Shown one piece after another: positions 1 to 64,000 of a stretch of DNA of 64,000 nt; within the stretch, counting starts at the first letter, position 1, and each line of letters begins with the position of its first letter. The notes below the pieces were generated by a model that worked only from the letters and a program-made list of their open reading frames with translations, was not told the origin of the DNA and searched no databases. Source of the DNA: Deuterostichococcus epilithicus (lineage: Eukaryota; Chlorophyta; Trebouxiophyceae; Prasiolales; Stichococcaceae); assembly GCA_033439295.1 (NCBI GenBank), contig JAVTLE010000001.1, forward strand, positions 620,001 to 684,000, read 5' to 3'. Both the position numbers and the translations under genes were made by a program.

Positions 1-21
1 CGCTGCACCTGCCGCTGACAC

Positions 22-3000
22 TTGTACGTGAGCAGCACCTCTGGAAACACCACGTGTCGGGCTGCTCTCCAAGCTTCTGCCGCGGATCCCGCCACGCCCG
101 CGACGCAGACGCATACCACGGATGTATTATTTGACAGTCGCGCACCTGATCGCGCGTGGCAGGCCCTTCATCAGTCTCGATCCGCGCCAGATTGCTTGGC
201 GCCTGACGCGTTCATGTCTTTGAACTCGCAGGAAGCATTTCTCCAGGACGTGGTGAGTCCGCCGATCGGCCCCGACCGAAGTGATGCACGCATTTGCATG
301 CTTTCATTCCCCGCTACGCACTGTTTGATTCGGGGCATGTGCATGACCTGACACCGCATGCCCGCCAGTCCACGCATGCGTCCGCACCGAGCTCCACCCG
401 CTCACCTGCAGTGGGACAAGGACCCCTCGCTGCTGGAGACCATCGGATCATTAACGAACAGCTTCGCGCTCCAGGACACGGGTGCAGCGCCTGTCGTCAC
501 CACTCATGCTTGTGCGGCAACTTCTGTGCTGTGGCTGCAGCAAGGCGCATCAGCGGCAATGCCAGATCCACAGTAAGCCTGCAAGGTGCACTACGTCTTC
601 AGCGTGCAATCATACCATTGTCATATCTTCTATTTCCGATTCGTGCAGGCAACCAGGCGCACGGCGGGGAATCGACCACCCGGCGCGTGAGCAATGGTGG
701 CCTCGCGGAGCTGCAGCACCTGGCGCGCAACCACATGCAGCAGCAGCAAAGACAGCAGCAACAGCAGCAGCAACAGCAACAGCAGCAGCAGGCACGCATG
801 AGTACACGTGTCGTTCAGCCAGCCTTGGGCATGGCCTGCTCGTCAGCATGGCAGCCTCCTCTGTGATGGCCTACAGGGCAAGCAGCAGTGCCGTTGGAAG
901 CACACGCAAGACCTTCGCGTTCATGTACGTTGACAAACAGCTCCTGTGAGTACCACAACGCGCCTTCCCTTCGCAGGCGGACCAGCAGCGGCAGCAGCAG
1001 GCCAGCGCGGCGCCATCTTCAGCCCTGCCGACGTCGCTGGAGGGTCACCGCGTGATCGCCAGCACCGGGTTTGCCATCCCTGCGGACTTCAGGTGCCGTC
1101 GCATGCTCATGGCACGGTTTGTTGGTCGGCCAATGATTTGGGGCCGCTGCATGCGCTCTTTTGCTTGAGAAAAACCTGTCCAATCGACCCCTAACTTGAT
1201 TTGTAAAGGTCATTTTACGTGCAGCGGCCGAACAGTGGACGATGTGTGGGCCCAGATCCACAGTGCCGATGCACCCTATGAGCCGCCGCCGCCCATCGAG
1301 TTGATGCCGCTCGGCAGCTTCCTGACCACAATCGGCGTGCGCTCCATCGAGGAGCCAGGCGGGCAGCCGTTTCCGCCTTCCAGCTACTCGGCTTCCGCTG
1401 CTGCGGGCGCCGGACACCCGCAGCAGCAGCTGCAGCCTCGCGGCCAGGACCTGCCGCCGCTTGCGCTGCCGATGCATCGGCAAGACCAGGTGACTTGTCA
1501 GCAGCCGCTTGCTGCGGGAATGCCGCCTTGTACTCCTCGATGTCATCTTCAAGGCAGGCAACATGAGCATATGCAGGCAGCCTGCCTTTCAAGTACCTGC
1601 AACAGAAGCACGTGCAGGCTGATTGATGAGTGGTACCTGAGCATGCTGTGTGCCAGAGGCGGGTGACAAGATTACGATGTTCCCTCTCGTGGCGCAGCGG
1701 GTCCGAGCGGCGAAACTCTTGCCTGTCTGTGTCTCTTGAACCGCATCCCTGCTGCATTGTTGCAAGCGCCTTCTGTCGCGGCGACGGGCGAACTCCTTCG
1801 CAGGCTGCCCGCCTTACTGGCTGCACCCCAGGGCTGGCGGGCGCTAGCGCCTGCCGCCGGCCAGGAACAGCATGTCGCGTCGCTGCGCCTGCGTCCGGAC
1901 GCCCCACTTTGCACAGCTCCTCTCGAGCCACCCATGGTATCCCACTGCAGGGCCCGCAGTCGCCGTACGGAGACGCGTCGCCCGAGAGCGGCAGCGGGCA
2001 GCGGCGCGGCGACGGCGGCGCCTACGCAGCGCAGCAGCCACAGCTGGATCAGCGACTTGAAGCAGAGCTGCAGCGGCAGCAGCACGAGCACATCGTGCTG
2101 CAGCAGCACCTGGTGGGGTTTTGAATGGTTTTGTTTTGTTCATATTACTGGCAGGGATCGTTTTTCGGGATGGGTTTCCCCTTGGCAGGGGTTGTCCGCC
2201 AAGCAGCAGCACCACGAGCTTAAGCACACCATATTGCGGCAGTTTTGCGGTGCACTTACTGCCCGGCTGCTGGGCTCTGATCGCCTCGTCGTAGACCAGG
2301 TCTCCTGCGTCTGACTGCAGCAGCACAACGGCGTGCGGTGCAGGACGTTAGCGTGTGGACATGCATTAGTAGCAAGTGTCACGCGTATCAGTAGCGAGGG
2401 CAACCAACACATGCACACGACTTCTGCTGTGCCATTTGCAGGCAAGCGTGCAGCAGGGCGGAGCAAATATGTCTTCCGCGAATGCCTTCCTGCAGGGCCT
2501 CCCGTCTTTCGCGCTGGGCCCGTCGCAGCCGCAGCTGCAGCAGCAGCAGCAGCAGCAGGCAAGTGCCCGTGCCCCCCTCCCTTCGCGTCCACCCCTGTCC
2601 CACTGAGGTTTGCAGTCTCCCAGGCGCGACTGCGCTGATCAGCACTTCAGAGTTGCGGCATTGCCAGCTCAATTGCCAGCTCAGGGCAACGCGGTCGGCA
2701 TGGTCCCTGGGCAAGCTTCTGCGCATCCATCGGCGGCAGACTTGCGACATGGTGCTGAAGCGAATTTGTACGCGCAGCTGCGGGGGCAGCATCCGTACCC
2801 GCAAGACCTGGTGCAGCGGCTGCTGCCGGCGCACATGGACGCCGGCGGCGGCGGCCCGGGTGCCCCTGCTGCGCTGCCGCCGCCGGGCTACTCCCGCGGC
2901 AGCAACACGGGCGCCGGCGTGTCTGGAATGGAACAGCAGGGGCAGTACAGTGGCGGCTTCGGCAGTGTCAACGGCAGCGGCGGCGGAGGGTTCAGCGGCG

Positions 3001-4591
3001 CCGGCGGCCCCGGCGGCGACATGAGGCCGCCGCCGCCCCGCGGGGCCGCGGCGGTCACGTCCCACCCGCCGCCGCTGCAGGGCGTGCCGATTGGGCAGCC
3101 CATCGGCGGTGGCGGCTTCGGCGGCGACGGCAGGGTCGGCTTCGGCGGCGGCGGCGTTGGCGGGCCCGAGTTTGGGCTGGCCCCTCGAGAGCCGGGCCAG
3201 CAGCCGCGACAGCCGCCGCAGCAGCAAACGGCCGATGGCGGCAGCCGGTCGCCGACGCAGTCTCCCATGGGGCAGGAGTCTCCCACGCTGCAGCAGCCCA
3301 TGCCTGAGGCACGCCACTGCCTGCCACAGAAGCCTCCCCCCCACGACTGCCGCTGCCGTTGCCATCTGGCACTGGCACGCATATTGGAGGGCCGCTGTCA
3401 CTGCTGGGACACACCTGTGCATAGGCACACAGTGGGCACCCTGCACTGATCAGCACCAGTCGCCGCATTCCGTTGGGCCGTACTTGCGACATCACCAGAC
3501 GGACGCATGTTGCCACCCTTGCGCCGCCCACCTCCGTTCTTCCTCAGCAGGCATGCGTGTCGTCAGGCACTTAGTCTTCCCCTCGCGGCACCGCTCACGG
3601 CGACCGGCTCGTGCCTGCAGATCCCGGGCCTTGGGTCGGCGGCCGGCGCCCCCAAGCCGCCAGCGCCCAGCGCCGCAGCGACGGCCGCGGCGCGGGCGGC
3701 GCGGGTGCGCAAGCGCAAAGAGGCGCCCTCTGGCGCTCCGGAGGAGACGACCAGGGCCGAACTGCGCATGGTGCTCCACCGTCGACTCCTGCAATGTCCT
3801 CAAGAACCTCCTCAGGGACTAGTGCATACCTCGCGATGTGCGAATTGCCTGCCGACTGAACTGCAGACGCTGACGCAGCGTGGGCGCCCCTGCCGCCCAG
3901 AGGCGGGGGGCAGCTGTCGTCGGCGACGGCAGCTTTGGCTTGCCCCATGTTCAGCACACGAGAGCTCATCTGCTGCGCAGACAGACTTCGCGCTCTGGCT
4001 TGCAAACCGACGATTGCGGGCCGTGCGCGCCTTTGCTGTGGCCTGTTACAACCCTGTGCACGCGCTGCACTCCCCACAAGCCAAACATATACTCTGTGTT
4101 GCGCAGGTGAAGAACCGGGAGAGTGCGGCGCGCTCGCGGATGCGCAAGCAGGCCTACACCGAGGAGCTCGAGACCAAGGTGCGGTGGTTTTCCACGGTCC
4201 TTTGAAAGTCAGCTGCGGTGGTTTCCGAGTGACCTCGCTGTGTGAGGTTTTCCAGCTTGAGTGACCAGTAGCACCGTGCCACGGAAACTGCGCCTGGGCC
4301 GCCGTTGCATCCCTCGATCCATGCAAAGGCTGCAAGAACGGAAACCTGCAATGCGTCTGCATCCGGCCTCATCCTCCACCGTCCTGCCCGCGTGGGAGCT
4401 GCGACATCGATCCACCCTGGAATTGACTCCAGAGTTTCTTCTGGTGGAAGCAGGTGGAGCAGCTGCGGAAGCAGAACGCGGAGCTGCGGGAGCGCGTCAT
4501 CCGGGCCTGCCCCGCGCTGGACCCTGCGGCGCTACGGCGCCTGCCCGCGAGCGACAAGCCGCTGCGCCGCACGCGCACCGACCCGACCTGA
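22..4591 (+). CDS. ABI5/ABF-like (group A) bZIP transcription factor, multi-exon
   Basis: Nuclear DNA-binding regulator. The basic region VKNRESAARSRMRKQAYTEE is in the exon at about 4108-4179. A short leucine zipper (VEQLRKQNAELRERV) follows in the last exon, about 4456-4591, which ends in LRRTRTDPT and a stop. That tail matches the C-terminal LRRT-x-T-x-P motif of plant ABF/ABI5 factors. An upstream exon (about 1223-1488) has TVDDVWAQI, matching the conserved TVDEVW motif of the same group. Other likely exons: up to 255 (LNSQEAFLQDV), 410-571, 650-790 (polyQ), 977-1092, 1949-2110, 2442-2558 (Gln-rich), about 2690-3309 (Gly/Pro-rich) and 3621-3768. Known of the family: group A factors act in ABA and osmotic-stress signalling and are phosphorylated by SnRK2 at RxxS/T sites; that role here is inference. 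The start is uncertain, and an exon before the window is possible. Family call sure, exon edges approximate. Confidence 0.8.
736..792 (+). repeat. CAG/CAA run encoding polyglutamine in the bZIP gene
   Basis: A nearly pure CAG/CAA run in the bZIP reading frame encodes about 17 glutamines broken by one arginine. CAA interruptions are frequent, which usually stabilises such tracts. A second, shorter Gln run lies at about 2535-2558. Confidence 0.85.
4181..4246 (+). repeat. Decayed duplicate after the bZIP basic-region exon
   Basis: The donor-side sequence GCGGTGGTTT at 4181 recurs at 4214, 33 bp downstream, and a looser third version (gaggttttcc) follows near 4242. All lie inside the intron that separates the basic region from the zipper. 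Confidence 0.55.
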
Positions 4592-4690
4592 ATCCGACCC
4601 GAATCGTGGAGGAGGTGGTGCGGGCCGCCAACCGGGGAGGCGAGGCGACACGTTGCTGCGTCGCACGCGCGTCATCAGCCCGACCGTGGG
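4562..4690 (+). repeat. Tandem copy of the bZIP C-terminal exon end
   Basis: CTGCGCCGCACGCGC at 4562, which encodes the LRRTR motif, recurs at 4656 as CTGCGTCGCACGCGC, 94 bp downstream and past the stop codon. The second copy would read LLRRTRVISPT. It lies in the presumed 3' UTR and looks like a decayed duplicate of the exon end. Confidence 0.6.
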
Positions 4691-6109
4691 TGGATGGGGA
4701 GAGGCGCTCGCGGCAGGGGAAAGTAGCGCCGCGGCTGCAGCGGCGGCGGCCACAGCGGGGCTGGCCCCGCAGCGAGGGCGAGGCGCCGCAAGGGGGGCTG
4801 CAACGGCAGGCGGCGCTGGGCGGCGCAACTGGGCGCGGGCGACCTCTGGGAAGGCGGCGGTGCTGAGTTGATTGCAAGCGAGCAGTGACCGGGCAGCAAG
4901 GCCCATGGCGAGCCTTTCAAGGGAGGGGCGCATGCCGGCGCGTATCGGAAGGGCATGCGACGGACCAGGACATAACCTGGCGTTGGGACATTCTTACGAC
5001 GGCATAGCAGAGGGAGCCTGCGGCTGCTGCGTGCTGCCCGAGGCGCGCATGGCAGAGGGATTGTGCCACCGCGCAATGCTGTGCGGATGGATGTTGGGGC
5101 GGGGTGGGATTCAATTGCAGGGTCAGGTTTCATGCTTGACAGTGCTGGGCAGGAAATGATAACAGCGACTTGGCCTCAGCTGAGCATCGCCCCTGTGTCT
5201 AGTCGGCGCCGTGCCTCTTGAGTTCGTGCTTTCAGCTCAGCACCTAGGTGTATCAAACGTCGTCAAGACATCACAGTTGCATGCTGGCACACATGCATGA
5301 TTGCTTTCCCTCCTGAACGTACCTTTGTGAGACGGCATGTCAGACTTTGAACTGTCTGGACAATATATGACCTCAGGCATCCAGCCGGCATTCGAACCCC
5401 TGCAGTGCATGCACGCTGGATGTCTCGACCTGGCTGCATCATACCTAGTAGGCACATCTTGCCGCATGGGGAGGAAACCCTGTTACAAACTGTCGCCGGT
5501 CCAAAGCTGCCGGGCGGCCAGATATGAGGGGCGATCGCAGCTGCCCGTTGTGTGGGCGGGAAAGACACCGCATAACCGTTCTGACGGCACTTCGCACATG
5601 AAAGCAGACTGCACGACCGTTCTCAAAATTGCCACGCAGCAGAACAGCAAAACAGCAGTGCATCGTGAGGTAGCTGCTTTTATCTGGCACATTCGCCCCA
5701 GGCCAAACCACTGCCGCTCTCAGCGTGCAAATCAGATTATTCTGTTCCGTGAATCCTGTATGCATGGGGGTGCGCCGTTGTTCTGCCCGCCCCCGCCCGC
5801 CGCCATGCACAATGCCTACTGCTTTGCTCAGGAGCGGGAGGACGCAGCCGCGTCCCTGCCTTGCACGCCAATCCGTGCCGCTCGCACCCAGATGTTGGAC
5901 AGTGCCTGGTGTTGTATTTGGCAGCGGCTGCTGCGACCCCGCAGCCTAGTGGGTATTCTCGTCCGCCTCCCGCGTCGCAATGATCTCATCTATTACAAAG
6001 GCTGCGAATGTCCGACAGGGCAGTGGCTTTCAGGCATCCACTGTGAGGCGCCCCCATACCGGCGCCCACCCCAATCATCCAACGAGCTGCCGTCGACATG
6101 GCCGGCCGG
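4592..6109. other. Convergent intergenic / 3' UTR region
   Basis: Region between the stop codons of the bZIP gene (+) and CDC45 (-). The first 280 bases are very GC- and Ala-codon-rich and are open in two frames, so an alternative C-terminal extension of the bZIP cannot be excluded. The rest has lower GC, and the open frames on both strands show no recognisable domain. No RNA gene seen. Confidence 0.5.
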
Positions 6110-9100
6110 TCAGACGGGGAGCACCGAGCGGCACAGCTGCGTGATCTCGTTGGTAAAGCAGCGGGTATCGTTCGCCCCGATCTGCGCGGTGGCGGGGGAC
6201 TGGAGTCAATGGGGTCATGAAGCAGGAACAACAGGAGAAAGGAAGCGCCACGCATCCACACGCGTATGTCTCGCGTTACCCACGGCTGTCCCACACATTT
6301 GCCCTACTTCGAGCAAGATACACCCGGGCAAGAGTACCAGAGGACGCTCGAGTCCAACGTGCAACACCGTCTCTATTGGAGATGGCAAGCGCGGCAGGCA
6401 GATTGCCTGATGACAGGCCACGTTGCGGCCGCGCCGGCCGCGGCAAGGGGTCCGGCTGTCTGCGCGCGGGCACGACTTGTAAAAGCAAATGTCAAGTAGA
6501 AACCGGAGGGCGCACCTCGATGATGGAGGTGTCAAACATGTCGTGGCGCGATGTGGCGTTGGTGGCCCGCGCCGCCCGCTCGAACAGCGTTCCGAACTTG
6601 GAGCCCTGTGCGCCGCAGGACATGCACGGCTGTCGGACCCGATCAAAGCGCTGGCACTGTCCAGGCATGGTGTTCGTCACTTCGATGTCACGAGGCGAGT
6701 GCAGACGAGGCAGGCGCAGCCCAGTGGCACCCCGACACAGGATGGGCGCCATGGCCGCGGCTCCAGGGTCTAAGGTTTGCCTGCTGCATCGATGCCGGGC
6801 TGTGCCTGTTGCGGCAGTGGAAGCTCATGGCACCGGCCGTCATGCGGCGGCCCACATTCCCGCTTTCCCAGCCCGACTGCTCACCCAGCGGCAGAGCCGA
6901 AACAGGCCATGGCCATGCCCCACTGGAGAATGCGATGTCACTTGGAAACACCATTGGTTCAGTGCCAGTCGATGCCAGTCGGTGCCCCACCTGGCTGGAG
7001 GACAGCTTGGGACGCCCCGAGAAGCCGACCACCAGGCAGCGCCCGTCCGCATCCTTGGGGCCGAACACCACGACCGGCTTGGCGCGCTTGGCATCCTGCA
7101 GGTAGGCGGCGTGGAGGAACGCCGCCAGCTGCCGCAGCGCCAGCGGCTGCGTCTGCGCGGCAGGAGGGGCGGTGTTCGAGTTTCCGAAACCCCAATTTCC
7201 AAAGCTGACCGACATGAGGCAGGGCCTCCTGAGGGGTTGCTTGCAGGGTGCCTTAAACCCTAAAACCTAAATCCTAAGCCTGGGGATGCCTGCCGGTGAC
7301 CGATAATACCCTGCACAGCCGAACGAGGTGTGACTCCCAGCAGGCTGTGTGCGCGGCGGTGGCGGCGGCACCTAAAGGGCGTGCGCCAATCCAGACCAGT
7401 CTGGAGGCCAGGGTCTTTGCAGCACACAGATGGCAGGCAGCAGGCTGCGGCAGGCATCGATCGAGGCATAACGAGCAGCTCAGCGGCGCCGCGGCCTGCG
7501 CCGACAGCCCTTGCTGGCAGCACGCCTCCACAGACCAGCCTGGTAGCTGTGGCAGTCTGGCAGGGCCCGGCAGACTCAGCGGCAGGCACGAACCCGCCGC
7601 CGGAACCCAGCTCACGATGAGGACCGCCGAAACTATGAAACCCAAAAAAAACTCACGATGAGGTCGCGGTGCGTGACTTCCGCATTGGACATGTTGAAGA
7701 CGCGGTGCCTGCTGAAGTTGACGAACAGGCGGCGCTTGATGAGGTCGCCTCCTTCCCTGCACGCAGGCGGGCAGGTGCCATTCTCAGGCGGAGGCAGCAG
7801 TCGGCGTTGCCGCACGCAGGTCGGAATGCAACTGAGACTGCGGCGGCGCCTGCACAGCGGCTTCACCAGCGTCGTGCGGATGCAGCCGCCAGCCCATGCG
7901 TGGATGCTGCCGCGGCCGTTCGACACAGCAGTGCCCCGACTGCATGCGATGCGTGAGCGGGGCAGCTGTTCAGGCGTCCTGGGGTTGCTGCAGGAGGTGT
8001 CTGGGGAGACAGCTCGACAGGGTCACATGCGGGCGGGGTTTAGGGTTTGGGAGCGCACTTGAGGACGGCTGTCTGCAGCTTCTTGGCAAGATCCAGCCCG
8101 GTGCGCATCGTGCCGCCGTCCTTCTCGCCCAGCGCCGCCCACGCCCGCCTGTGTGCACGCAGCAGCCTGTTCAGCGGGACTGGTTACGCTACAAGGTGGA
8201 TGGGGACCCTTGGGGCCGGGGCGAGTCAGTATCATACTTGGGTGTCATTGCCTGCTGCGGGCTTGGTGCTGCCTCGACCGCTGACCGTGTGCCAGCCCGG
8301 TTTTGCTGGAGGCGCGGCCAGCAACTCAGCCAGAAGCGGCTAGCGACACGAGGCGTGCGAGGCACACAGGCCTGCGCCGCTTCCGCAGCGGCTTGCGGCA
8401 GAGGCCGTCATGGCATGCCGGCGGGGTGGCCGCGCACGCACCAGAAGCGGTCGCGCGGGGTGGCCTCGTCGCCGGGCCCCGCCGGCAGCTCCAGCAGCGC
8501 CGTCAGTGACGCCACCACGTCCGACGCTGACAAGTACGCCGCCTGTCGAAAACATGAGTGATTATAAGCTATTCCAACGTGACCTGGGTCCATTGGGCTT
8601 TCAGGGAGAAGTCGCCTAAGGCGCTCTCATAGCGCCGAAGCAGACATCCGCGCAGCGTCTGAGCAGCGCAGGCGCCAGACCGCCGCACAGCCGAGGCATG
8701 GGAGGCCTGCGGCGGCATTTCGGCGGTGCTGTGTGTGCACGAGGGTCTCCTCCCCAAGAAAAGCAAGGCAGCTGTGGTGGGACTTCTGGGATCCGAGATG
8801 AACAGCGATGCAGGTGCACGTCTCAGCGGCTGCTGCTGCTGTCTGAGGTGCATTCCATAGCAGACAGGGTTTATTTCCCCTGGGCGGTGAATCGGCCAGG
8901 CGGGTCAGCACCTACGTGCATTTGCTGTGGTGTACAGCAAAAAAACCCAAGTTTTGAAACACCAAGTAGCGAGGCGCACCCGGTTCCAGCCGTTCTGGAG
9001 CTCGAAGGAGGGGAAGGCGATCTCGGACAGCCCGAACATGGGTGCGTGCTTGCTCAGCCGCGACGGCAGCGCCCGTCGGAAGGCGGGCTGCATGTTGGCT

Positions 9101-12100
9101 GCGGGATTTCAGAGGACACCCAGCGTCAGCACTTAAAGAACGAAAACGCACTGCACACGCTCGCCACACATGGAAATTGCAGCTGAGCAGGCTCCGGGGC
9201 ACGGGTGCAGCTGCTGGAAGCGTGCGCTGCACACCGCAAGCGAGCTCAGCCTTTCGACGACAACCGCCGCCGGGACCCGGCTGCATGCCCGCACTTTGAG
9301 GCTGGCAGGCTGCAGCAGCCACAGCGCTTTGGACTGAACCCAGGGTCACAAAAGAGCGACCTGTCCTCGAGACGTTTTCGTTCCCATTCCTCAAAGGTGC
9401 AGGGAAGAACGCAGGGAGGAACGCGGCACACTGCAGTTGAGCATAGCCTGGGCGACCTGTCCTCAAGACGCTGTCAGTTCCTGTTCCTCAGGGGTGCTTC
9501 AAAACGGGCAAAACGGCGCACTGTAGGTGAGCTTGGCCTGGGCGAGCGGCATGCCGCACTCAACCAGCAGACCCTGCAGCAGCTCCTTGCCCCGGTCCAG
9601 CCACGTCAGCAGCCGCACCGCGACATAGGGGCTGTGCAGCAGCGCCTCGTGCAGCGTCCAGTGCCGCAGCAGCCCCAGCCGCAGGTCCTCGATCGCCCTT
9701 TGAAATCAGAAAGACATAGTTCACAAAGGAGAATAGGTGCCCTGCATCGCCGGCGCGGTGGCGGGGCCAGCCGAGGAACTGCTGAAATGGGCCGCCTGGC
9801 TTGGAGGTTGACGTGGAAAGCGCCAAGCGCCCTTGGGCCGCGAGTCTGACGTGCCTGGGAGGAGGCTGGAGGTCAAGTGGCTTCTGCATGGCGCAGCACC
9901 CTCAGGCAGGCGGTCCTGAAGGCATGCTCTGCTGACAGGCCAAGCAACCCTGCAGATGCTCCACCCGGCCTCTGCAGCCCTGCTCAGACCCTGCACGGCA
10001 GGTCCCCGTCCTGCCGACAATGGGCTGCCGCGCATGATGACAAGCGTGCGCACTTGATCTGGAGGTGCGTGGGGATGCAGATAGTGGTGCGTGGTAACAG
10101 GTGTGCGCACTTGATCTGGAAGTGCTTGGGGATGCGGATGGTGGTGGAAGCGCCGCTGACGGGGTCTGTCACCGAAGCCTCCTCCTCACCGTCCACGTCC
10201 GCATGGTTGGCGACCTATAGGAGAAAGTAACCAAACTCACGTTTGGAACAAGCATGCGATGGTGCACAGATCTTTGACGACAGATACGCTGAGCAGGGGC
10301 CTGGCAAAGGGAAGGCCGGGGAAGTCAGGGGCGCTTCCCGAAGCGGCTGCAACCGGCTGGCCCCGACTCGTGCCTGGCCGGCGCCTCCCACAGCTGCTGC
10401 TCGGCATGCTAGATACCCCAGGGCTTGCGCACGCGCTGTCGGGCGCAACAACAGCAGCACATTACCGCAAGAGCTACTACGCCAAGATGTGAACTCCCGT
10501 GGAGCCATCTCCTCTTGCCGTGCAAAGAGTCCTCACCTCTGTCTCCAGCTGCATGATGGCCTGTAGGTAGCGTTCTTTGGCCACGTGCTGGTGCACCAGC
10601 TGGTCGGTCACGCCCACTATGTGCAGCCTGCGGTGCGACATCATATTTGGCGTTAGTTCGCAAACACCACACCTGCACTCCCATTGCGTTGCTCCTGGCA
10701 TCTGGGCCACGTGCTGATGCACCAGCTGGTCCGTTGTGACGCCCAATATGTGCAACCTGCAGGTCTGGACAGCGAACGCTCAGTATCGCATGCATCAGCC
10801 GGCACATGGAGTATGCCTTCTCCATGCTTCTTCTTCTGACTTCGATTTTTACAATTGCGATGACGCTTGGGCATTAACTTGTGTGTCACGCCCCAATCTG
10901 TGTAGCCTGCAGAGTTCAAAGGCATTTGCATCAGCAAAGGTGCCATTCTTTTCAGCTGTGCTCCACACTGAAGTGTGCCAGCATTGCGAGTTGCAAGCCT
11001 GCATGTTGAGCGCAGCCATGACGGCATGGCTCTACACATGCAGCATGCCGGAGGCAGCGCCGCGCCCTGCACACTGCGCTGCCAGCAGCGGACACTTCCA
11101 AAGCGCAAGGACTCGGCCATGCAGCCAGCCAGAGGGCAGACCCTGCGCCGTCTTGCCACGGAGCCGGCCATAAGACTCAGGGATGAGGGTGAAGGACAAG
11201 GGGTCTGCAGTTGGTCTAGCTGGAGAGGGCTAGCTGGAGAGGGCTGCCTGCTAACCACAGGAGCCGGTTGTCGTCCAGGTGCACTGCGTGAGCGAGGCTG
11301 AACACGAGCATAGCTCTTCAAGAGGAATCTAGGGTTTAGGCGACTCGCCACAGGAGCCGGTTGTCGTCCAGGTGCACTGCGTGCGCGAGGCTGTAAAGGA
11401 TGCCAGAAGCAGGACGGCCCCAGTAGGTGCCGCGCTCGTAGTAGTCCACGCGCGCCTGCTGCCGCGCCGCCCGCGCCGCTTGCCGCGCTGCCCGCGCCGC
11501 CTGCCGCTGCGCATGCCGTGACGCCGGCGGCGGCGCCGCTGACCCGTCCGCCGCCCTCATCCTGCGCGCGATTGGGGTCGCGTTTGCAGCCGATTGGAGC
11601 CGCTTTCGCAACTGCTTTGCACTTGGGATTGGCAGGCTGGGACTGGGCTCTGGGCGCGGTGCGCAGGGCTGCGGAGCTTTGCAACGAGCACACGGCTGGA
11701 TGGCACGCAGGGCAGGGCAGGGCGAGTGCCTGCTGAGCCCGCAGTTGAGGACGGCCCAAAAGGATTTGAAATCAAACACGACCCAACCAGCGAGAACGGA
11801 CATCTGCTGCGGTGCCTCGCACCAGATCCGCACCTCTGCGCTGGCGGCTCATTCTCAACCTCGCTGTCGTCATCGCTGTCTGCAAGGGCAACACGGCAAG
11901 TTTCAGCACACAGGACCAGCAGGACAGGTGGCGCAGAAACATCTCTTCGCAGCAGTCGCAAAAATCAGTAATACAGGAAGGGGAGATCAGGACACATCGT
12001 CCCAAGCACTGAACAGACCGGCGGCCGGCACTTCTGCCATCAAATGCGCAATCTATATTCTTCCTCTGAAACGCGGGATCTACTTTGCAACCCGACAGTT

Positions 12101-13667
12101 CCACAAACCTAAACAATCCAATCGCCATGCCGCTCCATCATTCTCAACAGAACGAATGTCTCCGAGAGCTGTGGTGGACTTCGCAGCAGCTGAATCTATT
12201 TTATTTAGTATTTTAAAATAGATTATCTGTCGCACCCGATTCGGAGCCGTCCTCCGTGTCCGAGGCCTGCGGGATGTCCTGCGCCGCGGTTCCGTCGGCG
12301 CCATCGTGCAGGAACAGCGTGTCCAGGTCGCGCGGGTCATTGTAGGAGTGGTGGATGGGGCGGTGTGCGTCGATGACGACGGCCCGCACCGCGTCGGGCA
12401 GCTCCAGCAGCGCCCGCAGGTCCTCGCCCGCGCCGCAGTTGATCAGCATCACCGTGCGCGCCATCTGCAGCCAAGTTGAATCCATTGTTCAGTTATAAAC
12501 GGGGTGTAGCGAACCGAAACGGACGAAGTAGTTCCCAGCAGCGCCCGCAGGTCGCCGCCCAAGCCGCAGCTAACGAGCGTCACCATGCGCGCTATCTGCA
12601 GATAAGGATAGACGAAAGTTCCTTGATACATTCATATGTGCACCCTGCGCAGTTGGCAGCTCCCGCAGCGCCCGCAGGTCCTTTCGCCCGCGCCGCAGTT
12701 GATCAGCATCACTGTGCGTGCCATCTGCAGCCTGGTCAGATCCATGTGTTTACCAGCTGCAGCGAATTGAGACGAGCTGAAGTGTTTCCAGCAGCGTTTG
12801 CGGGTCCCTGCCCGCGCCGCAGTGACTAACGTCACCGTGTGCGCCGTCTGCGTGGCTCGAACATGAGTAGACTTGAAATCGGGGAAACACACGCTAGTGA
12901 CTTCAATCCCTGCAGCAGCGCCTAAAGGGCCTCGCCCGCGCATCGGTCAATGAGCGTCATCTTACACGTCATCTGCTAGTTTGAGGGGACCGTGACGCAA
13001 AGTGCGCAGACATGCGCTGGTGCGTGAGGGACCTCTGCAGGAATGGCGCCCCTCCCGCGTCCGCGCCCAGTCAATGATATCACCTATTTCCATGCGGAAT
13101 GTGTCCTGGGACGTGCGCTCAGCGTTGCGCTGCACTGCTGGCGAAGGCCTGCCTCGTGTGTGTCCATGGCATGCCATGACGCTGGCGCGCATTTGAACAT
13201 GACGTGGGAGACTCTCTGAAAAATTTCACCTCGGGGTCTGTGAACTCTTGACGGCAGATGTCCTGCATCTCGGTGTAATTGGACACCGGGTAGATGGTGA
13301 AGTACACGCTGTGCGCCCGGCATATCGTCTGCGGCGGCAGGCACGCCCACCAGCATGAAGGTGTGCAGCAAGATTGACGGTGACATGCTCACACGAGCAG
13401 CACGGTGCTGTCATGATGAACACGAGTTCTGTTTCACAGCGACATGCATGCACCAGTTGCTGCATGCACCTGCCGGTGCCCACTGCCCTTGCAAGCACAC
13501 TGCCTGCGCAAGCACTTCGGCGTCACCTGCAGGATGCGTGTCGCGCAGACCGAGTCAGCTTCGCCGGTGGAGACGAAGACAAGCAGCTTTTTGTCCTCGC
13601 TGGAGGCCAGATCTTCGCGCAGCGCGCCGTTGTACAGCTCCTCGAACTGGCTCGGCGCCACGAGCAT
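6110..13667 (-). CDS. CDC45: CDC45, DNA replication initiation / CMG helicase subunit
   Basis: CDC45 joins MCM2-7 and GINS in the replicative CMG helicase in the nucleus. About 14 exons follow the family in order. Exon 1 (13527-13667) has FEELYNGAL and LVFVSTGEADSVCATRILQ. Exon 2 (13233-13329) has VYFTIYPVSNYTEMQ. Exon 3 (about 12240-12463) has VMLINCGAGEDLRALLELP and DAHRPIHHSYND, then an acidic stretch. Exon 4 (11349-11561) has DYYERGTYWGRPASGILYSL, exon 5 (10537-10627) VGVTDQLVHQHV, exon 6 is 10111-10214, exon 7 (9522-9697) DLRLGLLRHWTLHEALLHSP, exon 8 (8963-9098) SKHAPMFGLSEIAFPSF, and exon 9 (about 8411-8541) SASDVVASLTALLEL. Exons near 8058-8142, 7653-7764, 7019-7200 and 6521-6612 (GSKFGTLFERAARAT, FDTSIIEV) and the last exon at 6110-6183 complete it. 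The junction of exons 4 and 5 needs a GC donor to keep LLW-LHIVGVTDQ in frame. Several introns carry decayed exon copies, listed separately. Confidence 0.93.
7253..7276. repeat. Short telomere-like repeat in a CDC45 intron
   Basis: Three degenerate units of the plant/green-algal telomere heptamer lie side by side (taaaccctaaaacctaaatcc). Similar single or double motifs occur near 8036, 11331, 19428, 21866, 48796 and 62164. Confidence 0.6.
9357..9550 (-). repeat. Tandem copy of CDC45 exon 7 3' end in its intron
   Basis: The last bases of exon 7 plus its donor (plus-strand gcgcactgtaggtgagcttg at 9517) recur at 9426 as gcacactgcagttgagcata, about 91 bp away. The adjoining intron motif cgacctgtcctc recurs at 9357 and 9453. 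The unit is therefore about 91-96 bp, with one functional and one decayed copy. Confidence 0.75.
10046..10150 (-). repeat. Tandem copy of CDC45 exon 6 3' end
   Basis: The exon end encoding IPKHFQIK plus donor (plus-strand gtgcgcacttgatctgga at 10103) recurs at 10046 with the same 18 bases, 57 bp further into the intron. The copy still reads IPTHLQIK and keeps a GT donor, so it could act as an alternative 5' splice site. Confidence 0.85.
10585..10915 (-). repeat. Three tandem copies of CDC45 exon 5 5' end
   Basis: The acceptor and first codons of exon 5 (LHIVGVTDQLVHQHV) occur at about 10585-10630. A second copy ends at about 10760 (LHILGVTTDQLVHQHV, 130 bp upstream in the gene) and a third, more decayed, ends near 10910 (150 bp further). 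Each keeps a CAG acceptor. Only the first continues into the rest of the exon. Confidence 0.85.
11256..11400 (-). repeat. Tandem copy of CDC45 exon 4 3' end
   Basis: cacaggagccggttgtcg at 11349, the exon 4 end encoding DDNRLLW, recurs at 11256. The match continues through the HAVHL codons over about 45 bases with few differences. Spacing is 93 bp and the copy lies in the intron after exon 4. Confidence 0.85.
12403..13196 (-). repeat. Seven-unit tandem array of CDC45 exon 3 5' end plus acceptor
   Basis: Aligning the acceptor-proximal motif catctg, the units fall at 12462 (the real exon), 12593, 12722, 12845, 12970, 13085 and 13190, with spacings of 131, 129, 123, 125, 115 and 105 bp. Units 2-4 still resemble ARTVMLINCGAGEDLRALL on the minus strand (for example IARMVTLVSCGLGGDLRALL). 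Units 5-7 are progressively harder to recognise. Unit 3 is the closest match to the real exon. The array fills nearly all of intron 2. Confidence 0.88.
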
Positions 13668-14827
13668 CGCGTGCCGCCGCCGCTGCCTGCCTGCCTGCCG
13701 CCCAGCGGTGCTGACTGCCGCCCCCTGGCCGCCACCGCGCTGTCTGCTGCAGGAGCCGTCAGCCAGCTGCGTAGCATCAGCTCAGCCGGCGCAGCCGCGC
13801 ATTGGGTGCCGTCAGGTTGTCGAGGCCCAGGCGGGCTGCGGCAGCGGGAGTCTGGTTGCGCTGCCGGGTCGGTTTACAAATGGAATCGATCGCGGGGCCC
13901 GCTGAGGTGTCTACGATTGACCCCTCCGCTGCCAGGCACACAGCTGCGGTGTCAGTAGTCCTTCAGACACGATGTGCTGTTGCTGGGCTGTGTGAAACCA
14001 GGCAGTGACGATGCTTAGCGTTGCTGCGGGAGGATGCAGGCGCTATCCGCACTGCGATATTACGCTGTGCTGGAGTGATGCATTCTGCTTTGCCACAACT
14101 ATCGCGGACCTGTTCAGCCGGCCACAACCGCGTCAGCCAAAGGCTGGGCTGCTGACAGTGCAAACAGCAGGAAAGCCTCTGCTCGCCTCAGGAACGTCGG
14201 CTCTCTGGCTGCGGATTGTCAACGCAAGCCTGACTGTTTGTCGTGTCTCCGCAATTTCCACGGGGACCGCGGTTCAATCGATGCTGCAGACGAAGTCTCC
14301 TGACAACAAGCTTGTGAGGCAAGCGGATGCACAGCCAGATAACGCGATCGAACTAGCTACGCTGACACACTATGCTATCGCACCATGCCCTAGGAATCGC
14401 TGCTACGATTGCAAACTGCTCGGCGAGCTGCCTGCAACATTCTTTCAAACTTTGAAACTAGCACACGACAATTGGCCGCCCTGCAGCAACTGCCGCGAAA
14501 GCAGCGAGCCTGCTGATCGCTGCCAAAAGTGCTGCCTCCCTGCAATGTCGATAGCATCAAGACACCCTTTCGAAGAGTCACTGCTGGACGCAGCGGCGAT
14601 TTGTGCGTATTGCCTCCGCCCATCTTGGCTGGTTGCACAGGAGGCAAACTGCGTTTGATCGTGAACTTCTACATCTTAGAAGCTGAGGAAACATCCTTCG
14701 GTCGCAGCATACACCGTTAAGCTAAGCACGCTCGGGAGCTGCGGTTAAAGTCTGTTTCACATAGCTGCGCAGCAGGAAATAGTAGGCAGCGCTGTACCTC
14801 CACCTCAGTAGAGGCAGCACCACCGGT
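13668..14827. other. Divergent intergenic region, CDC45 / TMEM209-like gene
   Basis: Holds the promoter of CDC45 and probably that of the TMEM209-like gene. An open frame at 14005-14658 (+) would encode 217 residues with several Cys pairs. It has none of the third-position GC bias of the real exons and no recognisable domain, so it is more likely chance. No TATA box or RNA gene could be assigned. Confidence 0.4.
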
Positions 14828-17800
14828 ATGCGAAAGGGCTGGAACAAGCGGCCGGAGCCGCTGCTCAACACCACCCGCCCCGTGGGCGGCCTGCCGGCTC
14901 TCGCGAGCCGCACCGCGCGTCGCGGCGCCACTGCGGCCGCCGCATGGTGGCTCTCCAAGCTTGGGTGGGAGGCTGATTCATCTGTGATCGCTGACTGTGT
15001 CGCTCTTCTGTCCAGGGCTACACGGACCGCAGCGAAGCCTCGCTGTCGACACTGCTGTGCGCCGCCAGCGCACAGCTTTTGTAGCATCGAGTACATGACC
15101 ATGCACAATAGCCCTCGCATGGTCAGTCTTTGCACGGAGCTGAGGTCGCCTGTGCCGTGTATGCAGGGCTGCATGGCTGGCGCTGCGACTGGGCGGCGTG
15201 ACCGCCCTCACGCAGGCAGTCTCAGGTAACATGCAGGCTTTCAGCCTTCTGGATTTCGTCTGGAAATCCGCCATGCCAACCTGGAAGATATGCCTATCTC
15301 TATTTAGCCCCGACTGACACTAGTCCCCTCAAAGCATCGTCAAGGTAGACAGCGCTAGCAGACCATTGCTGTGTGAAGCTGGAGTGCATCAGCAATGTGG
15401 GACTGGTGAGTGCCCACGTCGGAGCTCCGCGGGGCATGCTGCGGCATACAAGCAGACCAACCAAACTCTTACGACAACAACTGCATGTGCGCTTCGCAGT
15501 CTGGGGCTGGTACGTGCTGACGGCGTACTTGGCGGTGCTGGCGGCGGACGCCTCCTGGGGCGCGCTGCAGCTGATGCGGCCCGCCTTGAATCCCGCCTGG
15601 GCCGCCGCCAAGCTTGACGAAAAGCAGGTCGGGCATCTCCGAGATGCGCCGCGTTATGTGTCGTGCTCGAACCCCTTGATTTGGTTCAGGCGCATGGCAT
15701 GCACCTTGGCAAGTGCATGAGACAGACACCTGTGTGAAGGGTGCAGAAGGATGTATGTTCGACTGCCAAGTATGTAGACAGTTTCCATTACACTTGACCG
15801 GTGTGTGCCACATTGCAGGCGGCGCTCTGGGGCCTGCCAGCCACCGTGACGGCGACGCCGCCCAGGGCCGCGGCATCAGGGCAGCAACAGCAGCAGCAGC
15901 CACAGCAGCAGCAACAGTTCCAAGCCGTCACGCCATTGGTGAGCCGGACATTTTTTGCAGGCTGCTCTCAAAGGCAGACAGTACCTGCACACCCCTGCCC
16001 ATGACGCCATCATTCCAGCTGATCTATCAAAATGCGACCCTGCATTCTGCATGCTTACTCCTGGGCAGACTTTTGCGCAGTTGCCTCGTGCTCGTGCAGA
16101 GGCCGCAGCGGGTGGCCACCACGCCGCACAGTGGCGGCGGCGGCACGCCTGGCGACCAGCAGCAGCAGTCACAGCAGCAGCCAGGCTCGGGCGCGGGGCG
16201 CGGGCAGCGGCGGACGCCGGCGCAGCGGTCGCCGTACGGCAGTGGCGCCAGCCCTGTGGTGACCACCCCGGAGCAGCTGCAGCGCTACATGGTGCGCATA
16301 TAAACCCTCAACCCTACTGGGGCACACACGTGTCCCTGCGTGCTTGATTGTGTGTGCAAACGTCCTGGTGCCATGTTTTCTGGGATGTCAGAGAAAGAGG
16401 TGGCTGCCGCCTTCCACACCTGGCTGCAAGGGTTGAGTATGCAGGCCGGGCCATCAAGGGCTGGCGTGATAGCAACGGTAGTCGCAGTGTGCCAGGCTGG
16501 ACGTCGATCTTGACGAGTGTGGAGAAATATGGCAGGCAGACACCGTACGACAAATAATCAGCAAGTGTCACTTCAGGGATGCTTGTGACGCGGCACAGGA
16601 CGCCTTTGACGCCAACACGACGCCGGCTTCGGCGCCGGAGCTGGGCTTCGGCGCGTTCCCCTTTGGCAGCGGCGCCAGCGGCGCCGCACTTGCAACGCCA
16701 CAGCCCTACGCTGGCTCGCCATTTGACAGATCGCCTTCCGGGCAGCAGGTCTGGTCCCCAGCGCCCATTACTGTTCTGGTTGCCATGCACATCGGCCCGA
16801 GGTCTCACGACACGGCACGGTCGCCAACTTATCAGCCTCATGCACTGTTGCGCATTCATGATCGTTAGTCCTGGATGCAATGCCACGCCTGATAGGTCAC
16901 ACCTCACTCAGCACTTGAAAGGCAAGCCGTCGATGGAAGATTTCGATCGGTACGTCCCCATGCTGCATGTGCTGGTGGCATTTGCGGGGCTTGGCGCAAG
17001 ATTACATGGTTCTGAGCACCGGAAACACATTATGCAAAAGCTGCTAGCTATCGTACGTCAAGATAGCTGAACTTTCACCAGCAGATGCATGCTTCGGCCC
17101 GCAGGACAGGCGCAGCCCCTCGGGCCTGAAAACGGGCGTGGCGGCGCCCACCTACCGGCCGAGCGTGCTGCCGGCGCGGGCGGCCGGTGGCGGCGCCCGC
17201 GCCAGCCGCTCGGGGCGGCTGCCGCCGTCCGCGCCCGCCGCCGTCGCCGCCGCGCTGCACCAGCTGGTCACCGACCGCCGCACCCTCCAGGCGCGCTGGC
17301 CCCTGCGCCGGACTGGTGGTTCTGGCACCCAAACCTGACCGCCCACAGGATGTTTGCCGAGCACGGCATCAGCGAACGTGCTGAGCGGCTTGAGTCGTAC
17401 CTGCCGCTGCACCAGCTGTCACCGATCGCGGCACCTTAGAATGTGTGTGCCGCAAGGGGGGCGCCATGCGGCTGCGCCAACGTGTCTGCAGCAACTCCTT
17501 GATGTGAAGCATGGGCGGGCAACCAGGCCGGATTCTGAGTGGGCGTCCCACGAGCGCAGCAGTAGCGCGGGCCAGACGACGACCTTCGCCCGGCCGCCGG
17601 GAGACCGGGGCCGTGCCTGTTCCTCATGCTGTGGCTACCTTGACGGAAAAGCATTCAATTCGATTTTCTTGTTCCTGAAGAGGCGTGTGACTCCAAGCCA
17701 CTTCACAGGTGTGGACGGAGCGGTTCCGGGAGTGGATGGCGGCGCACGTGCTGCAGCCGCTGGTCTGCCTCGTGGACCGCGCTCACCACGAGGTGCGCGC

Positions 17801-20800
17801 CCGCGTGGGCTCTCATCTTCAGGATGTTCTGGGACCTGAGTCGCATCTCGGATCGCAATCGTTGTCCTGCAGCCTTTGGTGCGCCTCATAGACCGTGCCT
17901 GCCATAGGTGCGCAGAGCAACACCGGTTGTGCAGAGTCGTGACAGAAGGTCGCGGCGCGCTCCTTCTGAGACATTGATGGCATGCAAGCCAGCGAGCACG
18001 CCACGAGCGCCGGCAGTGCGGGCCCTGAACACAACAACGGCCTACCAGGCGCCCGGGGTTCAACCTCGCCAACCGAGCCGCAGGCTCTTTGCAGACATGC
18101 CGCCGACTGCCGGCCCCAGGGGCTGCGGCTGCAACTCAGGATCAAAACGTGCTGCAGGCAGCCCCGAGTTTGCGAGGGCTCCGAAGTAATGTGCCGCCAA
18201 TATGAAGTAATGTGCCGCTGGTATGAAGTAATGCGCCGCCGCAGGTGATGGAGTCCACAGCGGCGGCCGGGTGGCCGGGCGTGCGGCTGAGCGCGCTGGG
18301 GGAGGCCGACGCGGGCGGCGCGGGTCCAGCGTCCCGCTCCGCGCCCGCGGCCCTGGGCGCCGCCGCGGCCGACGAGGAGATGCTGGTGGGCTCCTTTGCC
18401 CGGTTTCCAGAGCCGTAGAGCCACGTGATGTGACGCTAAGTGTGATGCAGAGCTGGACTCGGTAACTCGTTTTGGCCGGGATTGGTCCTCCAGATCCTGA
18501 TCATCCTGATCATGCCCGGCCCCTCCATTCCGTCTTCAGGCGCCTGGGCGAGAAGCCTCACGCGCATGGGCTTGGGGTCATGCCATCGACGTGGGCAAGC
18601 ATGCATCATGCCTGCTGGTGCTTGGCGGCCATGTGCAGGGCGCATTACTGCTGCGGGCGCAGGTGCGACAGCTGAGGGAAGCGCCGCGGGCACGCTGGTC
18701 GCGGGTCGGTCGACATGCAACCATGCTCCATGCCTGCCGGCACTTCCTGCATGCTGTGCAAGGCACGCGCTGACGGAGTCCAACCCACCTGGCGCAGGTG
18801 CGGCAGCTGCGGGAGGCGCTGCGGGCGCGCGCCACGATGCCGCCCGCCAGCACCGAGGTCAACGCCGCGCTGCAGGTGCTTGCATCTCAGCCTCCTGGCT
18901 GACTGCAAACATCCCACATGCCAAACTTCCCTTGCAGACGATGAGGTAGGACGTCGTTCGTCGAAGTCACAACCAGGTGCATGGTGCAGGGAGCGCCCTT
19001 TAGCATGCGAGCTTGTGGACGCTGTAACAAAGCTCCCGCGAAACTCCCGCTCTGACTGACAGTTTGAGGGTATGGATGCAAATTCGGCATTGCAGCCAGA
19101 TGTTGGGGGCTCGTGAAGCTGCAAGGCAAGAGACAACCTCCTTGCCTGCAGTTTGCCGGCAGTTCGCTGTCGGGCTCTCTTCGGCTTTCCCTGGAGGAAT
19201 CCCAGCGGCTGAAGGCGCTGGGGTCGGATTCACTCATCACTCAGCACTGGAGGGAAAGGGAGCACCAAGCGTAACAACGACAGCTCCTCCCTGCATCCGG
19301 CAGGCGGTGGAGGGGTATCAGCGGCTGGCGGCGCTGCTGGCGGGCGAGGCGCCACGGGGCCTGCTGCCGCCCGCGCCGCGCGGCTACCTGCCCCTCCGCA
19401 TCCGCCAGCTCGCGGGTGGGCTCATCCTAAACCCTAGAGTAGCGCCCCGCTCACGCCCGCCTCCTCTACTTCGGATGCGCTGACGCACACTGTACTACAC
19501 TGCGCTTCACTTACTGCACTGCACGATCCAGACTGTGTCGCCTGGCGACAGGACTGGTTCGGCGCAACCGCCGTCGGTGCCACGCGGGCACATGACCCGA
19601 TGTCTGATCTGTGCTCCTCACTGCCTTCGTGGCACGACAGCTGAGCAGACAGCGCCCCTGTGTGCCACGCAGAGGGCACCTGCCTGACGGCGTTCACGTG
19701 GAACTCGGGCGGCGTCTGGCAGGGCGCAGCCTGGACAGCGGACCTGCCGACCGACGCGGCGCTGCTGTTCTACCTGTTTGCCGCCTTCCTGGAGGCCCCC
19801 AGGTCAGCTGGCCACCGACGTGTCCTCTTGATCAGAACATGGGCAGCGTTAGAGGTATTCAAGGCATCTATTCAATGCCTTGAATACCCCTAGCATGCCA
19901 GTTCTTGCTGCCCCTCCACCAGCAGATGCGCGGGATGTCGCAACATGCAAGCCCATGGTAGTACGCCAGAAGCATTGTGAATTTCAATCGATTCGCTCGC
20001 TCGCCCTGGCGTCACCCAAGCTCCATGCGGGCGCGTGAATTTCATGCCCTTCTTGTGCATGCGGCCGTGCAATTCCAACGCCCCTCTTGACACCACGCGC
20101 CGCATCCCATTCGGGCTCCGCTGAGGCAGCCAGCACTGAAACATGTGCCCCCGCATTTTCACCTGGGCCTGCAGGTGGCGCTTCGGCGGGGAGGAGGCTG
20201 CGGCGGTGGTCGCCGGGCCGCCGCTGTTTCTTGGCAGCCTGCCGGCTCGCCAGCCAGAGCATTACTTTGCGCTGCTGCCCTTCCGCCCCGCCTCCTTGTC
20301 CAAGGTGCCTGTGCAATTCTTTTCAAGTGACCATCCAGAAGTGATCTGAACATGAATGAATTGTTGGGAATTGCAATCTGTTGCCGGGTGACCGTCGCAC
20401 TCTGGGTGTGCCTCCCTCAGCTTTTGCTGGCTGGGACATCTAACTCAGAGGCGGCAGCAGCAGCCATGTGTGGACGCTCCCGAGACCATGCATGCAATGT
20501 GCAAGCGTCTACAGCCATAGTAACGCAGAGTAAGCCACAGGCAGTGGACCTAGAACTTCACACCCTCTTGAGTTCTTGAGCGAAGACATTCTCGAATCAG
20601 GCCGCAGCGGTGGCACTGGCGCCAATGCGCGGCTTCTGTCATGCTTCGGACCAGCATGCCCTCTCTCTGCTGCAGTGCGCTGGTGCTGTTGCACGCTTCA
20701 GATGGCGCCACAGATGTGATGCATGTCCATTTCAATGCAGGGTGCCACGGCGGTGCTGGCGCTGGAGCTGGGCTCCCGTGAGCCGCACTTCACGCTGGTG

Positions 20801-21278
20801 CTGGAGGGGGAGCCGCTGCTGACGGTGTCCAGCCACACAGCACCCTTCCACATGCTGCTGCTCCTGCTGCACGTCGCCAATTCCGAGAGCGGTGCGCTTC
20901 CCTGCACTGCCTCTATTGTGGCAGAGCGAGGCGATAAGCCCGGATGGCTCGGTTTTGAGCCGCCTGAGGCCGCCTGATATGCTGCACGGCTCCGGCAGGA
21001 GACCTGTTGCATGTTGGTCCCTTCCATCACTTCAAACGTGCTTACCGGGCGCGCCCTGGCATCGTGCGTCTGGCGGCTGAGCTGCTGTTGACTTCACCGC
21101 ATTCGACCCAGCCTGCGGCACTTAAAGCTTTTCAAAGCAATCCAAGTCCTTCAGTGACCCTGCTGCAGGCGCCATCGGCGGCCGCAGCCTGGAATATCTG
21201 CGTCTGGCGCCGGTGCTGCGGCCTGCGGGGCGTGTGCGCGACCTGTTTGCTGGCCGCTGGTTTGGCATGTGGACATGA
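14828..21278 (+). CDS. TMEM209 / cytochrome b561 N-terminal-domain family nuclear-envelope protein
   Basis: Human TMEM209 is an inner nuclear membrane/nuclear-envelope protein that binds Nup205; plants have one homologue. The exon at about 15450-15627 holds the membrane segment (VWGWYVLTAYLAVLAADA). Then come Gln/Pro/Gly-rich exons (15819-15939, 16102-16291, 16599-16750, about 17104-17300), as in the family's disordered middle. The conserved C-terminal half is FREWMAAHVLQPLVCLVD (17709-17792), VRQLREALRARAT (18796-18875), YQRLAALLAGEAPRGLLP (19304-19418), TAFTWNSGGVWQGAAW and ADLPTDAALLFYLFAAFLE (19672-19801), the exon at 20173-20310, and LLTVSSHTAPFHMLLLLLHV (20741-20889). The last exon (21169-21278) starts in phase and ends GMWT-stop. 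The first exon at 14828 (MRKGWNKRPEPLL) is a guess. Gene call strong, N-terminus weak. Confidence 0.85.
15886..15921 (+). repeat. CAG-rich run encoding Gln in the TMEM209-like gene
   Basis: CAG/CAA codons encode a run of about 12 Gln broken by Pro, in the disordered linker after the membrane segment. Confidence 0.75.
17255..17440 (+). repeat. Decayed copy of an exon end (TMEM209-like gene)
   Basis: The exon end encoding LHQLVTDRRTL at about 17256-17288 (ctgcaccagctggtcaccga) recurs near 17407 as ctgcaccagctgtcaccgat. The copy has lost one base and so the frame. Confidence 0.65.
17761..17925 (+). repeat. Tandem copy of exon end plus donor (TMEM209-like gene)
   Basis: The exon end LVCLVDRAHHE plus donor gtgcgcg starts at 17761. 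A copy reading LVRLIDRACH plus gtgcgca starts at 17877, 116 bp downstream. Codons and GT donor are both kept, so alternative donor use is possible. Confidence 0.8.
18183..18246 (+). repeat. 21-bp minisatellite that ends in a 3' splice site
   Basis: Three units starting gaagtaatgtgccgc lie at 18183, 18204 and 18225. The last unit runs into CGCCGCCGCAG, the acceptor of the exon VMESTAAAGWPGVRLSALG. Confidence 0.8.
18541..18840 (+). repeat. Tandem copy of exon start plus upstream intron (TMEM209-like gene)
   Basis: GCGCAGGTGCGACAGCTGAGG at about 18657 and gcgcaggtgcggcagctgcg at about 18793 begin two copies of the same exon start (AQVRQLREA), 135 bp apart. The intron sequence before them (gcatgc, catgcctgc motifs) is repeated too. 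The second copy is taken as the real exon because it reads on in the family frame. Confidence 0.75.
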
Positions 21279-22003
21279 GCACAGCGCTCGGGCGGGTTGC
21301 AGGCCTGAAAGGACATGCAGATCGGACCAACCTGGCAGGCATCATCATGGTGCCTGCAGAGCGTGCTTGTCTGGGGCAACTGCAACGAAGGTCAGGCGGT
21401 CATCTGGTTGAGGGACGAAGCAATTCTGTAAGAAGCGTCCGATCAGTCAAGAGTAAAAAAATCGCTTCAAATGGCTATCACAAAGACCACGCGGAGCACC
21501 ATACTTGGCATGTTGTTAAACCGATGTTTTGTCCTTGCGGCGGCCTTAGGAGGTGGAAAATCTGGCGGCCTGTGTCTTACCTATTTTGAACTGCCAGCCT
21601 TTGGTCCGACTGACACTCGATTCGCACCCAGCGATAGAAAGGTGGCATCAGACCGCCGGAACGAAAATAGTGCTGGTGTCTCGTATCAAATGTCATCTGC
21701 CTGCCGCACACCTGATCCTCCGCACTACAACCACTGTTGCTCACTAGCAGCCCGGTAAGCTGCCCTAGATCCAAAGCACGCCTACTGCTGTTGATAATGA
21801 GAGGTGGCTGCAGGCTGTTGTCCTTACTCTGTCTAAGATCGAACCTGCCGAATGTAATCAGCCGAAACCCTAAGACACCCAGCATCTGGCAACACCGTCT
21901 TCATGGTGCAATTGCGGCCCGCCACGATGCGCGGTAGCTGCCAAGTTTCCTCATGTACCTCGATCTTAGTGCCTCCATCCTTCGGTCTTCCACTCAGCGC
22001 AGC
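21279..22003. other. Convergent intergenic region
   Basis: Lower-GC 3' flanks of the TMEM209-like gene (+) and the F-box/LRR gene (-). A TGTAA, the usual chlorophyte poly(A) signal, lies near 21428 and could serve the TMEM209-like gene. Nothing else was recognised. Confidence 0.4.
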
Positions 22004-25000
22004 TCAGAGAGCGATGTGGACGTTTAGGGGGAAGCTGAGGTCGCGGGCGGGGTCGAGCCGCAACTGATGGGCTGCTGCAGCTGGGCTGCTGTACAGATGG
22101 CGCCCCTGAAAGCTCAGCACACGCAGCGCTCGCAGCCCCGTCAGCGCTGGCATGCAGCAGCTGCGGGCAAGACCAACAGCAGGTGCAGGGCGCCTTTCTA
22201 CTGGTGCACTCTCAATCGGGGGCAGCATTACTGCCGGGGAGCATCCGATGCAACAAATGCAAGGGTGACATGTGAGCATTGCTGCGAACCTGCTGGTGAA
22301 AGCACTGGTGCTGCCATCCAGAGCTGCGACATGTGCGAACGCACGCAAAGGCACTGACCGCAACATCATGTACGACCGTCGATCTGATGCTGCGACTGCA
22401 CCCACCCGTGGTTGAGGCCGCGGCAGCCCTTGGCGGTCAGTCGCGTCAGGCGCTGCAGCCCGCTCAGGTACAGCAGGCAGTCGTTGGTCAGCACTGGGCT
22501 GGCGCTGCTTCTCAGGTCCTCTAGCTGTGTCAGGCAGCCGAAGGGCGCAAATGCAGCGTCGGTGAGCTCGTTTCCCCTCAGATCCAGGTGCCGCAGCTTT
22601 CACAGGCATGCCAGGGCGCCAACGTCCGGCTCGTTGACCTGCGTAGACATGCTGCAAAGGCATCGGTAGGTTTGTAACGGGCGTGAATTGAGCTGCAAAC
22701 TGCTCGGAGTTGCCCAACAAGCCATAGGCTCGGCAGGGGAGGGTTTTGCAGCATTGCTATGCCACGGGAGCGGAGCCTGCCCTGCGGCGCCAATGCATCA
22801 TGGCATGAGGGTCCGCAGAGCATCAGCCACTGAGAGGGAAACCGCGCGGCGCAGTGTTCCTCAGAGGCTACCTTCCTCATACGTCAGTGAGCACCAGTGC
22901 CGTGAGGTTGGTCAGGCGCGACGGCGGCAGCCAGGTGCCTGGCCAGAGGGGCTCGGGGTCGGGGGTACCGGGGGTGCCCATCAGGGTTAGGGCCTCGAGC
23001 TGCTGCAGAGCTGCCGGCGCTGTGAGGCCGCGGCCCGTCAGCGCCTCACAGTGCAGCAGCTGCAGGTGGACGGCGCTGCCAAGGTGCGCGCAGATGTCTG
23101 TCTATGCGCTGCGTGCGGTCCAGGCGGTCGAACGGCCCAGCAGGTTGGAGAGGGACAATTATGCATGCTGTGAATTGTGACGTTCACTCATGATGATGGT
23201 GAGGCTGAGGCGGCCACGCATGCTGGCCGCAGGGAGAGGCGCAGTCCCTTCACAACCACACCATATTGGTGCGCAGCAGCGCATCGTTCTGAATGGCCTC
23301 TTGCTTGCAGCTGAGACCTCGGCCAGTGTGAACACCAGATGTAGGTGTCTGCTGTGGCAAGCAGGCAAGTCGCGCTCCCACACCTTGATGTGAGGCCGGC
23401 GCAGCTCTGCAGGGCGAGTGCAGTGACGCTGCCGAGCACCGGCAGTACAGCCGGCAGCAGCTGCTCCCAGTGTTTAACACCGTAGATGGCCAGGCTTCTG
23501 AGGTTCGTGCAGCCTTGCAGCACCCTGGCAGTGTCAAGTTGTCCTGCATGCGAACAAAGGCCGACTGCCCTCATCATCAGACTGCGGACATTGCTGGTAC
23601 AGTTGCGGATAGCATGGCGCCGTCTGAAGCACGCTCTGGGAGTCTGGATCATAACGACAGAAGATCCGATCAGGATGACCACTCACCGCGGGTTTAATCA
23701 CTCGTATGTAGGGCAGTTTTGCTGGTGAGCACCGACAGCTGCGCCAGGCAATTAGAGACATCCAGCTGCAGCCGCAGATCGCACAGGCCAGTCATTGCTG
23801 CCAGCGCAAGCATGCCAATCTCTGTATGTGCGGCAGGCACTTTCGCATATGCCAGTCTGTATGTAGGCACCAGGCGCTAAACCATGCAGTTCGTCGATGG
23901 CCTCCATAGTCCCCATCCATCTGCATGTTTTGCTGTAACGACATAAACAGACCGAAGGAGTCGCAGGCAGCGCCAACAGAGGTGCAGCATCGAATGAGAT
24001 GTTTGGAATAAACAAGCAGACGCGCGTGCCTGAGGTGCAGCCCTTGAGGGTGATGTGCAGCTGCTGCAGGCGGCACAGCTGGGAGATGCCGCTTGCTAGT
24101 CCCTCGTCCATCAGAGACGAGTCACTCGGGTCACGGTAGGTGAGCTGCACCAGCTGCAGCACGTCAGCGGAGCAGGCAGAACTTATTGCAAGCCCCGCAA
24201 GCCTCAGGGAGCGCAGGCTGCCAGCACAGTGTGTGCAAGCGATGGCACAAGATGCTTGATACCTGCAAACCAGGGCTAGGGTGGCACAGCGTGACTGGTC
24301 GAGATAAGCAACTCAAGCGAGCGAGCCAGTATACTGCATGGTGTCGGGCATCGGATCAGACCGACGGGGTGCAGCAGTCCATCGTGTCGGTGTGATGATG
24401 GAAACGGCAGATCACGGGAACAGCAGAAGCCAGCAGGGCCGCCACCTCCGGCCGAGATGGCACCGCTCGTGTGAGGTCCAGGGCCTTAAGGCTCGACAGG
24501 GTGGCCACAGTTGCCAGTCGGCTGTCGTTGAGGCAGGAGCCGATGCGCAGGGATGTCAAACGGCTGGGCAGCGGCGCGATGGCAGCTGAAACGGCAGCTG
24601 GAGTCGCGCCGGCCCACAGCCAGGCGCAGTACCTGGCAGACAGGTGGACGAGGCGCGGCAGGGCGGCGACGTACGCCAGGATGTCAGAGGTTGCCTTGTC
24701 ACCCTTATAGCTGCACCATTGACAAGCACAGGAGCTCAGCCATGCTCAACTATGCCCCCACCAGAGCAAGAAGCTTTACAGGCCTCACCACCATTCTCGG
24801 CCGCTCCGGCATGCAACACGCTTGCCGAGTGAATGCAAGCTGACAATTACATACGACAGCAAGGCTTTCAAACGAAAAAGGCTTCACTTTAGCAGCGATC
24901 CAGTATCAAGCTGGCCACATCTGGCATCTTCTCCGGCAGCTGCTGCAACGCCGCTGGCTCGAGCCTGCCGGAGCTGCTGGCCATGCGGAGATCCAGCAGC

Positions 25001-25329
25001 TCCACTTGGGGAAATCTCGGGCAGTGCTGCAGCGTCTGCATCCTGTACGGCTGCAGGCTGTGCACCAGTGCATCGACAACAGTGCGCCAGCCCCTGCAGG
25101 TGCTGCGGACTGCCGCAAGCACGGCGGGTGGTGCATCCCTGCATGCAGCAGGCACAAGGAAGTGACAATGAGCTGCAGCACCTGCAACCAGCAGTGCAAT
25201 GCACACCAGGTACGAACATCGCGGGAGCCAAACAGCCTTTTGGTAGATACTGACATGTTGTGCACCTAACACAACAGTGGCTTCCAAAATGCAATACTGC
25301 AGGTCTGGCGCCAGATGTAGCATCTGCAT
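22004..25329 (-). CDS. F-box-like leucine-rich-repeat protein
   Basis: Probable substrate receptor of an SCF ubiquitin ligase. The N-terminal part (25329 down to about 24890) reads LAPDLQYCILEAT, then VLAAVRSTCRGWRTVVDALV and FPQVELLDLRMAS, the usual pattern of algal F-box/LRR proteins. Irregular LRRs follow: LSSLKALDLTRAVPS (about 24430-24550), LCRLQQLHITLKGC (about 24000-24110), CTNLRSLAIYGVKHWEQLLP and SVTALALQSCAGLTSR (about 23390-23520), ALQQLEALTLMGTPG and RLTNLTALVLTDV (about 22880-23060), LRHLDLRGNELTD and LTRLTAKGCRGLNHGW (about 22410-22640), and LRALRVLSFQGRHLYSS in the last exon (22004-22164). The stop is at 22004-22006. The F-box is inferred from pattern, not clear identity; a plain LRR protein is the alternative. 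Substrate unknown. Confidence 0.7.
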
Positions 25330-25989
25330 CGCTGCTGCAGCCGAGCTTGCTGCAGTGCCAGCCGCTGCTCCGTGCGCTTTCTCACGATGTGCGAGCTTCC
25401 GACCGATTAGGGAGCGGCGGCCTGCGTGCGTGCTTGCTAGCCGTCAGTCGTATCTGAAGAAGCCTGCTCCTGCCAGCAATGACAGTGAAGCTTGCTCATC
25501 AGTTCAACCTGCTAGCAGCATCAGCTTAGTCACAGGCCTTCCTGATGCAAAGTAAGCTGCTCATTACGAGGTAGGCACAAACCTGGTGGACAACACCTGG
25601 ACAACACCATCATTCGGCGGCAAAATTTCCCCGCCCTGTACCACAGAGTATTCACGACTTCCTTCCGTTGCGTTTCGACCGAGCAGCCTCCTTTCCTTGC
25701 TGAACCGAACCGAACTCAGATTTTGCAGGTCCCGGACCTTTCTTAGACCTGACCGAAGTCGATCGCGCGACCTGACTGCGGAGTGTCTTCGCTGGTACGA
25801 TCAGTTCGCAGCAGAACGACCTGCCTGACACACTTGGGTGCTGCTCTGAAGGACGAAGGAAGGTTCAGCAAGCCATCACACATCCCTCGCGACGCCGCGC
25901 GGACCAGCTCGATTGCTGTGGTCTGAGGAATCGGTCGACTGCCGGCCTGCGGCTGCATGTATCGCGCCGCAACCAGATGCTCGGTGGCG
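25330..25989. other. Divergent intergenic region, F-box/LRR / DTW-domain gene
   Basis: Short shared upstream region of two divergent genes. Open frames on either strand lack conserved motifs. No core promoter element could be assigned. Confidence 0.4.
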
Positions 25990-28235
25990 ATGACAGCGCC
26001 GCGGAGCCTCCTGCCGCCTCTCGAAGCTGCCCCGGCTGCAGGTACTTTGCAGACGCTGCGCACGTGTGCTGCGCTCATGCTGTTGACACAGCAGACTCCA
26101 GTGCGCATTGCGCTGTGTCAGGATGGTGTTGTGCGTCCGCATGCATCAAACAGGAACGTAAATGCACGATGGTCCAGCTTCCCGAAGGATTGCCTCGTGA
26201 CTGCAGGCGGCCGCGCAGCGTGTGCGTTTGCGATGCGATGCCCGCGGAGCCAATCAGCCTCGGCGGCCGTGTGCTGGTTCTGCAGCACCCCTTCGAAGCC
26301 AAGTGAGGCCTGACGTGAGCCTGCAGCTGTCTGGCACACGTCTTTGCATTCACTAGCCTTCTGCGCGCCATGCCTTCGTCGAGCCTTGCCTGGTGACGTT
26401 CCCATCGCTGCCAGCATGCCGCAGCGACCGCCTGCCATGCCAATGCCCACACATGACGCGCAATGCCAGCCTTGAATTTTCTGGTTGTTGCATTCTAGGA
26501 AGCGACTTGGGACGGTGCAGCTCATGCAGCAGTGCCTAGCGCGCTGCGATGTGCTGGTCGGCCGCCGCTTTGAGGTGCCGCCACGATTGTCATCCTTTGC
26601 ATATCACTGTCTGGCTAGGCCACAGCCCTTTCGCAGCATGGCCAAAAGCTGCTATCAATGAAGAACAGGGTCATGCAGCGGCAGCAGTCCGCTTGGATAG
26701 CTCGTGCCGCACCCGGGCGAGCAAGCAGGCGACTCTGCAACACCCATTCTGCCAGCCAGGCGGTGTGTACATTCCAGAAGATCTGGCGGACCGGGTAGAT
26801 GGCACACAACCCTCCTTGCGCAGGATCAACACTGCGAGGCACTCTGCGCCGTCCTGGCGAATGCCGCTGCCGGCCGCTGCCCGCTGTACGTGCTCTTTCC
26901 CCGGCCAGGTGCCTTCTCACACGGTCGCAGCGCACCAGACACACGCATGCCATGCTGAACAAACTGCTTGCTGGGACCAAATGGCAGTGTCTGGTGCCTG
27001 ACATCTGGTGCCTGCACGTTGCAGATGCAGTCCCTCTGAACAAGATTGAGCTGCCGGGCTGCAAACAGTCGGCAGCCACCACGGCAGGGTGCGCTCGCTT
27101 TCAAGTTCCTCATGCATTGCACAGCTCAGGCTCGAATCGCTTTTTCCGTTGTGTTTCTGCGTTTCGTTTTCTTTCGCTCCTGCTGAGATGCGGCCGCCTT
27201 GGCATGCAGGGACGAGGATGGCGCTCAGCCAGCGTATGTACTGCTCGTCATCGACGGCACCTGGCAGCAGGGGCGCGAGATGTTCAATGTGCGGCGCCTC
27301 TTCGGCTCAGTGTGTACAACTCCTCATCACATCGGGCCTGGCGTAAATGTGCCCTGGAACAGCATTGCACCCTCTGCATCCTTTGAAGAGCAATTGAACT
27401 TCTGGTGTGTGTGCACGGATCTCCCAGAGGTTCACGCAACCCCATCAGCTTGGGCTCACATGGCAGAATCAGCCGTCATCTGGGTGCACACTCCGATGCA
27501 CAGAGGCTGGCGCCGCGGCTGCTCCCACCGGGCGGCCCTGGGGTGCTGGTGCAGCTGCCGGCCGCGCCGCCGTCCGCCTGCCTCATCCGCAAGGCGCGGG
27601 CTCTGCAGATTGCTCACGGCACTAATTTGGATTCTGGGCATGGTCGATCCCTGAATGTCCGCCGTGCCGCAGGAAAACCGGATGGGAATGCTTGCCTGAG
27701 GCCCAGCTCTTGCGGCACCTTGCAATCTCGGGCGATGTATCGTTCTACCGAAGCACCGTGAGGCCCCGCCCTTGCAGCGCCTTGCCATCTTGGGTGAATT
27801 GTGATTGTGTTACTGAAGCACCAGTTCAGCAGCAAGTCTTCACATCTGCGCAGGAGCCGATAGAGGGGTGTCTGACCACAATGGAGGCCACGGTGCGGGC
27901 GCTAGCCTCCCTGGAGCGGGACGAGTCTCTTGGCGACGCTCTGCTGGCGCCTCTGCTGCTTGCGACTGCGCTGCAGGTACCTGCTGTGCTGCAGCAACCT
28001 TCCCTGTGTGCATTGGCTGCTGCCGATCATGTCGCTGGGTGCTGGCAGTAGCATTCTGCAAGGTGGAATGCCAAGTTGTGTTTTCGAGTGTTCGGTGCAG
28101 GCAAAGTGGAGTCCGGCCGTGCGGCAGCGGCTGTCGAGGGCAGGCGAAGAGAGTCCGGCACGTTGCACGACAAACGATGCAGAGCTGCCATCAATGTGGG
28201 CAAATCAGCAGCGGACTTTCAGGTACCGGCGGTAG
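25990..28235 (+). CDS. DTW-domain protein, tRNA-uridine aminocarboxypropyltransferase (DTWD1/DTWD2/TapT family)
   Basis: Members transfer the 3-amino-3-carboxypropyl group of SAM to uridine in tRNA. Exons: about 25990-26040 (start MTAPRSLLPPLEAAPAAG); 26208-26303 with RPRSVCVCDAMPAEP and LVLQHPFEAK; 26501-26571 with KRLGTVQLMQQCLARCDVLV; 26824-26907 with PLYVLFPRPG; 27209-27308 with the hallmark LLVIDGTWQQGREMF; about 27501-27596; 27853-27976 with EPIEGCLTTMEATVRALASL; and 28101-28235 ending in a TAG stop. The order and spacing of the Cys-containing VCVCD motif, the QHP motif, the FPGP-like motif and the DGTW motif fit the family. The start and the exon at 27501 are the weakest parts. DTWD1 versus DTWD2 type was not resolved. 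Confidence 0.85.
27698..27835 (+). repeat. 62-bp tandem pair in a DTW-gene intron
   Basis: gaggcccagctcttgcggca at 27698 recurs at 27760 as gaggccccgcccttgcagcg, and both are followed by a similar tail ending gaagcacc. The parent exon was not identified. The first copy could be an unrecognised coding segment, since its frame runs into the next exon. Confidence 0.65.
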
Positions 28236-28925
28236 CCACCCATTAACAGCAACGTTTGAAAATCTAGGAATTGAAATGAATCGTGCCAACAGCAACTTGC
28301 CCAGCAGCCCAGCAGTGCCAAGCTGGCGGGATAAGCCCTCAGTCAAACGTGCAGAACAGAATTCGGGTTCGCACCCGGGCCGCACATACGGCAACAGAAA
28401 GAACCCAGTGTCCCACAAACCACCAATGCTGATGTCTATCGACTAAATAGTGCTGCAATGGCGGGCCGAAGAGAGGCAACAATGCCACTGTGACATGGAC
28501 GCCTGCCCCACTGCATCCGGCCTGCTCAAAATGACCAGAAAGGAACCATAAACCTCGCAACACGTGCCACATTTTGCAGGGCGATGCTCTAGTGTTGCAC
28601 AGCCGGTCACAACATAATCGTGGACCTCGCGGTAGGTGCTGGATTAGGTGGGTGCCCCTTCTGCGAGCTACAGCGACGCAGCCGCATCAGGCTAGCTGTA
28701 CGCTCTTGATCTTGATTGCCCACACCTGCCCATACAAGTGGTAACACCTCCCCCTTCCCGCATGCGCTGCACCACCATGCCCACGCCGTCCACGGCTGTG
28801 GGCCTGGCTGTGCGCATGCGCAGCAGGCGCATATGGCGCATAAGGCCATGCGGATCACAGTGTCTGCGCTCGTTGCGGGGCACACGGCGGCTCCGGTGCT
28901 ATTTTTGCAAATAACAGCGAAAGGA
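28236..28925. other. Convergent intergenic / 3' UTR region
   Basis: Between the stops of the DTW-domain gene (+) and the BAR gene (-). It holds the duplicate of the BAR stop-codon region described below and nothing else recognised. Confidence 0.45.
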
Positions 28926-28940
28926 TCACAGTGTCTGCGC
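28852..28940 (-). repeat. Duplicate of the BAR-gene stop-codon region in its 3' UTR
   Basis: ggatcacagtgtctgcgc, which includes the stop codon on the minus strand, occurs at 28922 (end of the gene) and again at 28852, 70 bp downstream in the UTR. The 18 bases are identical. Confidence 0.8.
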
Positions 28941-31900
28941 GCCGCCAGCGGGCCTGGTGGGCGGGGGCCCGCCGGCCTCGCCGCGGAAGGAGCCGGCAGC
29001 CTCGCCGTGGAAGCCCGGCTGCGCGTGCGTCGACGCTGCGGCCGACAGCGTGTCCGCCTGCAGCTCCATGGCCTTGGTCAGGTACGCCTGCGTTTTAAGC
29101 TCCTTCGTCAGATACACCATGGAGAGGCAGAGGGCATCGGAGCTCCGTGGCGCAACATCATTGTCTCAGTGCCATCAGCTGGTGGACACTGCTGCAGGGT
29201 GCCCGTCTGCAGCTTCTTGATCAGCGTCGTTGAGGCACGCCCTACAACAAGAGGCGAGATGTTACCATTCACCAATCGTGGCAGCCACGACCCCGGACGT
29301 GTGGAGGTGGCACAGCTGGTAGGCACAGCAGCTCAGCTGGCGCCCGCTCGCGCAACAACATGCGACAGCAGGGCCAGGCAGCGCACCTGCACATGGCGCG
29401 CGCTGTCGGCCAGGCGCACGAGCTCCTCGTGCACCTCGCTCTCCACCTTGATAAAAGCCGAGCGCGCCGCTGCGGGGAGGCCATATGCATAGCGTCGGCG
29501 AGGCGACAGTATGGCCCACAGCAGGAAGGCAGGCTGTCAGGCGAGGGACGCGGCCGGTGTGCAGGACGCCATCTTGCTGGCCGCATGCGCCCGCATGCCA
29601 TCGGCGGGACACGAGTGACGCGTCGAGCAGCGCAGCAGCGTGCACAGCACGCATGACCTTGAGGGCAGACCCTTTGCTGGCGCTGCCGTCCCAGCGGGTC
29701 GGCCGCAGGCAAGGCATGTATTGCGGACAAGACAGGGGGGCGGGCACTCACAGACGAGCTCCGGGTTCTCCTCCTCCTGCGGGCCGCGCGCCGACACGTT
29801 GTCCGCCTTCATGACGTTCTCCTTCAGGTGCTTCTGCGCGCCCTGCACCGGACGACACAGCGAAGTCTATGACACCAAGGCAGGACGTTGTTCTTGTGGC
29901 TCCTTCCAAGTCGCCGCGGCGGCAAGCGTCTGGCACGCCTCGCAAAAGATGCAGGGCCCAGCAGCCGCGCCGTCGCCGTGCCCGACACGCACACACAGCG
30001 CTGCAAGTGAGAGCCAGCCGTGAGCCCTTTTCACAGGCCCCGCCAAGCGCGCACCGCCGATGTCAGTGGGGCTGCAGCCAAGTCTTCCAGTCCCACCCTC
30101 GGCTCACCGGCAACGTTTCTGCCACTGGTTCTACCCACCTTGTAGTGGGCACGGCGGGCGGCATCCAGGCGCAGGCTCTGTCGGTCCAGCTCCCCCATGC
30201 GGCCCTGCAGCAAAACGCGTGTTCTTGATGAGCGCGAAGTAACCTCCAGCCTCCCGACGACGTCCGACCAGCTCTGTGCGCCCCACTCAGGTCGGTGCGA
30301 GGCACCCTCCCACCACTGAGCCGCTGCTGGCTGCCGCTGGGCACCCCAAAGCAGAGGCGGGAGCTGCCATGATCACCCCTGCTGAAATTGAGGTGTGAAG
30401 GGACCAGCAGGGTTCCGGATGCGGCGACTGGCGCACCTTCATGCGGGTGAACTCGCGCTGCCAGCCGGCGATGGGGTCGAAGACCTTCGCCTGCATGTCC
30501 AGGCTCTGCGGAGCGCACACGCAACACCGGAGTCGGCGATTGAGCGATGATTGATGCCAGTGCTTGGCGCCGCTTGGCCTTGGTAGAGTGAGGACAAATG
30601 GGCAAATTCAAGCAGTAAGGGGCACCGGCAGGGGCCGCCATGCGGGGCTGTGCATTCGGGTGTGAGCACTGCTGCCGCAGTGGAATGCACTGGCAAGGTG
30701 CGCTGCCGTGTATGAGCACCGCTGCCGCAGTGGAATGCGCTGGCAAGATGCACTCCGGGGCGCACCCGCCATGCTGTGAAACTGATGTTGCTGCTGGGCA
30801 CATCAATGAACCAATGGGGGAAAGGCTGTGATGTGTGCAGCGGGAGCCACTCACGTGTGAGCGCTGCAGCTGGCCAGCCTTGATTAGCGGCGACCCGGTG
30901 CCGGCGACGGGGTGCACCATGCCCGTTCCGTCCGCTGCATTGTCCCACACCTGCACCCCGTAGCGACAGACCTTGGTCACCGCGGCAGTCCTGGCAGTGC
31001 CTGCTCACAGACCGTTGTCTGCAAATCGGGATGCTACCATGCCAGTGCCATACATGTCTGCTGCTGCACAGTCTATGCAAGCAGGACAGCCACATTTGGG
31101 TTCTGCTTGGTCTACAAAGGTGGGCGATGTCGGCAGAGGCAGGCCGGGTGCGCGCCTGCGGCAGTGGCTGCGACAGCACCTTCTCCGAGATGGTCAGCAG
31201 ACCTGCGCCAGACAGACCAGCTCAGCGCCTGTCAGCTGACCTGCTGCGTACAAGCAGTGTGGCGTCTCATACAGTCAAGTGGACACGCCAACAAAACACT
31301 GCAGTGCAGAGGCAAGCATGGAATGTGCAGCACAGAGTCCGTCCAGAATTCCAAAGAGACTCTTGGAGGCTGCGCGTCACCTTGCCGCGCGTGACTCACC
31401 GTCGGTGGCCTTCTTCAGGGCCTTGATTTGCTGCTCGCAGCTGGTCAGGCGCTTGGAGAACGCCGTTGACTCGTCGAACACTGCGACATGAAAGAGAGGG
31501 GCAACGGTTTCAGACCACACGCACGGGCCCCAAGCCAGCTTGGCGACCACTTGCGGCCGGGGGACAGCACCGAGGGCACGTCGCCTCAGCGGCAAAGCTG
31601 CCCGCGGCAGGGAGGAGGCGCAGAGGGAGGGCATGCTCACTCTTGTGGCAGCGCGTGGGCTTGACGGGCGCCAGCTGGCGCCCCGTGGCGGTCCAGCACC
31701 AGCAGCTCTGCACATTTCGAGGGATGTGCCGTCAGTGGAGGGAGGACATGCTCCCACACAGAAGAGCGCGGACAGAGCCCGTTTCTTGCGGGCCGAGCGC
31801 CGCTGGTGCCAACAGGTGGCATTGACCATGCTGTGCTTCTTTCACAGAAGTAGAAGGAGTAGGTGCTCCCTCCACGGCAGTGGAAGGAGTGCCACAGCAG

Positions 31901-31976
31901 GTGCAGGGGCATGCGGAAGCAGGGCGGCATTGGCCGCAAGACCCACCTGGCGAGCCTTTTCTTCCTTGACGCCCAT
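28926..31976 (-). CDS. BAR-domain protein, amphiphysin/RVS-like
   Basis: BAR domains are curved helical dimers that bind and bend membranes in endocytosis and vesicle traffic. Exons in coding order: MGVKEEKARQ (ending about 31949; the frame stays open upstream, so the start could be as far as 32127); STAFSKRLTSCEQQIKALKK (about 31410-31480); about 31110-31200; about 30867-30975; KVFDPIAGWQREFTRMK (30437-30505); MGELDRQSLRLDAARRAHYK (about 30138-30207); LKENVMKADNVSARGPQEEE (about 29750-29845); FIKVESEVHEELVRLADSAR (about 29360-29478); about 29190-29240; and TKELKTQAYLTKAMELQAD with a Gly/Pro-rich tail ending at the stop 28926-28928. The central LDAARxxxxK signature and the charged heptad pattern fit a BAR helix bundle. 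No SH3 domain is visible in the tail. Family call fairly good; partners unknown. Confidence 0.7.
30664..30765. repeat. 50-bp tandem pair in a BAR-gene intron
   Basis: gagcactgctgccgcagtgg at 30664 and gagcaccgctgccgcagtgg at 30714 start two nearly identical 50-base units (continuing aatgcactggcaag). They lie within an intron. Confidence 0.85.
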
Positions 31977-33851
31977 GATGCCTTGACGACGACCTGCACC
32001 AAAGTTCAGAGTCTCGACCAGCCCCTGTGGAGCCTTGATATCTGCAACTGCTGATGCAGTTCGCAGGCACGACCGCCGTTTCTCACTCCGACACCGCCAG
32101 CCGCTGTTGCGGCAAGCAGATGGGTACACAAAGACGGTAAGGCCTCAACAAGACGCTTGCCACGCCCCGTTCGCACTGCCGTACTGGATTCTGGCATCAA
32201 GTACTGCGAATGGTGACGTAGGGGACAAGCGCCTTGAAGTGGACCTCACAGTAAGTTCGCCTGATGGAAGTTTGAATTCACTAAGGAAAGCCTTAGAGGC
32301 TTCGCTCAGCTGACAGCCGGACAGCTCAACGTGATGGCCGTCCCAGACGCATCCCAGAATGGGTGGATGCTCCGACCCCTCTCAAAGGTCACAGCAGCAC
32401 CCAATGTCAGAGAGCTCAGTCTCAGATTGGACATCAGCGGTGATGAGCCAAGGCCGGAGCCGATGCGCTGAGAAAGCTTGCAACAAGCTGACGGCGCGGG
32501 CGGGCGGAACGCGCACCTTAGGGAGCTGGCGGGTGCGTGTAGGCGAAGGCACACGGGCGAGCAGGGACTCGAGCACCGAACTGTTGTACTTCTGAGGACC
32601 TGATGTTGCTGTCGCGAGATGGAGGACCTGTTCTGATATCCGGATGTCAAGCACCGGGCGCTAGCAAATCCGGCTTCTCAACAGCTTCAAGCTGGATTAC
32701 CCGATTAGCAGTTGACAAATTATGGTAGGGCGCGGTCAGTTTAGTAGGCCGTGCACTGCTGATGGCATCAATGGTTGCTGAAGAGTTGCAGCAGCTCATA
32801 AATAACAAGAATTGAACCAACAAATCAGAAATTTGTACCGCCTGCTGATGGTCATACCGAGTTGCCATGATTCAGGCGTCCGTCTAACTGCTGTCTACAG
32901 ATGACAAAAGCACATCCAGCCACGAAGGCTTCGCCCAGCTATCGACACTTGTATGCATCAAATCCCCCAGCAACCGTCGTTTTCTGTCACTGCCAGGCGC
33001 ATAACCCGGTGGCAACTAAGCCATTCATGGAAGATGCTGGATCATCGTCATGTCAATGTTGACATGACGGCGATCTATCTAGTGCCGATACACAACAACA
33101 GCAGTCTGTTGCTTCCAGAATCCCCCAGCAACCGTCCTTTTCTGTCACTGCCAGGCGCATGACCGATGGCAAGCCCTACCTGGCAGTTGCTGGATCATCG
33201 TCACGTCAATGTTGACATGATGACGATCTATCTAGTGCCGATACACAACAACAGCAGTCTGTTGCTTCCAGAATTCCCCAGCAATCGTCCTTTCCTGTCA
33301 CTGCCAGGCGCATGACCGGTGGCAAGCCCTTCCTGGCAGTTGCTGGATCATCGTCACGTCAATGTTGACATGATGACGATCTATCTAGTGCCGATACACA
33401 ACAGCATCAGTCTCTTGCCTCCCGAATTCCCCAGTAGACGTCCATTCCTGTCACTGCCAGGCGCATGACCGATTATCGCAAGCCATCACCGGCACTAAAT
33501 GAATCATCGTCATGTCAACGTTGACATGACGATGATCTTTCTAGCGCGGTTGCACAACGTGTTGTTGTGCAACAACAGCGGTCTGTTGTCCAGGCACCCC
33601 ATGTGGCTGATTCGCCTCAGACCTCGAAGCTCGTGGTGCCAGGCACGCCATCAGAGGAGACTGCGCTGTTGCCTTGAATAATGCCATCCTGCCATACATA
33701 CACACAGTGTTGCGCACGTCGTTCAGGGACCAGGACAAAAGCAAGGCTCTGTGGCACTAAACATCGCATGGAGTAATGCACAACTTGCTCAATACAACAG
33801 CCAACAAGGAACATTGTAGAAGCTTGTCAGGAATGCACTCCAAATGCACCA
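31977..33851. other. Intergenic region upstream of the BAR gene, start of duplicated block
   Basis: Between the BAR gene start and the aquaporin A stop. A minus-strand open frame at 32382-32654 (ESLLARVPSPTRTRQLPKV and on) has exon-like composition but no known domain; it could be a 5' BAR exon or a small unknown gene. From about 32684 the sequence belongs to the tandem segmental duplication and holds the palindromic repeat array. Confidence 0.45.
32960..33560. repeat. Four-unit tandem array (about 150-160 bp) with palindromic cores
   Basis: Units begin with ccccagcaaccgtc-like motifs at about 32965, 33123, 33275 and 33428. Each holds the inverted repeat GTCATGTCAA / TTGACATGAC (two units with one change), followed by gatctatctag. 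In the last unit the palindrome is perfect over 34 bp (33503-33536; half-site ATCATCGTCATGTCAAC). Copy B of the duplicated block has at most one degenerate unit near 39.1 kb, so the array grew in copy A only. It lies downstream of aquaporin A. Confidence 0.88.
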
Positions 33852-36561
33852 TTATATCAGCACATGTGTTATGCTAGCGGCACACATCAACAGCCATCGG
33901 GAAGGAAGGGCAGGCTTAATGACCTTGTTCTGGCTGGACGGGCGGAAAAGTAACTCGTAGAGGAGGGCAGCAATGATTGCGCCCGAGAACGGGCCGACCC
34001 AGAAAATCTGCATGGCATCACTGAAGGCCATGGTCACATCAATAGGGGAGAGAGCATACTCCCATGTGCGATGGTAATGTCGTCGAAACAGTGATTCCGG
34101 CATTCAGACAGTTGTGAAACAGAGAGTAAGGCGGGTGCACACACCCACTGATCTGTCCAAACGCCCGACACAACGGCTGGGCCAAAACTGCGCGCGGCTG
34201 ATGCGCGGCAGCAGCACAACCATCATGCATTGACACTTGACTGTTTCGCCAGCAGCAACAGTATCCGAGTCGACAAGACGGACAGCATGACAAGCCACAT
34301 ACGCCAATATGCATGCAGGTGCTCACGGTTGATGCTGCAGCCGTCGATCGGCACCGCTGCCTGCAATGACAGGGGTGTATCATGGTCATTGAAGCACATG
34401 TGACAGTGGCACCTGTAGCAATGGATGTTCTGTCTGACTGAACAGCGACGAGAAGTCTGCGAATACGTATGTAGTAGATGGTGTGTTACTGTGGGAGTTG
34501 CTCACCAGGTGAGAGATGAAAACTGCCATCCCAATGGCGAACGGCGCCAGCGGCTGCAGGCAAGGGGAAAAAGCTGTTTGATGATTCGATTGAGCGACCA
34601 CGTCCTGTTTGCCAAACCAATGGCATTTAGTGTGCACGAATGGCAGTGCTGTGGTTTGACATCAGAGCTGACATGCTATCCCACACGGTACAACTCCAGC
34701 GTGAATGCTATCGTCACTACACGGAGGTGTGGTCGACCAGGAGACCCCTTCCCTGATGTGCATCTGCTCTGCACCGGAACTTTTCCGCCTTTGTTCACGA
34801 CAGTTGTGGACGGCATACAAGCGCACCGGCAGGTGGGTGCTGATGCGGGCGCGATTCGTGTCTGTGGCCGAGAACACCGTGAACACCAGCAGCATGGTCA
34901 GCAGCGTCTCCAACAGCCAGCCTGATGCCTGCGAGACCCCCGCCAGCAGGCGGTTGGTGCCGCCAGTCGCTGCGTGCCACCCTGTGCGGTCCGTCTGCGA
35001 CTCAGACAGCAGGCGACGATCGGAAAGCTGCAGCATGCTTCCCGCTGTAGGTCAGGTCTGCCTTCATGCCCAGCCCCCTCTCCAGCGTGGATCACGCTCA
35101 AGCAGATGCCACCACCAAATAATGGGCATGGGAGATTGAGGTGCAATGCACTGCACCCTCCTGCATTTGGTGTGCAGCACAGCAATGTTCACTGCAGGAG
35201 CTGGCTCACCGCATACACGAATGAGGAGCCTAGGATAGCTCCCAGCAGCTGGCACGTCCAGTAGGCGGCGGCGCGCATCAGTGTGATCTTCTTGGTGATC
35301 GCAAAAGCCAGGGTCACGGCTGGGTTCAGGTGGCCGCCTGTGAGCAAGATGCTGCGCATGAGTGCTCCACCTGCTCCTCATTGCTGTCGAAGATTTCGGG
35401 TGCCGCGAAGCAAGCGTGACTGCATGCGCCACATGCCGACATTATGTGCACTGCAATTGCAGTGCACTAGTTGTGTGCGGAACCAACACGCAGCGCACCG
35501 CTGAAGGATGCGGATGCATATACGAGGGCAAAGATGGCGAAACCAAACGCTGACGCGATGGTCAGCACCCTGGAGTTGTTGAGGAAGCAGTCCTCTGGCT
35601 CGGCTGCAGATCAGGGTTCAGGCGGCGCACATCACGAACGGCAGTAACTGGCGCTCCTACTCTCAGGCTTGTGTGATTATGCAGCCAGTTGACAGACAGT
35701 CAGCCTCATGACGCAAGAATTGCAGCTCTTTGATAGGGTGCAGGGTCGCCACACCCACACACCGACTTGGCCTGTGGCGGCAGACGCCGTCTGGGATGAG
35801 GTGTCGGAGCTGTGGCAGCCAAAAACCACGGACCCCGTCGCTACAAAGATGAAGATGGCTGCGACGTAGATCTTCTCAACGTCAGTCCCCTGTCTGTTTC
35901 CAAGGTCTTTGCAAGGCTCACCACGTGCAGAGGGCATTGGGCACATCAGCAGCGGCTGTGCGCCCATCCTGGTGTTGCTGCACCGGGATGCATGCAATAT
36001 GCACACGGAGGGAGCGTACTGGTGCAGAAGAACTCGGCCAGACATCCCTGCGTCAATCATGAGCTGATCAGCAAGCTCATTATGTGTAAAGCTGCAGCAT
36101 AGTGCTCCCCTTCCCAGCTCTTGCAGATCATTTAGTCGCCGTACATATGGACTGAAATCATTTTGCCGGCTATATTCCCCGAGTGGGATGTGGAAGCTGA
36201 TGCCGTACAGTGATCGCCGGATGCGCGATAGCCACCGCCGGAGTTTCGAAAAGAGCTCGTGCGTCACTTGGTATCCTGAAAACTAAAAATATGCCAGGGC
36301 GCGTTCTGCAGTCGGCTGTGCCAGGTTTTTGCTCTTAAACGCGAGTCACCGACCTAGCTGCGTATCTGTGTCACGTTGCTGCGCGGATCGAGAGGGGGAG
36401 GTAGTTCGAGGGCTGACCTTGGCGAACGTGCCGTTGGGCGTCTCCCACAGCGGCCATGCCACCCCCAGCGACAGGGTGCCCGTTCGCCGGTGCGCGCGCC
36501 AGTGATGGATTCCCCAGCTGTGGTGGCCATCTTTCTCGCCGTCGGCTTGCATGTCGCTCAT
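33852..36561 (-). CDS. Aquaporin / MIP-family channel, copy A
   Basis: Membrane channel for water or small neutral solutes. Start exon at 36561 (MSDMQADGEK, then GTLSLGVAWPLWETPNGTF) up to a GT donor. TM1 IYVAAIFIFVATGSVVFGC is near 35800-35880, and the next exon VLTIASAFGFAIFALVYASA near 35515-35600. The first NPA box sits in GGHLNPAVTLAF (NPA codons 35318-35326), followed by RAAAYWTCQLLGAILGSSFV. Then SGWLLETLLTMLLVFTVFSA (about 34850-34920), LAPFAIGMAVFISHL (about 34500-34560) and IDGCSIN. An intron splits the second NPA codons, and the next exon gives PARSFGPAVVSGVWTDQ (about 34155-34205). The last exon is IFWVGPFSGAIIAALLYELL to the stop at 33852. Both NPA boxes and the following Arg are intact. 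TIP-, PIP- and alga-specific subfamilies were not separated. Confidence 0.88.
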
Positions 36562-36776
36562 GCTGACGCGGAAATACTGCCGCTGCTGTCGTCACGCTGG
36601 TAGTGCTGACTGTCAAGTCTGCACTAGCGTGCGCTTATGTTCATTACTAAGTCGTACGCTGTCTTGCAGTTGTCTGGCAGTTGTCTTGGCATGCCCCATT
36701 GGGGCACACACGTGGCTTTTACAGATTCCTGTCTTGTTTTCCTTGCCCCTTTCATATTACACGACGCCCGACACAG

Positions 36777-38709
36777 TCACCCCATTTCCTCCTGTCCACA
36801 ATTGCGCCCGGTCGATGAGCTGCACGTCGTTGTTAAGTAGCGGCATGAAACCTTGCCGCCCTCGTCCATGATAGTGGCGCCATGCACCCAGCGGCGCACG
36901 CCGCGCACCGAGGCGATCTCGCACTGATGGATGCGCCGCGTCATGTTGAGCGGCACCGCCTTTTTGATCGCGAAGTCGGCCTCCAGCGCCCGTCGCCAGC
37001 GTTGGCGCCTACTCCATTTTGGCCAGTTCTGCTGTGACCCCGTCCAGCAGGTCAGCAGCGACTCGACAGCGCCGCCGTGCGCCAATACCTGGCGGCACAA
37101 ACACATCGTGGGATCTTGGCACCAGTGATCTTGAGGCAGCCGGCGGGGGCATACACGCAGTTGACAGATGGTGCAGATGGGATGGAGTTGCCCTGTATGT
37201 GCAGATTGCATGTGCTAGCCTGGTCAATGTGACATGACATGCCACGTGTGCACGTGTCGGGATCAACAGCTGTGACATGCAGTCGCGCCACTGCCCAGCA
37301 GCCGCATATTGGACAACGCTCCTGGTCAGTGGCAATGCGCACAACGATGCACTCAACATTATGATTCCGTCAGTCAGCGCTGTCACGGTAGTAGTATGTA
37401 CCTAACAGAGCGCACCCAGCAGCCGGCGCCAATGGATGAGGCCGCCTTGCCAGGTGGCTGCCGCCAGCAGCGTGCCGCGTTCTTTCACCCGGCTGCGCCT
37501 CCTGCGGCTGGTGCAAACAGACATCAGGGACTGGCAGTATGCGAATGCTCTAATGATTCTGTACTCAAGACAGATACCCTGGTGGGGTGGCCAGCTGCAA
37601 CTGAGTGCACTGCTGCATCATTGCGGGCCTGCAGAAATGGGCATTTAAGTGCAAAGTCTTCGCCCTTTGCTGCGCACTGCCAGTACACCGCATGGAAGGA
37701 ATGAGCAAATGAGTCTTGCGGCGGGAAGAGGCCATGCAGGCCCTGCGGGCATTGACGCACGATGATAATGACGCATGATGACGATGAGCAGCTCCCCAGC
37801 CGGGAGGCCTTGCTATCGCTATCAAAGCTCAGGCTTGCGAATGATCGCTTACTTATATAGACAAGGTCTTGGACTCCCCGTGCAGGAACCAGTGACATGG
37901 TTTCCCGAGATCACCTGAACGGCAGGATGCCATGGGCAATGGCTGCGGCCCAGCCAGTGTCTCGCCGCAGTTGCCGTAAACTGGTGGTGCTGCGAGGCCG
38001 GCGGCAGCGCGTTTGCGGTTTCCAGCTCAGCAGGGTGCTCTGTCTGCACCCTGCCGCCGCCTGGCTGGCCGGGGTCGATGTTGCCGTTTGGTGAACGCTC
38101 CTCGGCTGCACACAACTCCGCAGGTGCATCGTGATGAACATGGATATTTGGAAGTGCTGATGTGCCATCCGGCATCGCTGCATTGGCCAAGGCAGTTCCG
38201 TTCCGCAGTGAGGCGCTGATAACGAGGCCGCTTGTGGGCGCTACGACCGAGGCTTGGGCTGGATTCTGCAGCGCCTCTGATTCCGCCGGCATGCTGTCAT
38301 GCTCCAGGGTGGACGCATGACGACCCGCGTCACTAGTGACAGCCAACATGGTGCCTGCTGCCCTGTTCCCGGCTGGTGGCTGACTGGAAACAACTCGCCC
38401 ATATGCGCCACAAGCTGCGTGCAGACCAGGAGCCGCATGCAGCCCACCAGCTTGTTGTTTGAGTCCGTCAGCGACCAGCAGATGATGCACTGCAGCCTTC
38501 CAGATTGCTTAGTGCTCGACACAGCCGACAGTGCCGCTACTGATGAAAAGGCGACTGTTGCTTGTCCCACCTGGTGCCGGCGAGTAGTGCGCCCAGATCT
38601 GTGCCTGTGTCCACTGCTCTGCCGCATCATGTGGCGGCGGCGGGATGGCTAAAAACTCTTTGTCGAGGTGCTCGAGGAGGATTATCTTATGCACCACCTC
38701 TATGTCCAT
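36777..38709 (-). pseudogene. Hotdog-fold thioesterase (4HBT-like), copy A, probably degenerate
   Basis: Paralogue of the gene at 42.5-44.6 kb, starting MDIEVVHKIILLEHLDKEF at 38709. In the hotdog exon HGGAVESLL is followed by an 8-bp insertion (gtcagcag, about 37050) and about 80 bases later by a 4-bp insertion. Frame is lost and then restored, replacing the DEATAELAKMEW helix. The end of the exon is also shifted (copy B reads CEAQLIDLAQLW), and about 150 bp of the upstream exon present in copy B (about 43.47-43.63 kb) is missing. The long linker frame at 37849-38490 is still open. Several independent lesions suggest a decaying copy, but assembly errors cannot be excluded. Confidence 0.6.
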
Positions 38710-39445
38710 GGCCTGAGCAGATATAGCAGAATAATCTTGCAGTTTATGCATAGCAAGGTCAGAATTGCCGACAGCTTCGAGTTGGATCCCCAGTTGACAA
38801 AGGCAGGGCGTTGCTACCAGTGCATCAGATGTAGCATTCAGACCTCTGAACCCCACTGTCACATCAGGCCCTGCATTATAACGACACATACAGCTTACAA
38901 ATGAATAAGAAACAGAAACTACTGCCAAAAGTAACAGACGTTTGCACGCCTGCTGATAAATTATATTGACAACGCCATCGCCAGGTCGCCATGATCTGGG
39001 CGTCCACGCATGAGCAAGTCCCAAGCCACGAAGGCAGCGCATAGCTATCGAAATATGGTATGCATCGAACCCCCCCAGCTACCGTCCATCCCGGCCACAC
39101 CCGCGAGGCGCTCAGACGCGGCGTGGCGCATAACCACTATTGGCAGGCCGGCAACATCTTGGCGATGATTCCATCGACTGCCGTTGCACAACAGCAGCGG
39201 TCTGTTGCAGCCCGGCACTCCGAATGGCTGAATCGCCTCAGACCTCGAAGCTTGTGGTGCCAGGCACGCCATCAGGAGACACTGCACTGTTGGCATGAAT
39301 GGCGCCAGCCTGCCATGCACACAGTGTTGCGCACATTGGCCCATTGGGGGTGCGATACAACAAGGCGTTGTGGCAATGCACAGCGCACGGAGTGGTGCAA
39401 AGCGTGCCTGCTACAACAGCTAGCAAGAAACTTGCATGACACATG

Positions 39446-42257
39446 TCAATGATACACTCCAAACTGGCATAAGGATTCTGCTATGTAGCAGCGCACCTCG
39501 ACAGCCTTCGGGAAGGCAGGGTCATGCCTGATGATCTTCTGGCCGGATGGGCGGAAAAACAACTCGTAGAGGAGGGCGGCAATGATTGCGCCTGAGAATG
39601 GTCCCACCCAGAAGATCTGCATAGGGGGCATCACAGTGGGCCATGGTCGCATTGGAGGGGGCAGGAGAGCACATTGCCATGTGCAGTAGCGTAGCGATGT
39701 CGTGGACGATAGTGATTTCGCATTCAGATATCTGCAAAACAGAGTAAGGCGGATGCACACACCCACTGATCTGTCCATACGCCCGACACGACGGCTGGGC
39801 CAAAACTGCGCGCGGCTGCGTGGCAGCAGCACAACCACCATGCATTGTCCTTGTCTAATCCGCCAGCAGCAAGAGTGTATGAGTCGACAAGACTGACAGC
39901 AAGACATGCCTGTTACGCCAATGTGCATGCAGGTGCTCACGGTTAATGCTGCAGCCGTCGATCGGCACCGCTGCCTGCACCGACAGGGGCGTAGCACAAG
40001 GTTCATCGATGCATATGTCACAGTAGCGCATGGAACAACGGATTTTTTGCGTGACTCTCAGGCAAGGGGGTGGCTGCCTGAATACAGATGGTATGTCGCT
40101 GTAGAGATGCATGCTCACCAGATGAGATATAAAAACTGCCATCCCAATGGCGAATGGCGCCAGCGGCTGCAGGCAGGGAGAGGAAGTTGTCAGTCAAATT
40201 GATTGAGCGATCTCATTCTGTTGCGCCAAACCATGTGCCTTGAATGACATCGCAGTGGCACGAGCGAGGCTGTACAAGGCTGACACGAAACCCCATCAAA
40301 CAGTACAGAATCCAGCCCTGATGCTATTGCCACAGGGAGCGGCAGCCGACGAGGCCCCTTAGTCCCTGATGTGCATCTGCTGTGCTCCCGAATGTAGTCT
40401 TCCGACTATTGTGTGCAGCATACAAGCGCACCGGCAGGTGGGTGCTGATGCGGGCGCGATTCGTGTCTGTGGCTGAGAAAACCGTGAAGACCAGCAGCAT
40501 GGTCAGCAGCGTCTCCAACAGCCAGCCTGATGCCTGCGAGACCCCTGCTAGCAGTCGGTTGGTGCCGCCGGTCGATGCGTGCCACCCTGTGCGGTCGGTC
40601 TGCGGTTCAGACAGCAGCGACCTTCGGAAAGAAGCTGCAGTGTGCTTCCAGCTGCAGGCCAGGTGTGCCTGCATGCCCAACCCCTCGCTCCAGCGCGCTC
40701 CACGTGCATGGGTCACGCTGAACCTGATGCCACCCCAGAGTGGATACGAGAAATTGAGGCCCCATGCACCGCGCCCTCCTTTGCTTGGTCTGCAGCAAAG
40801 CAGTGCTCACTGGAACAGCTGGCTCACCGCATACACGAACGAGGAGCCTAGGATAGCTCCCAGCAGCTGGCACGTCCAGTAGGCGGCGGCGCGCATCAGC
40901 GTGACCTTCTTGGTGATCACGAAAGCCAGGGTCACGGCTGGGTTCAGGTGGCCGCCTGCGAGCAAGATGCTGCGCCTCAATGCCCCACCCGCTGCTCATC
41001 ACCGTCGAAGATTACGTATGCCGAGACAAGAGTGACTGCATGCGTGCGCCTCAGCTGTTATGTGTGAAGTGCGCTTGCATTGTTTGTTGTAGATGGTTCT
41101 GACACGCAGCGCACCGCTGAAGGATGCAGATACATAGACGAGGGCAAAGATGGCAAAACCAAACGCTGAGGCGATGGTCAGCACCCTGGAGTTGTTGAGG
41201 AAGCAGTCCTCTGGCTCGGCTGCAGATCAGGGTTCAGGCGGCGCACATCACGAACGGCAGTAACTGGCGCTCCTGCTCTCAGGCTTGTGTGGTCACGCAG
41301 CCGGTGAACATACCTTCAGCTTCATGATGCACAAACTGCAGCTTTCGGATGGCATGCAGGGTCGGCACACATCCACACACCGACTTGGCCTGTGGTGGCG
41401 GACGCCGTCTGGGACGAGGTGTCAGCGCTGTGGCAGCCAAACACCACGGTCCCCGTCGCTACAAAGATGAAGATAGCTGCGACGTAACATTTTCCCCACG
41501 TCAATTTCCTTTGGCTATCTCCAAGGTCTTTGCAAGGCTCAACACATCGGCCGCAGCGGCTGTGCGCCCATGATGTCGCTGCACCAGGATGCATGCAGAC
41601 GGAGGGAGCGCACTTGTGCAGAAAAACTCGGCCAGGCATCCCTGCGTGATTCATGCACTGGTCAGCAAGGTCGTTCATGAACGCTACAGCTTGGCAGTGC
41701 TCTGCGCAGTCGCCAGCATTTGCAGGTCAGTCAGTCGCCGCGCAGCCATCTGACACACTCATTACAATCGCATTCGATAAACCTAGGCACCGACTGACCG
41801 AATAAATGCGGCCAAGTATGCACTTGGTGTCGACTAAACTATCGTACATGCAATGCACGCGGGCTAGTCTCGTAGTACACATGGAAGCTGCTTTCTCAGG
41901 CAGCGCTGGGGCTTCCGATACGGCAAGATGCGCGTCAATTGACATTCTGAAAGTCCGGGCATGTGCCAGGAACGTTCAGCAGTCGGCTGCACCAATACTG
42001 TCTTGTAGGCCGGATCCGTCGACCTAGGTTTCTGGTGCGGAGCTGTCGCGCAAACGGCTGGCTGTGTCACGACCCGGAGCGGTCTGAGATGAGGAGGAGA
42101 TGCTTTGAGAGCTGACCTTCCAAAAGGTGCCGTTGGGGGCTTCCCACAGCGGCCATAACACCCCCAGCGACAGGGTGCCCGGCCGCCTGAGCACCATCCT
42201 ATTGAAGCGATTCTGTTGGCCATTGATCTTGGCGCCCTCGAAGTGCTGGTCGGCCAT
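39446..42257 (-). CDS. Aquaporin / MIP-family channel, copy B
   Basis: Tandem paralogue of the aquaporin at 33.9-36.6 kb. Start MADQHFEGAKINGQQ at 42257, then PGTLSLGVLWPLWEAPNGTF to the donor. TM1 is CYVAAIFIFVATGTVVFGC (about 41420-41490). The first NPA box is in GGHLNPAVTLAFVITKK (about 40950), then AAAYWTCQLLGAILGSS, and SGWLLETLLTMLLVFTVFSA (about 40480-40550). The second NPA box is again interrupted by an intron after the Asn codon (IDGCSIN, then PARSFGPAVVSGVWTDQ). The last exon is IFWVGPFSGAIIAALLYELF to a stop at 39446. The C-terminal tails of the two copies differ (RPSGQKIIRHDPAF here, RPSSQNKVIKPALP in copy A), as do the N-termini, so they may differ in sorting or gating. Confidence 0.88.
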
Positions 42258-42519
42258 GCTGACGCGAAAACTACTGCCGCTGCTGTCGTCACGCCGGACG
42301 CTGACCTTCAGGTGAAGTTTTTGGGCTGACGTCTAGCTGGCTGGCAGGTGCCTTGCGAATGCCGTGCCGCGCCAATCTCAACCGGCGGTGGAGCAATTTG
42401 ACCAGTCCCGATGAATTGAAAGTGACAAACAACAGTGACGCTGTTGCATGGCAAGTTCCTTCTGTCGGCTGCGAGTCTCCGTTGAATTTGAATGACACCC
42501 ACCGACGCCACCGACCGTG

Positions 42520-44604
42520 TCACCCTGCCCACAGTTGCGCCAGGTCGATGAGCTGCGCCTCGCATGTAGCGTAGACAACCTTGCCGCCCTCGTCCGTGAT
42601 GGCGCCGTGCACCCAGCAGCGCACGCCGCGCACCGAGGCCATCTCGCAATGAATGCGCAGCGTCATGTTGAGCGGCACCGCCTTTTTGATCTTGAAGGCA
42701 GCCTCTAGTGTCGCCAGCGTCGGCGCCCACTCCATCTTGGCCAGCTCTGCTGTGGCCTCGTCCAGCAGCGACTCGACGGCGCCGCCGTGCGCTGACACCT
42801 GGCGGCGCAAACACATCGTGGGGTCTTGGTGATGCTGAGGCAGCCGGCGGGCGCATGCGTGCAGGTTGACAGAGGGTGCAGCTCGAACGTGTTGCCCTGC
42901 ATGTGCCATTTGCATGTGCTAGCCTGGTAGTCCGATGCGACGTGCCATGTGTGCATGCGTCCGGACCAACAGCTTGGATTGCAGTCGTGCTGGCTGCTGT
43001 GCATTCATCGCAATGGCAGCGTGCACAACGATGCGCTTGACACGATTCAGTCAGCCAGCCCTGTATGGCAACATGTATGTAAGGGAATGCACCCAGCAGC
43101 CAGCGCCAATGGAGGCAGCCTCGCCCAGGCGGGCTGCCGCCAGCAGCGTGCCATGTTCGGCACCCGGCTGCGCCTCCTGCGGCACTAGGTGCAAATAGAC
43201 TTCAAAGACTGGCAGTGTGCGACTGCTCTGTTAATTCTGTACTCAGTATGGACGATCACCCCGCCTGGCGGGTGGCCAGCTGCCGTCAAGTGCACTACTC
43301 ATTGTGCGCCTGAGAAAACGGCATTCAGATGCATGCGCAAAACCTTATGCCGCTTGCCGCATGCTGCCGGTACAAGGCTGTCGGCCGACAACCCGAGCGA
43401 CGATGCTGCAAATGCTCTGTGCTTCGAATTACGGATGCAAGAGGTGTCTGCGCACATGTATGAGTCATCCCACCTGATAGAACATGCGCAGGTCGAGGCC
43501 AGCACGACAGGCGGCATCGCCGGTGGTCCAGCCACCGGCAAGCAGCGGCTGGTGGCTGCTGCGCGAGCCCGCCATGTGCTTCTCGAACGGGTGGCTGCCC
43601 CTTCTGCCGGACAGCTCTGCCAGCAGTGCGTCTCGCGGCGGGAACAGGCCGTGCGGCCTGCAGGCATTGACACCAGGCGAATGATGACGACGAGGAGCAG
43701 CTTCAGAGCCGAGCGCCTGGCTATCAAAGCCAAAGCTTGGAACGAGGTACCCACTCAGCCAGTAATACGTAGACGAGGCATTGGACGTGAGCGCTTTCTC
43801 CATGCAGAAACCAGTTTCCATGTGACCACCTGGATGGGATGCCGTGGGCGATGGCTGCGGCCCGATATCCTGCCACAGTTGCCGTCAATTGGTGGTGCCG
43901 CAGGGCCGGCGGCGCGTTTGCAGGTTCCAGCTCAGGGTGCTCTGTCTGCACCCTGCCGCCGCCTGGCTGGCCGGGGTCGATGTTCTTATTCGATGAGCGC
44001 TCCGGGGTTGCACACGACTCCGCAGGTGCATCGTGGTGAACATGGATACTCGGGAGTGCTGTTGCGCCATCCGACGGCGTTACAACGGCCAAGGCAGTTC
44101 CATTCCGCAGCGAGGCGCTGATACCGAGGGCGCTGCTGGGCGCTACGAACGAGTCCTGGGCTACATGCTGCAGCGCCTCTGATTGTGCCGACATGCCTCC
44201 ATGCTCCAGGGTGGGCGCAGAACGACGCGCATCACCAGTGACATGCGCTGTGCTGATGCCTGCTGCCATATGAGGCCCGGCTGGTGGCTGACTGGGAACA
44301 ACTCGCCCATTTGCGCCACAGGCTGCATGCAGATAGGGAGCGATTGGTGTTCGGTCGGTCTGTAGTTAGCAATCAGCAAACGATGCGCTGCAGCCCTCCG
44401 GATTTAACAGCACTCGTGAAGCCAACCAGGGCCACTTCTGAAGCGAAGTCGACTGTTGCTTGTCCCACCTGCCGGCGAGTAGTGCGCATGGATCTGTGCC
44501 TGCGTCCACTGCTCTGCCGCTTCCTGCGGCGGCGGCGGGATGGCTGGAAACTCTTCCTCGAGGTGCTCAAGGAGATTGATCCTTTTCACTACCTCTATAT
44601 CCAT
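42520..44604 (-). CDS. Hotdog-fold acyl-CoA thioesterase-like protein (4HBT/THEM4-like), copy B
   Basis: Hotdog thioesterases cleave acyl-CoA or acyl-ACP thioesters. The C-terminal exon (42520-42804) has the signature VSAHGGAVESLLDEATAEL, then KKAVPLNMTLRIHCEMASV and GKVVYATCEAQLIDLAQLW before the stop. The HGGA and DEA residues correspond to the active-site helix of the THEM4/PaaI type. Upstream exons are EHGTLLAAARLGEAASIGAG (about 43095-43170), DALLAELSGRRGSHPFEKHM (about 43470-43700), a long Pro/Ala/His-rich linker open at 43724-44269, and the start exon MDIEVVKRINLLEHLEEEF with EQWTQAQIHAHYSP (44604 down to about 44480). The N-terminal exons match no family known to me but are kept in both copies. 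No clear transit peptide. Substrate unknown. Confidence 0.65.
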
Positions 44605-45263
44605 GGCAAGCCGATGAACGGAAAACCTCAGCGAGTATCTGCGCGGCACGGTCAGGATGAGTGCCGCCACGCACGGGCTGCAGTGGACCAGGTCGTCAAA
44701 CAATCCGCTTGGAACAATTCACATTGTTTTGGGCGTATGAAAGACCAAAAACAACCCAGTTGGAGGAGCACGTGTAGGGGATCGATACAACAGTGCTACT
44801 CAGTCACGGGTGCAGAAGGCAGCAACCTTGCAGCACTCCGAGCCAAGCGGTCGAACCCAAGATCAATGTCGCAAATCCAATGAGTACTGCCTGCAAAGAT
44901 CACAGCCAAGCCACAGCCAGACACAGCTCTGATGCCCACTCGACTTCCAAGAAAAAGTTGCCTCGTCAGCTTGAGTCACCCGCTGGCGTCTGCAGAACGT
45001 GTCTCCCGTCCTTGAGCCGCTCACAGTTCAGGCGCAGTCCAAACTGTCGAGGCACAAATGTGCTGCACTTGCCACGAACTGCGCGCGCATCGTGGCGTTG
45101 TCCTGGCAGAGTTCAGTGACGTTTCACAGAAGATAAGGAAACGGACAGGTTTGCGATATTGCTGATGATCAGTTCCAAAAGCTACGTCTACGCTATCCAA
45201 AGAGTACAGAGACATTGAGACGGGCCTGGCCAGCCTGAAGAACTCCCTGTCAGCAGCTGTAGT
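44605..45263. promoter_or_regulatory. Divergent promoter region, thioesterase B / HMG-CoA synthase
   Basis: About 660 bp separate the start codons of two divergent genes. GC is lower than in the exons. A minus-strand open frame at 45021-45326 overlaps the HMG-CoA synthase start and is judged a shadow. No specific element was recognised. Confidence 0.45.
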
Positions 45264-48200
45264 ATGCAAGGGAATGGCGCGACGGGCGCGCCGGAGCAGA
45301 TTGGGATTCTGGCCCTTGCAGTGCACATCCCGTCCACCTACGTGAGCTCAACGCCTCAATGTGTAGAGCAAAGTGAAGCCCACCGTGCGCAGATGTGAAG
45401 AATTACAACCATGCTGGCCAATCTGAGCGCCGCCGCCGCGCTGCAATGGCGCAAGGCCTGGCTTCGGTCGGGTCGTGACCAAGTGGGCTACTGCACAGGT
45501 GTCTCAGGAGGAGCTCGAGGCGCATGACGGCGTCTCCGCCGGCAAATACACCGATGGGCTTGGCCAGGTGAGGCTGCCGGGGGCCATGCCAGCCAGCGCC
45601 CGAGGCGTGCACGTCATGTCACATGTGCTGTTTAACCCAGGCACACCCCAGCGCTCCTCAGCACACAACCTGAGATCCGACTTCCGCGACCACTGTAGCA
45701 TACAGCTGCATCAGCTTGCATCTTGCCGGAAGCTTCAAGGCGACACGCCAGGAGCAGACCCCTTTCCACTTTCTCCTTTTGCAGGAGGCGATGTCTTTCT
45801 GCGAGGATTGCGAGGACGTAGTGTCGATGGCGATGAGCGCGGTGCACTCGCTGCTGCTCATGCACGGCGTCGATCCCATGCGCGTCGGCAGGTCGGCACT
45901 CGCCTCTGCCAGTTGCTGGCGCATGTGCCCGGATGGAAACCCCTGTGCAGCGCCCAGCCTAGAGCTGCGGCGGCTTCCCAGCGCCCATATGTATCTGCCG
46001 CCTGCACCATTGCACTCCAGTGGCGACCTCCACATCTTGGGCTTGACGGCTGTGCTGATCGGGCGGCGGCAATCTTGCGCATACTTGCGACGCGTCGGCG
46101 CCGAGTGATCATCAGCAAACAAGCGTGCGATGGCCATGTAGGCTGGAGGTGGGCACAGAGTCGGCGCTGGACCGCAGCAAGTCAGTCAAGAGCAGCCTGC
46201 TGCCGCTGTTCCCCGGCAATTCCAGCATCGAGGCGCGCTACATTCAACACTCTCAAGGCGTAGCTGCCTGCTGTCGCTGTTGCTGATGTCGGAGACGCCC
46301 TAAGCGCGCTGAAGCGGGTTGCCGCTGCTGCGGCAGTGGCGACGCTGCGCTGCTGGCTTATCCATGCCTGGCGGCCGGCAGTCCTCGCTGCACTCGTGTC
46401 CACGCCGTCAACGCTGTTCACTTACTTTTGAGCTACCTTCCAGTTCCCTTTCAGTTCCCTTTCAGTTCCCTTTTAGTTCCCTTTCAGTTCCCTTTCAGTT
46501 TCCCTTCCGCGCAGGGCGTGGACTGCGTCAACGCGTGCCTGGGTGCCACCGCCGCGCTGTTCAACGCCGTCAACTGGATGGAGTCGCACGCCTGGGACGG
46601 CCGGCTCGCGATCGTGGTCGCGTCCGACGCTGCGGTGTACCCTGCAGGGCCAGCGCGGGCGTCTGGCGGCGCCGGCGCGGTCGCCATGCTCATAGGTGAG
46701 CAAGTTTGTCTCAAAAGGTTTTCAAGCTGGTGTGGGAGCTGACCAACGTCCCAGCCATGCTCGAAGAGCTCGTGGCGAGGCTGTGAGCCGCACCCACCTC
46801 GGGCCGGACTGCGCCGGCGCAAATCCGGCTCCCCAGCCTTGCTGCCACATGCTTCTCTCCAGGTCTGCCCAGCTTCCTGGGCCAGGCTGCTGCCAAGACC
46901 AGGCCTGCGCAAGCAGTTTCAGAACGTGGCAACGAGTCTACGATGTGGCAGAGACAGTCGCACGGTGCTCCTCCCCCCCTGACTGCTCGCGCCCCTAATT
47001 CGCCACAGGGCCGGACGCGCCGCTGGTGCTGGACCGCCGAGTGTCGGCGATGCACTTCGAGCATGCGCACGACTTCTACAAGCCCGCCGCCGGCTTCTAC
47101 CCAGTGGTGCGCTGCTTGCGCGACTCGGGGCCCGCTGCAGGGGCTGTTCTTGTGGCCGCATGCGGCCTTTGTCGATGCACCCAGGGCCCATCTGGGACTT
47201 TGCCCGAAAGTCCTGAAAGGCGAGCGGCAACGCGGCGCATGCAGCTCGTGGACGCCGGGCAAGCCTGCGAGACTGTTTTGCGATGGGGGGTGCACCCTGC
47301 TGCGTGCAGTGGGACGGTAGGGAATCCGTGGACTGCTACCTGCGCACGCTGCGGCGGTGCTACGGGGCCTACTGCGACGCCTTCGAGGCGGCGGCGGCGG
47401 CGGCCGGGAAGTCGGGCAAGGCCGCGCGGTTCACCCTGGAGCGGGTGGACTTTGCGGTGTTCCACGCGCCGTTCAACCGCATGGCGCGCAAAGCCATCGC
47501 CACGTTGGTGGATGCGGACAAGCGCAGGTGAGGAGGGGCCGCAGGGGCAGCTGGCGTGTCTTGGCTCGGGGTAATCAGCCGCCCTGTGCCTGTGGTCGTC
47601 GGGAGCGCAGCGAACGAGAACCAGCTGCATATAATGCCCAGGACTGCTGCAACCGAGGACAGACCGCGCAAGCGGGTGATGCCGATCTGCCCTCCCTCGA
47701 GAGCACTTGAGAGCACACTTTCCAGCGTTCTGCAGTGTGATTTCTTAAAGCTTTGAATGCGCAGGAGGTCAGCCAGGCGCAGCTCCCTCGACGGCAGCGC
47801 CCCCGGCGCGGAGGCGCCCACCGCCGTCAGCCTGGACGGAACAGAGGCGCTGTACCACGACAAGGTGATGCGAGGGCGACCCCAACCCCTAAAAGCCTGC
47901 TCCGATCTGCTCCCTTGCCGCCCGACCCCGAGGCTGGAGCCCCTGCATCGGTGGCCGTTTGGCCTTGGCTGCAGCGGCGGCGTCCGGCGGTTCTGGCTCT
48001 AGGGTTTCGTAAACACATCCCGGCCGCTTTGGGATTGTGCAGAAGCCATGGCCTGGCATGGGTTCCGGCCGCACAGCCTCCGCACCGCAGGCGTGAGGCA
48101 CTGGCGCTGACAGCATGTCGGCCTGGCGCCAGTGCCATTGTTGTGCAATTGTTGTGCAATGATCGTGCCCAGGTGTCGCCGGGGACGGGGGTGCCGCGGC

Positions 48201-49586
48201 GCACGGGCAACATGTACACAGCCTCCCTGTGGTCAGGCCTCGCCAGCCTGGTCGGCGACCTGGGCAGCGAGCTGGAGTCCTGCCAGGTGGGTGATTTTGG
48301 GGATACGGCTTGGGATTTTCGAAGGGCTTCCTGCCTGGTGGGTGGTTTTGGAAGAAGGCTTGGGGTCTCGAGGGCTTCCTGGTCGTCAGAACGACCTTGG
48401 GCAGCAGCGAGGGCTTTCTGGGTCGTCAGAACGACCTTGGGCAGCGAGCTGGAGGGGCCTCTGTCAGGTGGTTGCTGCAAGCTCTGTATTGGCGACCAGC
48501 TGCGAGGCGGCGTGCAGGCCGCCTCTACCGGCATGGCACGAAAGCAGCCATCGGCGCATTCTTGCTGCCCTTGCGCGTGCTTGCCGCTGCTGCGCCCGTC
48601 GGCGCATCAACCCAGCTCTGTCGCAGCTCCTGCAGCAGTCAGATGCTGGCGCATACCTGGTGTGCAGATACTCATGTTCAGCTACGGCAGCGGCGCGGCG
48701 GGCTCGATGTTCAGTCTTCGGGGGCGGCGCTGCAGTAACCCGCGCTTCGACCTGGACCTGCTCGGCCGCAAGGTATGTCCTATCTTCATGCCTTAAACCC
48801 TAATTACATAGTGCCCTTTCTAGGTGTGTGGCGCTTCAACAGCCTCTGCACTCTGAAAGTCAGCGAATGCCGCCAGGAGCCCCGAGTCTGGGGTCACTGC
48901 CCCACACACCGCGCGGCCCCCTCCCTTTGCCGGATGAGATGCCAGGCCGCTGGCCCGTGGGCAGTGATGACATCCGCGCTGGCTGCCTCTTCCAGGTGAA
49001 CCGTGTGTGCAGCATGGCACAAACGGTTCCGTGTTCCATGACTCATGCAAGTTTGGGTGGCTGCTGCTTTGTGCAGATGGGGCTGGAGGCGCGGCTGACG
49101 GCACGAGCAAAGCGGTCGCCGGCAGAGTTCCATGCCGCTGCGGAAGCCGCCGAACGGCGTTGGGGCGACGCCGACTGGACGCCGGACAGCAGGCGAGGTT
49201 CTGAACTTGCTGCACTTGCTGCATTGTGTAACCTGCAGACGCTGCCATGAAGGCCTTGGAGAAGTTTTTTGAAGGAGACGCATCCCGCTGCGGCTGCGGG
49301 GGCCGCCGCCACGGGCCGCAGGTGTCACCGTGTCAGTCGAGAGCTCAGGGCCCCACTCAGCGCGTAGGGCGGATCCAGCAGGCATGCGGCGGATCGCGAG
49401 AGTCGAGGTCGTGCGAAGTCGTTGCTTCCTCTGCGACTGCAACCCGCCGGCAGCTTGAGGCAATGAGATCAGACGGTGAAAGCCCACTGGATGCGATGCA
49501 GGGGGGAGCACATGCGGCCGGGCTCCTACAGGCTGACGCGCGTCGACGCGGCCCACCGGCGAACATATGAGCAGGTCAAAGCATGA
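45264..49586 (+). CDS. Hydroxymethylglutaryl-CoA synthase (HMGS)
   Basis: Condenses acetyl-CoA with acetoacetyl-CoA to HMG-CoA. Exons: 45264-45341 ([26 protein letters not shown]); 45499-45567 ([20 protein letters not shown]); 45787-45890 ([20 protein letters not shown]); about 46140-46232 with [20 protein letters not shown] (catalytic Glu); 46516-46694 with [17 protein letters not shown] (catalytic Cys); 47010-47106; 47311-47528 with [14 protein letters not shown] (catalytic His); 47764-47859; 48172-48288 ([20 protein letters not shown]); 48668-48773 ([17 protein letters not shown]); 49077-49192; and 49501-49586 ([18 protein letters not shown], stop). All three catalytic residues are present, but the usual NACYGG reads NACLGA. 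Two introns need GC donors. No targeting peptide is obvious. Chlorophytes are generally held to lack the mevalonate pathway, so the product's fate is open. Confidence 0.93.
46441..46503 (+). repeat. 11-bp pyrimidine minisatellite before an HMGS acceptor
   Basis: Five to six units of ttccctttcag lie immediately upstream of the acceptor (gcgcag at about 46510-46515) of the exon with the catalytic Cys. Each unit is itself a pyrimidine tract plus CAG, so it offers several competing 3' splice sites. Confidence 0.9.
48257..48475 (+). repeat. Copies of an HMGS exon end and donor in the following intron
   Basis: The exon end gacctgggcagcgagctgga at 48257 recurs at 48393 (partial) and 48433 (gaccttgggcagcgagctgg), 136 and 176 bp downstream. 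Between them, the donor sequence ggtgggtgattttgg at 48286 recurs at 48337 as ggtgggtggttttgg with a shared tail agggcttcctg. Two nested repeat events are visible. Confidence 0.85.
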
Positions 49587-50390
49587 TGCGAAGGCGGCTT
49601 CATGATGCGGATGCAGCAGCGTCTCTGAAGGCGATCACGCAGACAGCCGGGAGAGGGAGAGAGCTTACCGGGAAAGAGAGGCGGCGGGCCGGTCCAGGAA
49701 GGCACGCGCCTGAGACATGGCATGAGAGAGTCGGCTTGTGAGATGGGCTCGGCCAAATGCGCAGTCAGATTGCGAGGAGCAGGATCATGATGATGGCATC
49801 ATATTCGTCCCATCCTCACATAGAGCTGAGGCGTGCGGTGAGATGGGACAGACGAGACGGGAGACGGGGAAAACAGAAAAGCAGCCATGGCAGTGCTGGC
49901 ACTTCTCTTTGCGCAAGTGCTGCACATCCCGTCATGTGCCCGACTGCTCCATGTACTGTCCTGTCGTCAGTCTTTCGGCCGCGAATTTTATTCTCTTGAA
50001 CCTTTTGCGACTCAGATTCGGAGGACGGGCCCAACGCGATTTTGTGCTGTGGTGTGACTTGTGCGAATGATCGCAGAGGGTCGAGCTTCTGATGAATGTA
50101 TGTGATGGCAACTGTCACAGACCGCACTGAGAACCACCGGTGACGGCTGGGACGCATTGTGTCTGGCTGCCGCGCAATCGACGCTGGCCCTTCTCAGCCA
50201 TCATGCAACGAGGCATCGAAAGCCGGCACGTGCTCGTTGAATCACCAAGCAGCTGCCATGTGTCCGTGAGCGCCGTCACTCCGCTCCACACACATCACTC
50301 CGCTGTGCCATCTATATACCGCTGCACACGCCGCTACCCACTTCCCCAACTTATCTGCTGCCAACCTCAAAATCCCTGCTTTTCGCCGTG
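49587..50390. other. Convergent intergenic / 3' UTR region
   Basis: Between the stops of HMGS (+) and the mTERF-like gene (-). Lower GC, purine-rich near 49640-49870 (gagagggagag, gggagacgggg). No RNA gene or further coding segment recognised. Confidence 0.45.
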
Positions 50391-53300
50391 TCAGCCGTCT
50401 GGCGCCATCTGCCGCACGCACCAGGCAGGGTATTCGGGCCATGCGGCGACAAAGCGCGCATCTGGCACGTCAAGCACCGCGAGTGCCGCCTTGGCTAGCG
50501 CCTCTGGCCGACCGGCCGCCGCCTGCTCCGCCAGAAAGCGCAGCCGCAGGTACTTCAGCCGAGCCTGCGGCATCAAGCACCAAATCTTCGATGTTACGTG
50601 TGCGTCACGGTTGCTGATGTATGAAGCGTCAGCTTCGAGTGACCCAAAGCTGCCTTGATGCGTTCGCAACCACGACCGCGACGGCCGGTACATGCGTGAA
50701 GCACGCTGGCGGTGCAAACGCGTCTGTCGCACATCAGGGACGCGCGTCCTCGGATCAGAGCCTCTTCGCCTGTAGGCCGGGGGTGGCACTGCCGCACTGG
50801 CAGCGGCGAACGGCTGGTCCCTGCCAATGGGTACTTGCCTAAAAATAAAACTAAACTCAGACAGAGTTCAGACCCTTGCACATAGAGAAAGGTTGGGACG
50901 CGCCTTTGCCATCGCATTACTCAGCCAGCTGGGGAACTTGCGTGGGCGCTGCGGCGGCTGCCCAGAAGATGCCCGCAGAGCCTCAAACTTGGCCACCTCC
51001 CCTAGTCGGAACGCCACCGTCTCTACGCAGAGTGCAGCTTGCTGGAGTCAGCGCCAGTTTTACAGCGTGTCAGGCGCGGTGCAGGCACCCCTTGAGCGCG
51101 ATGCAAGCAAGGACGAGGGCCTGCGGGCGGCGCTGCGGCAGGGGGAGCAATGGGGCATGTCCTGGCGTGCAACGCGACTTCCTGTCCCCAAGCTTCCTGT
51201 CTCCAAGCTGTAATGGCACAGCTCGTGCTGAGCGCCCAGCGCCGCTGTATGCTCCCTGGATCCCCCACCTGCTCAACCATCATCAAGCACTCGAGGCAAG
51301 CGCACCTGGCGTGCGCTTGAGGATGCCCCCATCATACTCGACCAGCTCCCTCATCTGTTCGGCGTCCAGCCTTGCCGCCGCGCGCAGCCGCTGCCACTGC
51401 AGTCGCAGAGACTCCGACCGCAGCTGCGGGACGGAGCGCGATGCGCCGCATTAGCTCGTCAGGCTATCATTTTATTCTGGTTGACTGTCCCGCTTGAACT
51501 GATATGGGGTTTATCAATAAGCATTCTCCGTTTGGGGCAGGGCACAATGCCATCGGCGTGGGACAGCTGTGAGGCCTGATGTGTGTCGCTGAGCCAGCCT
51601 GCCACTGCCAGAAACGGAGCTACTCACAGCAGCTCTGCTTCGATCAGGGTGCAGCCCCGCTGTCGCCTGCCGCTGCTGCGGCAGCTTTGGTGTGTGCAAG
51701 ACATGCGTTGCGCGTACACAGCAGCAGCAGGTACGCTTGCAGATGTGCATGCTGCAGGCAGCTGCCGCAGCGCGCAAGGGAGTTCACAACCCACATGCAA
51801 GTGCAGGAAGCAGGAAGCACACTTTCAGGACGCCAGGCTGGCGCCACAGGATGCGCGCGACGTCCAATCCCGGGTGCAGCTGCTGCAGGGTGGCCACCCG
51901 CTCCGTGTACGTCGCAAAGTCCCCAGCCTGCATGAAGCAGTGTGACGGGTGTAACAAGGTTTCAACGTTTTATGCGGGATGCAGCAAGGTGCCAGACTCG
52001 GCACCCGCCAGTGACAGCCGCCTCGACCGCTTTAGCTGCGATTAGCATTGGGAACCTAGGGAACATTCATGGGAACTGCATTGAACTAGGCATGCCAGCA
52101 TCAGCCGAGAGGCGCAGAGACCGACTGTGGCGTCAAGCATGCTCCAGCTCTGTTTCATCGAGTCCAGCAGACCGCCAGGGTTGGCCCTGGGTGCACGGGC
52201 ACACCTGCAGCAGCTCTGGCGCCCGCCACAGCATGTGCAGCGCGTCGCACTGGACAGGCCACGACGCCACGGTCGCCAGGAAGCGGGGGAGCTGCGCCTC
52301 TAGGGTCTCTGGCTTGAAGGTCAGCAGTGGCATGATGGCCGACGGCGGCGGCTGCGGCGAGGGACGCGTGAAACATGAGAAAGAACACTCTCGCAACATT
52401 ATGATGATGAAATTCTTGCGGCAGCGCCGCCTCCAGGCGTGCGGCTCGAAGGACATCAGCTGCATGATGGCCACCGCCGGCGGCTGCTGTGGGGGATGTG
52501 AGCGCAGTAAAAGAATCTCAGAGAATCTCTCTCAGGCCTGTGCGGAATTGGAAGACGGCTGCTCTCGCGTCTGCGCCGTGCGCAGCTCGACCAAGACATG
52601 CGGCTTTGCCGTACACGAATATCGGCTGGCCTCGCCAAAGCCTACCGCCAAAACACCAATGCCATTCCCTCAGAACTCTGAAACTCATTCGGATGCTGTG
52701 ACGGGCACACAGCGCCAGCAGCAGCGCCAGCAGCNGNTTGGGTCCCCCCCCCACCCACCCACCACCACCACCACCACCCTCCCCCATGGAACCTTTCAAA
52801 TCCGAAGACCAAACCCACCTTGATGCCGTGGTGGGCGAAAAGCTCCAGCAGCAGCCGCAGCTTGGACAGCAGCAGGTAGGGGTCCCGCTTCAGGGCGTCA
52901 ACGTCCATCAGCGCCGCACGGTTGACGTCGCCGTCCCACCTGGGGCCGCAAAAGTGACAAGAACATGAAGAATATGACGCCTGTCTCGGGGTCAGAGCGC
53001 CTGCATCCGCGCCGCGCGGTTGACACCGTCGTCACACCTGTGTGGAGAACAGCGTGAGATCTTAATCAAGATTGAGCAGGACCGCGCATTCGAATTGACC
53101 TCGCCAATCCAGCCTGCACAAATGGCAGAACTTCATGCAATCGCTGTTGAGCTGAAACAGCTGCTGGCAGCCGCAGCAGCTGCGATATAGGTCGGTGCAA
53201 CGGCCAGCGGCCCTGATTGCCTGCTGTGCTGCGAGTCGGGCACGCTGTCGCCGTATGGTTCGTATGGCATGCCAGAGGCTGCGCCGAATGAGCCACCGAG

Positions 53301-54607
53301 GTGGCTGCACGTGTCCGCGAATCCCGGGGTTCAGGCAAAATTACGCAGGCCAGTTCGGTGGCGGCGCCTCGCCGCCTCGCGCGCTGCGCCAGCCCCGCGT
53401 TCTTGTCGGCAGCGCTTTCGTGGCGACCCAGTGTCCCATGTGCGGCGCCAGCTGTCGAGCGCATCCATTGCGGGCAACACGGGCCTTGAGAAGGTGGGGT
53501 TCAGGGTTCAGGGGACATACCCGCACGCAATACGGGCACTGAAAAGGTAGGTTTTATAAGCCATACCCGCAGGCAATCTTGGCGGCGTCCCAGCGCTCCA
53601 TGCGCTGCGCCAGCTGCGCCACGTTGCGGTGCATGGCCTTGGCAGCAATAAAGCGCAGCACCTTGCGCCGCTGCCGCCGCTGGTCCACGGCCACCTGGCA
53701 GCGGGGAGCAGCGGGTTCCGTATTGTAAATTCTAGTGGGGACGCGGAATCGGCTGCGGAATCAGCTGCGGAATCGCGAGTTCCTATGAGAAGCGGAGCCG
53801 GCAGGGATGGTTTGGCAGCTGGGTGGGGCAGCCTGCGGAGCGGGTGTGTGTGGACCCAGCGACAGGCTGCAAGCCACCGGGCGGCAGACATGGCCCCCAC
53901 CCAGCTGACCCCTCTCTCGCTGTAGACTGCAGAGTTGACAGTGAACTTCGGTACCAATGTGAGTCGCGCCGATGCACACCTTCAGAACAACTTGGGCGCC
54001 ACTCGGCAAGCAATGCTGTTCCCGGTAGGGCACCGAGGCATCGATGCTGCAGCAGCCAACCGGCTGCAGCGGCCCTGGCTGGGAGCTGGCGGCCATTCTG
54101 AGTCCAAACAGCACGTCTTCTGTGAGTATCGTTCCAGTGGCAGAAACTGCAACGCACCAATGCGCTGTCGATCTGCGCTTCGTCCAGCAGCAGCCCGCGC
54201 TCCGTCCAGAACTGCAGCACCGCTGCCTCCACCTCCGGCGAGTACGGCACATGCGGCGAGCGCTTCACTGCCAGCCGCATCGGCAGCACCTCTGCTGGCT
54301 GGCCACCCTCTGTTGTCGGCTCTGCTGCCGCTGCCGCTGCTCCTGCGGCGCCGCCTTGCGAGGCGGCATCATCCGTGGCGGCGCCGGCTGTTGCGGCATG
54401 CTCGGCGGCGGCCGCCTGTGGCGCTGCCTGCGCGGCAGCCGTGGCTGCGGCGGTCGATGTGAATGCCGCACGACTGGCGAGGGCTGCTGTCCACACCGCG
54501 GCTGCTGATGATGATGACTCAACCGCGCGGGCCGCGCAGCTGCCGGATGCTGGCGCTGCTGCAGCCCAACCAGCAGCAGCAGGCGCCAGTGCCGCCAGGC
54601 TGTGCAT
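50391..54607 (-). CDS. mTERF-like organelle-targeted protein
   Basis: mTERF proteins bind organellar DNA or RNA in transcription termination, splicing or translation. The first exon (54607 down to about 54130) starts MHSLAALAPAAAGWAAAAPA and is rich in Ala/Ser with few acidic residues, as in chloroplast/mitochondrial presequences. Then AVLQFWTERGLLLDEAQIDS, KVLRFIAAKAMHRNVAQLAQ (53570-53690), ALKRDPYLLLSKLRLLLELF (about 52820-52940), LLTFKPETLEAQLPRFLATV with ALHMLWRAPELLQ (about 52190-52345), LHPGLDVARILWRQPGVLKV (about 51830-51910), LQWQRLRAAARLDAEQMREL (about 51315-51435), an exon near 50930-51000, and ARLKYLRLRFLAEQAAAGRP to the stop at 50391-50393. Repeated helical units of about 30 residues with a Pro before Leu fit mTERF, but no unit is textbook; another helical-repeat organellar protein is possible. 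Confidence 0.55.
52331..52510 (-). repeat. Tandem copy of an mTERF-like exon start
   Basis: The exon start AIMPLLTFKPETLEAQLPRF (plus-strand catgatggcc at 52331) is preceded in the gene by a second copy (catgatggcc at 52463, 132 bp away) reading AIMQLMSFEPHAWRRRCRK. The similarity spans about 75 bases and includes the CAG acceptor. Confidence 0.85.
52735..52737. other. Ambiguous bases (N) next to a C-rich run
   Basis: Two N calls at 52735 and 52737 lie between a CAG-rich run and a poly-C/ACC run (52743-52790). The local sequence is uncertain and probably reflects a difficult homopolymer region. Confidence 0.95.
52912..53042 (-). repeat. Tandem copy of an mTERF-like exon start
   Basis: gccgcacggttgacgtcgcc at about 52914 and gccgcgcggttgacaccgtc at about 53012 are copies 98 bp apart. 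The first is the start of the exon containing RWDGDVNRAALMD. The second lies upstream in the intron and also ends in a cacctg acceptor. Confidence 0.8.
53474..53590 (-). repeat. Three short tandem copies of an mTERF-like exon end
   Basis: gcaatcttggcgg at 53573 (exon end AAKIACGYG) is followed into the intron by gcaatacgggcactgaaaag at 53527 and gcaacacgggccttgagaag at 53474. Spacings are 46 and 53 bp. catacccgcaggcaatc (53562) and catacccgcacgcaata (53516) show the same register. Confidence 0.75.
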
Positions 54608-56277
54608 TGGTACCAGCCTGTGAAATTTGAGACGTATTCGGTGGGCGACAGCCTGAGAACCTATCAGAACAGTCGGCGAATATTGTGCATTCTGCCCCAA
54701 CGACTGGCAGCCCAGCATGAGACGGCGCGCAGCCAAGCGGCATGCGCTACCTGGTCTGGCGGCCAGCTGCAACGTGCACGACTGCAGTATCATGGCTGCA
54801 GCTGCTTGTGGGGGCGACCAGGAGCTCCCGCAGGGCAGCCAGGGCACCACTGAGCCGACTGATGGGTCCCTGGCCCCCAAGCCTCCTGCACTCAGGTGTG
54901 ACACGGCATCAGCAATGGCGCATGGAATGCAATACGCGGCAAGGCGTGCGCCGTGGCGAGGTGTGCACGACCAAGCTAGAATGTGTGGAGAACTATAAGC
55001 ATCAACGTGTGGACCATCAGTCAACGTGTGCTCCTGGACCAGCCTGTGTACAGACCTGGCTTGATGCATGCCGGGCAGCGGGTGCCACCCAAATCAATGC
55101 AGATCCTCCCTCCCTCGATGTGCCTGTTGCAAGAATGGGTTCCGAGTTCTAGAACTCATTAGTACTTTCAGCGGCCAAACGATGCGAGGTGTGTGCAGTG
55201 CTGCGCAGCTGGGGACATGAAGTCTTGCAGCAAGGTGCCAACAAACCGCTGAGATGGGCGGAGCGCTCAAGAAACGTAGCGATCGTGACATCGGGCAGGC
55301 ATTGCAGCGTCTTACAGGCCTGCTGTGGCCACTTTGCATGGAAATTTGAGTTATGCAGCCACTTGCATCCGGAAGGGGTGATCACGAAAGGGCCGTGAAG
55401 GATTTCGTAAGGACTGCATCTGGCCTACTGTTGGTCACCACATGCGGCCAGCACACGACCATCTGGCTGCTGTGGAAACGAATGCTGTACGTCGGCATGT
55501 AGATGGAAGCGATATGAACGTCCAGCACCACTGCCTGCCGCCACCGTCGCCGCTGCCGCCGCTCTCATGCCTGCCATCAATGTTACAAGCTGGGCACGCG
55601 AGGAGGCGAACACCAGCTCAGAAACCCTTGTCACACGCTGCCACTAGGCTTTTGCTGCTCCTGGCGCACCTTGTCCACTCAAGACATCCTGGCCTAAAAA
55701 CTAATGTTGATGCGCTTCCACACTGTTCAACGCACAGATGGAATTCCTACTGATGCTCCTTTCTGCCTGCTGCTACTCCCAGTGAGCCTGCTGTTCCTGC
55801 CTGCGAGTCTGTGCATGCCTTCTGCCTGCTGACCGGGCACCCTTGCTGCCTGTGGCAGTGACACTGCCTCCGATCCCTCCCTGACACCATTTGGACGATC
55901 ACTGAAGGCTCACCCACCTCCCCGAATGGGAATTCCAATCACATCACTGCACCGCAAGACATTTGGCTCCTGTGGATCGCGCCAAAATTGCCTCGACCCA
56001 GCTGCTGCTGCTACGCCGATGTCATAATGCCAGCTGAGGCATGCAGGCACCTGCTGCACCCGTTTGCCTGCAGCCAAACCTGTAGGCAAACTTCGCCAGG
56101 GTCTTGCGGCCAGGCGAGCGCAGCTCGTTTTGCTGTGGCCGGCGAAATGCCCCCGCCTCTGCTTGCCCGCCTCAGCATGTTCGGCCCCTCGAGGTGCCTC
56201 TACAGCCGCAGGGCAGGCGACTCTATTCGATCCCGTGACGCAGCGCACCAAACCCCAGGCAGCGCGGCGGGCTCCCC
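54608..56277. other. Intergenic region between two minus-strand genes
   Basis: Contains the mTERF-like promoter and the lipase 3' UTR. Lower GC. A minus-strand open frame extends the mTERF first exon upstream to 55069, but it lacks a conserved match and the usual composition. ttaca (TGTAA on the minus strand) near 55583 could be a poly(A) signal of the lipase. No other feature seen. Confidence 0.45.
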
Positions 56278-59200
56278 TCAGTTGCGCAGCAGCAGCCGCG
56301 ACAGCACGTAGTGCCGTAGTTCGTCCTTCACCTGTTTTGGCAGGTGACAATAATGGGATGTTGTAGAAAGGAGCTTTCACAAGAGAAACCGTGACACCAA
56401 AAGTGAACCGTGAACGCGGCTGCCTACCCGGATGCATGTTGTTGCAAAACAGAGGGTACCAGCCGCATGCACGGCAGCCGAGGCAGGCAGTCGCTGTTGG
56501 TGCCCGCCCCCGGGGAGCCGCCCAGCAAGGCAGAAGGCACGGCCCAATGGAAACAATTGCACCGCGACATGACAAAACCCACGCCGTAAATGTGAGCTTC
56601 GGCACTGGCGAGGCCGAGCCTGCACGCACCGCAAAGGTGAAGTCCAGGTGGCCAAAGTCGAACTCCTTGTAGGTGACGCGGGCGCCTTCCTGCCGGAATG
56701 CCTCATAGTGTAGCAGCACCTATGAACAAATGTGAAATGATTCAAATTATGTTATTTTCAGGGGACCTGCGCCGCGGGCCGTGTGATGTGTTGTGTTGCG
56801 TGCCAAGACCAGTCGAAAGCAGCGGTGTTGCATGCTTGCCAGTGAGGAGAGATAGGTAAAGCGCTCTGCACATCCTCAACCGCCCTGGCCGCAGCTGCGC
56901 CACCTGTCAGGTTGGTGCTGCCTGTGCAGTGGTCTCTGCCGACCGCGCGGCGACGCTGCCTCATCGAGCCACGGCTGGGTGCGGCCGTTGCAGCCCCTTC
57001 GGTTGGCGTGTTGTGTGCTGCAGGGGCAGCATGCATGCTCGGCGCGGACGCACATTCTCCTTGGCGATGACGCCGTCAGCGCGGCCGGCGCAGATGTCGA
57101 CGGGGCAGTCCAGCAGGCCATAGAACCCCGCAACGTCCGGCGGCTCGCTCTCGCCATAGTGCTCCCTGCGGCAGCGATGTCACAGACCCCTCGAATTGCG
57201 TCACCCATCGTCCTTCAAACGCCCTTGCAGCCTGGCAGCTTGACGGCCAGATGCCCTGTCAGTGGCGCAGCAGGCACCACACTCGGGCATGGCGCTCAGG
57301 CTCGACCGCCGCCTCTCACGGCATGAGGTCCGAGCCCGTGCGGCCGTCGTCGTAAGCTTGCATAGCGCCGGGCATAAGGGGCAGGGTGCGGCGCCCGGAA
57401 ATGTTGAAAGGAGAATGCGAGGGCCCTGCACAGGGCCCTGGAGCGCGCCTGTTGGCGCCGGGCGAGCCGTAGTCGAAGAGCGTGAACCGGCCGGAACGCG
57501 CCCACTGGATGAGGTGCACGCCCGTGTGGAAGCTGATGGCAGGCATCGCGCGCGCATTGTAGTGCGGCATCTGCAGAGCGCGGTCCCACTGGCTGGCATC
57601 CCCGTTCAGCAGCATCCTGCGGTGCAGGAACCGCGTCAGCATCAGCCAAGTCTCGGAGGATCTGGGAGGCCCTTGCAGTGCGGCATCTGCAGGGCGCGGC
57701 CCCGCTGGCTGGCGTCCCCGTTCAGCAGCATTCTGCAGTGCTGGGCCCAGCGCCATTCAGCGCCTCGTCAGCACGGCAATGGGTCTGTAGCTGCTCGCGC
57801 AGTCAGACTCCAAGTCGACTGCGCCCAGCTTTGTGGGCTTATAAATGGCAGACGTACGAATGGCAGACTTAATCCGAAGGCTCCCGCGCCAGGGCACGAC
57901 GAGTCCGATGCTGAACGATCTTCGAGCCACAGTATCGAGCTGGCAGAGCGTTTCCGCACGAATGTGCCTGCCACGTGTCGAGCACCGCCCGACATCTGCA
58001 GTACCTTCGCGCATCACTTACAGAGACACGACGATGTGCCAGCAACAGCACGTTGCCTGCATTCGTTGGATCCCGCCACTCTGTGGCCTTGAAGTCCGGC
58101 TCTTGCGCCCACACAGGGAGGGTGGAGAAACCGGGAGTGTCGTGGAGAGCGCACCGCATGCCGGCAAGCGTCAGCTCGTTCAGCGCGGGAATCTGCTGCA
58201 GGTCCACAAACACCTTGAAGGTGAGGTATCGCAGCAGGGAGGACGGCACATATGCGGCGGCGCCGGCGCCCGGCCACTTCCAGTCCACCAGCCGTGCGAG
58301 GGGCGGGATGACCTTGGTGAATGGCCACAGCGCCTGTGTGGTACACCGCGATCTTTTTGATGATGATTATTTTGAGTTTTTTCTCCTTTAAGGTGAAGAA
58401 TGACGCGCTGCCGGCACCCTCGCGGTGCCTTGCCGACGAGGCCTTGGGCGGCGTGGCAGTTCTCGCGACAGGCCCGGAGTCATCTGCGCCAGCTCCGCCG
58501 CCCCGGCTGCAAAACACACCTTTCCTGCTGGGACGGCTGCTGGTCCGGCAGCGAAACAAGATTTTTTTGTCAGGTGTTGTCGCACCATGGGCGTCTTCTT
58601 GAGGAAGCCGGCGGGCGTGAGCAGGATGAGGCGGTATAGGTGGTGGGGGCGGCCAGTCTTGCCGCACATCGCCGCATAGACCTGCGGCGCAGCATGGAAC
58701 CAGCATGTCGCCTCTGCGGTCGAGGGGCGGGCTTGAGGCAGCACAGTGGTGGGGTCGCCCTGGCTTGCGGCAGTGCACCACATGGACTGCAGCCGGCACT
58801 CTGCCCGCCACCAAGTGCACGTGAAAGGAGTGGCACTGTGCAGCTGCGGCTTGAAGCCAGTTGCCAGTTTCCAGCGAGACGCACTGTCGGCCAGGACCAA
58901 GCCGCAGCCTCCCACTGCCTCCTCCTGGACGCACGCAGCGCCTGGCAGGAGGGCATCTTCCGGCAGGGGGACATGCTCATGCACCAGAGCAGGGGGCCCC
59001 ACCAGCAGGGAGGCGCCGCCGAGGCTGTGGCCCACCGCCCGCAGGCGGTAGGGCAGCCGCTCGGGGCCCAGGCCGCTGCCGGGCGCGGAGGGGCGCGCCG
59101 CCGAGGCGCTGCGGGCGCCGCCGCGCGACTCCCGCTCCCACGCCGCCCGCCGCTGGTCGCGCTGGTGCCCTGCGAATGTCCCAAACCCCAGATGTGAAGC

Positions 59201-62200
59201 AGCAAGAAGCAAGGAGCGGGTGGACCGTGTGAAGCTCAGCTGGCATCCTCCATCTGGAGGGCATCCCCAGCTGCAGAGAGCAAGGCCACAAGCTGAGGTT
59301 TGGTTGTTGCATGCACCCCCTCCTGTTGGGCGAACCCTCCCCCAGTTGCGTGCGTGCGCTATCGCCTCTGCTGGGGGCCGGCCCAGTCGCACGAACAGTG
59401 GGCAACACAGACAACAGGGCGCGGTCAGGTAGCCACGGACGCGGGCACATGAACACGTGGGCGCCCTCACTGGTCTCGCGGGAGGGCGTCTCCACGCCGC
59501 CGGCAGACTCCCGGTCCGGCGTCAGCCGTTTGGCGGACTCTGCCGGGCCGAGCGCCTCCAGTTCCGGGTGCCGCGCCGGCGGGCTGAGCGGCCGGTCGGG
59601 TCCCTCGGCATCCACCGCCGCGACCGCCGCTGCCGCCTCCCGCGCCAGGGCAGCCGCAGTCGAGCCGCCGCCGGGCAGCGGTCCGCTGCCTGCCAGCGCC
59701 GGCCTGGCCGCTGCTGCCGCGCCGCCGCCTGCTGCGCTGCGAGCGGAAGGGCCTGGCTTCGCAGCGGCGCTGCCGTCGGCGCGGCGGGCGGCGGGCGGCT
59801 GTGCCGGTGGCTTCCGGAACGATGCCTCTGCCGCGGGGCCGCCGCTAGGCGACCGGCGGCGGGGGCTGCCGGCGGGGGCGCCGTCCAGGCTGCCGCGGGG
59901 CCGCACCGCCGGAATGCGCGGGCTGCTGCTGGTGGCCGAATCAGGGCTGCTGAGCCTGCATCGCGGAGGTGCAACCTTGTTATTGTATGTGATATAAATA
60001 ACACGTGAGTGATTCACCTCGCAGGTGGGGCCACCAGATGGCGATGGCTGGTGAACCCATGCAGCAGAGGCCGGTAGCGCTGCTGCCCATGTGCTGATAA
60101 AGGCTCTGCCACATGGCTGCCTGCGCAGCAGCTCGCGGTGCGCCGTCGACAGCATGGGACCGGCTCGCCGCAGCTCGTAGTCACCTGCCGTTCGACGGGC
60201 TGCTGGCGGCGGGGCTGCCCTCAGTGTCCGAGCGGCCGGCCTCTGCCGCAGCGTCCTCCAGCAGGGCGTGGCTGCTTAGCGGCCTCGGGCGCGGCCCGCC
60301 GTGGGCGCCGCCGCTGCTCAGCACCTGGACAGCGGTGAGACGGCCTGCCACTGACCTTCTCGGCAGCCTTGTTTCGCTGATGCTGATGGGAAATCAGGAC
60401 AGCCGGCCCAGTGCTGCAAAATCAAGACACTCACTTCGTGATGCTGTGCCAACCCTGAGGCGGGGCGGGCTGGCTGAGGATCGAGGGCAGGACCGCCACA
60501 GCGACACAGCAGCACATTGGGCATCACTGACCGCGCCGGCGGACGTCCTGCCGAGCTGGGGCCGACGGGCAGGGGCGTGCGCCAGGCCGTTGCTGGGCGC
60601 CGCGCCGCTGCCGGGCTGCTTGACGGGCGACGCCCACTGCGACGGCCGCTTCGCAGCCTGCAGGTTGCCCGTTCGCCAGCGCTTGGCAAACAATTGCACG
60701 GCCCCGAGGGCAGAAATGAGTTTGAGAGAGGAACAGACTCCATTTCTCGACTGCAGCGCCGCCAATCAGGAGACAGGCTCACCCGGGCGCTGTTGGGCGG
60801 CGTGTGCAGCCCGGCATCCTCCTTCTTCGACTTGCGGCGCTTCAGGAAACTGCTGAAGAACGGCTTCCTGCTTCCGCCGCCCTGGCCATCCTGCTGCCCG
60901 TCCTGCTGCCTGTGCCCAGCATCATGCCCGTTCCGCTGCCCGCCCTGCTGCTGCTGCTGCTGCTGGCCGGCCTGCTGCCGCCCGTTCTGCCGCCGCTGCT
61001 GCTGCGACCGCGCCGCCGGGGACGCCGCCTCCGCCGCCGCGCGTACCGAGGCCTCGTTTGGCGGCTGCACGTCGGGATTTGCATACGGCTCCGAGGCCGT
61101 GGTGCCCTCGAAGTGGCGTTGGTCCAGCGCCGTGTCGCTGTTCGACCGCCGCATCCTGCGGGCAGGCGAACCGCTGCCGTTGCTCCTGTGTGGGTGTGGG
61201 AACGTGCGGCGGGGAGCGAGCGCGTGCTGCACTCCTGTGCTTGCCGAAGCAGCAGAGTTGACTGCCAGGCAGCGTGCGCATCCTGGCACCCCACACCCCG
61301 AGCTGCAGGCGAGCAGCCTGCTGACAAGAGAGGCGATTCCCAAGGAAATGATCAGCGACAGGCGTCTCACCCGGCACAGATTCGACTCACTTGCGGTTGC
61401 CGCGCTCCAGGGAGGGACGCCGCTGCGTGGTGCGGAACAGCACGTCCGCGGCCGCGCGCGACTGCAGGGAGCCATCGGCACCCAGCGCCGCCGCCGTCAG
61501 TTCCGTCGTCTTGATGATGTGGATGTGATCGATCTGCAGGCGGTGCAGCGAGGAGCCGGTTGGTCGTTGGAATCAGGGACGTGCATCGGGACCCAGAGCT
61601 GCCATGCATTTGTGTGATATGCAATTCGTTATGCATGCATAACAACTCAACTCATGGCGGTGAGTTTGTGCTCGGCGCTGAGCCGCTTCCTTTGCGGCTG
61701 TCACTCCCATGGATATTCATAGAATGGAAAACGTCCCTTACTGACAGCGCACAGCAACGTTGCAAGCAGACATTGAAGAAGGATGCAGGAAGCACCTGGG
61801 CGGCAATGTCCTCCATGCCCAGCTCGTTGACGGAGTAGTGCCAGTAGCGCGCCCCCTGCCGCCTCGGGTCTGAACGATCCGATACAGCACTTGAGCATCT
61901 GACTCGAAGTACTCCAATCTGACTCTCACGTGTGCCATTACATGTGTTTATGCCAACGCTATATGCAAGCTATATGCGCAGCAGGATGCCACTGCATGAC
62001 GGCATACTTCGGGACCAGGCAAGGGACGCCAGTCCCTTCCGCCCGACTTCAGCTCTGCCGTCATCCAGAGCTGCTTCCTTGTGCTGACAAGACGTATCAG
62101 CTTGAGGCTCCAGGTTGAGGCTCGTGGCATTGAAAAGGTCCAATAGACCCCGCAGGACAGACTGTTTAGGGCCCTTAAACCCTGGCGCTCACCCATGTGC

Positions 62201-64000
62201 AGGCGAGGCGGGTTGGCGCGCGAGTTGCCGAGCCACACGTCAAAGCCGGCGTCATAGGCGGCAAATGCATTGCTCCCTGTGACGCCGTTGCACACCCAGC
62301 CCATGGATGTGTCCAGGATGCCGTGCATGAAAAACACGACATCGCGCGCGCCTGCGGAAAAGGTGAGAACACTGGTCACTAGGATTGCTCCTTTTGTGTT
62401 TGTTTCGGCAGATGGCATGCCGCCCTGCAGCCCGCGGAGGTGTCCAGGATACCAGATGCATGAATGACACCATGTCACGAGCGCCTGCAAGAAAGGTGCA
62501 GGGGTGTTCCTGGATCGTGATCAGAAGGCGACCCTTCCTGCGGCTCATGCATGTGTGATGCTTCCAGGATGCTGGCTGCGTCTTCAAATCCTGTTCATAG
62601 CAGATGGTTGTGCGGATTCCTGTGCTGTGAGTGTGCAGCTGGAGCAGGTCCTCGATCAAAAAGAGGTTGCAACCGCCTGTGCATCCAGATTATTCATCTG
62701 CCAATGCCAGTGGTAGTGACTCGAGCCACTTTGGAGCAGGTTCCCCTCACCGCGGCGGGGGATGCGCTCCATGTGCATGATGTCGCCGTCGCAGGTGGTC
62801 ACATGTGGGGCGCCTTTTGAACCTCCTGCAAAGCCTTTCGGAGGACACTCGTGGGCTGCTGCTTGCTCACCGCGGCGGGGGATGCGCTCCATCTGCATGA
62901 TGTAGCCATCGCTGGTGGTCACGATGTGCGGCTCCATGGGGTACCCTGCGGACTGGATGACGTCCTTCGCCGTCCACACGCCGTGCAGCGTCTCGTACGC
63001 GGAGAAGCTGGCCGACCGCCGCAGCCGCTGCGAGCGGTATGTGCGGCTTGCCCCTTCCTCCGGCTCGGCTGTGGGTGCAGAGTTTGTGAAGGAATGTGTG
63101 ACCAAAGTGTTACGATATGCTGCGTATTGGGAGCTTGACATATGGAGCAATGTCAAGGGCCGCAGCTACTGCGAGGGACAGCTCTGGCTGGCGCCCGCCT
63201 CTGGCGCGGCAGCAGCCAAATGATGCAATGTGCAATCACAGCCTGATGACCGCAAAGCGCAAGGCCATCTTGCAAGGCCAGGGCGCCAGCAGCGTGCAGC
63301 AGTCGCTGCTGCGGCGTGAGCAGTGCCTGCAGGCCAGAACCTGCCCCCAGCTCGATGCACGGAGGAGTGACGGAGCCCAGCAGGAGCAGCAGAACATGCA
63401 GGGCATGCTACATCTAGATTTGACTGCGTACCCCCTGGAGCGTGTAAACCCTGCTAGACCCCATCTCCTGCTCGGCTGTTCTGGACGAGGAACAGCACAG
63501 CCTGGTACCAACGACACCTTGGCTCCAGGAGCCAGCAGCGGAGGGCTGGCTGCTCATGGTGGCAAAGGCTGTCGCGCTGCTTTCTGCATGTGGGCTTGCA
63601 GATGTAGTGTGCTGGGAAGTCACCATGCTTCTCGGGACAGAGTACAAGCAGGCCCGGCCGGCACATCGAAGCAAGCAGGCCCCACCTTCTGCGGCACAGC
63701 CAGCCGCGCCGAGGCCGAGCCCGCGCAGCGCCGGCGACTCCCGCGGCGGCGGCACCCGCAGCGTGCGGCGCACCAGCCAGCGCACCGTGTCGAAAGCCGC
63801 CGTGACCGCCAGCTCGCAGCTCAGGCGGAACTCCTCCACGAAGCCGCGCCGGTGGCCGCCCTCCGACACCGCCCAGCCTGCTGGGTGCCATGGATGTCAG
63901 TGCGCGCTCCAGGGAGTCGGGTGGCGGTGCGGGTATGCTGACAAGATGCCAGCCTGCGCAGTGCCGCAGAGTTGCTGAACCAGCGACGGTGCCCAGAATG
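56278..64000 (-). CDS. Triacylglycerol-lipase-like alpha/beta hydrolase (At1g73920/At1g18460 type), N-terminus outside the window
   Basis: Exons in coding order: about 63690-63890 (FVEEFRLSCELAVTAAFDTV); about 62866-63070 (DVIQSAGYPMEPHIVTTSDG, the lipase N-terminal domain); about 62195-62350 (HGILDTSMGWVCNGVTGSNA, YDAGFDVWLGNSRANPP); about 61790-61860 (RYWHYSVNELGMEDIAAQ); about 61390-61550 (IDHIHIIKTTEL); low-complexity exons 60795-61190, about 60175-60337 and 59450-59955; about 58985-59170 with the nucleophile motif GHSLGGASLLV; about 58570-58680 (HLYRLILLTPAGF); about 58200-58320; about 57454-57648 (MPHYNARAMPAISFHTGVHL, FTLFDYGS); about 57054-57171 (CPVDICAGRADGV, probable catalytic Asp); 56632-56720 (FGHLDFTFA, catalytic His); and 56278-56331 (KDELRHYVLSRLLLRN, stop). 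The Ser-Asp-His triad is complete. The insert before GHSLGG is about 300-400 residues, much longer than in plant homologues. In vivo substrate unproven. Confidence 0.9.
57563..57770 (-). repeat. Tandem copy of a lipase exon segment
   Basis: tgcggcatctgcagagcgcg at 57563 and tgcggcatctgcagggcgcg at 57679 start two copies 116 bp apart, similar over at least 70 bases. The first belongs to the functional exon (MLLNGDASQWDRALQMPHYN). The second lies upstream of it in the gene and reads only in a shifted frame. Confidence 0.85.
60945..60985 (-). repeat. CTG run encoding polyGln in the lipase insert
   Basis: A run of CTG on the plus strand encodes about seven Gln within a longer Gln/Gly/Asn-rich linker (QQQRRQNGRQQAGQQQQQQQ) on the minus strand. 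Confidence 0.8.
62341..62492 (-). repeat. Tandem copy of a lipase exon start and acceptor
   Basis: The exon start GARDVVFFMHGILDTSMGW has its acceptor at about 62350. A copy reading GARDMVSFMHLVSWTPP has its own pyrimidine tract and CAG near 62483, 133 bp upstream in the gene. An indel breaks the copy's frame after the His codon. Confidence 0.88.
62746..62940 (-). repeat. Exact-register 120-bp tandem copy of a lipase exon end
   Basis: ctcaccgcggcgggggatgc occurs at 62866 (end of the exon with SDGYIMQMERIPRRGE plus donor) and at 62746. The copies are exactly 120 bp apart and similar over about 65 bases. The downstream copy still reads CDGDIMHMERIPRRGE and keeps the GT donor. Confidence 0.92.

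What the first reader, a model, noticed from the sequence alone, without database searches (positions are those of the whole stretch)
4140..63000. Genome-wide pattern: exon edges duplicated in tandem into neighbouring introns
Nearly every gene here carries one or more decayed same-strand copies of the first or last 30-75 bases of an exon together with its splice site, placed in the adjacent intron or UTR. Spacings cluster at about 30-70 bp and 90-136 bp. Both acceptor-side and donor-side edges are affected, and unrelated genes share the pattern. Random tandem duplication should not centre on splice junctions this often. Possible causes: repair of breaks with template slippage at exon-intron borders, an RNA/cDNA-templated repair process, or selection that keeps only duplications whose duplicated splice sites let the extra segment be spliced out (duplication-driven intron growth).
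Basis: partly seen in the sequence, partly recalled or inferred. Interest (0 to 1): 0.9.

Follow-up and report, generated by a model that had tools for sequence, protein, structure and literature searches.

The report
Exon edges copied into neighbouring introns
In this green-alga-like genome about one intron in ten, and about a third of the long ones, holds a worn copy of the edge of the exon beside it, splice site included, which suggests that introns here often grow by local copying at exon borders that splicing then hides.

Summary
The pattern is real but overstated. In 314 kb (window, next 200 kb, 50 kb of three other contigs), with self-trained gene models partly confirmed by Pfam, 56 exon-edge copies lie in 50 of 501 introns and 31 of 57 genes, not nearly every gene. 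Controls are clear: 33 direct versus 1 inverted repeat at lags 100-200; own adjacent intron versus the intron across the exon 44 to 3, unrelated introns 12 of 4146. Copies begin at the splice site, carry a decaying AG or GT, and concentrate in long introns (19 of 53 of 450 nt or more, 4 of 236 below 250). Acceptor-side spacers are never under 34 nt, donor-side ones reach 6, as if splicing still needs a branch point. A spliced-RNA template is not supported. Contiguous tandem duplication fits a minority: the intron side is usually not co-copied (z>2 in 5 of 43, about 60% expected; 4 of 10 ladders do show it). Best reading: break repair duplicates exon edges, splicing tolerates it, introns lengthen. 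Why copying respects exon borders is unexplained.

The parts
10111..10146 (-). donor edge of a CDC45 exon (36 nt)
   Evidence: gene model; CDC45 Pfam; case
10054..10089 (-). its copy in the next intron, lag 57, 89%; a contiguous tandem duplication (58-bp match 10032-10089 / 10089-10146)
12386..12464 (-). acceptor edge of a CDC45 exon, master of a four-step ladder
12535..12595 (-). ladder copy 1, lag 131, 82%, with CTGCAG
12640..12724 (-). ladder copy 2, lag 260, 87%, with CTGCAG; part of a later duplication of about 250 bp
12785..12847 (-). ladder copy 3, lag 383, 80% (ends approximate)
12910..12972 (-). ladder copy 4, lag 508, 73% (ends approximate)
17864..17898 (+). copy of donor edge 17748-17782, lag 116, 77%
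18663..18742 (+). copy of almost the whole 78-nt exon 18798-18875, lag 135, 70%; it starts at the first base of a 135-nt intron (see noticed in passing)
52692..52731 (-). copy of donor edge 52822-52861, lag 130, 78%; same intron as next
52420..52483 (-). copy of acceptor edge 52287-52351, lag 132, 76%
53417..53488 (-). copy of donor edge 53579-53641, lag 162, 71%
52992..53037 (-). copy of acceptor edge 52890-52939, lag 98, 74%
57657..57731 (-). copy of acceptor edge 57541-57615, lag 116, 84%
58716..58787 (-). copy of acceptor edge 58611-58681, lag 106, 70%
62751..62814 (-). copy of donor edge 62871-62935 of a lipase-like gene, followed by GTGAG, lag 120, 89%; intron flank beyond GTGAG not similar
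62428..62484 (-). copy of acceptor edge 62297-62351 in the same intron, lag 133, 77%
63159..63209 (-). copy of acceptor edge 63018-63068, lag 141, 71%; weaker matches at lags 287 and 407

Best explanation
Short local duplications of DNA, most likely from error-prone repair of (staggered) breaks, repeatedly copy an exon edge, mostly about 25-95 nt of it, with its splice site into the intron on the same side of that exon. Where the real splice site keeps what it needs, the extra segment is spliced out, so the event is tolerated, the intron becomes longer and the copy decays as neutral sequence. Repeats make ladders, and many long introns are built this way. Shown: anatomy, orientation, own-side rule, neutral-looking decay, spacer floor, link with intron length. 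Inferred: break repair as the source, and tolerance by splicing. Unexplained: why copying usually stops within about 10 nt of the splice site.
For: Direct, not inverted, and local. Own side 44 versus 3 in 359 internal exons. Pseudo splice sites apparently present at birth and decaying: of copies that begin exactly at the junction, AG kept in 15 of 23 and GT in 6 of 7, near identity squared. Neutral decay: mismatches at all codon positions, mostly 1-nt indels, lags spread over three frames. Splicing filter: spacer under 34 nt in 0 of 32 acceptor and 5 of 16 donor cases, P=0.0026. Long introns enriched. Ladder steps near-equal within introns, P=0.008. Genomic rather than spliced template. About 4 of 19 well-preserved cases extend through most of the spacer, or as far as the 80-nt flank tested. 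Telomere-like 10-mers, known elsewhere as break-repair scars, cluster at intron ends.
Against: In 38 of 43 cases the intron-side flank is not measurably co-copied, though forward simulation of neutral tandem duplication (acceptor side) expects z>2 in 36-93% of cases depending on divergence. Counter-note: 5 of these 43 are later ladder steps, for which the flank was paired with the wrong unit; with ladder spacers paired properly 4 of 10 arrays exceed z=2, which raises the count but leaves it well below expectation. No source for the spacers: 3 tested were unique in the genome; 4 of 33 had a local match, mostly to other edge copies or the exon. Ladder regularity argues for contiguous units while spacer dissimilarity argues against them. 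No RNA data and no sister genome.
Confidence: 0.5

Rival explanations
1. Plain random tandem duplication plus survivorship: duplications fall anywhere, exon-interior ones are purged, and those with one copy in a conserved exon stay recognisable longest.
For: A tandem pair split between exon and intron must span the junction; exon-exon survivors are mostly in frame (8 of 11); a few cases are clean tandem duplications (10032-10146); intron-internal 70-mers also hit the same intron in 73 of 2195 cases, so introns are not free of repeats, mainly of short period.
Against: Intron-intron pairs at lags 80-160 are 4 versus 31 exon-intron pairs, far below the about twofold loss expected from double decay (my estimate); intergenic pairs 6 versus 17.3 expected; intron flanks mostly not co-copied.
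Confidence: 0.2
2. Tandem duplication across the junction followed by repeated overwriting of the nearest copy by the exon (gene conversion), so spacers drift apart while the exon copy stays similar. A version of the best explanation with an added step.
For: Ladders with equal steps but unrelated spacers, e.g. contig position 113602: copies 96% and 83%, spacers of 70 and 72 nt with z 0.6.
Against: No patchy identity in 0 of 35 copies, although whole-copy conversion would leave none; paralogues 5.6 kb apart show no exon-limited conversion, third positions 82.8% versus non-exon 81.2%.
Confidence: 0.15
3. Template-switching insertion (copy and paste) of a junction segment into the existing intron; the spacer is simply the old intron end. 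Also a version of break repair.
For: Spacers mostly unrelated to the flank of the copy, unique in the genome for 3 tested; intron-side extension median 9.5 nt versus 5 in control.
Against: Does not by itself explain why the block so often includes the splice site or why ladder steps are equal; 4 of 10 ladders have similar spacers.
Confidence: 0.25
4. Copies templated by spliced mRNA or cDNA.
For: Sharp stop at the exon border. A first scan found 26 of 501 own-intron matches crossing the spliced junction versus 15 of 501 in a control.
Against: With a matched control, extension into the partner exon is near chance (5 of 48, median p 0.77) while extension into the intron flank is not (12 of 48, median p 0.21); a pseudo splice site borders most copies.
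Confidence: 0.04
5. The copies are functional: decoy splice sites or poison exons kept by selection.
For: Copies diverge less than their spacers; 60% of 30 pseudo-acceptors still score above zero on the acceptor matrix versus 3.8% of random intron sites.
Against: Substitutions at all codon positions, single-base indels, splice dinucleotide loss at about the rate of other sites.
Confidence: 0.05

Closest known systems
Tandem genomic duplication across an intron-exon boundary (potato RdRp, PMC4974935; abstract read)
   Same: The duplicated sequence crosses a 3' intron-exon boundary, and splicing signals are inherited with the duplicate.
   Different: One gene and a new intron there; here many introns, lengthening of existing introns, both edges, ladders, and mostly no co-copied intron flank.
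Staggered double-strand-break repair in Daphnia neointrons (PMC4202315; passages read, including part of the abstract)
   Same: Direct repeats flanking an insert; authors propose that internal staggered breaks increase intron length.
   Different: Exon-shared repeats there are 4-12 bp at opposite ends of a new intron; here 24 nt or more of exon, on one side, with splice site, in established introns.
Direct repeats near splice sites (PMC11782384; abstract and passages read)
   Same: Direct repeats concentrated at intron-exon borders.
   Different: Their repeats of 4-30 bp pair the 5' with the 3' border; here each edge pairs with a copy on its own side.
CST/Pol alpha-primase small tandem duplications (PMC8355091; abstract read)
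   Same: A known route from breaks with 3' overhangs to small tandem duplications.
   Different: Studied at Cas9-induced breaks in cultured cells; the abstract makes no link with splice junctions.
Introners (PMC9860276; search listing and start of abstract only)
   Same: Would also build introns.
   Different: Introners are dispersed similar copies; spacers here share no family and the three tested are unique.

Membership tests
Contiguous tandem genomic duplication across the junction | second copy in direct orientation, next to the first | tested here: met
Contiguous tandem genomic duplication across the junction | whole unit, intron part included, is repeated | tested here: not met
   not met as a rule: 5 of 43 with z>2 versus about 60% expected; about 4 of 19 well-preserved cases and 4 of 10 ladders do fit
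Contiguous tandem genomic duplication across the junction | regular period when iterated | tested here: met
   10 arrays, P=0.008; 3 of the 10 are irregular by 27 nt or more, and weak second steps can be chance (28 of 976 in unrelated long introns)
Daphnia-type staggered break with insertion | direct repeats flanking novel sequence | tested here: inconclusive
   spacers mostly unrelated to flank and unique where tested, but they may be old intron ends
Daphnia-type staggered break with insertion | short repeats (4-12 bp) | tested here: not met
   exon extent 24 nt or more, which is also about the shortest my score threshold can detect
Introner elements | inserted sequences similar to each other across genes | tested here: not met
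   44 spacers, best pair score 77, not above what so many comparisons should give (no formal test); 3 of 3 unique
mRNA/cDNA-templated copy | copy runs on into the spliced partner exon | tested here: not met
Whole-exon tandem duplication / mutually exclusive exons | complete exon with both splice sites duplicated | tested here: not met
   the copies listed cover one edge; one near-complete 78-nt exon copy seen (18663-18742); the listing was cut, extents of all 56 cases are

The most novel reading that the evidence does not exclude
A duplication process directed at splice junctions: copying that starts or stops at the exon border and places the exon edge on its own side, perhaps because breaks or copying are coupled to transcription, splicing or exon chromatin. 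It would be a main source of intron lengthening in this lineage, with splicing acting as the filter.
Probability: 0.25. Interest if true: 0.88.

Novelty: new variant of a known kind. Interest (0 to 1): 0.62.

Why it matters
How introns grow is mostly explained by transposons or unspecified insertions. Here growth leaves a dated record: each event keeps one conserved copy, the exon, beside one freely decaying copy. That makes rate, direction and splicing tolerance of intron growth measurable from one genome, and asks whether exon borders are hot spots of DNA duplication. It also warns that gene annotation in such genomes can mistake edge copies for exons: the laxest of the four gene-finder settings called the lipase donor copy an exon.

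Tried and rejected
A first repeat scoring was too lax and a first gene-finder setting predicted about 2200 tiny exons; both were replaced. Plain survivorship: not enough alone. RNA/cDNA template: a first scan looked positive (26 of 501 versus 15 of 501) but a matched control removed it. Gene conversion with short tracts: no patchiness, 0 of 35. Filler from nearby DNA: 4 of 33 spacers with a direct match at p<0.05, mostly other edge copies or the exon, none inverted. Filler from elsewhere: three spacers unique. Spacer family: none seen. A neighbouring segmental duplication was used as a clock: non-exon sequence and third codon positions both 81-83% identical. A supposed edge copy in its MIP genes proved to be a probable 28-nt microexon. 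Co-occurrence of donor and acceptor copies in the same intron is 6, against 2.99 expected within length classes, so it is weak. Mismatch rate is somewhat higher at third codon positions (0.218 versus 0.161 and 0.186). Second copies of an edge appear in 17 of 48 cases, but unrelated introns of the same length give such a hit in 18.7%, so only the anchored arrays are used. A DNA search with 19 kb of the window found no paralogous introns to compare. Rfam and tRNA scans of the window were empty. Literature: eight paper searches listed no report of this pattern; beyond listings I saw only the abstracts or passages named in Closest known systems and passages of PMC3446292. The library lacks most subscription papers.
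Full report
SOURCE. The window is G000:C1:620001-684000 of an unnamed 46.8-Mb, 21-contig eukaryote. A predicted HMG-CoA synthase has as best named hits two Coccomyxa proteins (47% and 55% identity), with land plants, Myrmecia, Chlorella and Trebouxia among the next, below an unnamed transcriptome protein at 57% (120 of 852 hits listed), so a green alga is likely; the species was not established. I worked on 314 kb: the window, the next 200 kb of C1, and 50 kb from C5, C12 and C18. Searches used the 264-kb C1 stretch only.

GENE MODELS. No annotation was available, so I wrote a splice-aware gene finder and trained it on the sequence itself. The setting used gave 60 genes, 613 exons (mean 131 nt) and introns of median 253 nt. 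Of eight predicted proteins or parts sent to Pfam, five have above-cutoff families (MIP, CDC45 twice, HMG-CoA synthase, lipase region), one a sub-cutoff BAR match and two none. Three other settings gave 49, 58 and 51 cases with similar anchoring (acceptors 79-86%, donors 47-56% within 6 nt). The analysis used 501 introns of 60-2000 nt whose flanking exons both score above 3.

THE PATTERN IS REAL. Direct repeats at lags 15-315 number 94 after low-complexity filtering, against 8 and 4 in bands at 315-615 and 1015-1315 and 1-2 in five equally wide bands beyond 3 kb. With blastn at lags 100-200, 33 are direct and 1 inverted. Against length-matched introns of other genes, 24 donor and 44 acceptor edges of 501 exceed the control 99th percentile, where about 5 each are expected; inverted orientation gives 1.8% and 0.8%. 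At a stricter score, 56 cases lie in 50 introns and 31 of 57 genes; 48 of them (16 donor, 32 acceptor, 42 introns) start within 12 nt of the junction at a lag of 300 or less and form the set used below, so 8 were dropped. Anchored copies were found on C1, C5 (1 of 27 introns) and C12 (3 of 31), none among 2 introns from C18.

ANCHORING. In 31 of 36 acceptor and 11 of 20 donor cases the match begins within 6 nt of the splice junction, against 11-12% for uniform placement in the exon. Much of this is automatic for tandem duplication, so I tested sides in 359 internal exons of at least 60 nt: the acceptor edge is copied into the upstream intron in 29 and the downstream intron in 1; the donor edge into the downstream intron in 15 and the upstream in 2; control 12 of 4146 pairs. 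For 168 exons of 115 nt or less it is 12 versus 0. Of 90 kept repeats (20 of 110 dropped), exon-intron pairs are 45 (random placement 23.2), intron-intron 24 (35.1), exon-exon 11 (11.0), intergenic 6 (17.3), exon-intergenic 4 (2.2), intergenic-intron 0 (1.2). At lags 80-160 there are 31 exon-intron but only 4 intron-intron pairs; intron-intron repeats are mostly of period 50 or less. Sliding 70-mers inside introns do match elsewhere in the same intron in 73 of 2195 cases, so introns are not free of duplication.

ANATOMY. A typical copy covers about 53 nt of exon with a spacer of about 66 nt to the real splice site (medians of 38 cases). Pseudo splice sites seem to start intact: for copies that begin exactly at the junction, AG is kept in 15 of 23 and GT in 6 of 7, close to identity squared. 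Mismatch rates by codon position are 0.161, 0.186 and 0.218, indels are mainly single bases and lags are spread over all three frames, so the copies decay as noncoding sequence. The best ladder, in a CDC45 intron (12465-13229), has four copies at lags of 131, 260, 383 and 508 nt, with weak traces beyond by eye. In 10 arrays the first two steps are more alike than shuffled steps (P=0.008), with three irregular arrays; an unrelated long intron gives an anchored hit at that threshold in 28 of 976 trials.

INTRON GROWTH AND SPLICING FILTER. Anchored copies occur in 3 of 48 introns of 60-150 nt, 1 of 188 of 150-250, 10 of 156 of 250-350, 9 of 56 of 350-450, 11 of 30 of 450-600 and 8 of 23 above 600. 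Acceptor-side spacers are never shorter than 34 nt (0 of 32), whereas 5 of 16 donor-side spacers are (P=0.0026). That fits selection for a branch point and pyrimidine tract downstream of the pseudo-acceptor; the donor side has no such need. Exon-exon repeats have periods divisible by three in 8 of 11 cases (P=0.009).

WHAT IS COPIED. If a contiguous unit were duplicated, the intron stretch between copy and exon should recur beyond the copy. It usually does not. In the best-preserved cases (8 acceptor, 4 donor, exon copy 89-91% identical) binned identity is mostly 0.8-1.0 on the exon side and, from 10 nt into the intron on, 0.35-0.68 per bin against 0.55-0.58 for unrelated intron ends. Spacer similarity exceeds z=2 in 5 of 43 cases. 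Forward simulation on the acceptor side, with indels taken from the local segmental duplication and the same detection step, expects z>2 in 93%, 80%, 53% and 36% of cases in rising divergence bins, about 60% for the observed mix. Five of the 43 are later ladder steps whose flank was paired with the wrong unit; when ladder spacers are paired properly, 4 of 10 arrays exceed z=2 (one at 8.1), which softens but does not remove the deficit. Among 19 well-preserved cases about four extend through most of the spacer, or as far as the 80-nt flank tested, including 10032-10146. So there seem to be two outcomes: contiguous tandem duplication, and edge-limited copying.

MECHANISM. A spliced-RNA template is disfavoured. 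Short-tract gene conversion left no patches (0 of 35). Spacers have no clear source nearby or, for three tested, elsewhere in the genome, and no evident shared family. Break repair remains the most economical source. Telomere-like 10-mers are 17 in introns against 0.2 expected, and 11 of 17 lie within 25 nt of an intron end where 18% is expected. Of 20 circular classes with the same base composition the telomeric one ranks first on exact counts (17, next 10); at one mismatch two other classes are slightly more numerous overall, but it is first by far near intron ends (34 versus at most 16). Elsewhere such stretches were inserted during break repair (PMC2246262 and PMC7215372, search listing with start of abstract), but a C/T-rich motif near an acceptor could also be selected as a splicing signal.

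KNOWN WORK. The nearest precedents are a potato gene with a tandem duplication across an intron-exon boundary (PMC4974935, abstract), Daphnia neointrons with staggered-break repeats and proposed passive lengthening (PMC4202315, passages), short direct repeats near splice sites (PMC11782384, abstract and passages) and CST/Pol alpha small tandem duplications (PMC8355091, abstract). The Coccomyxa genome paper mentions no such pattern in the passages found for intron, exon, repeats, tandem and duplicat (PMC3446292). The eight searches listed no account of own-side exon-edge copies in many introns of one genome; the library is incomplete.

LIMITS. Gene models are ab initio, there is no RNA, no sister species and no second algal genome for comparison, so I cannot say whether the pattern is special to this alga. 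Case numbers are small (48 anchored), and local alignment favours lucky copies, which the simulation was meant to allow for.

Noticed in passing
introns throughout; e.g. the spacer of the intron at contig position 183653: Telomere-like CCCTAAA stretches sit at intron ends: 17 exact 10-mers in 501 introns versus 0.2 expected, 11 of 17 within 25 nt of a junction, 12 of 17 C-rich on the sense strand.
   Followed up: partly
18663-18797: This 135-nt intron is as long as its repeat period (lag 135): the copy of the next exon starts at the intron's own GT, and both exon junctions read GCAG|GTGCG. That fits the classical AGGT tandem-duplication route to a new intron; model recalled and summarised in PMC4974935's abstract.
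   Followed up: no
33564-38712 and 39183-44607: Tandem segmental duplication (lag about 5.6 kb, matched blocks 73-78% identical) carrying an aquaporin-type MIP gene and a second gene in each copy; non-exon sequence and third codon positions are about equally diverged.
   Followed up: partly
41614-41641 (minus strand) and the matching stretch near 36020-36047: Probable 28-nt microexon of the MIP genes, in frame with the MIP family and present in both duplicates.
   Followed up: partly
60926-61040: Glutamine/CAG-rich stretch with dozens of partial matches across the genome, apparently low-complexity coding repeats.
   Followed up: no
33006-33558: Local tandem and inverted repeats with a spacing of about 150 bp next to the segmental duplication.
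   Followed up: no
contig position 161235 (L002-L021 joined to the window): A 41-bp direct repeat, 97% over 29 nt, whose second copy reads (by eye) to a stop codon; possibly an alternative protein end rather than an edge copy. It is counted among the 48 anchored cases.
   Followed up: no
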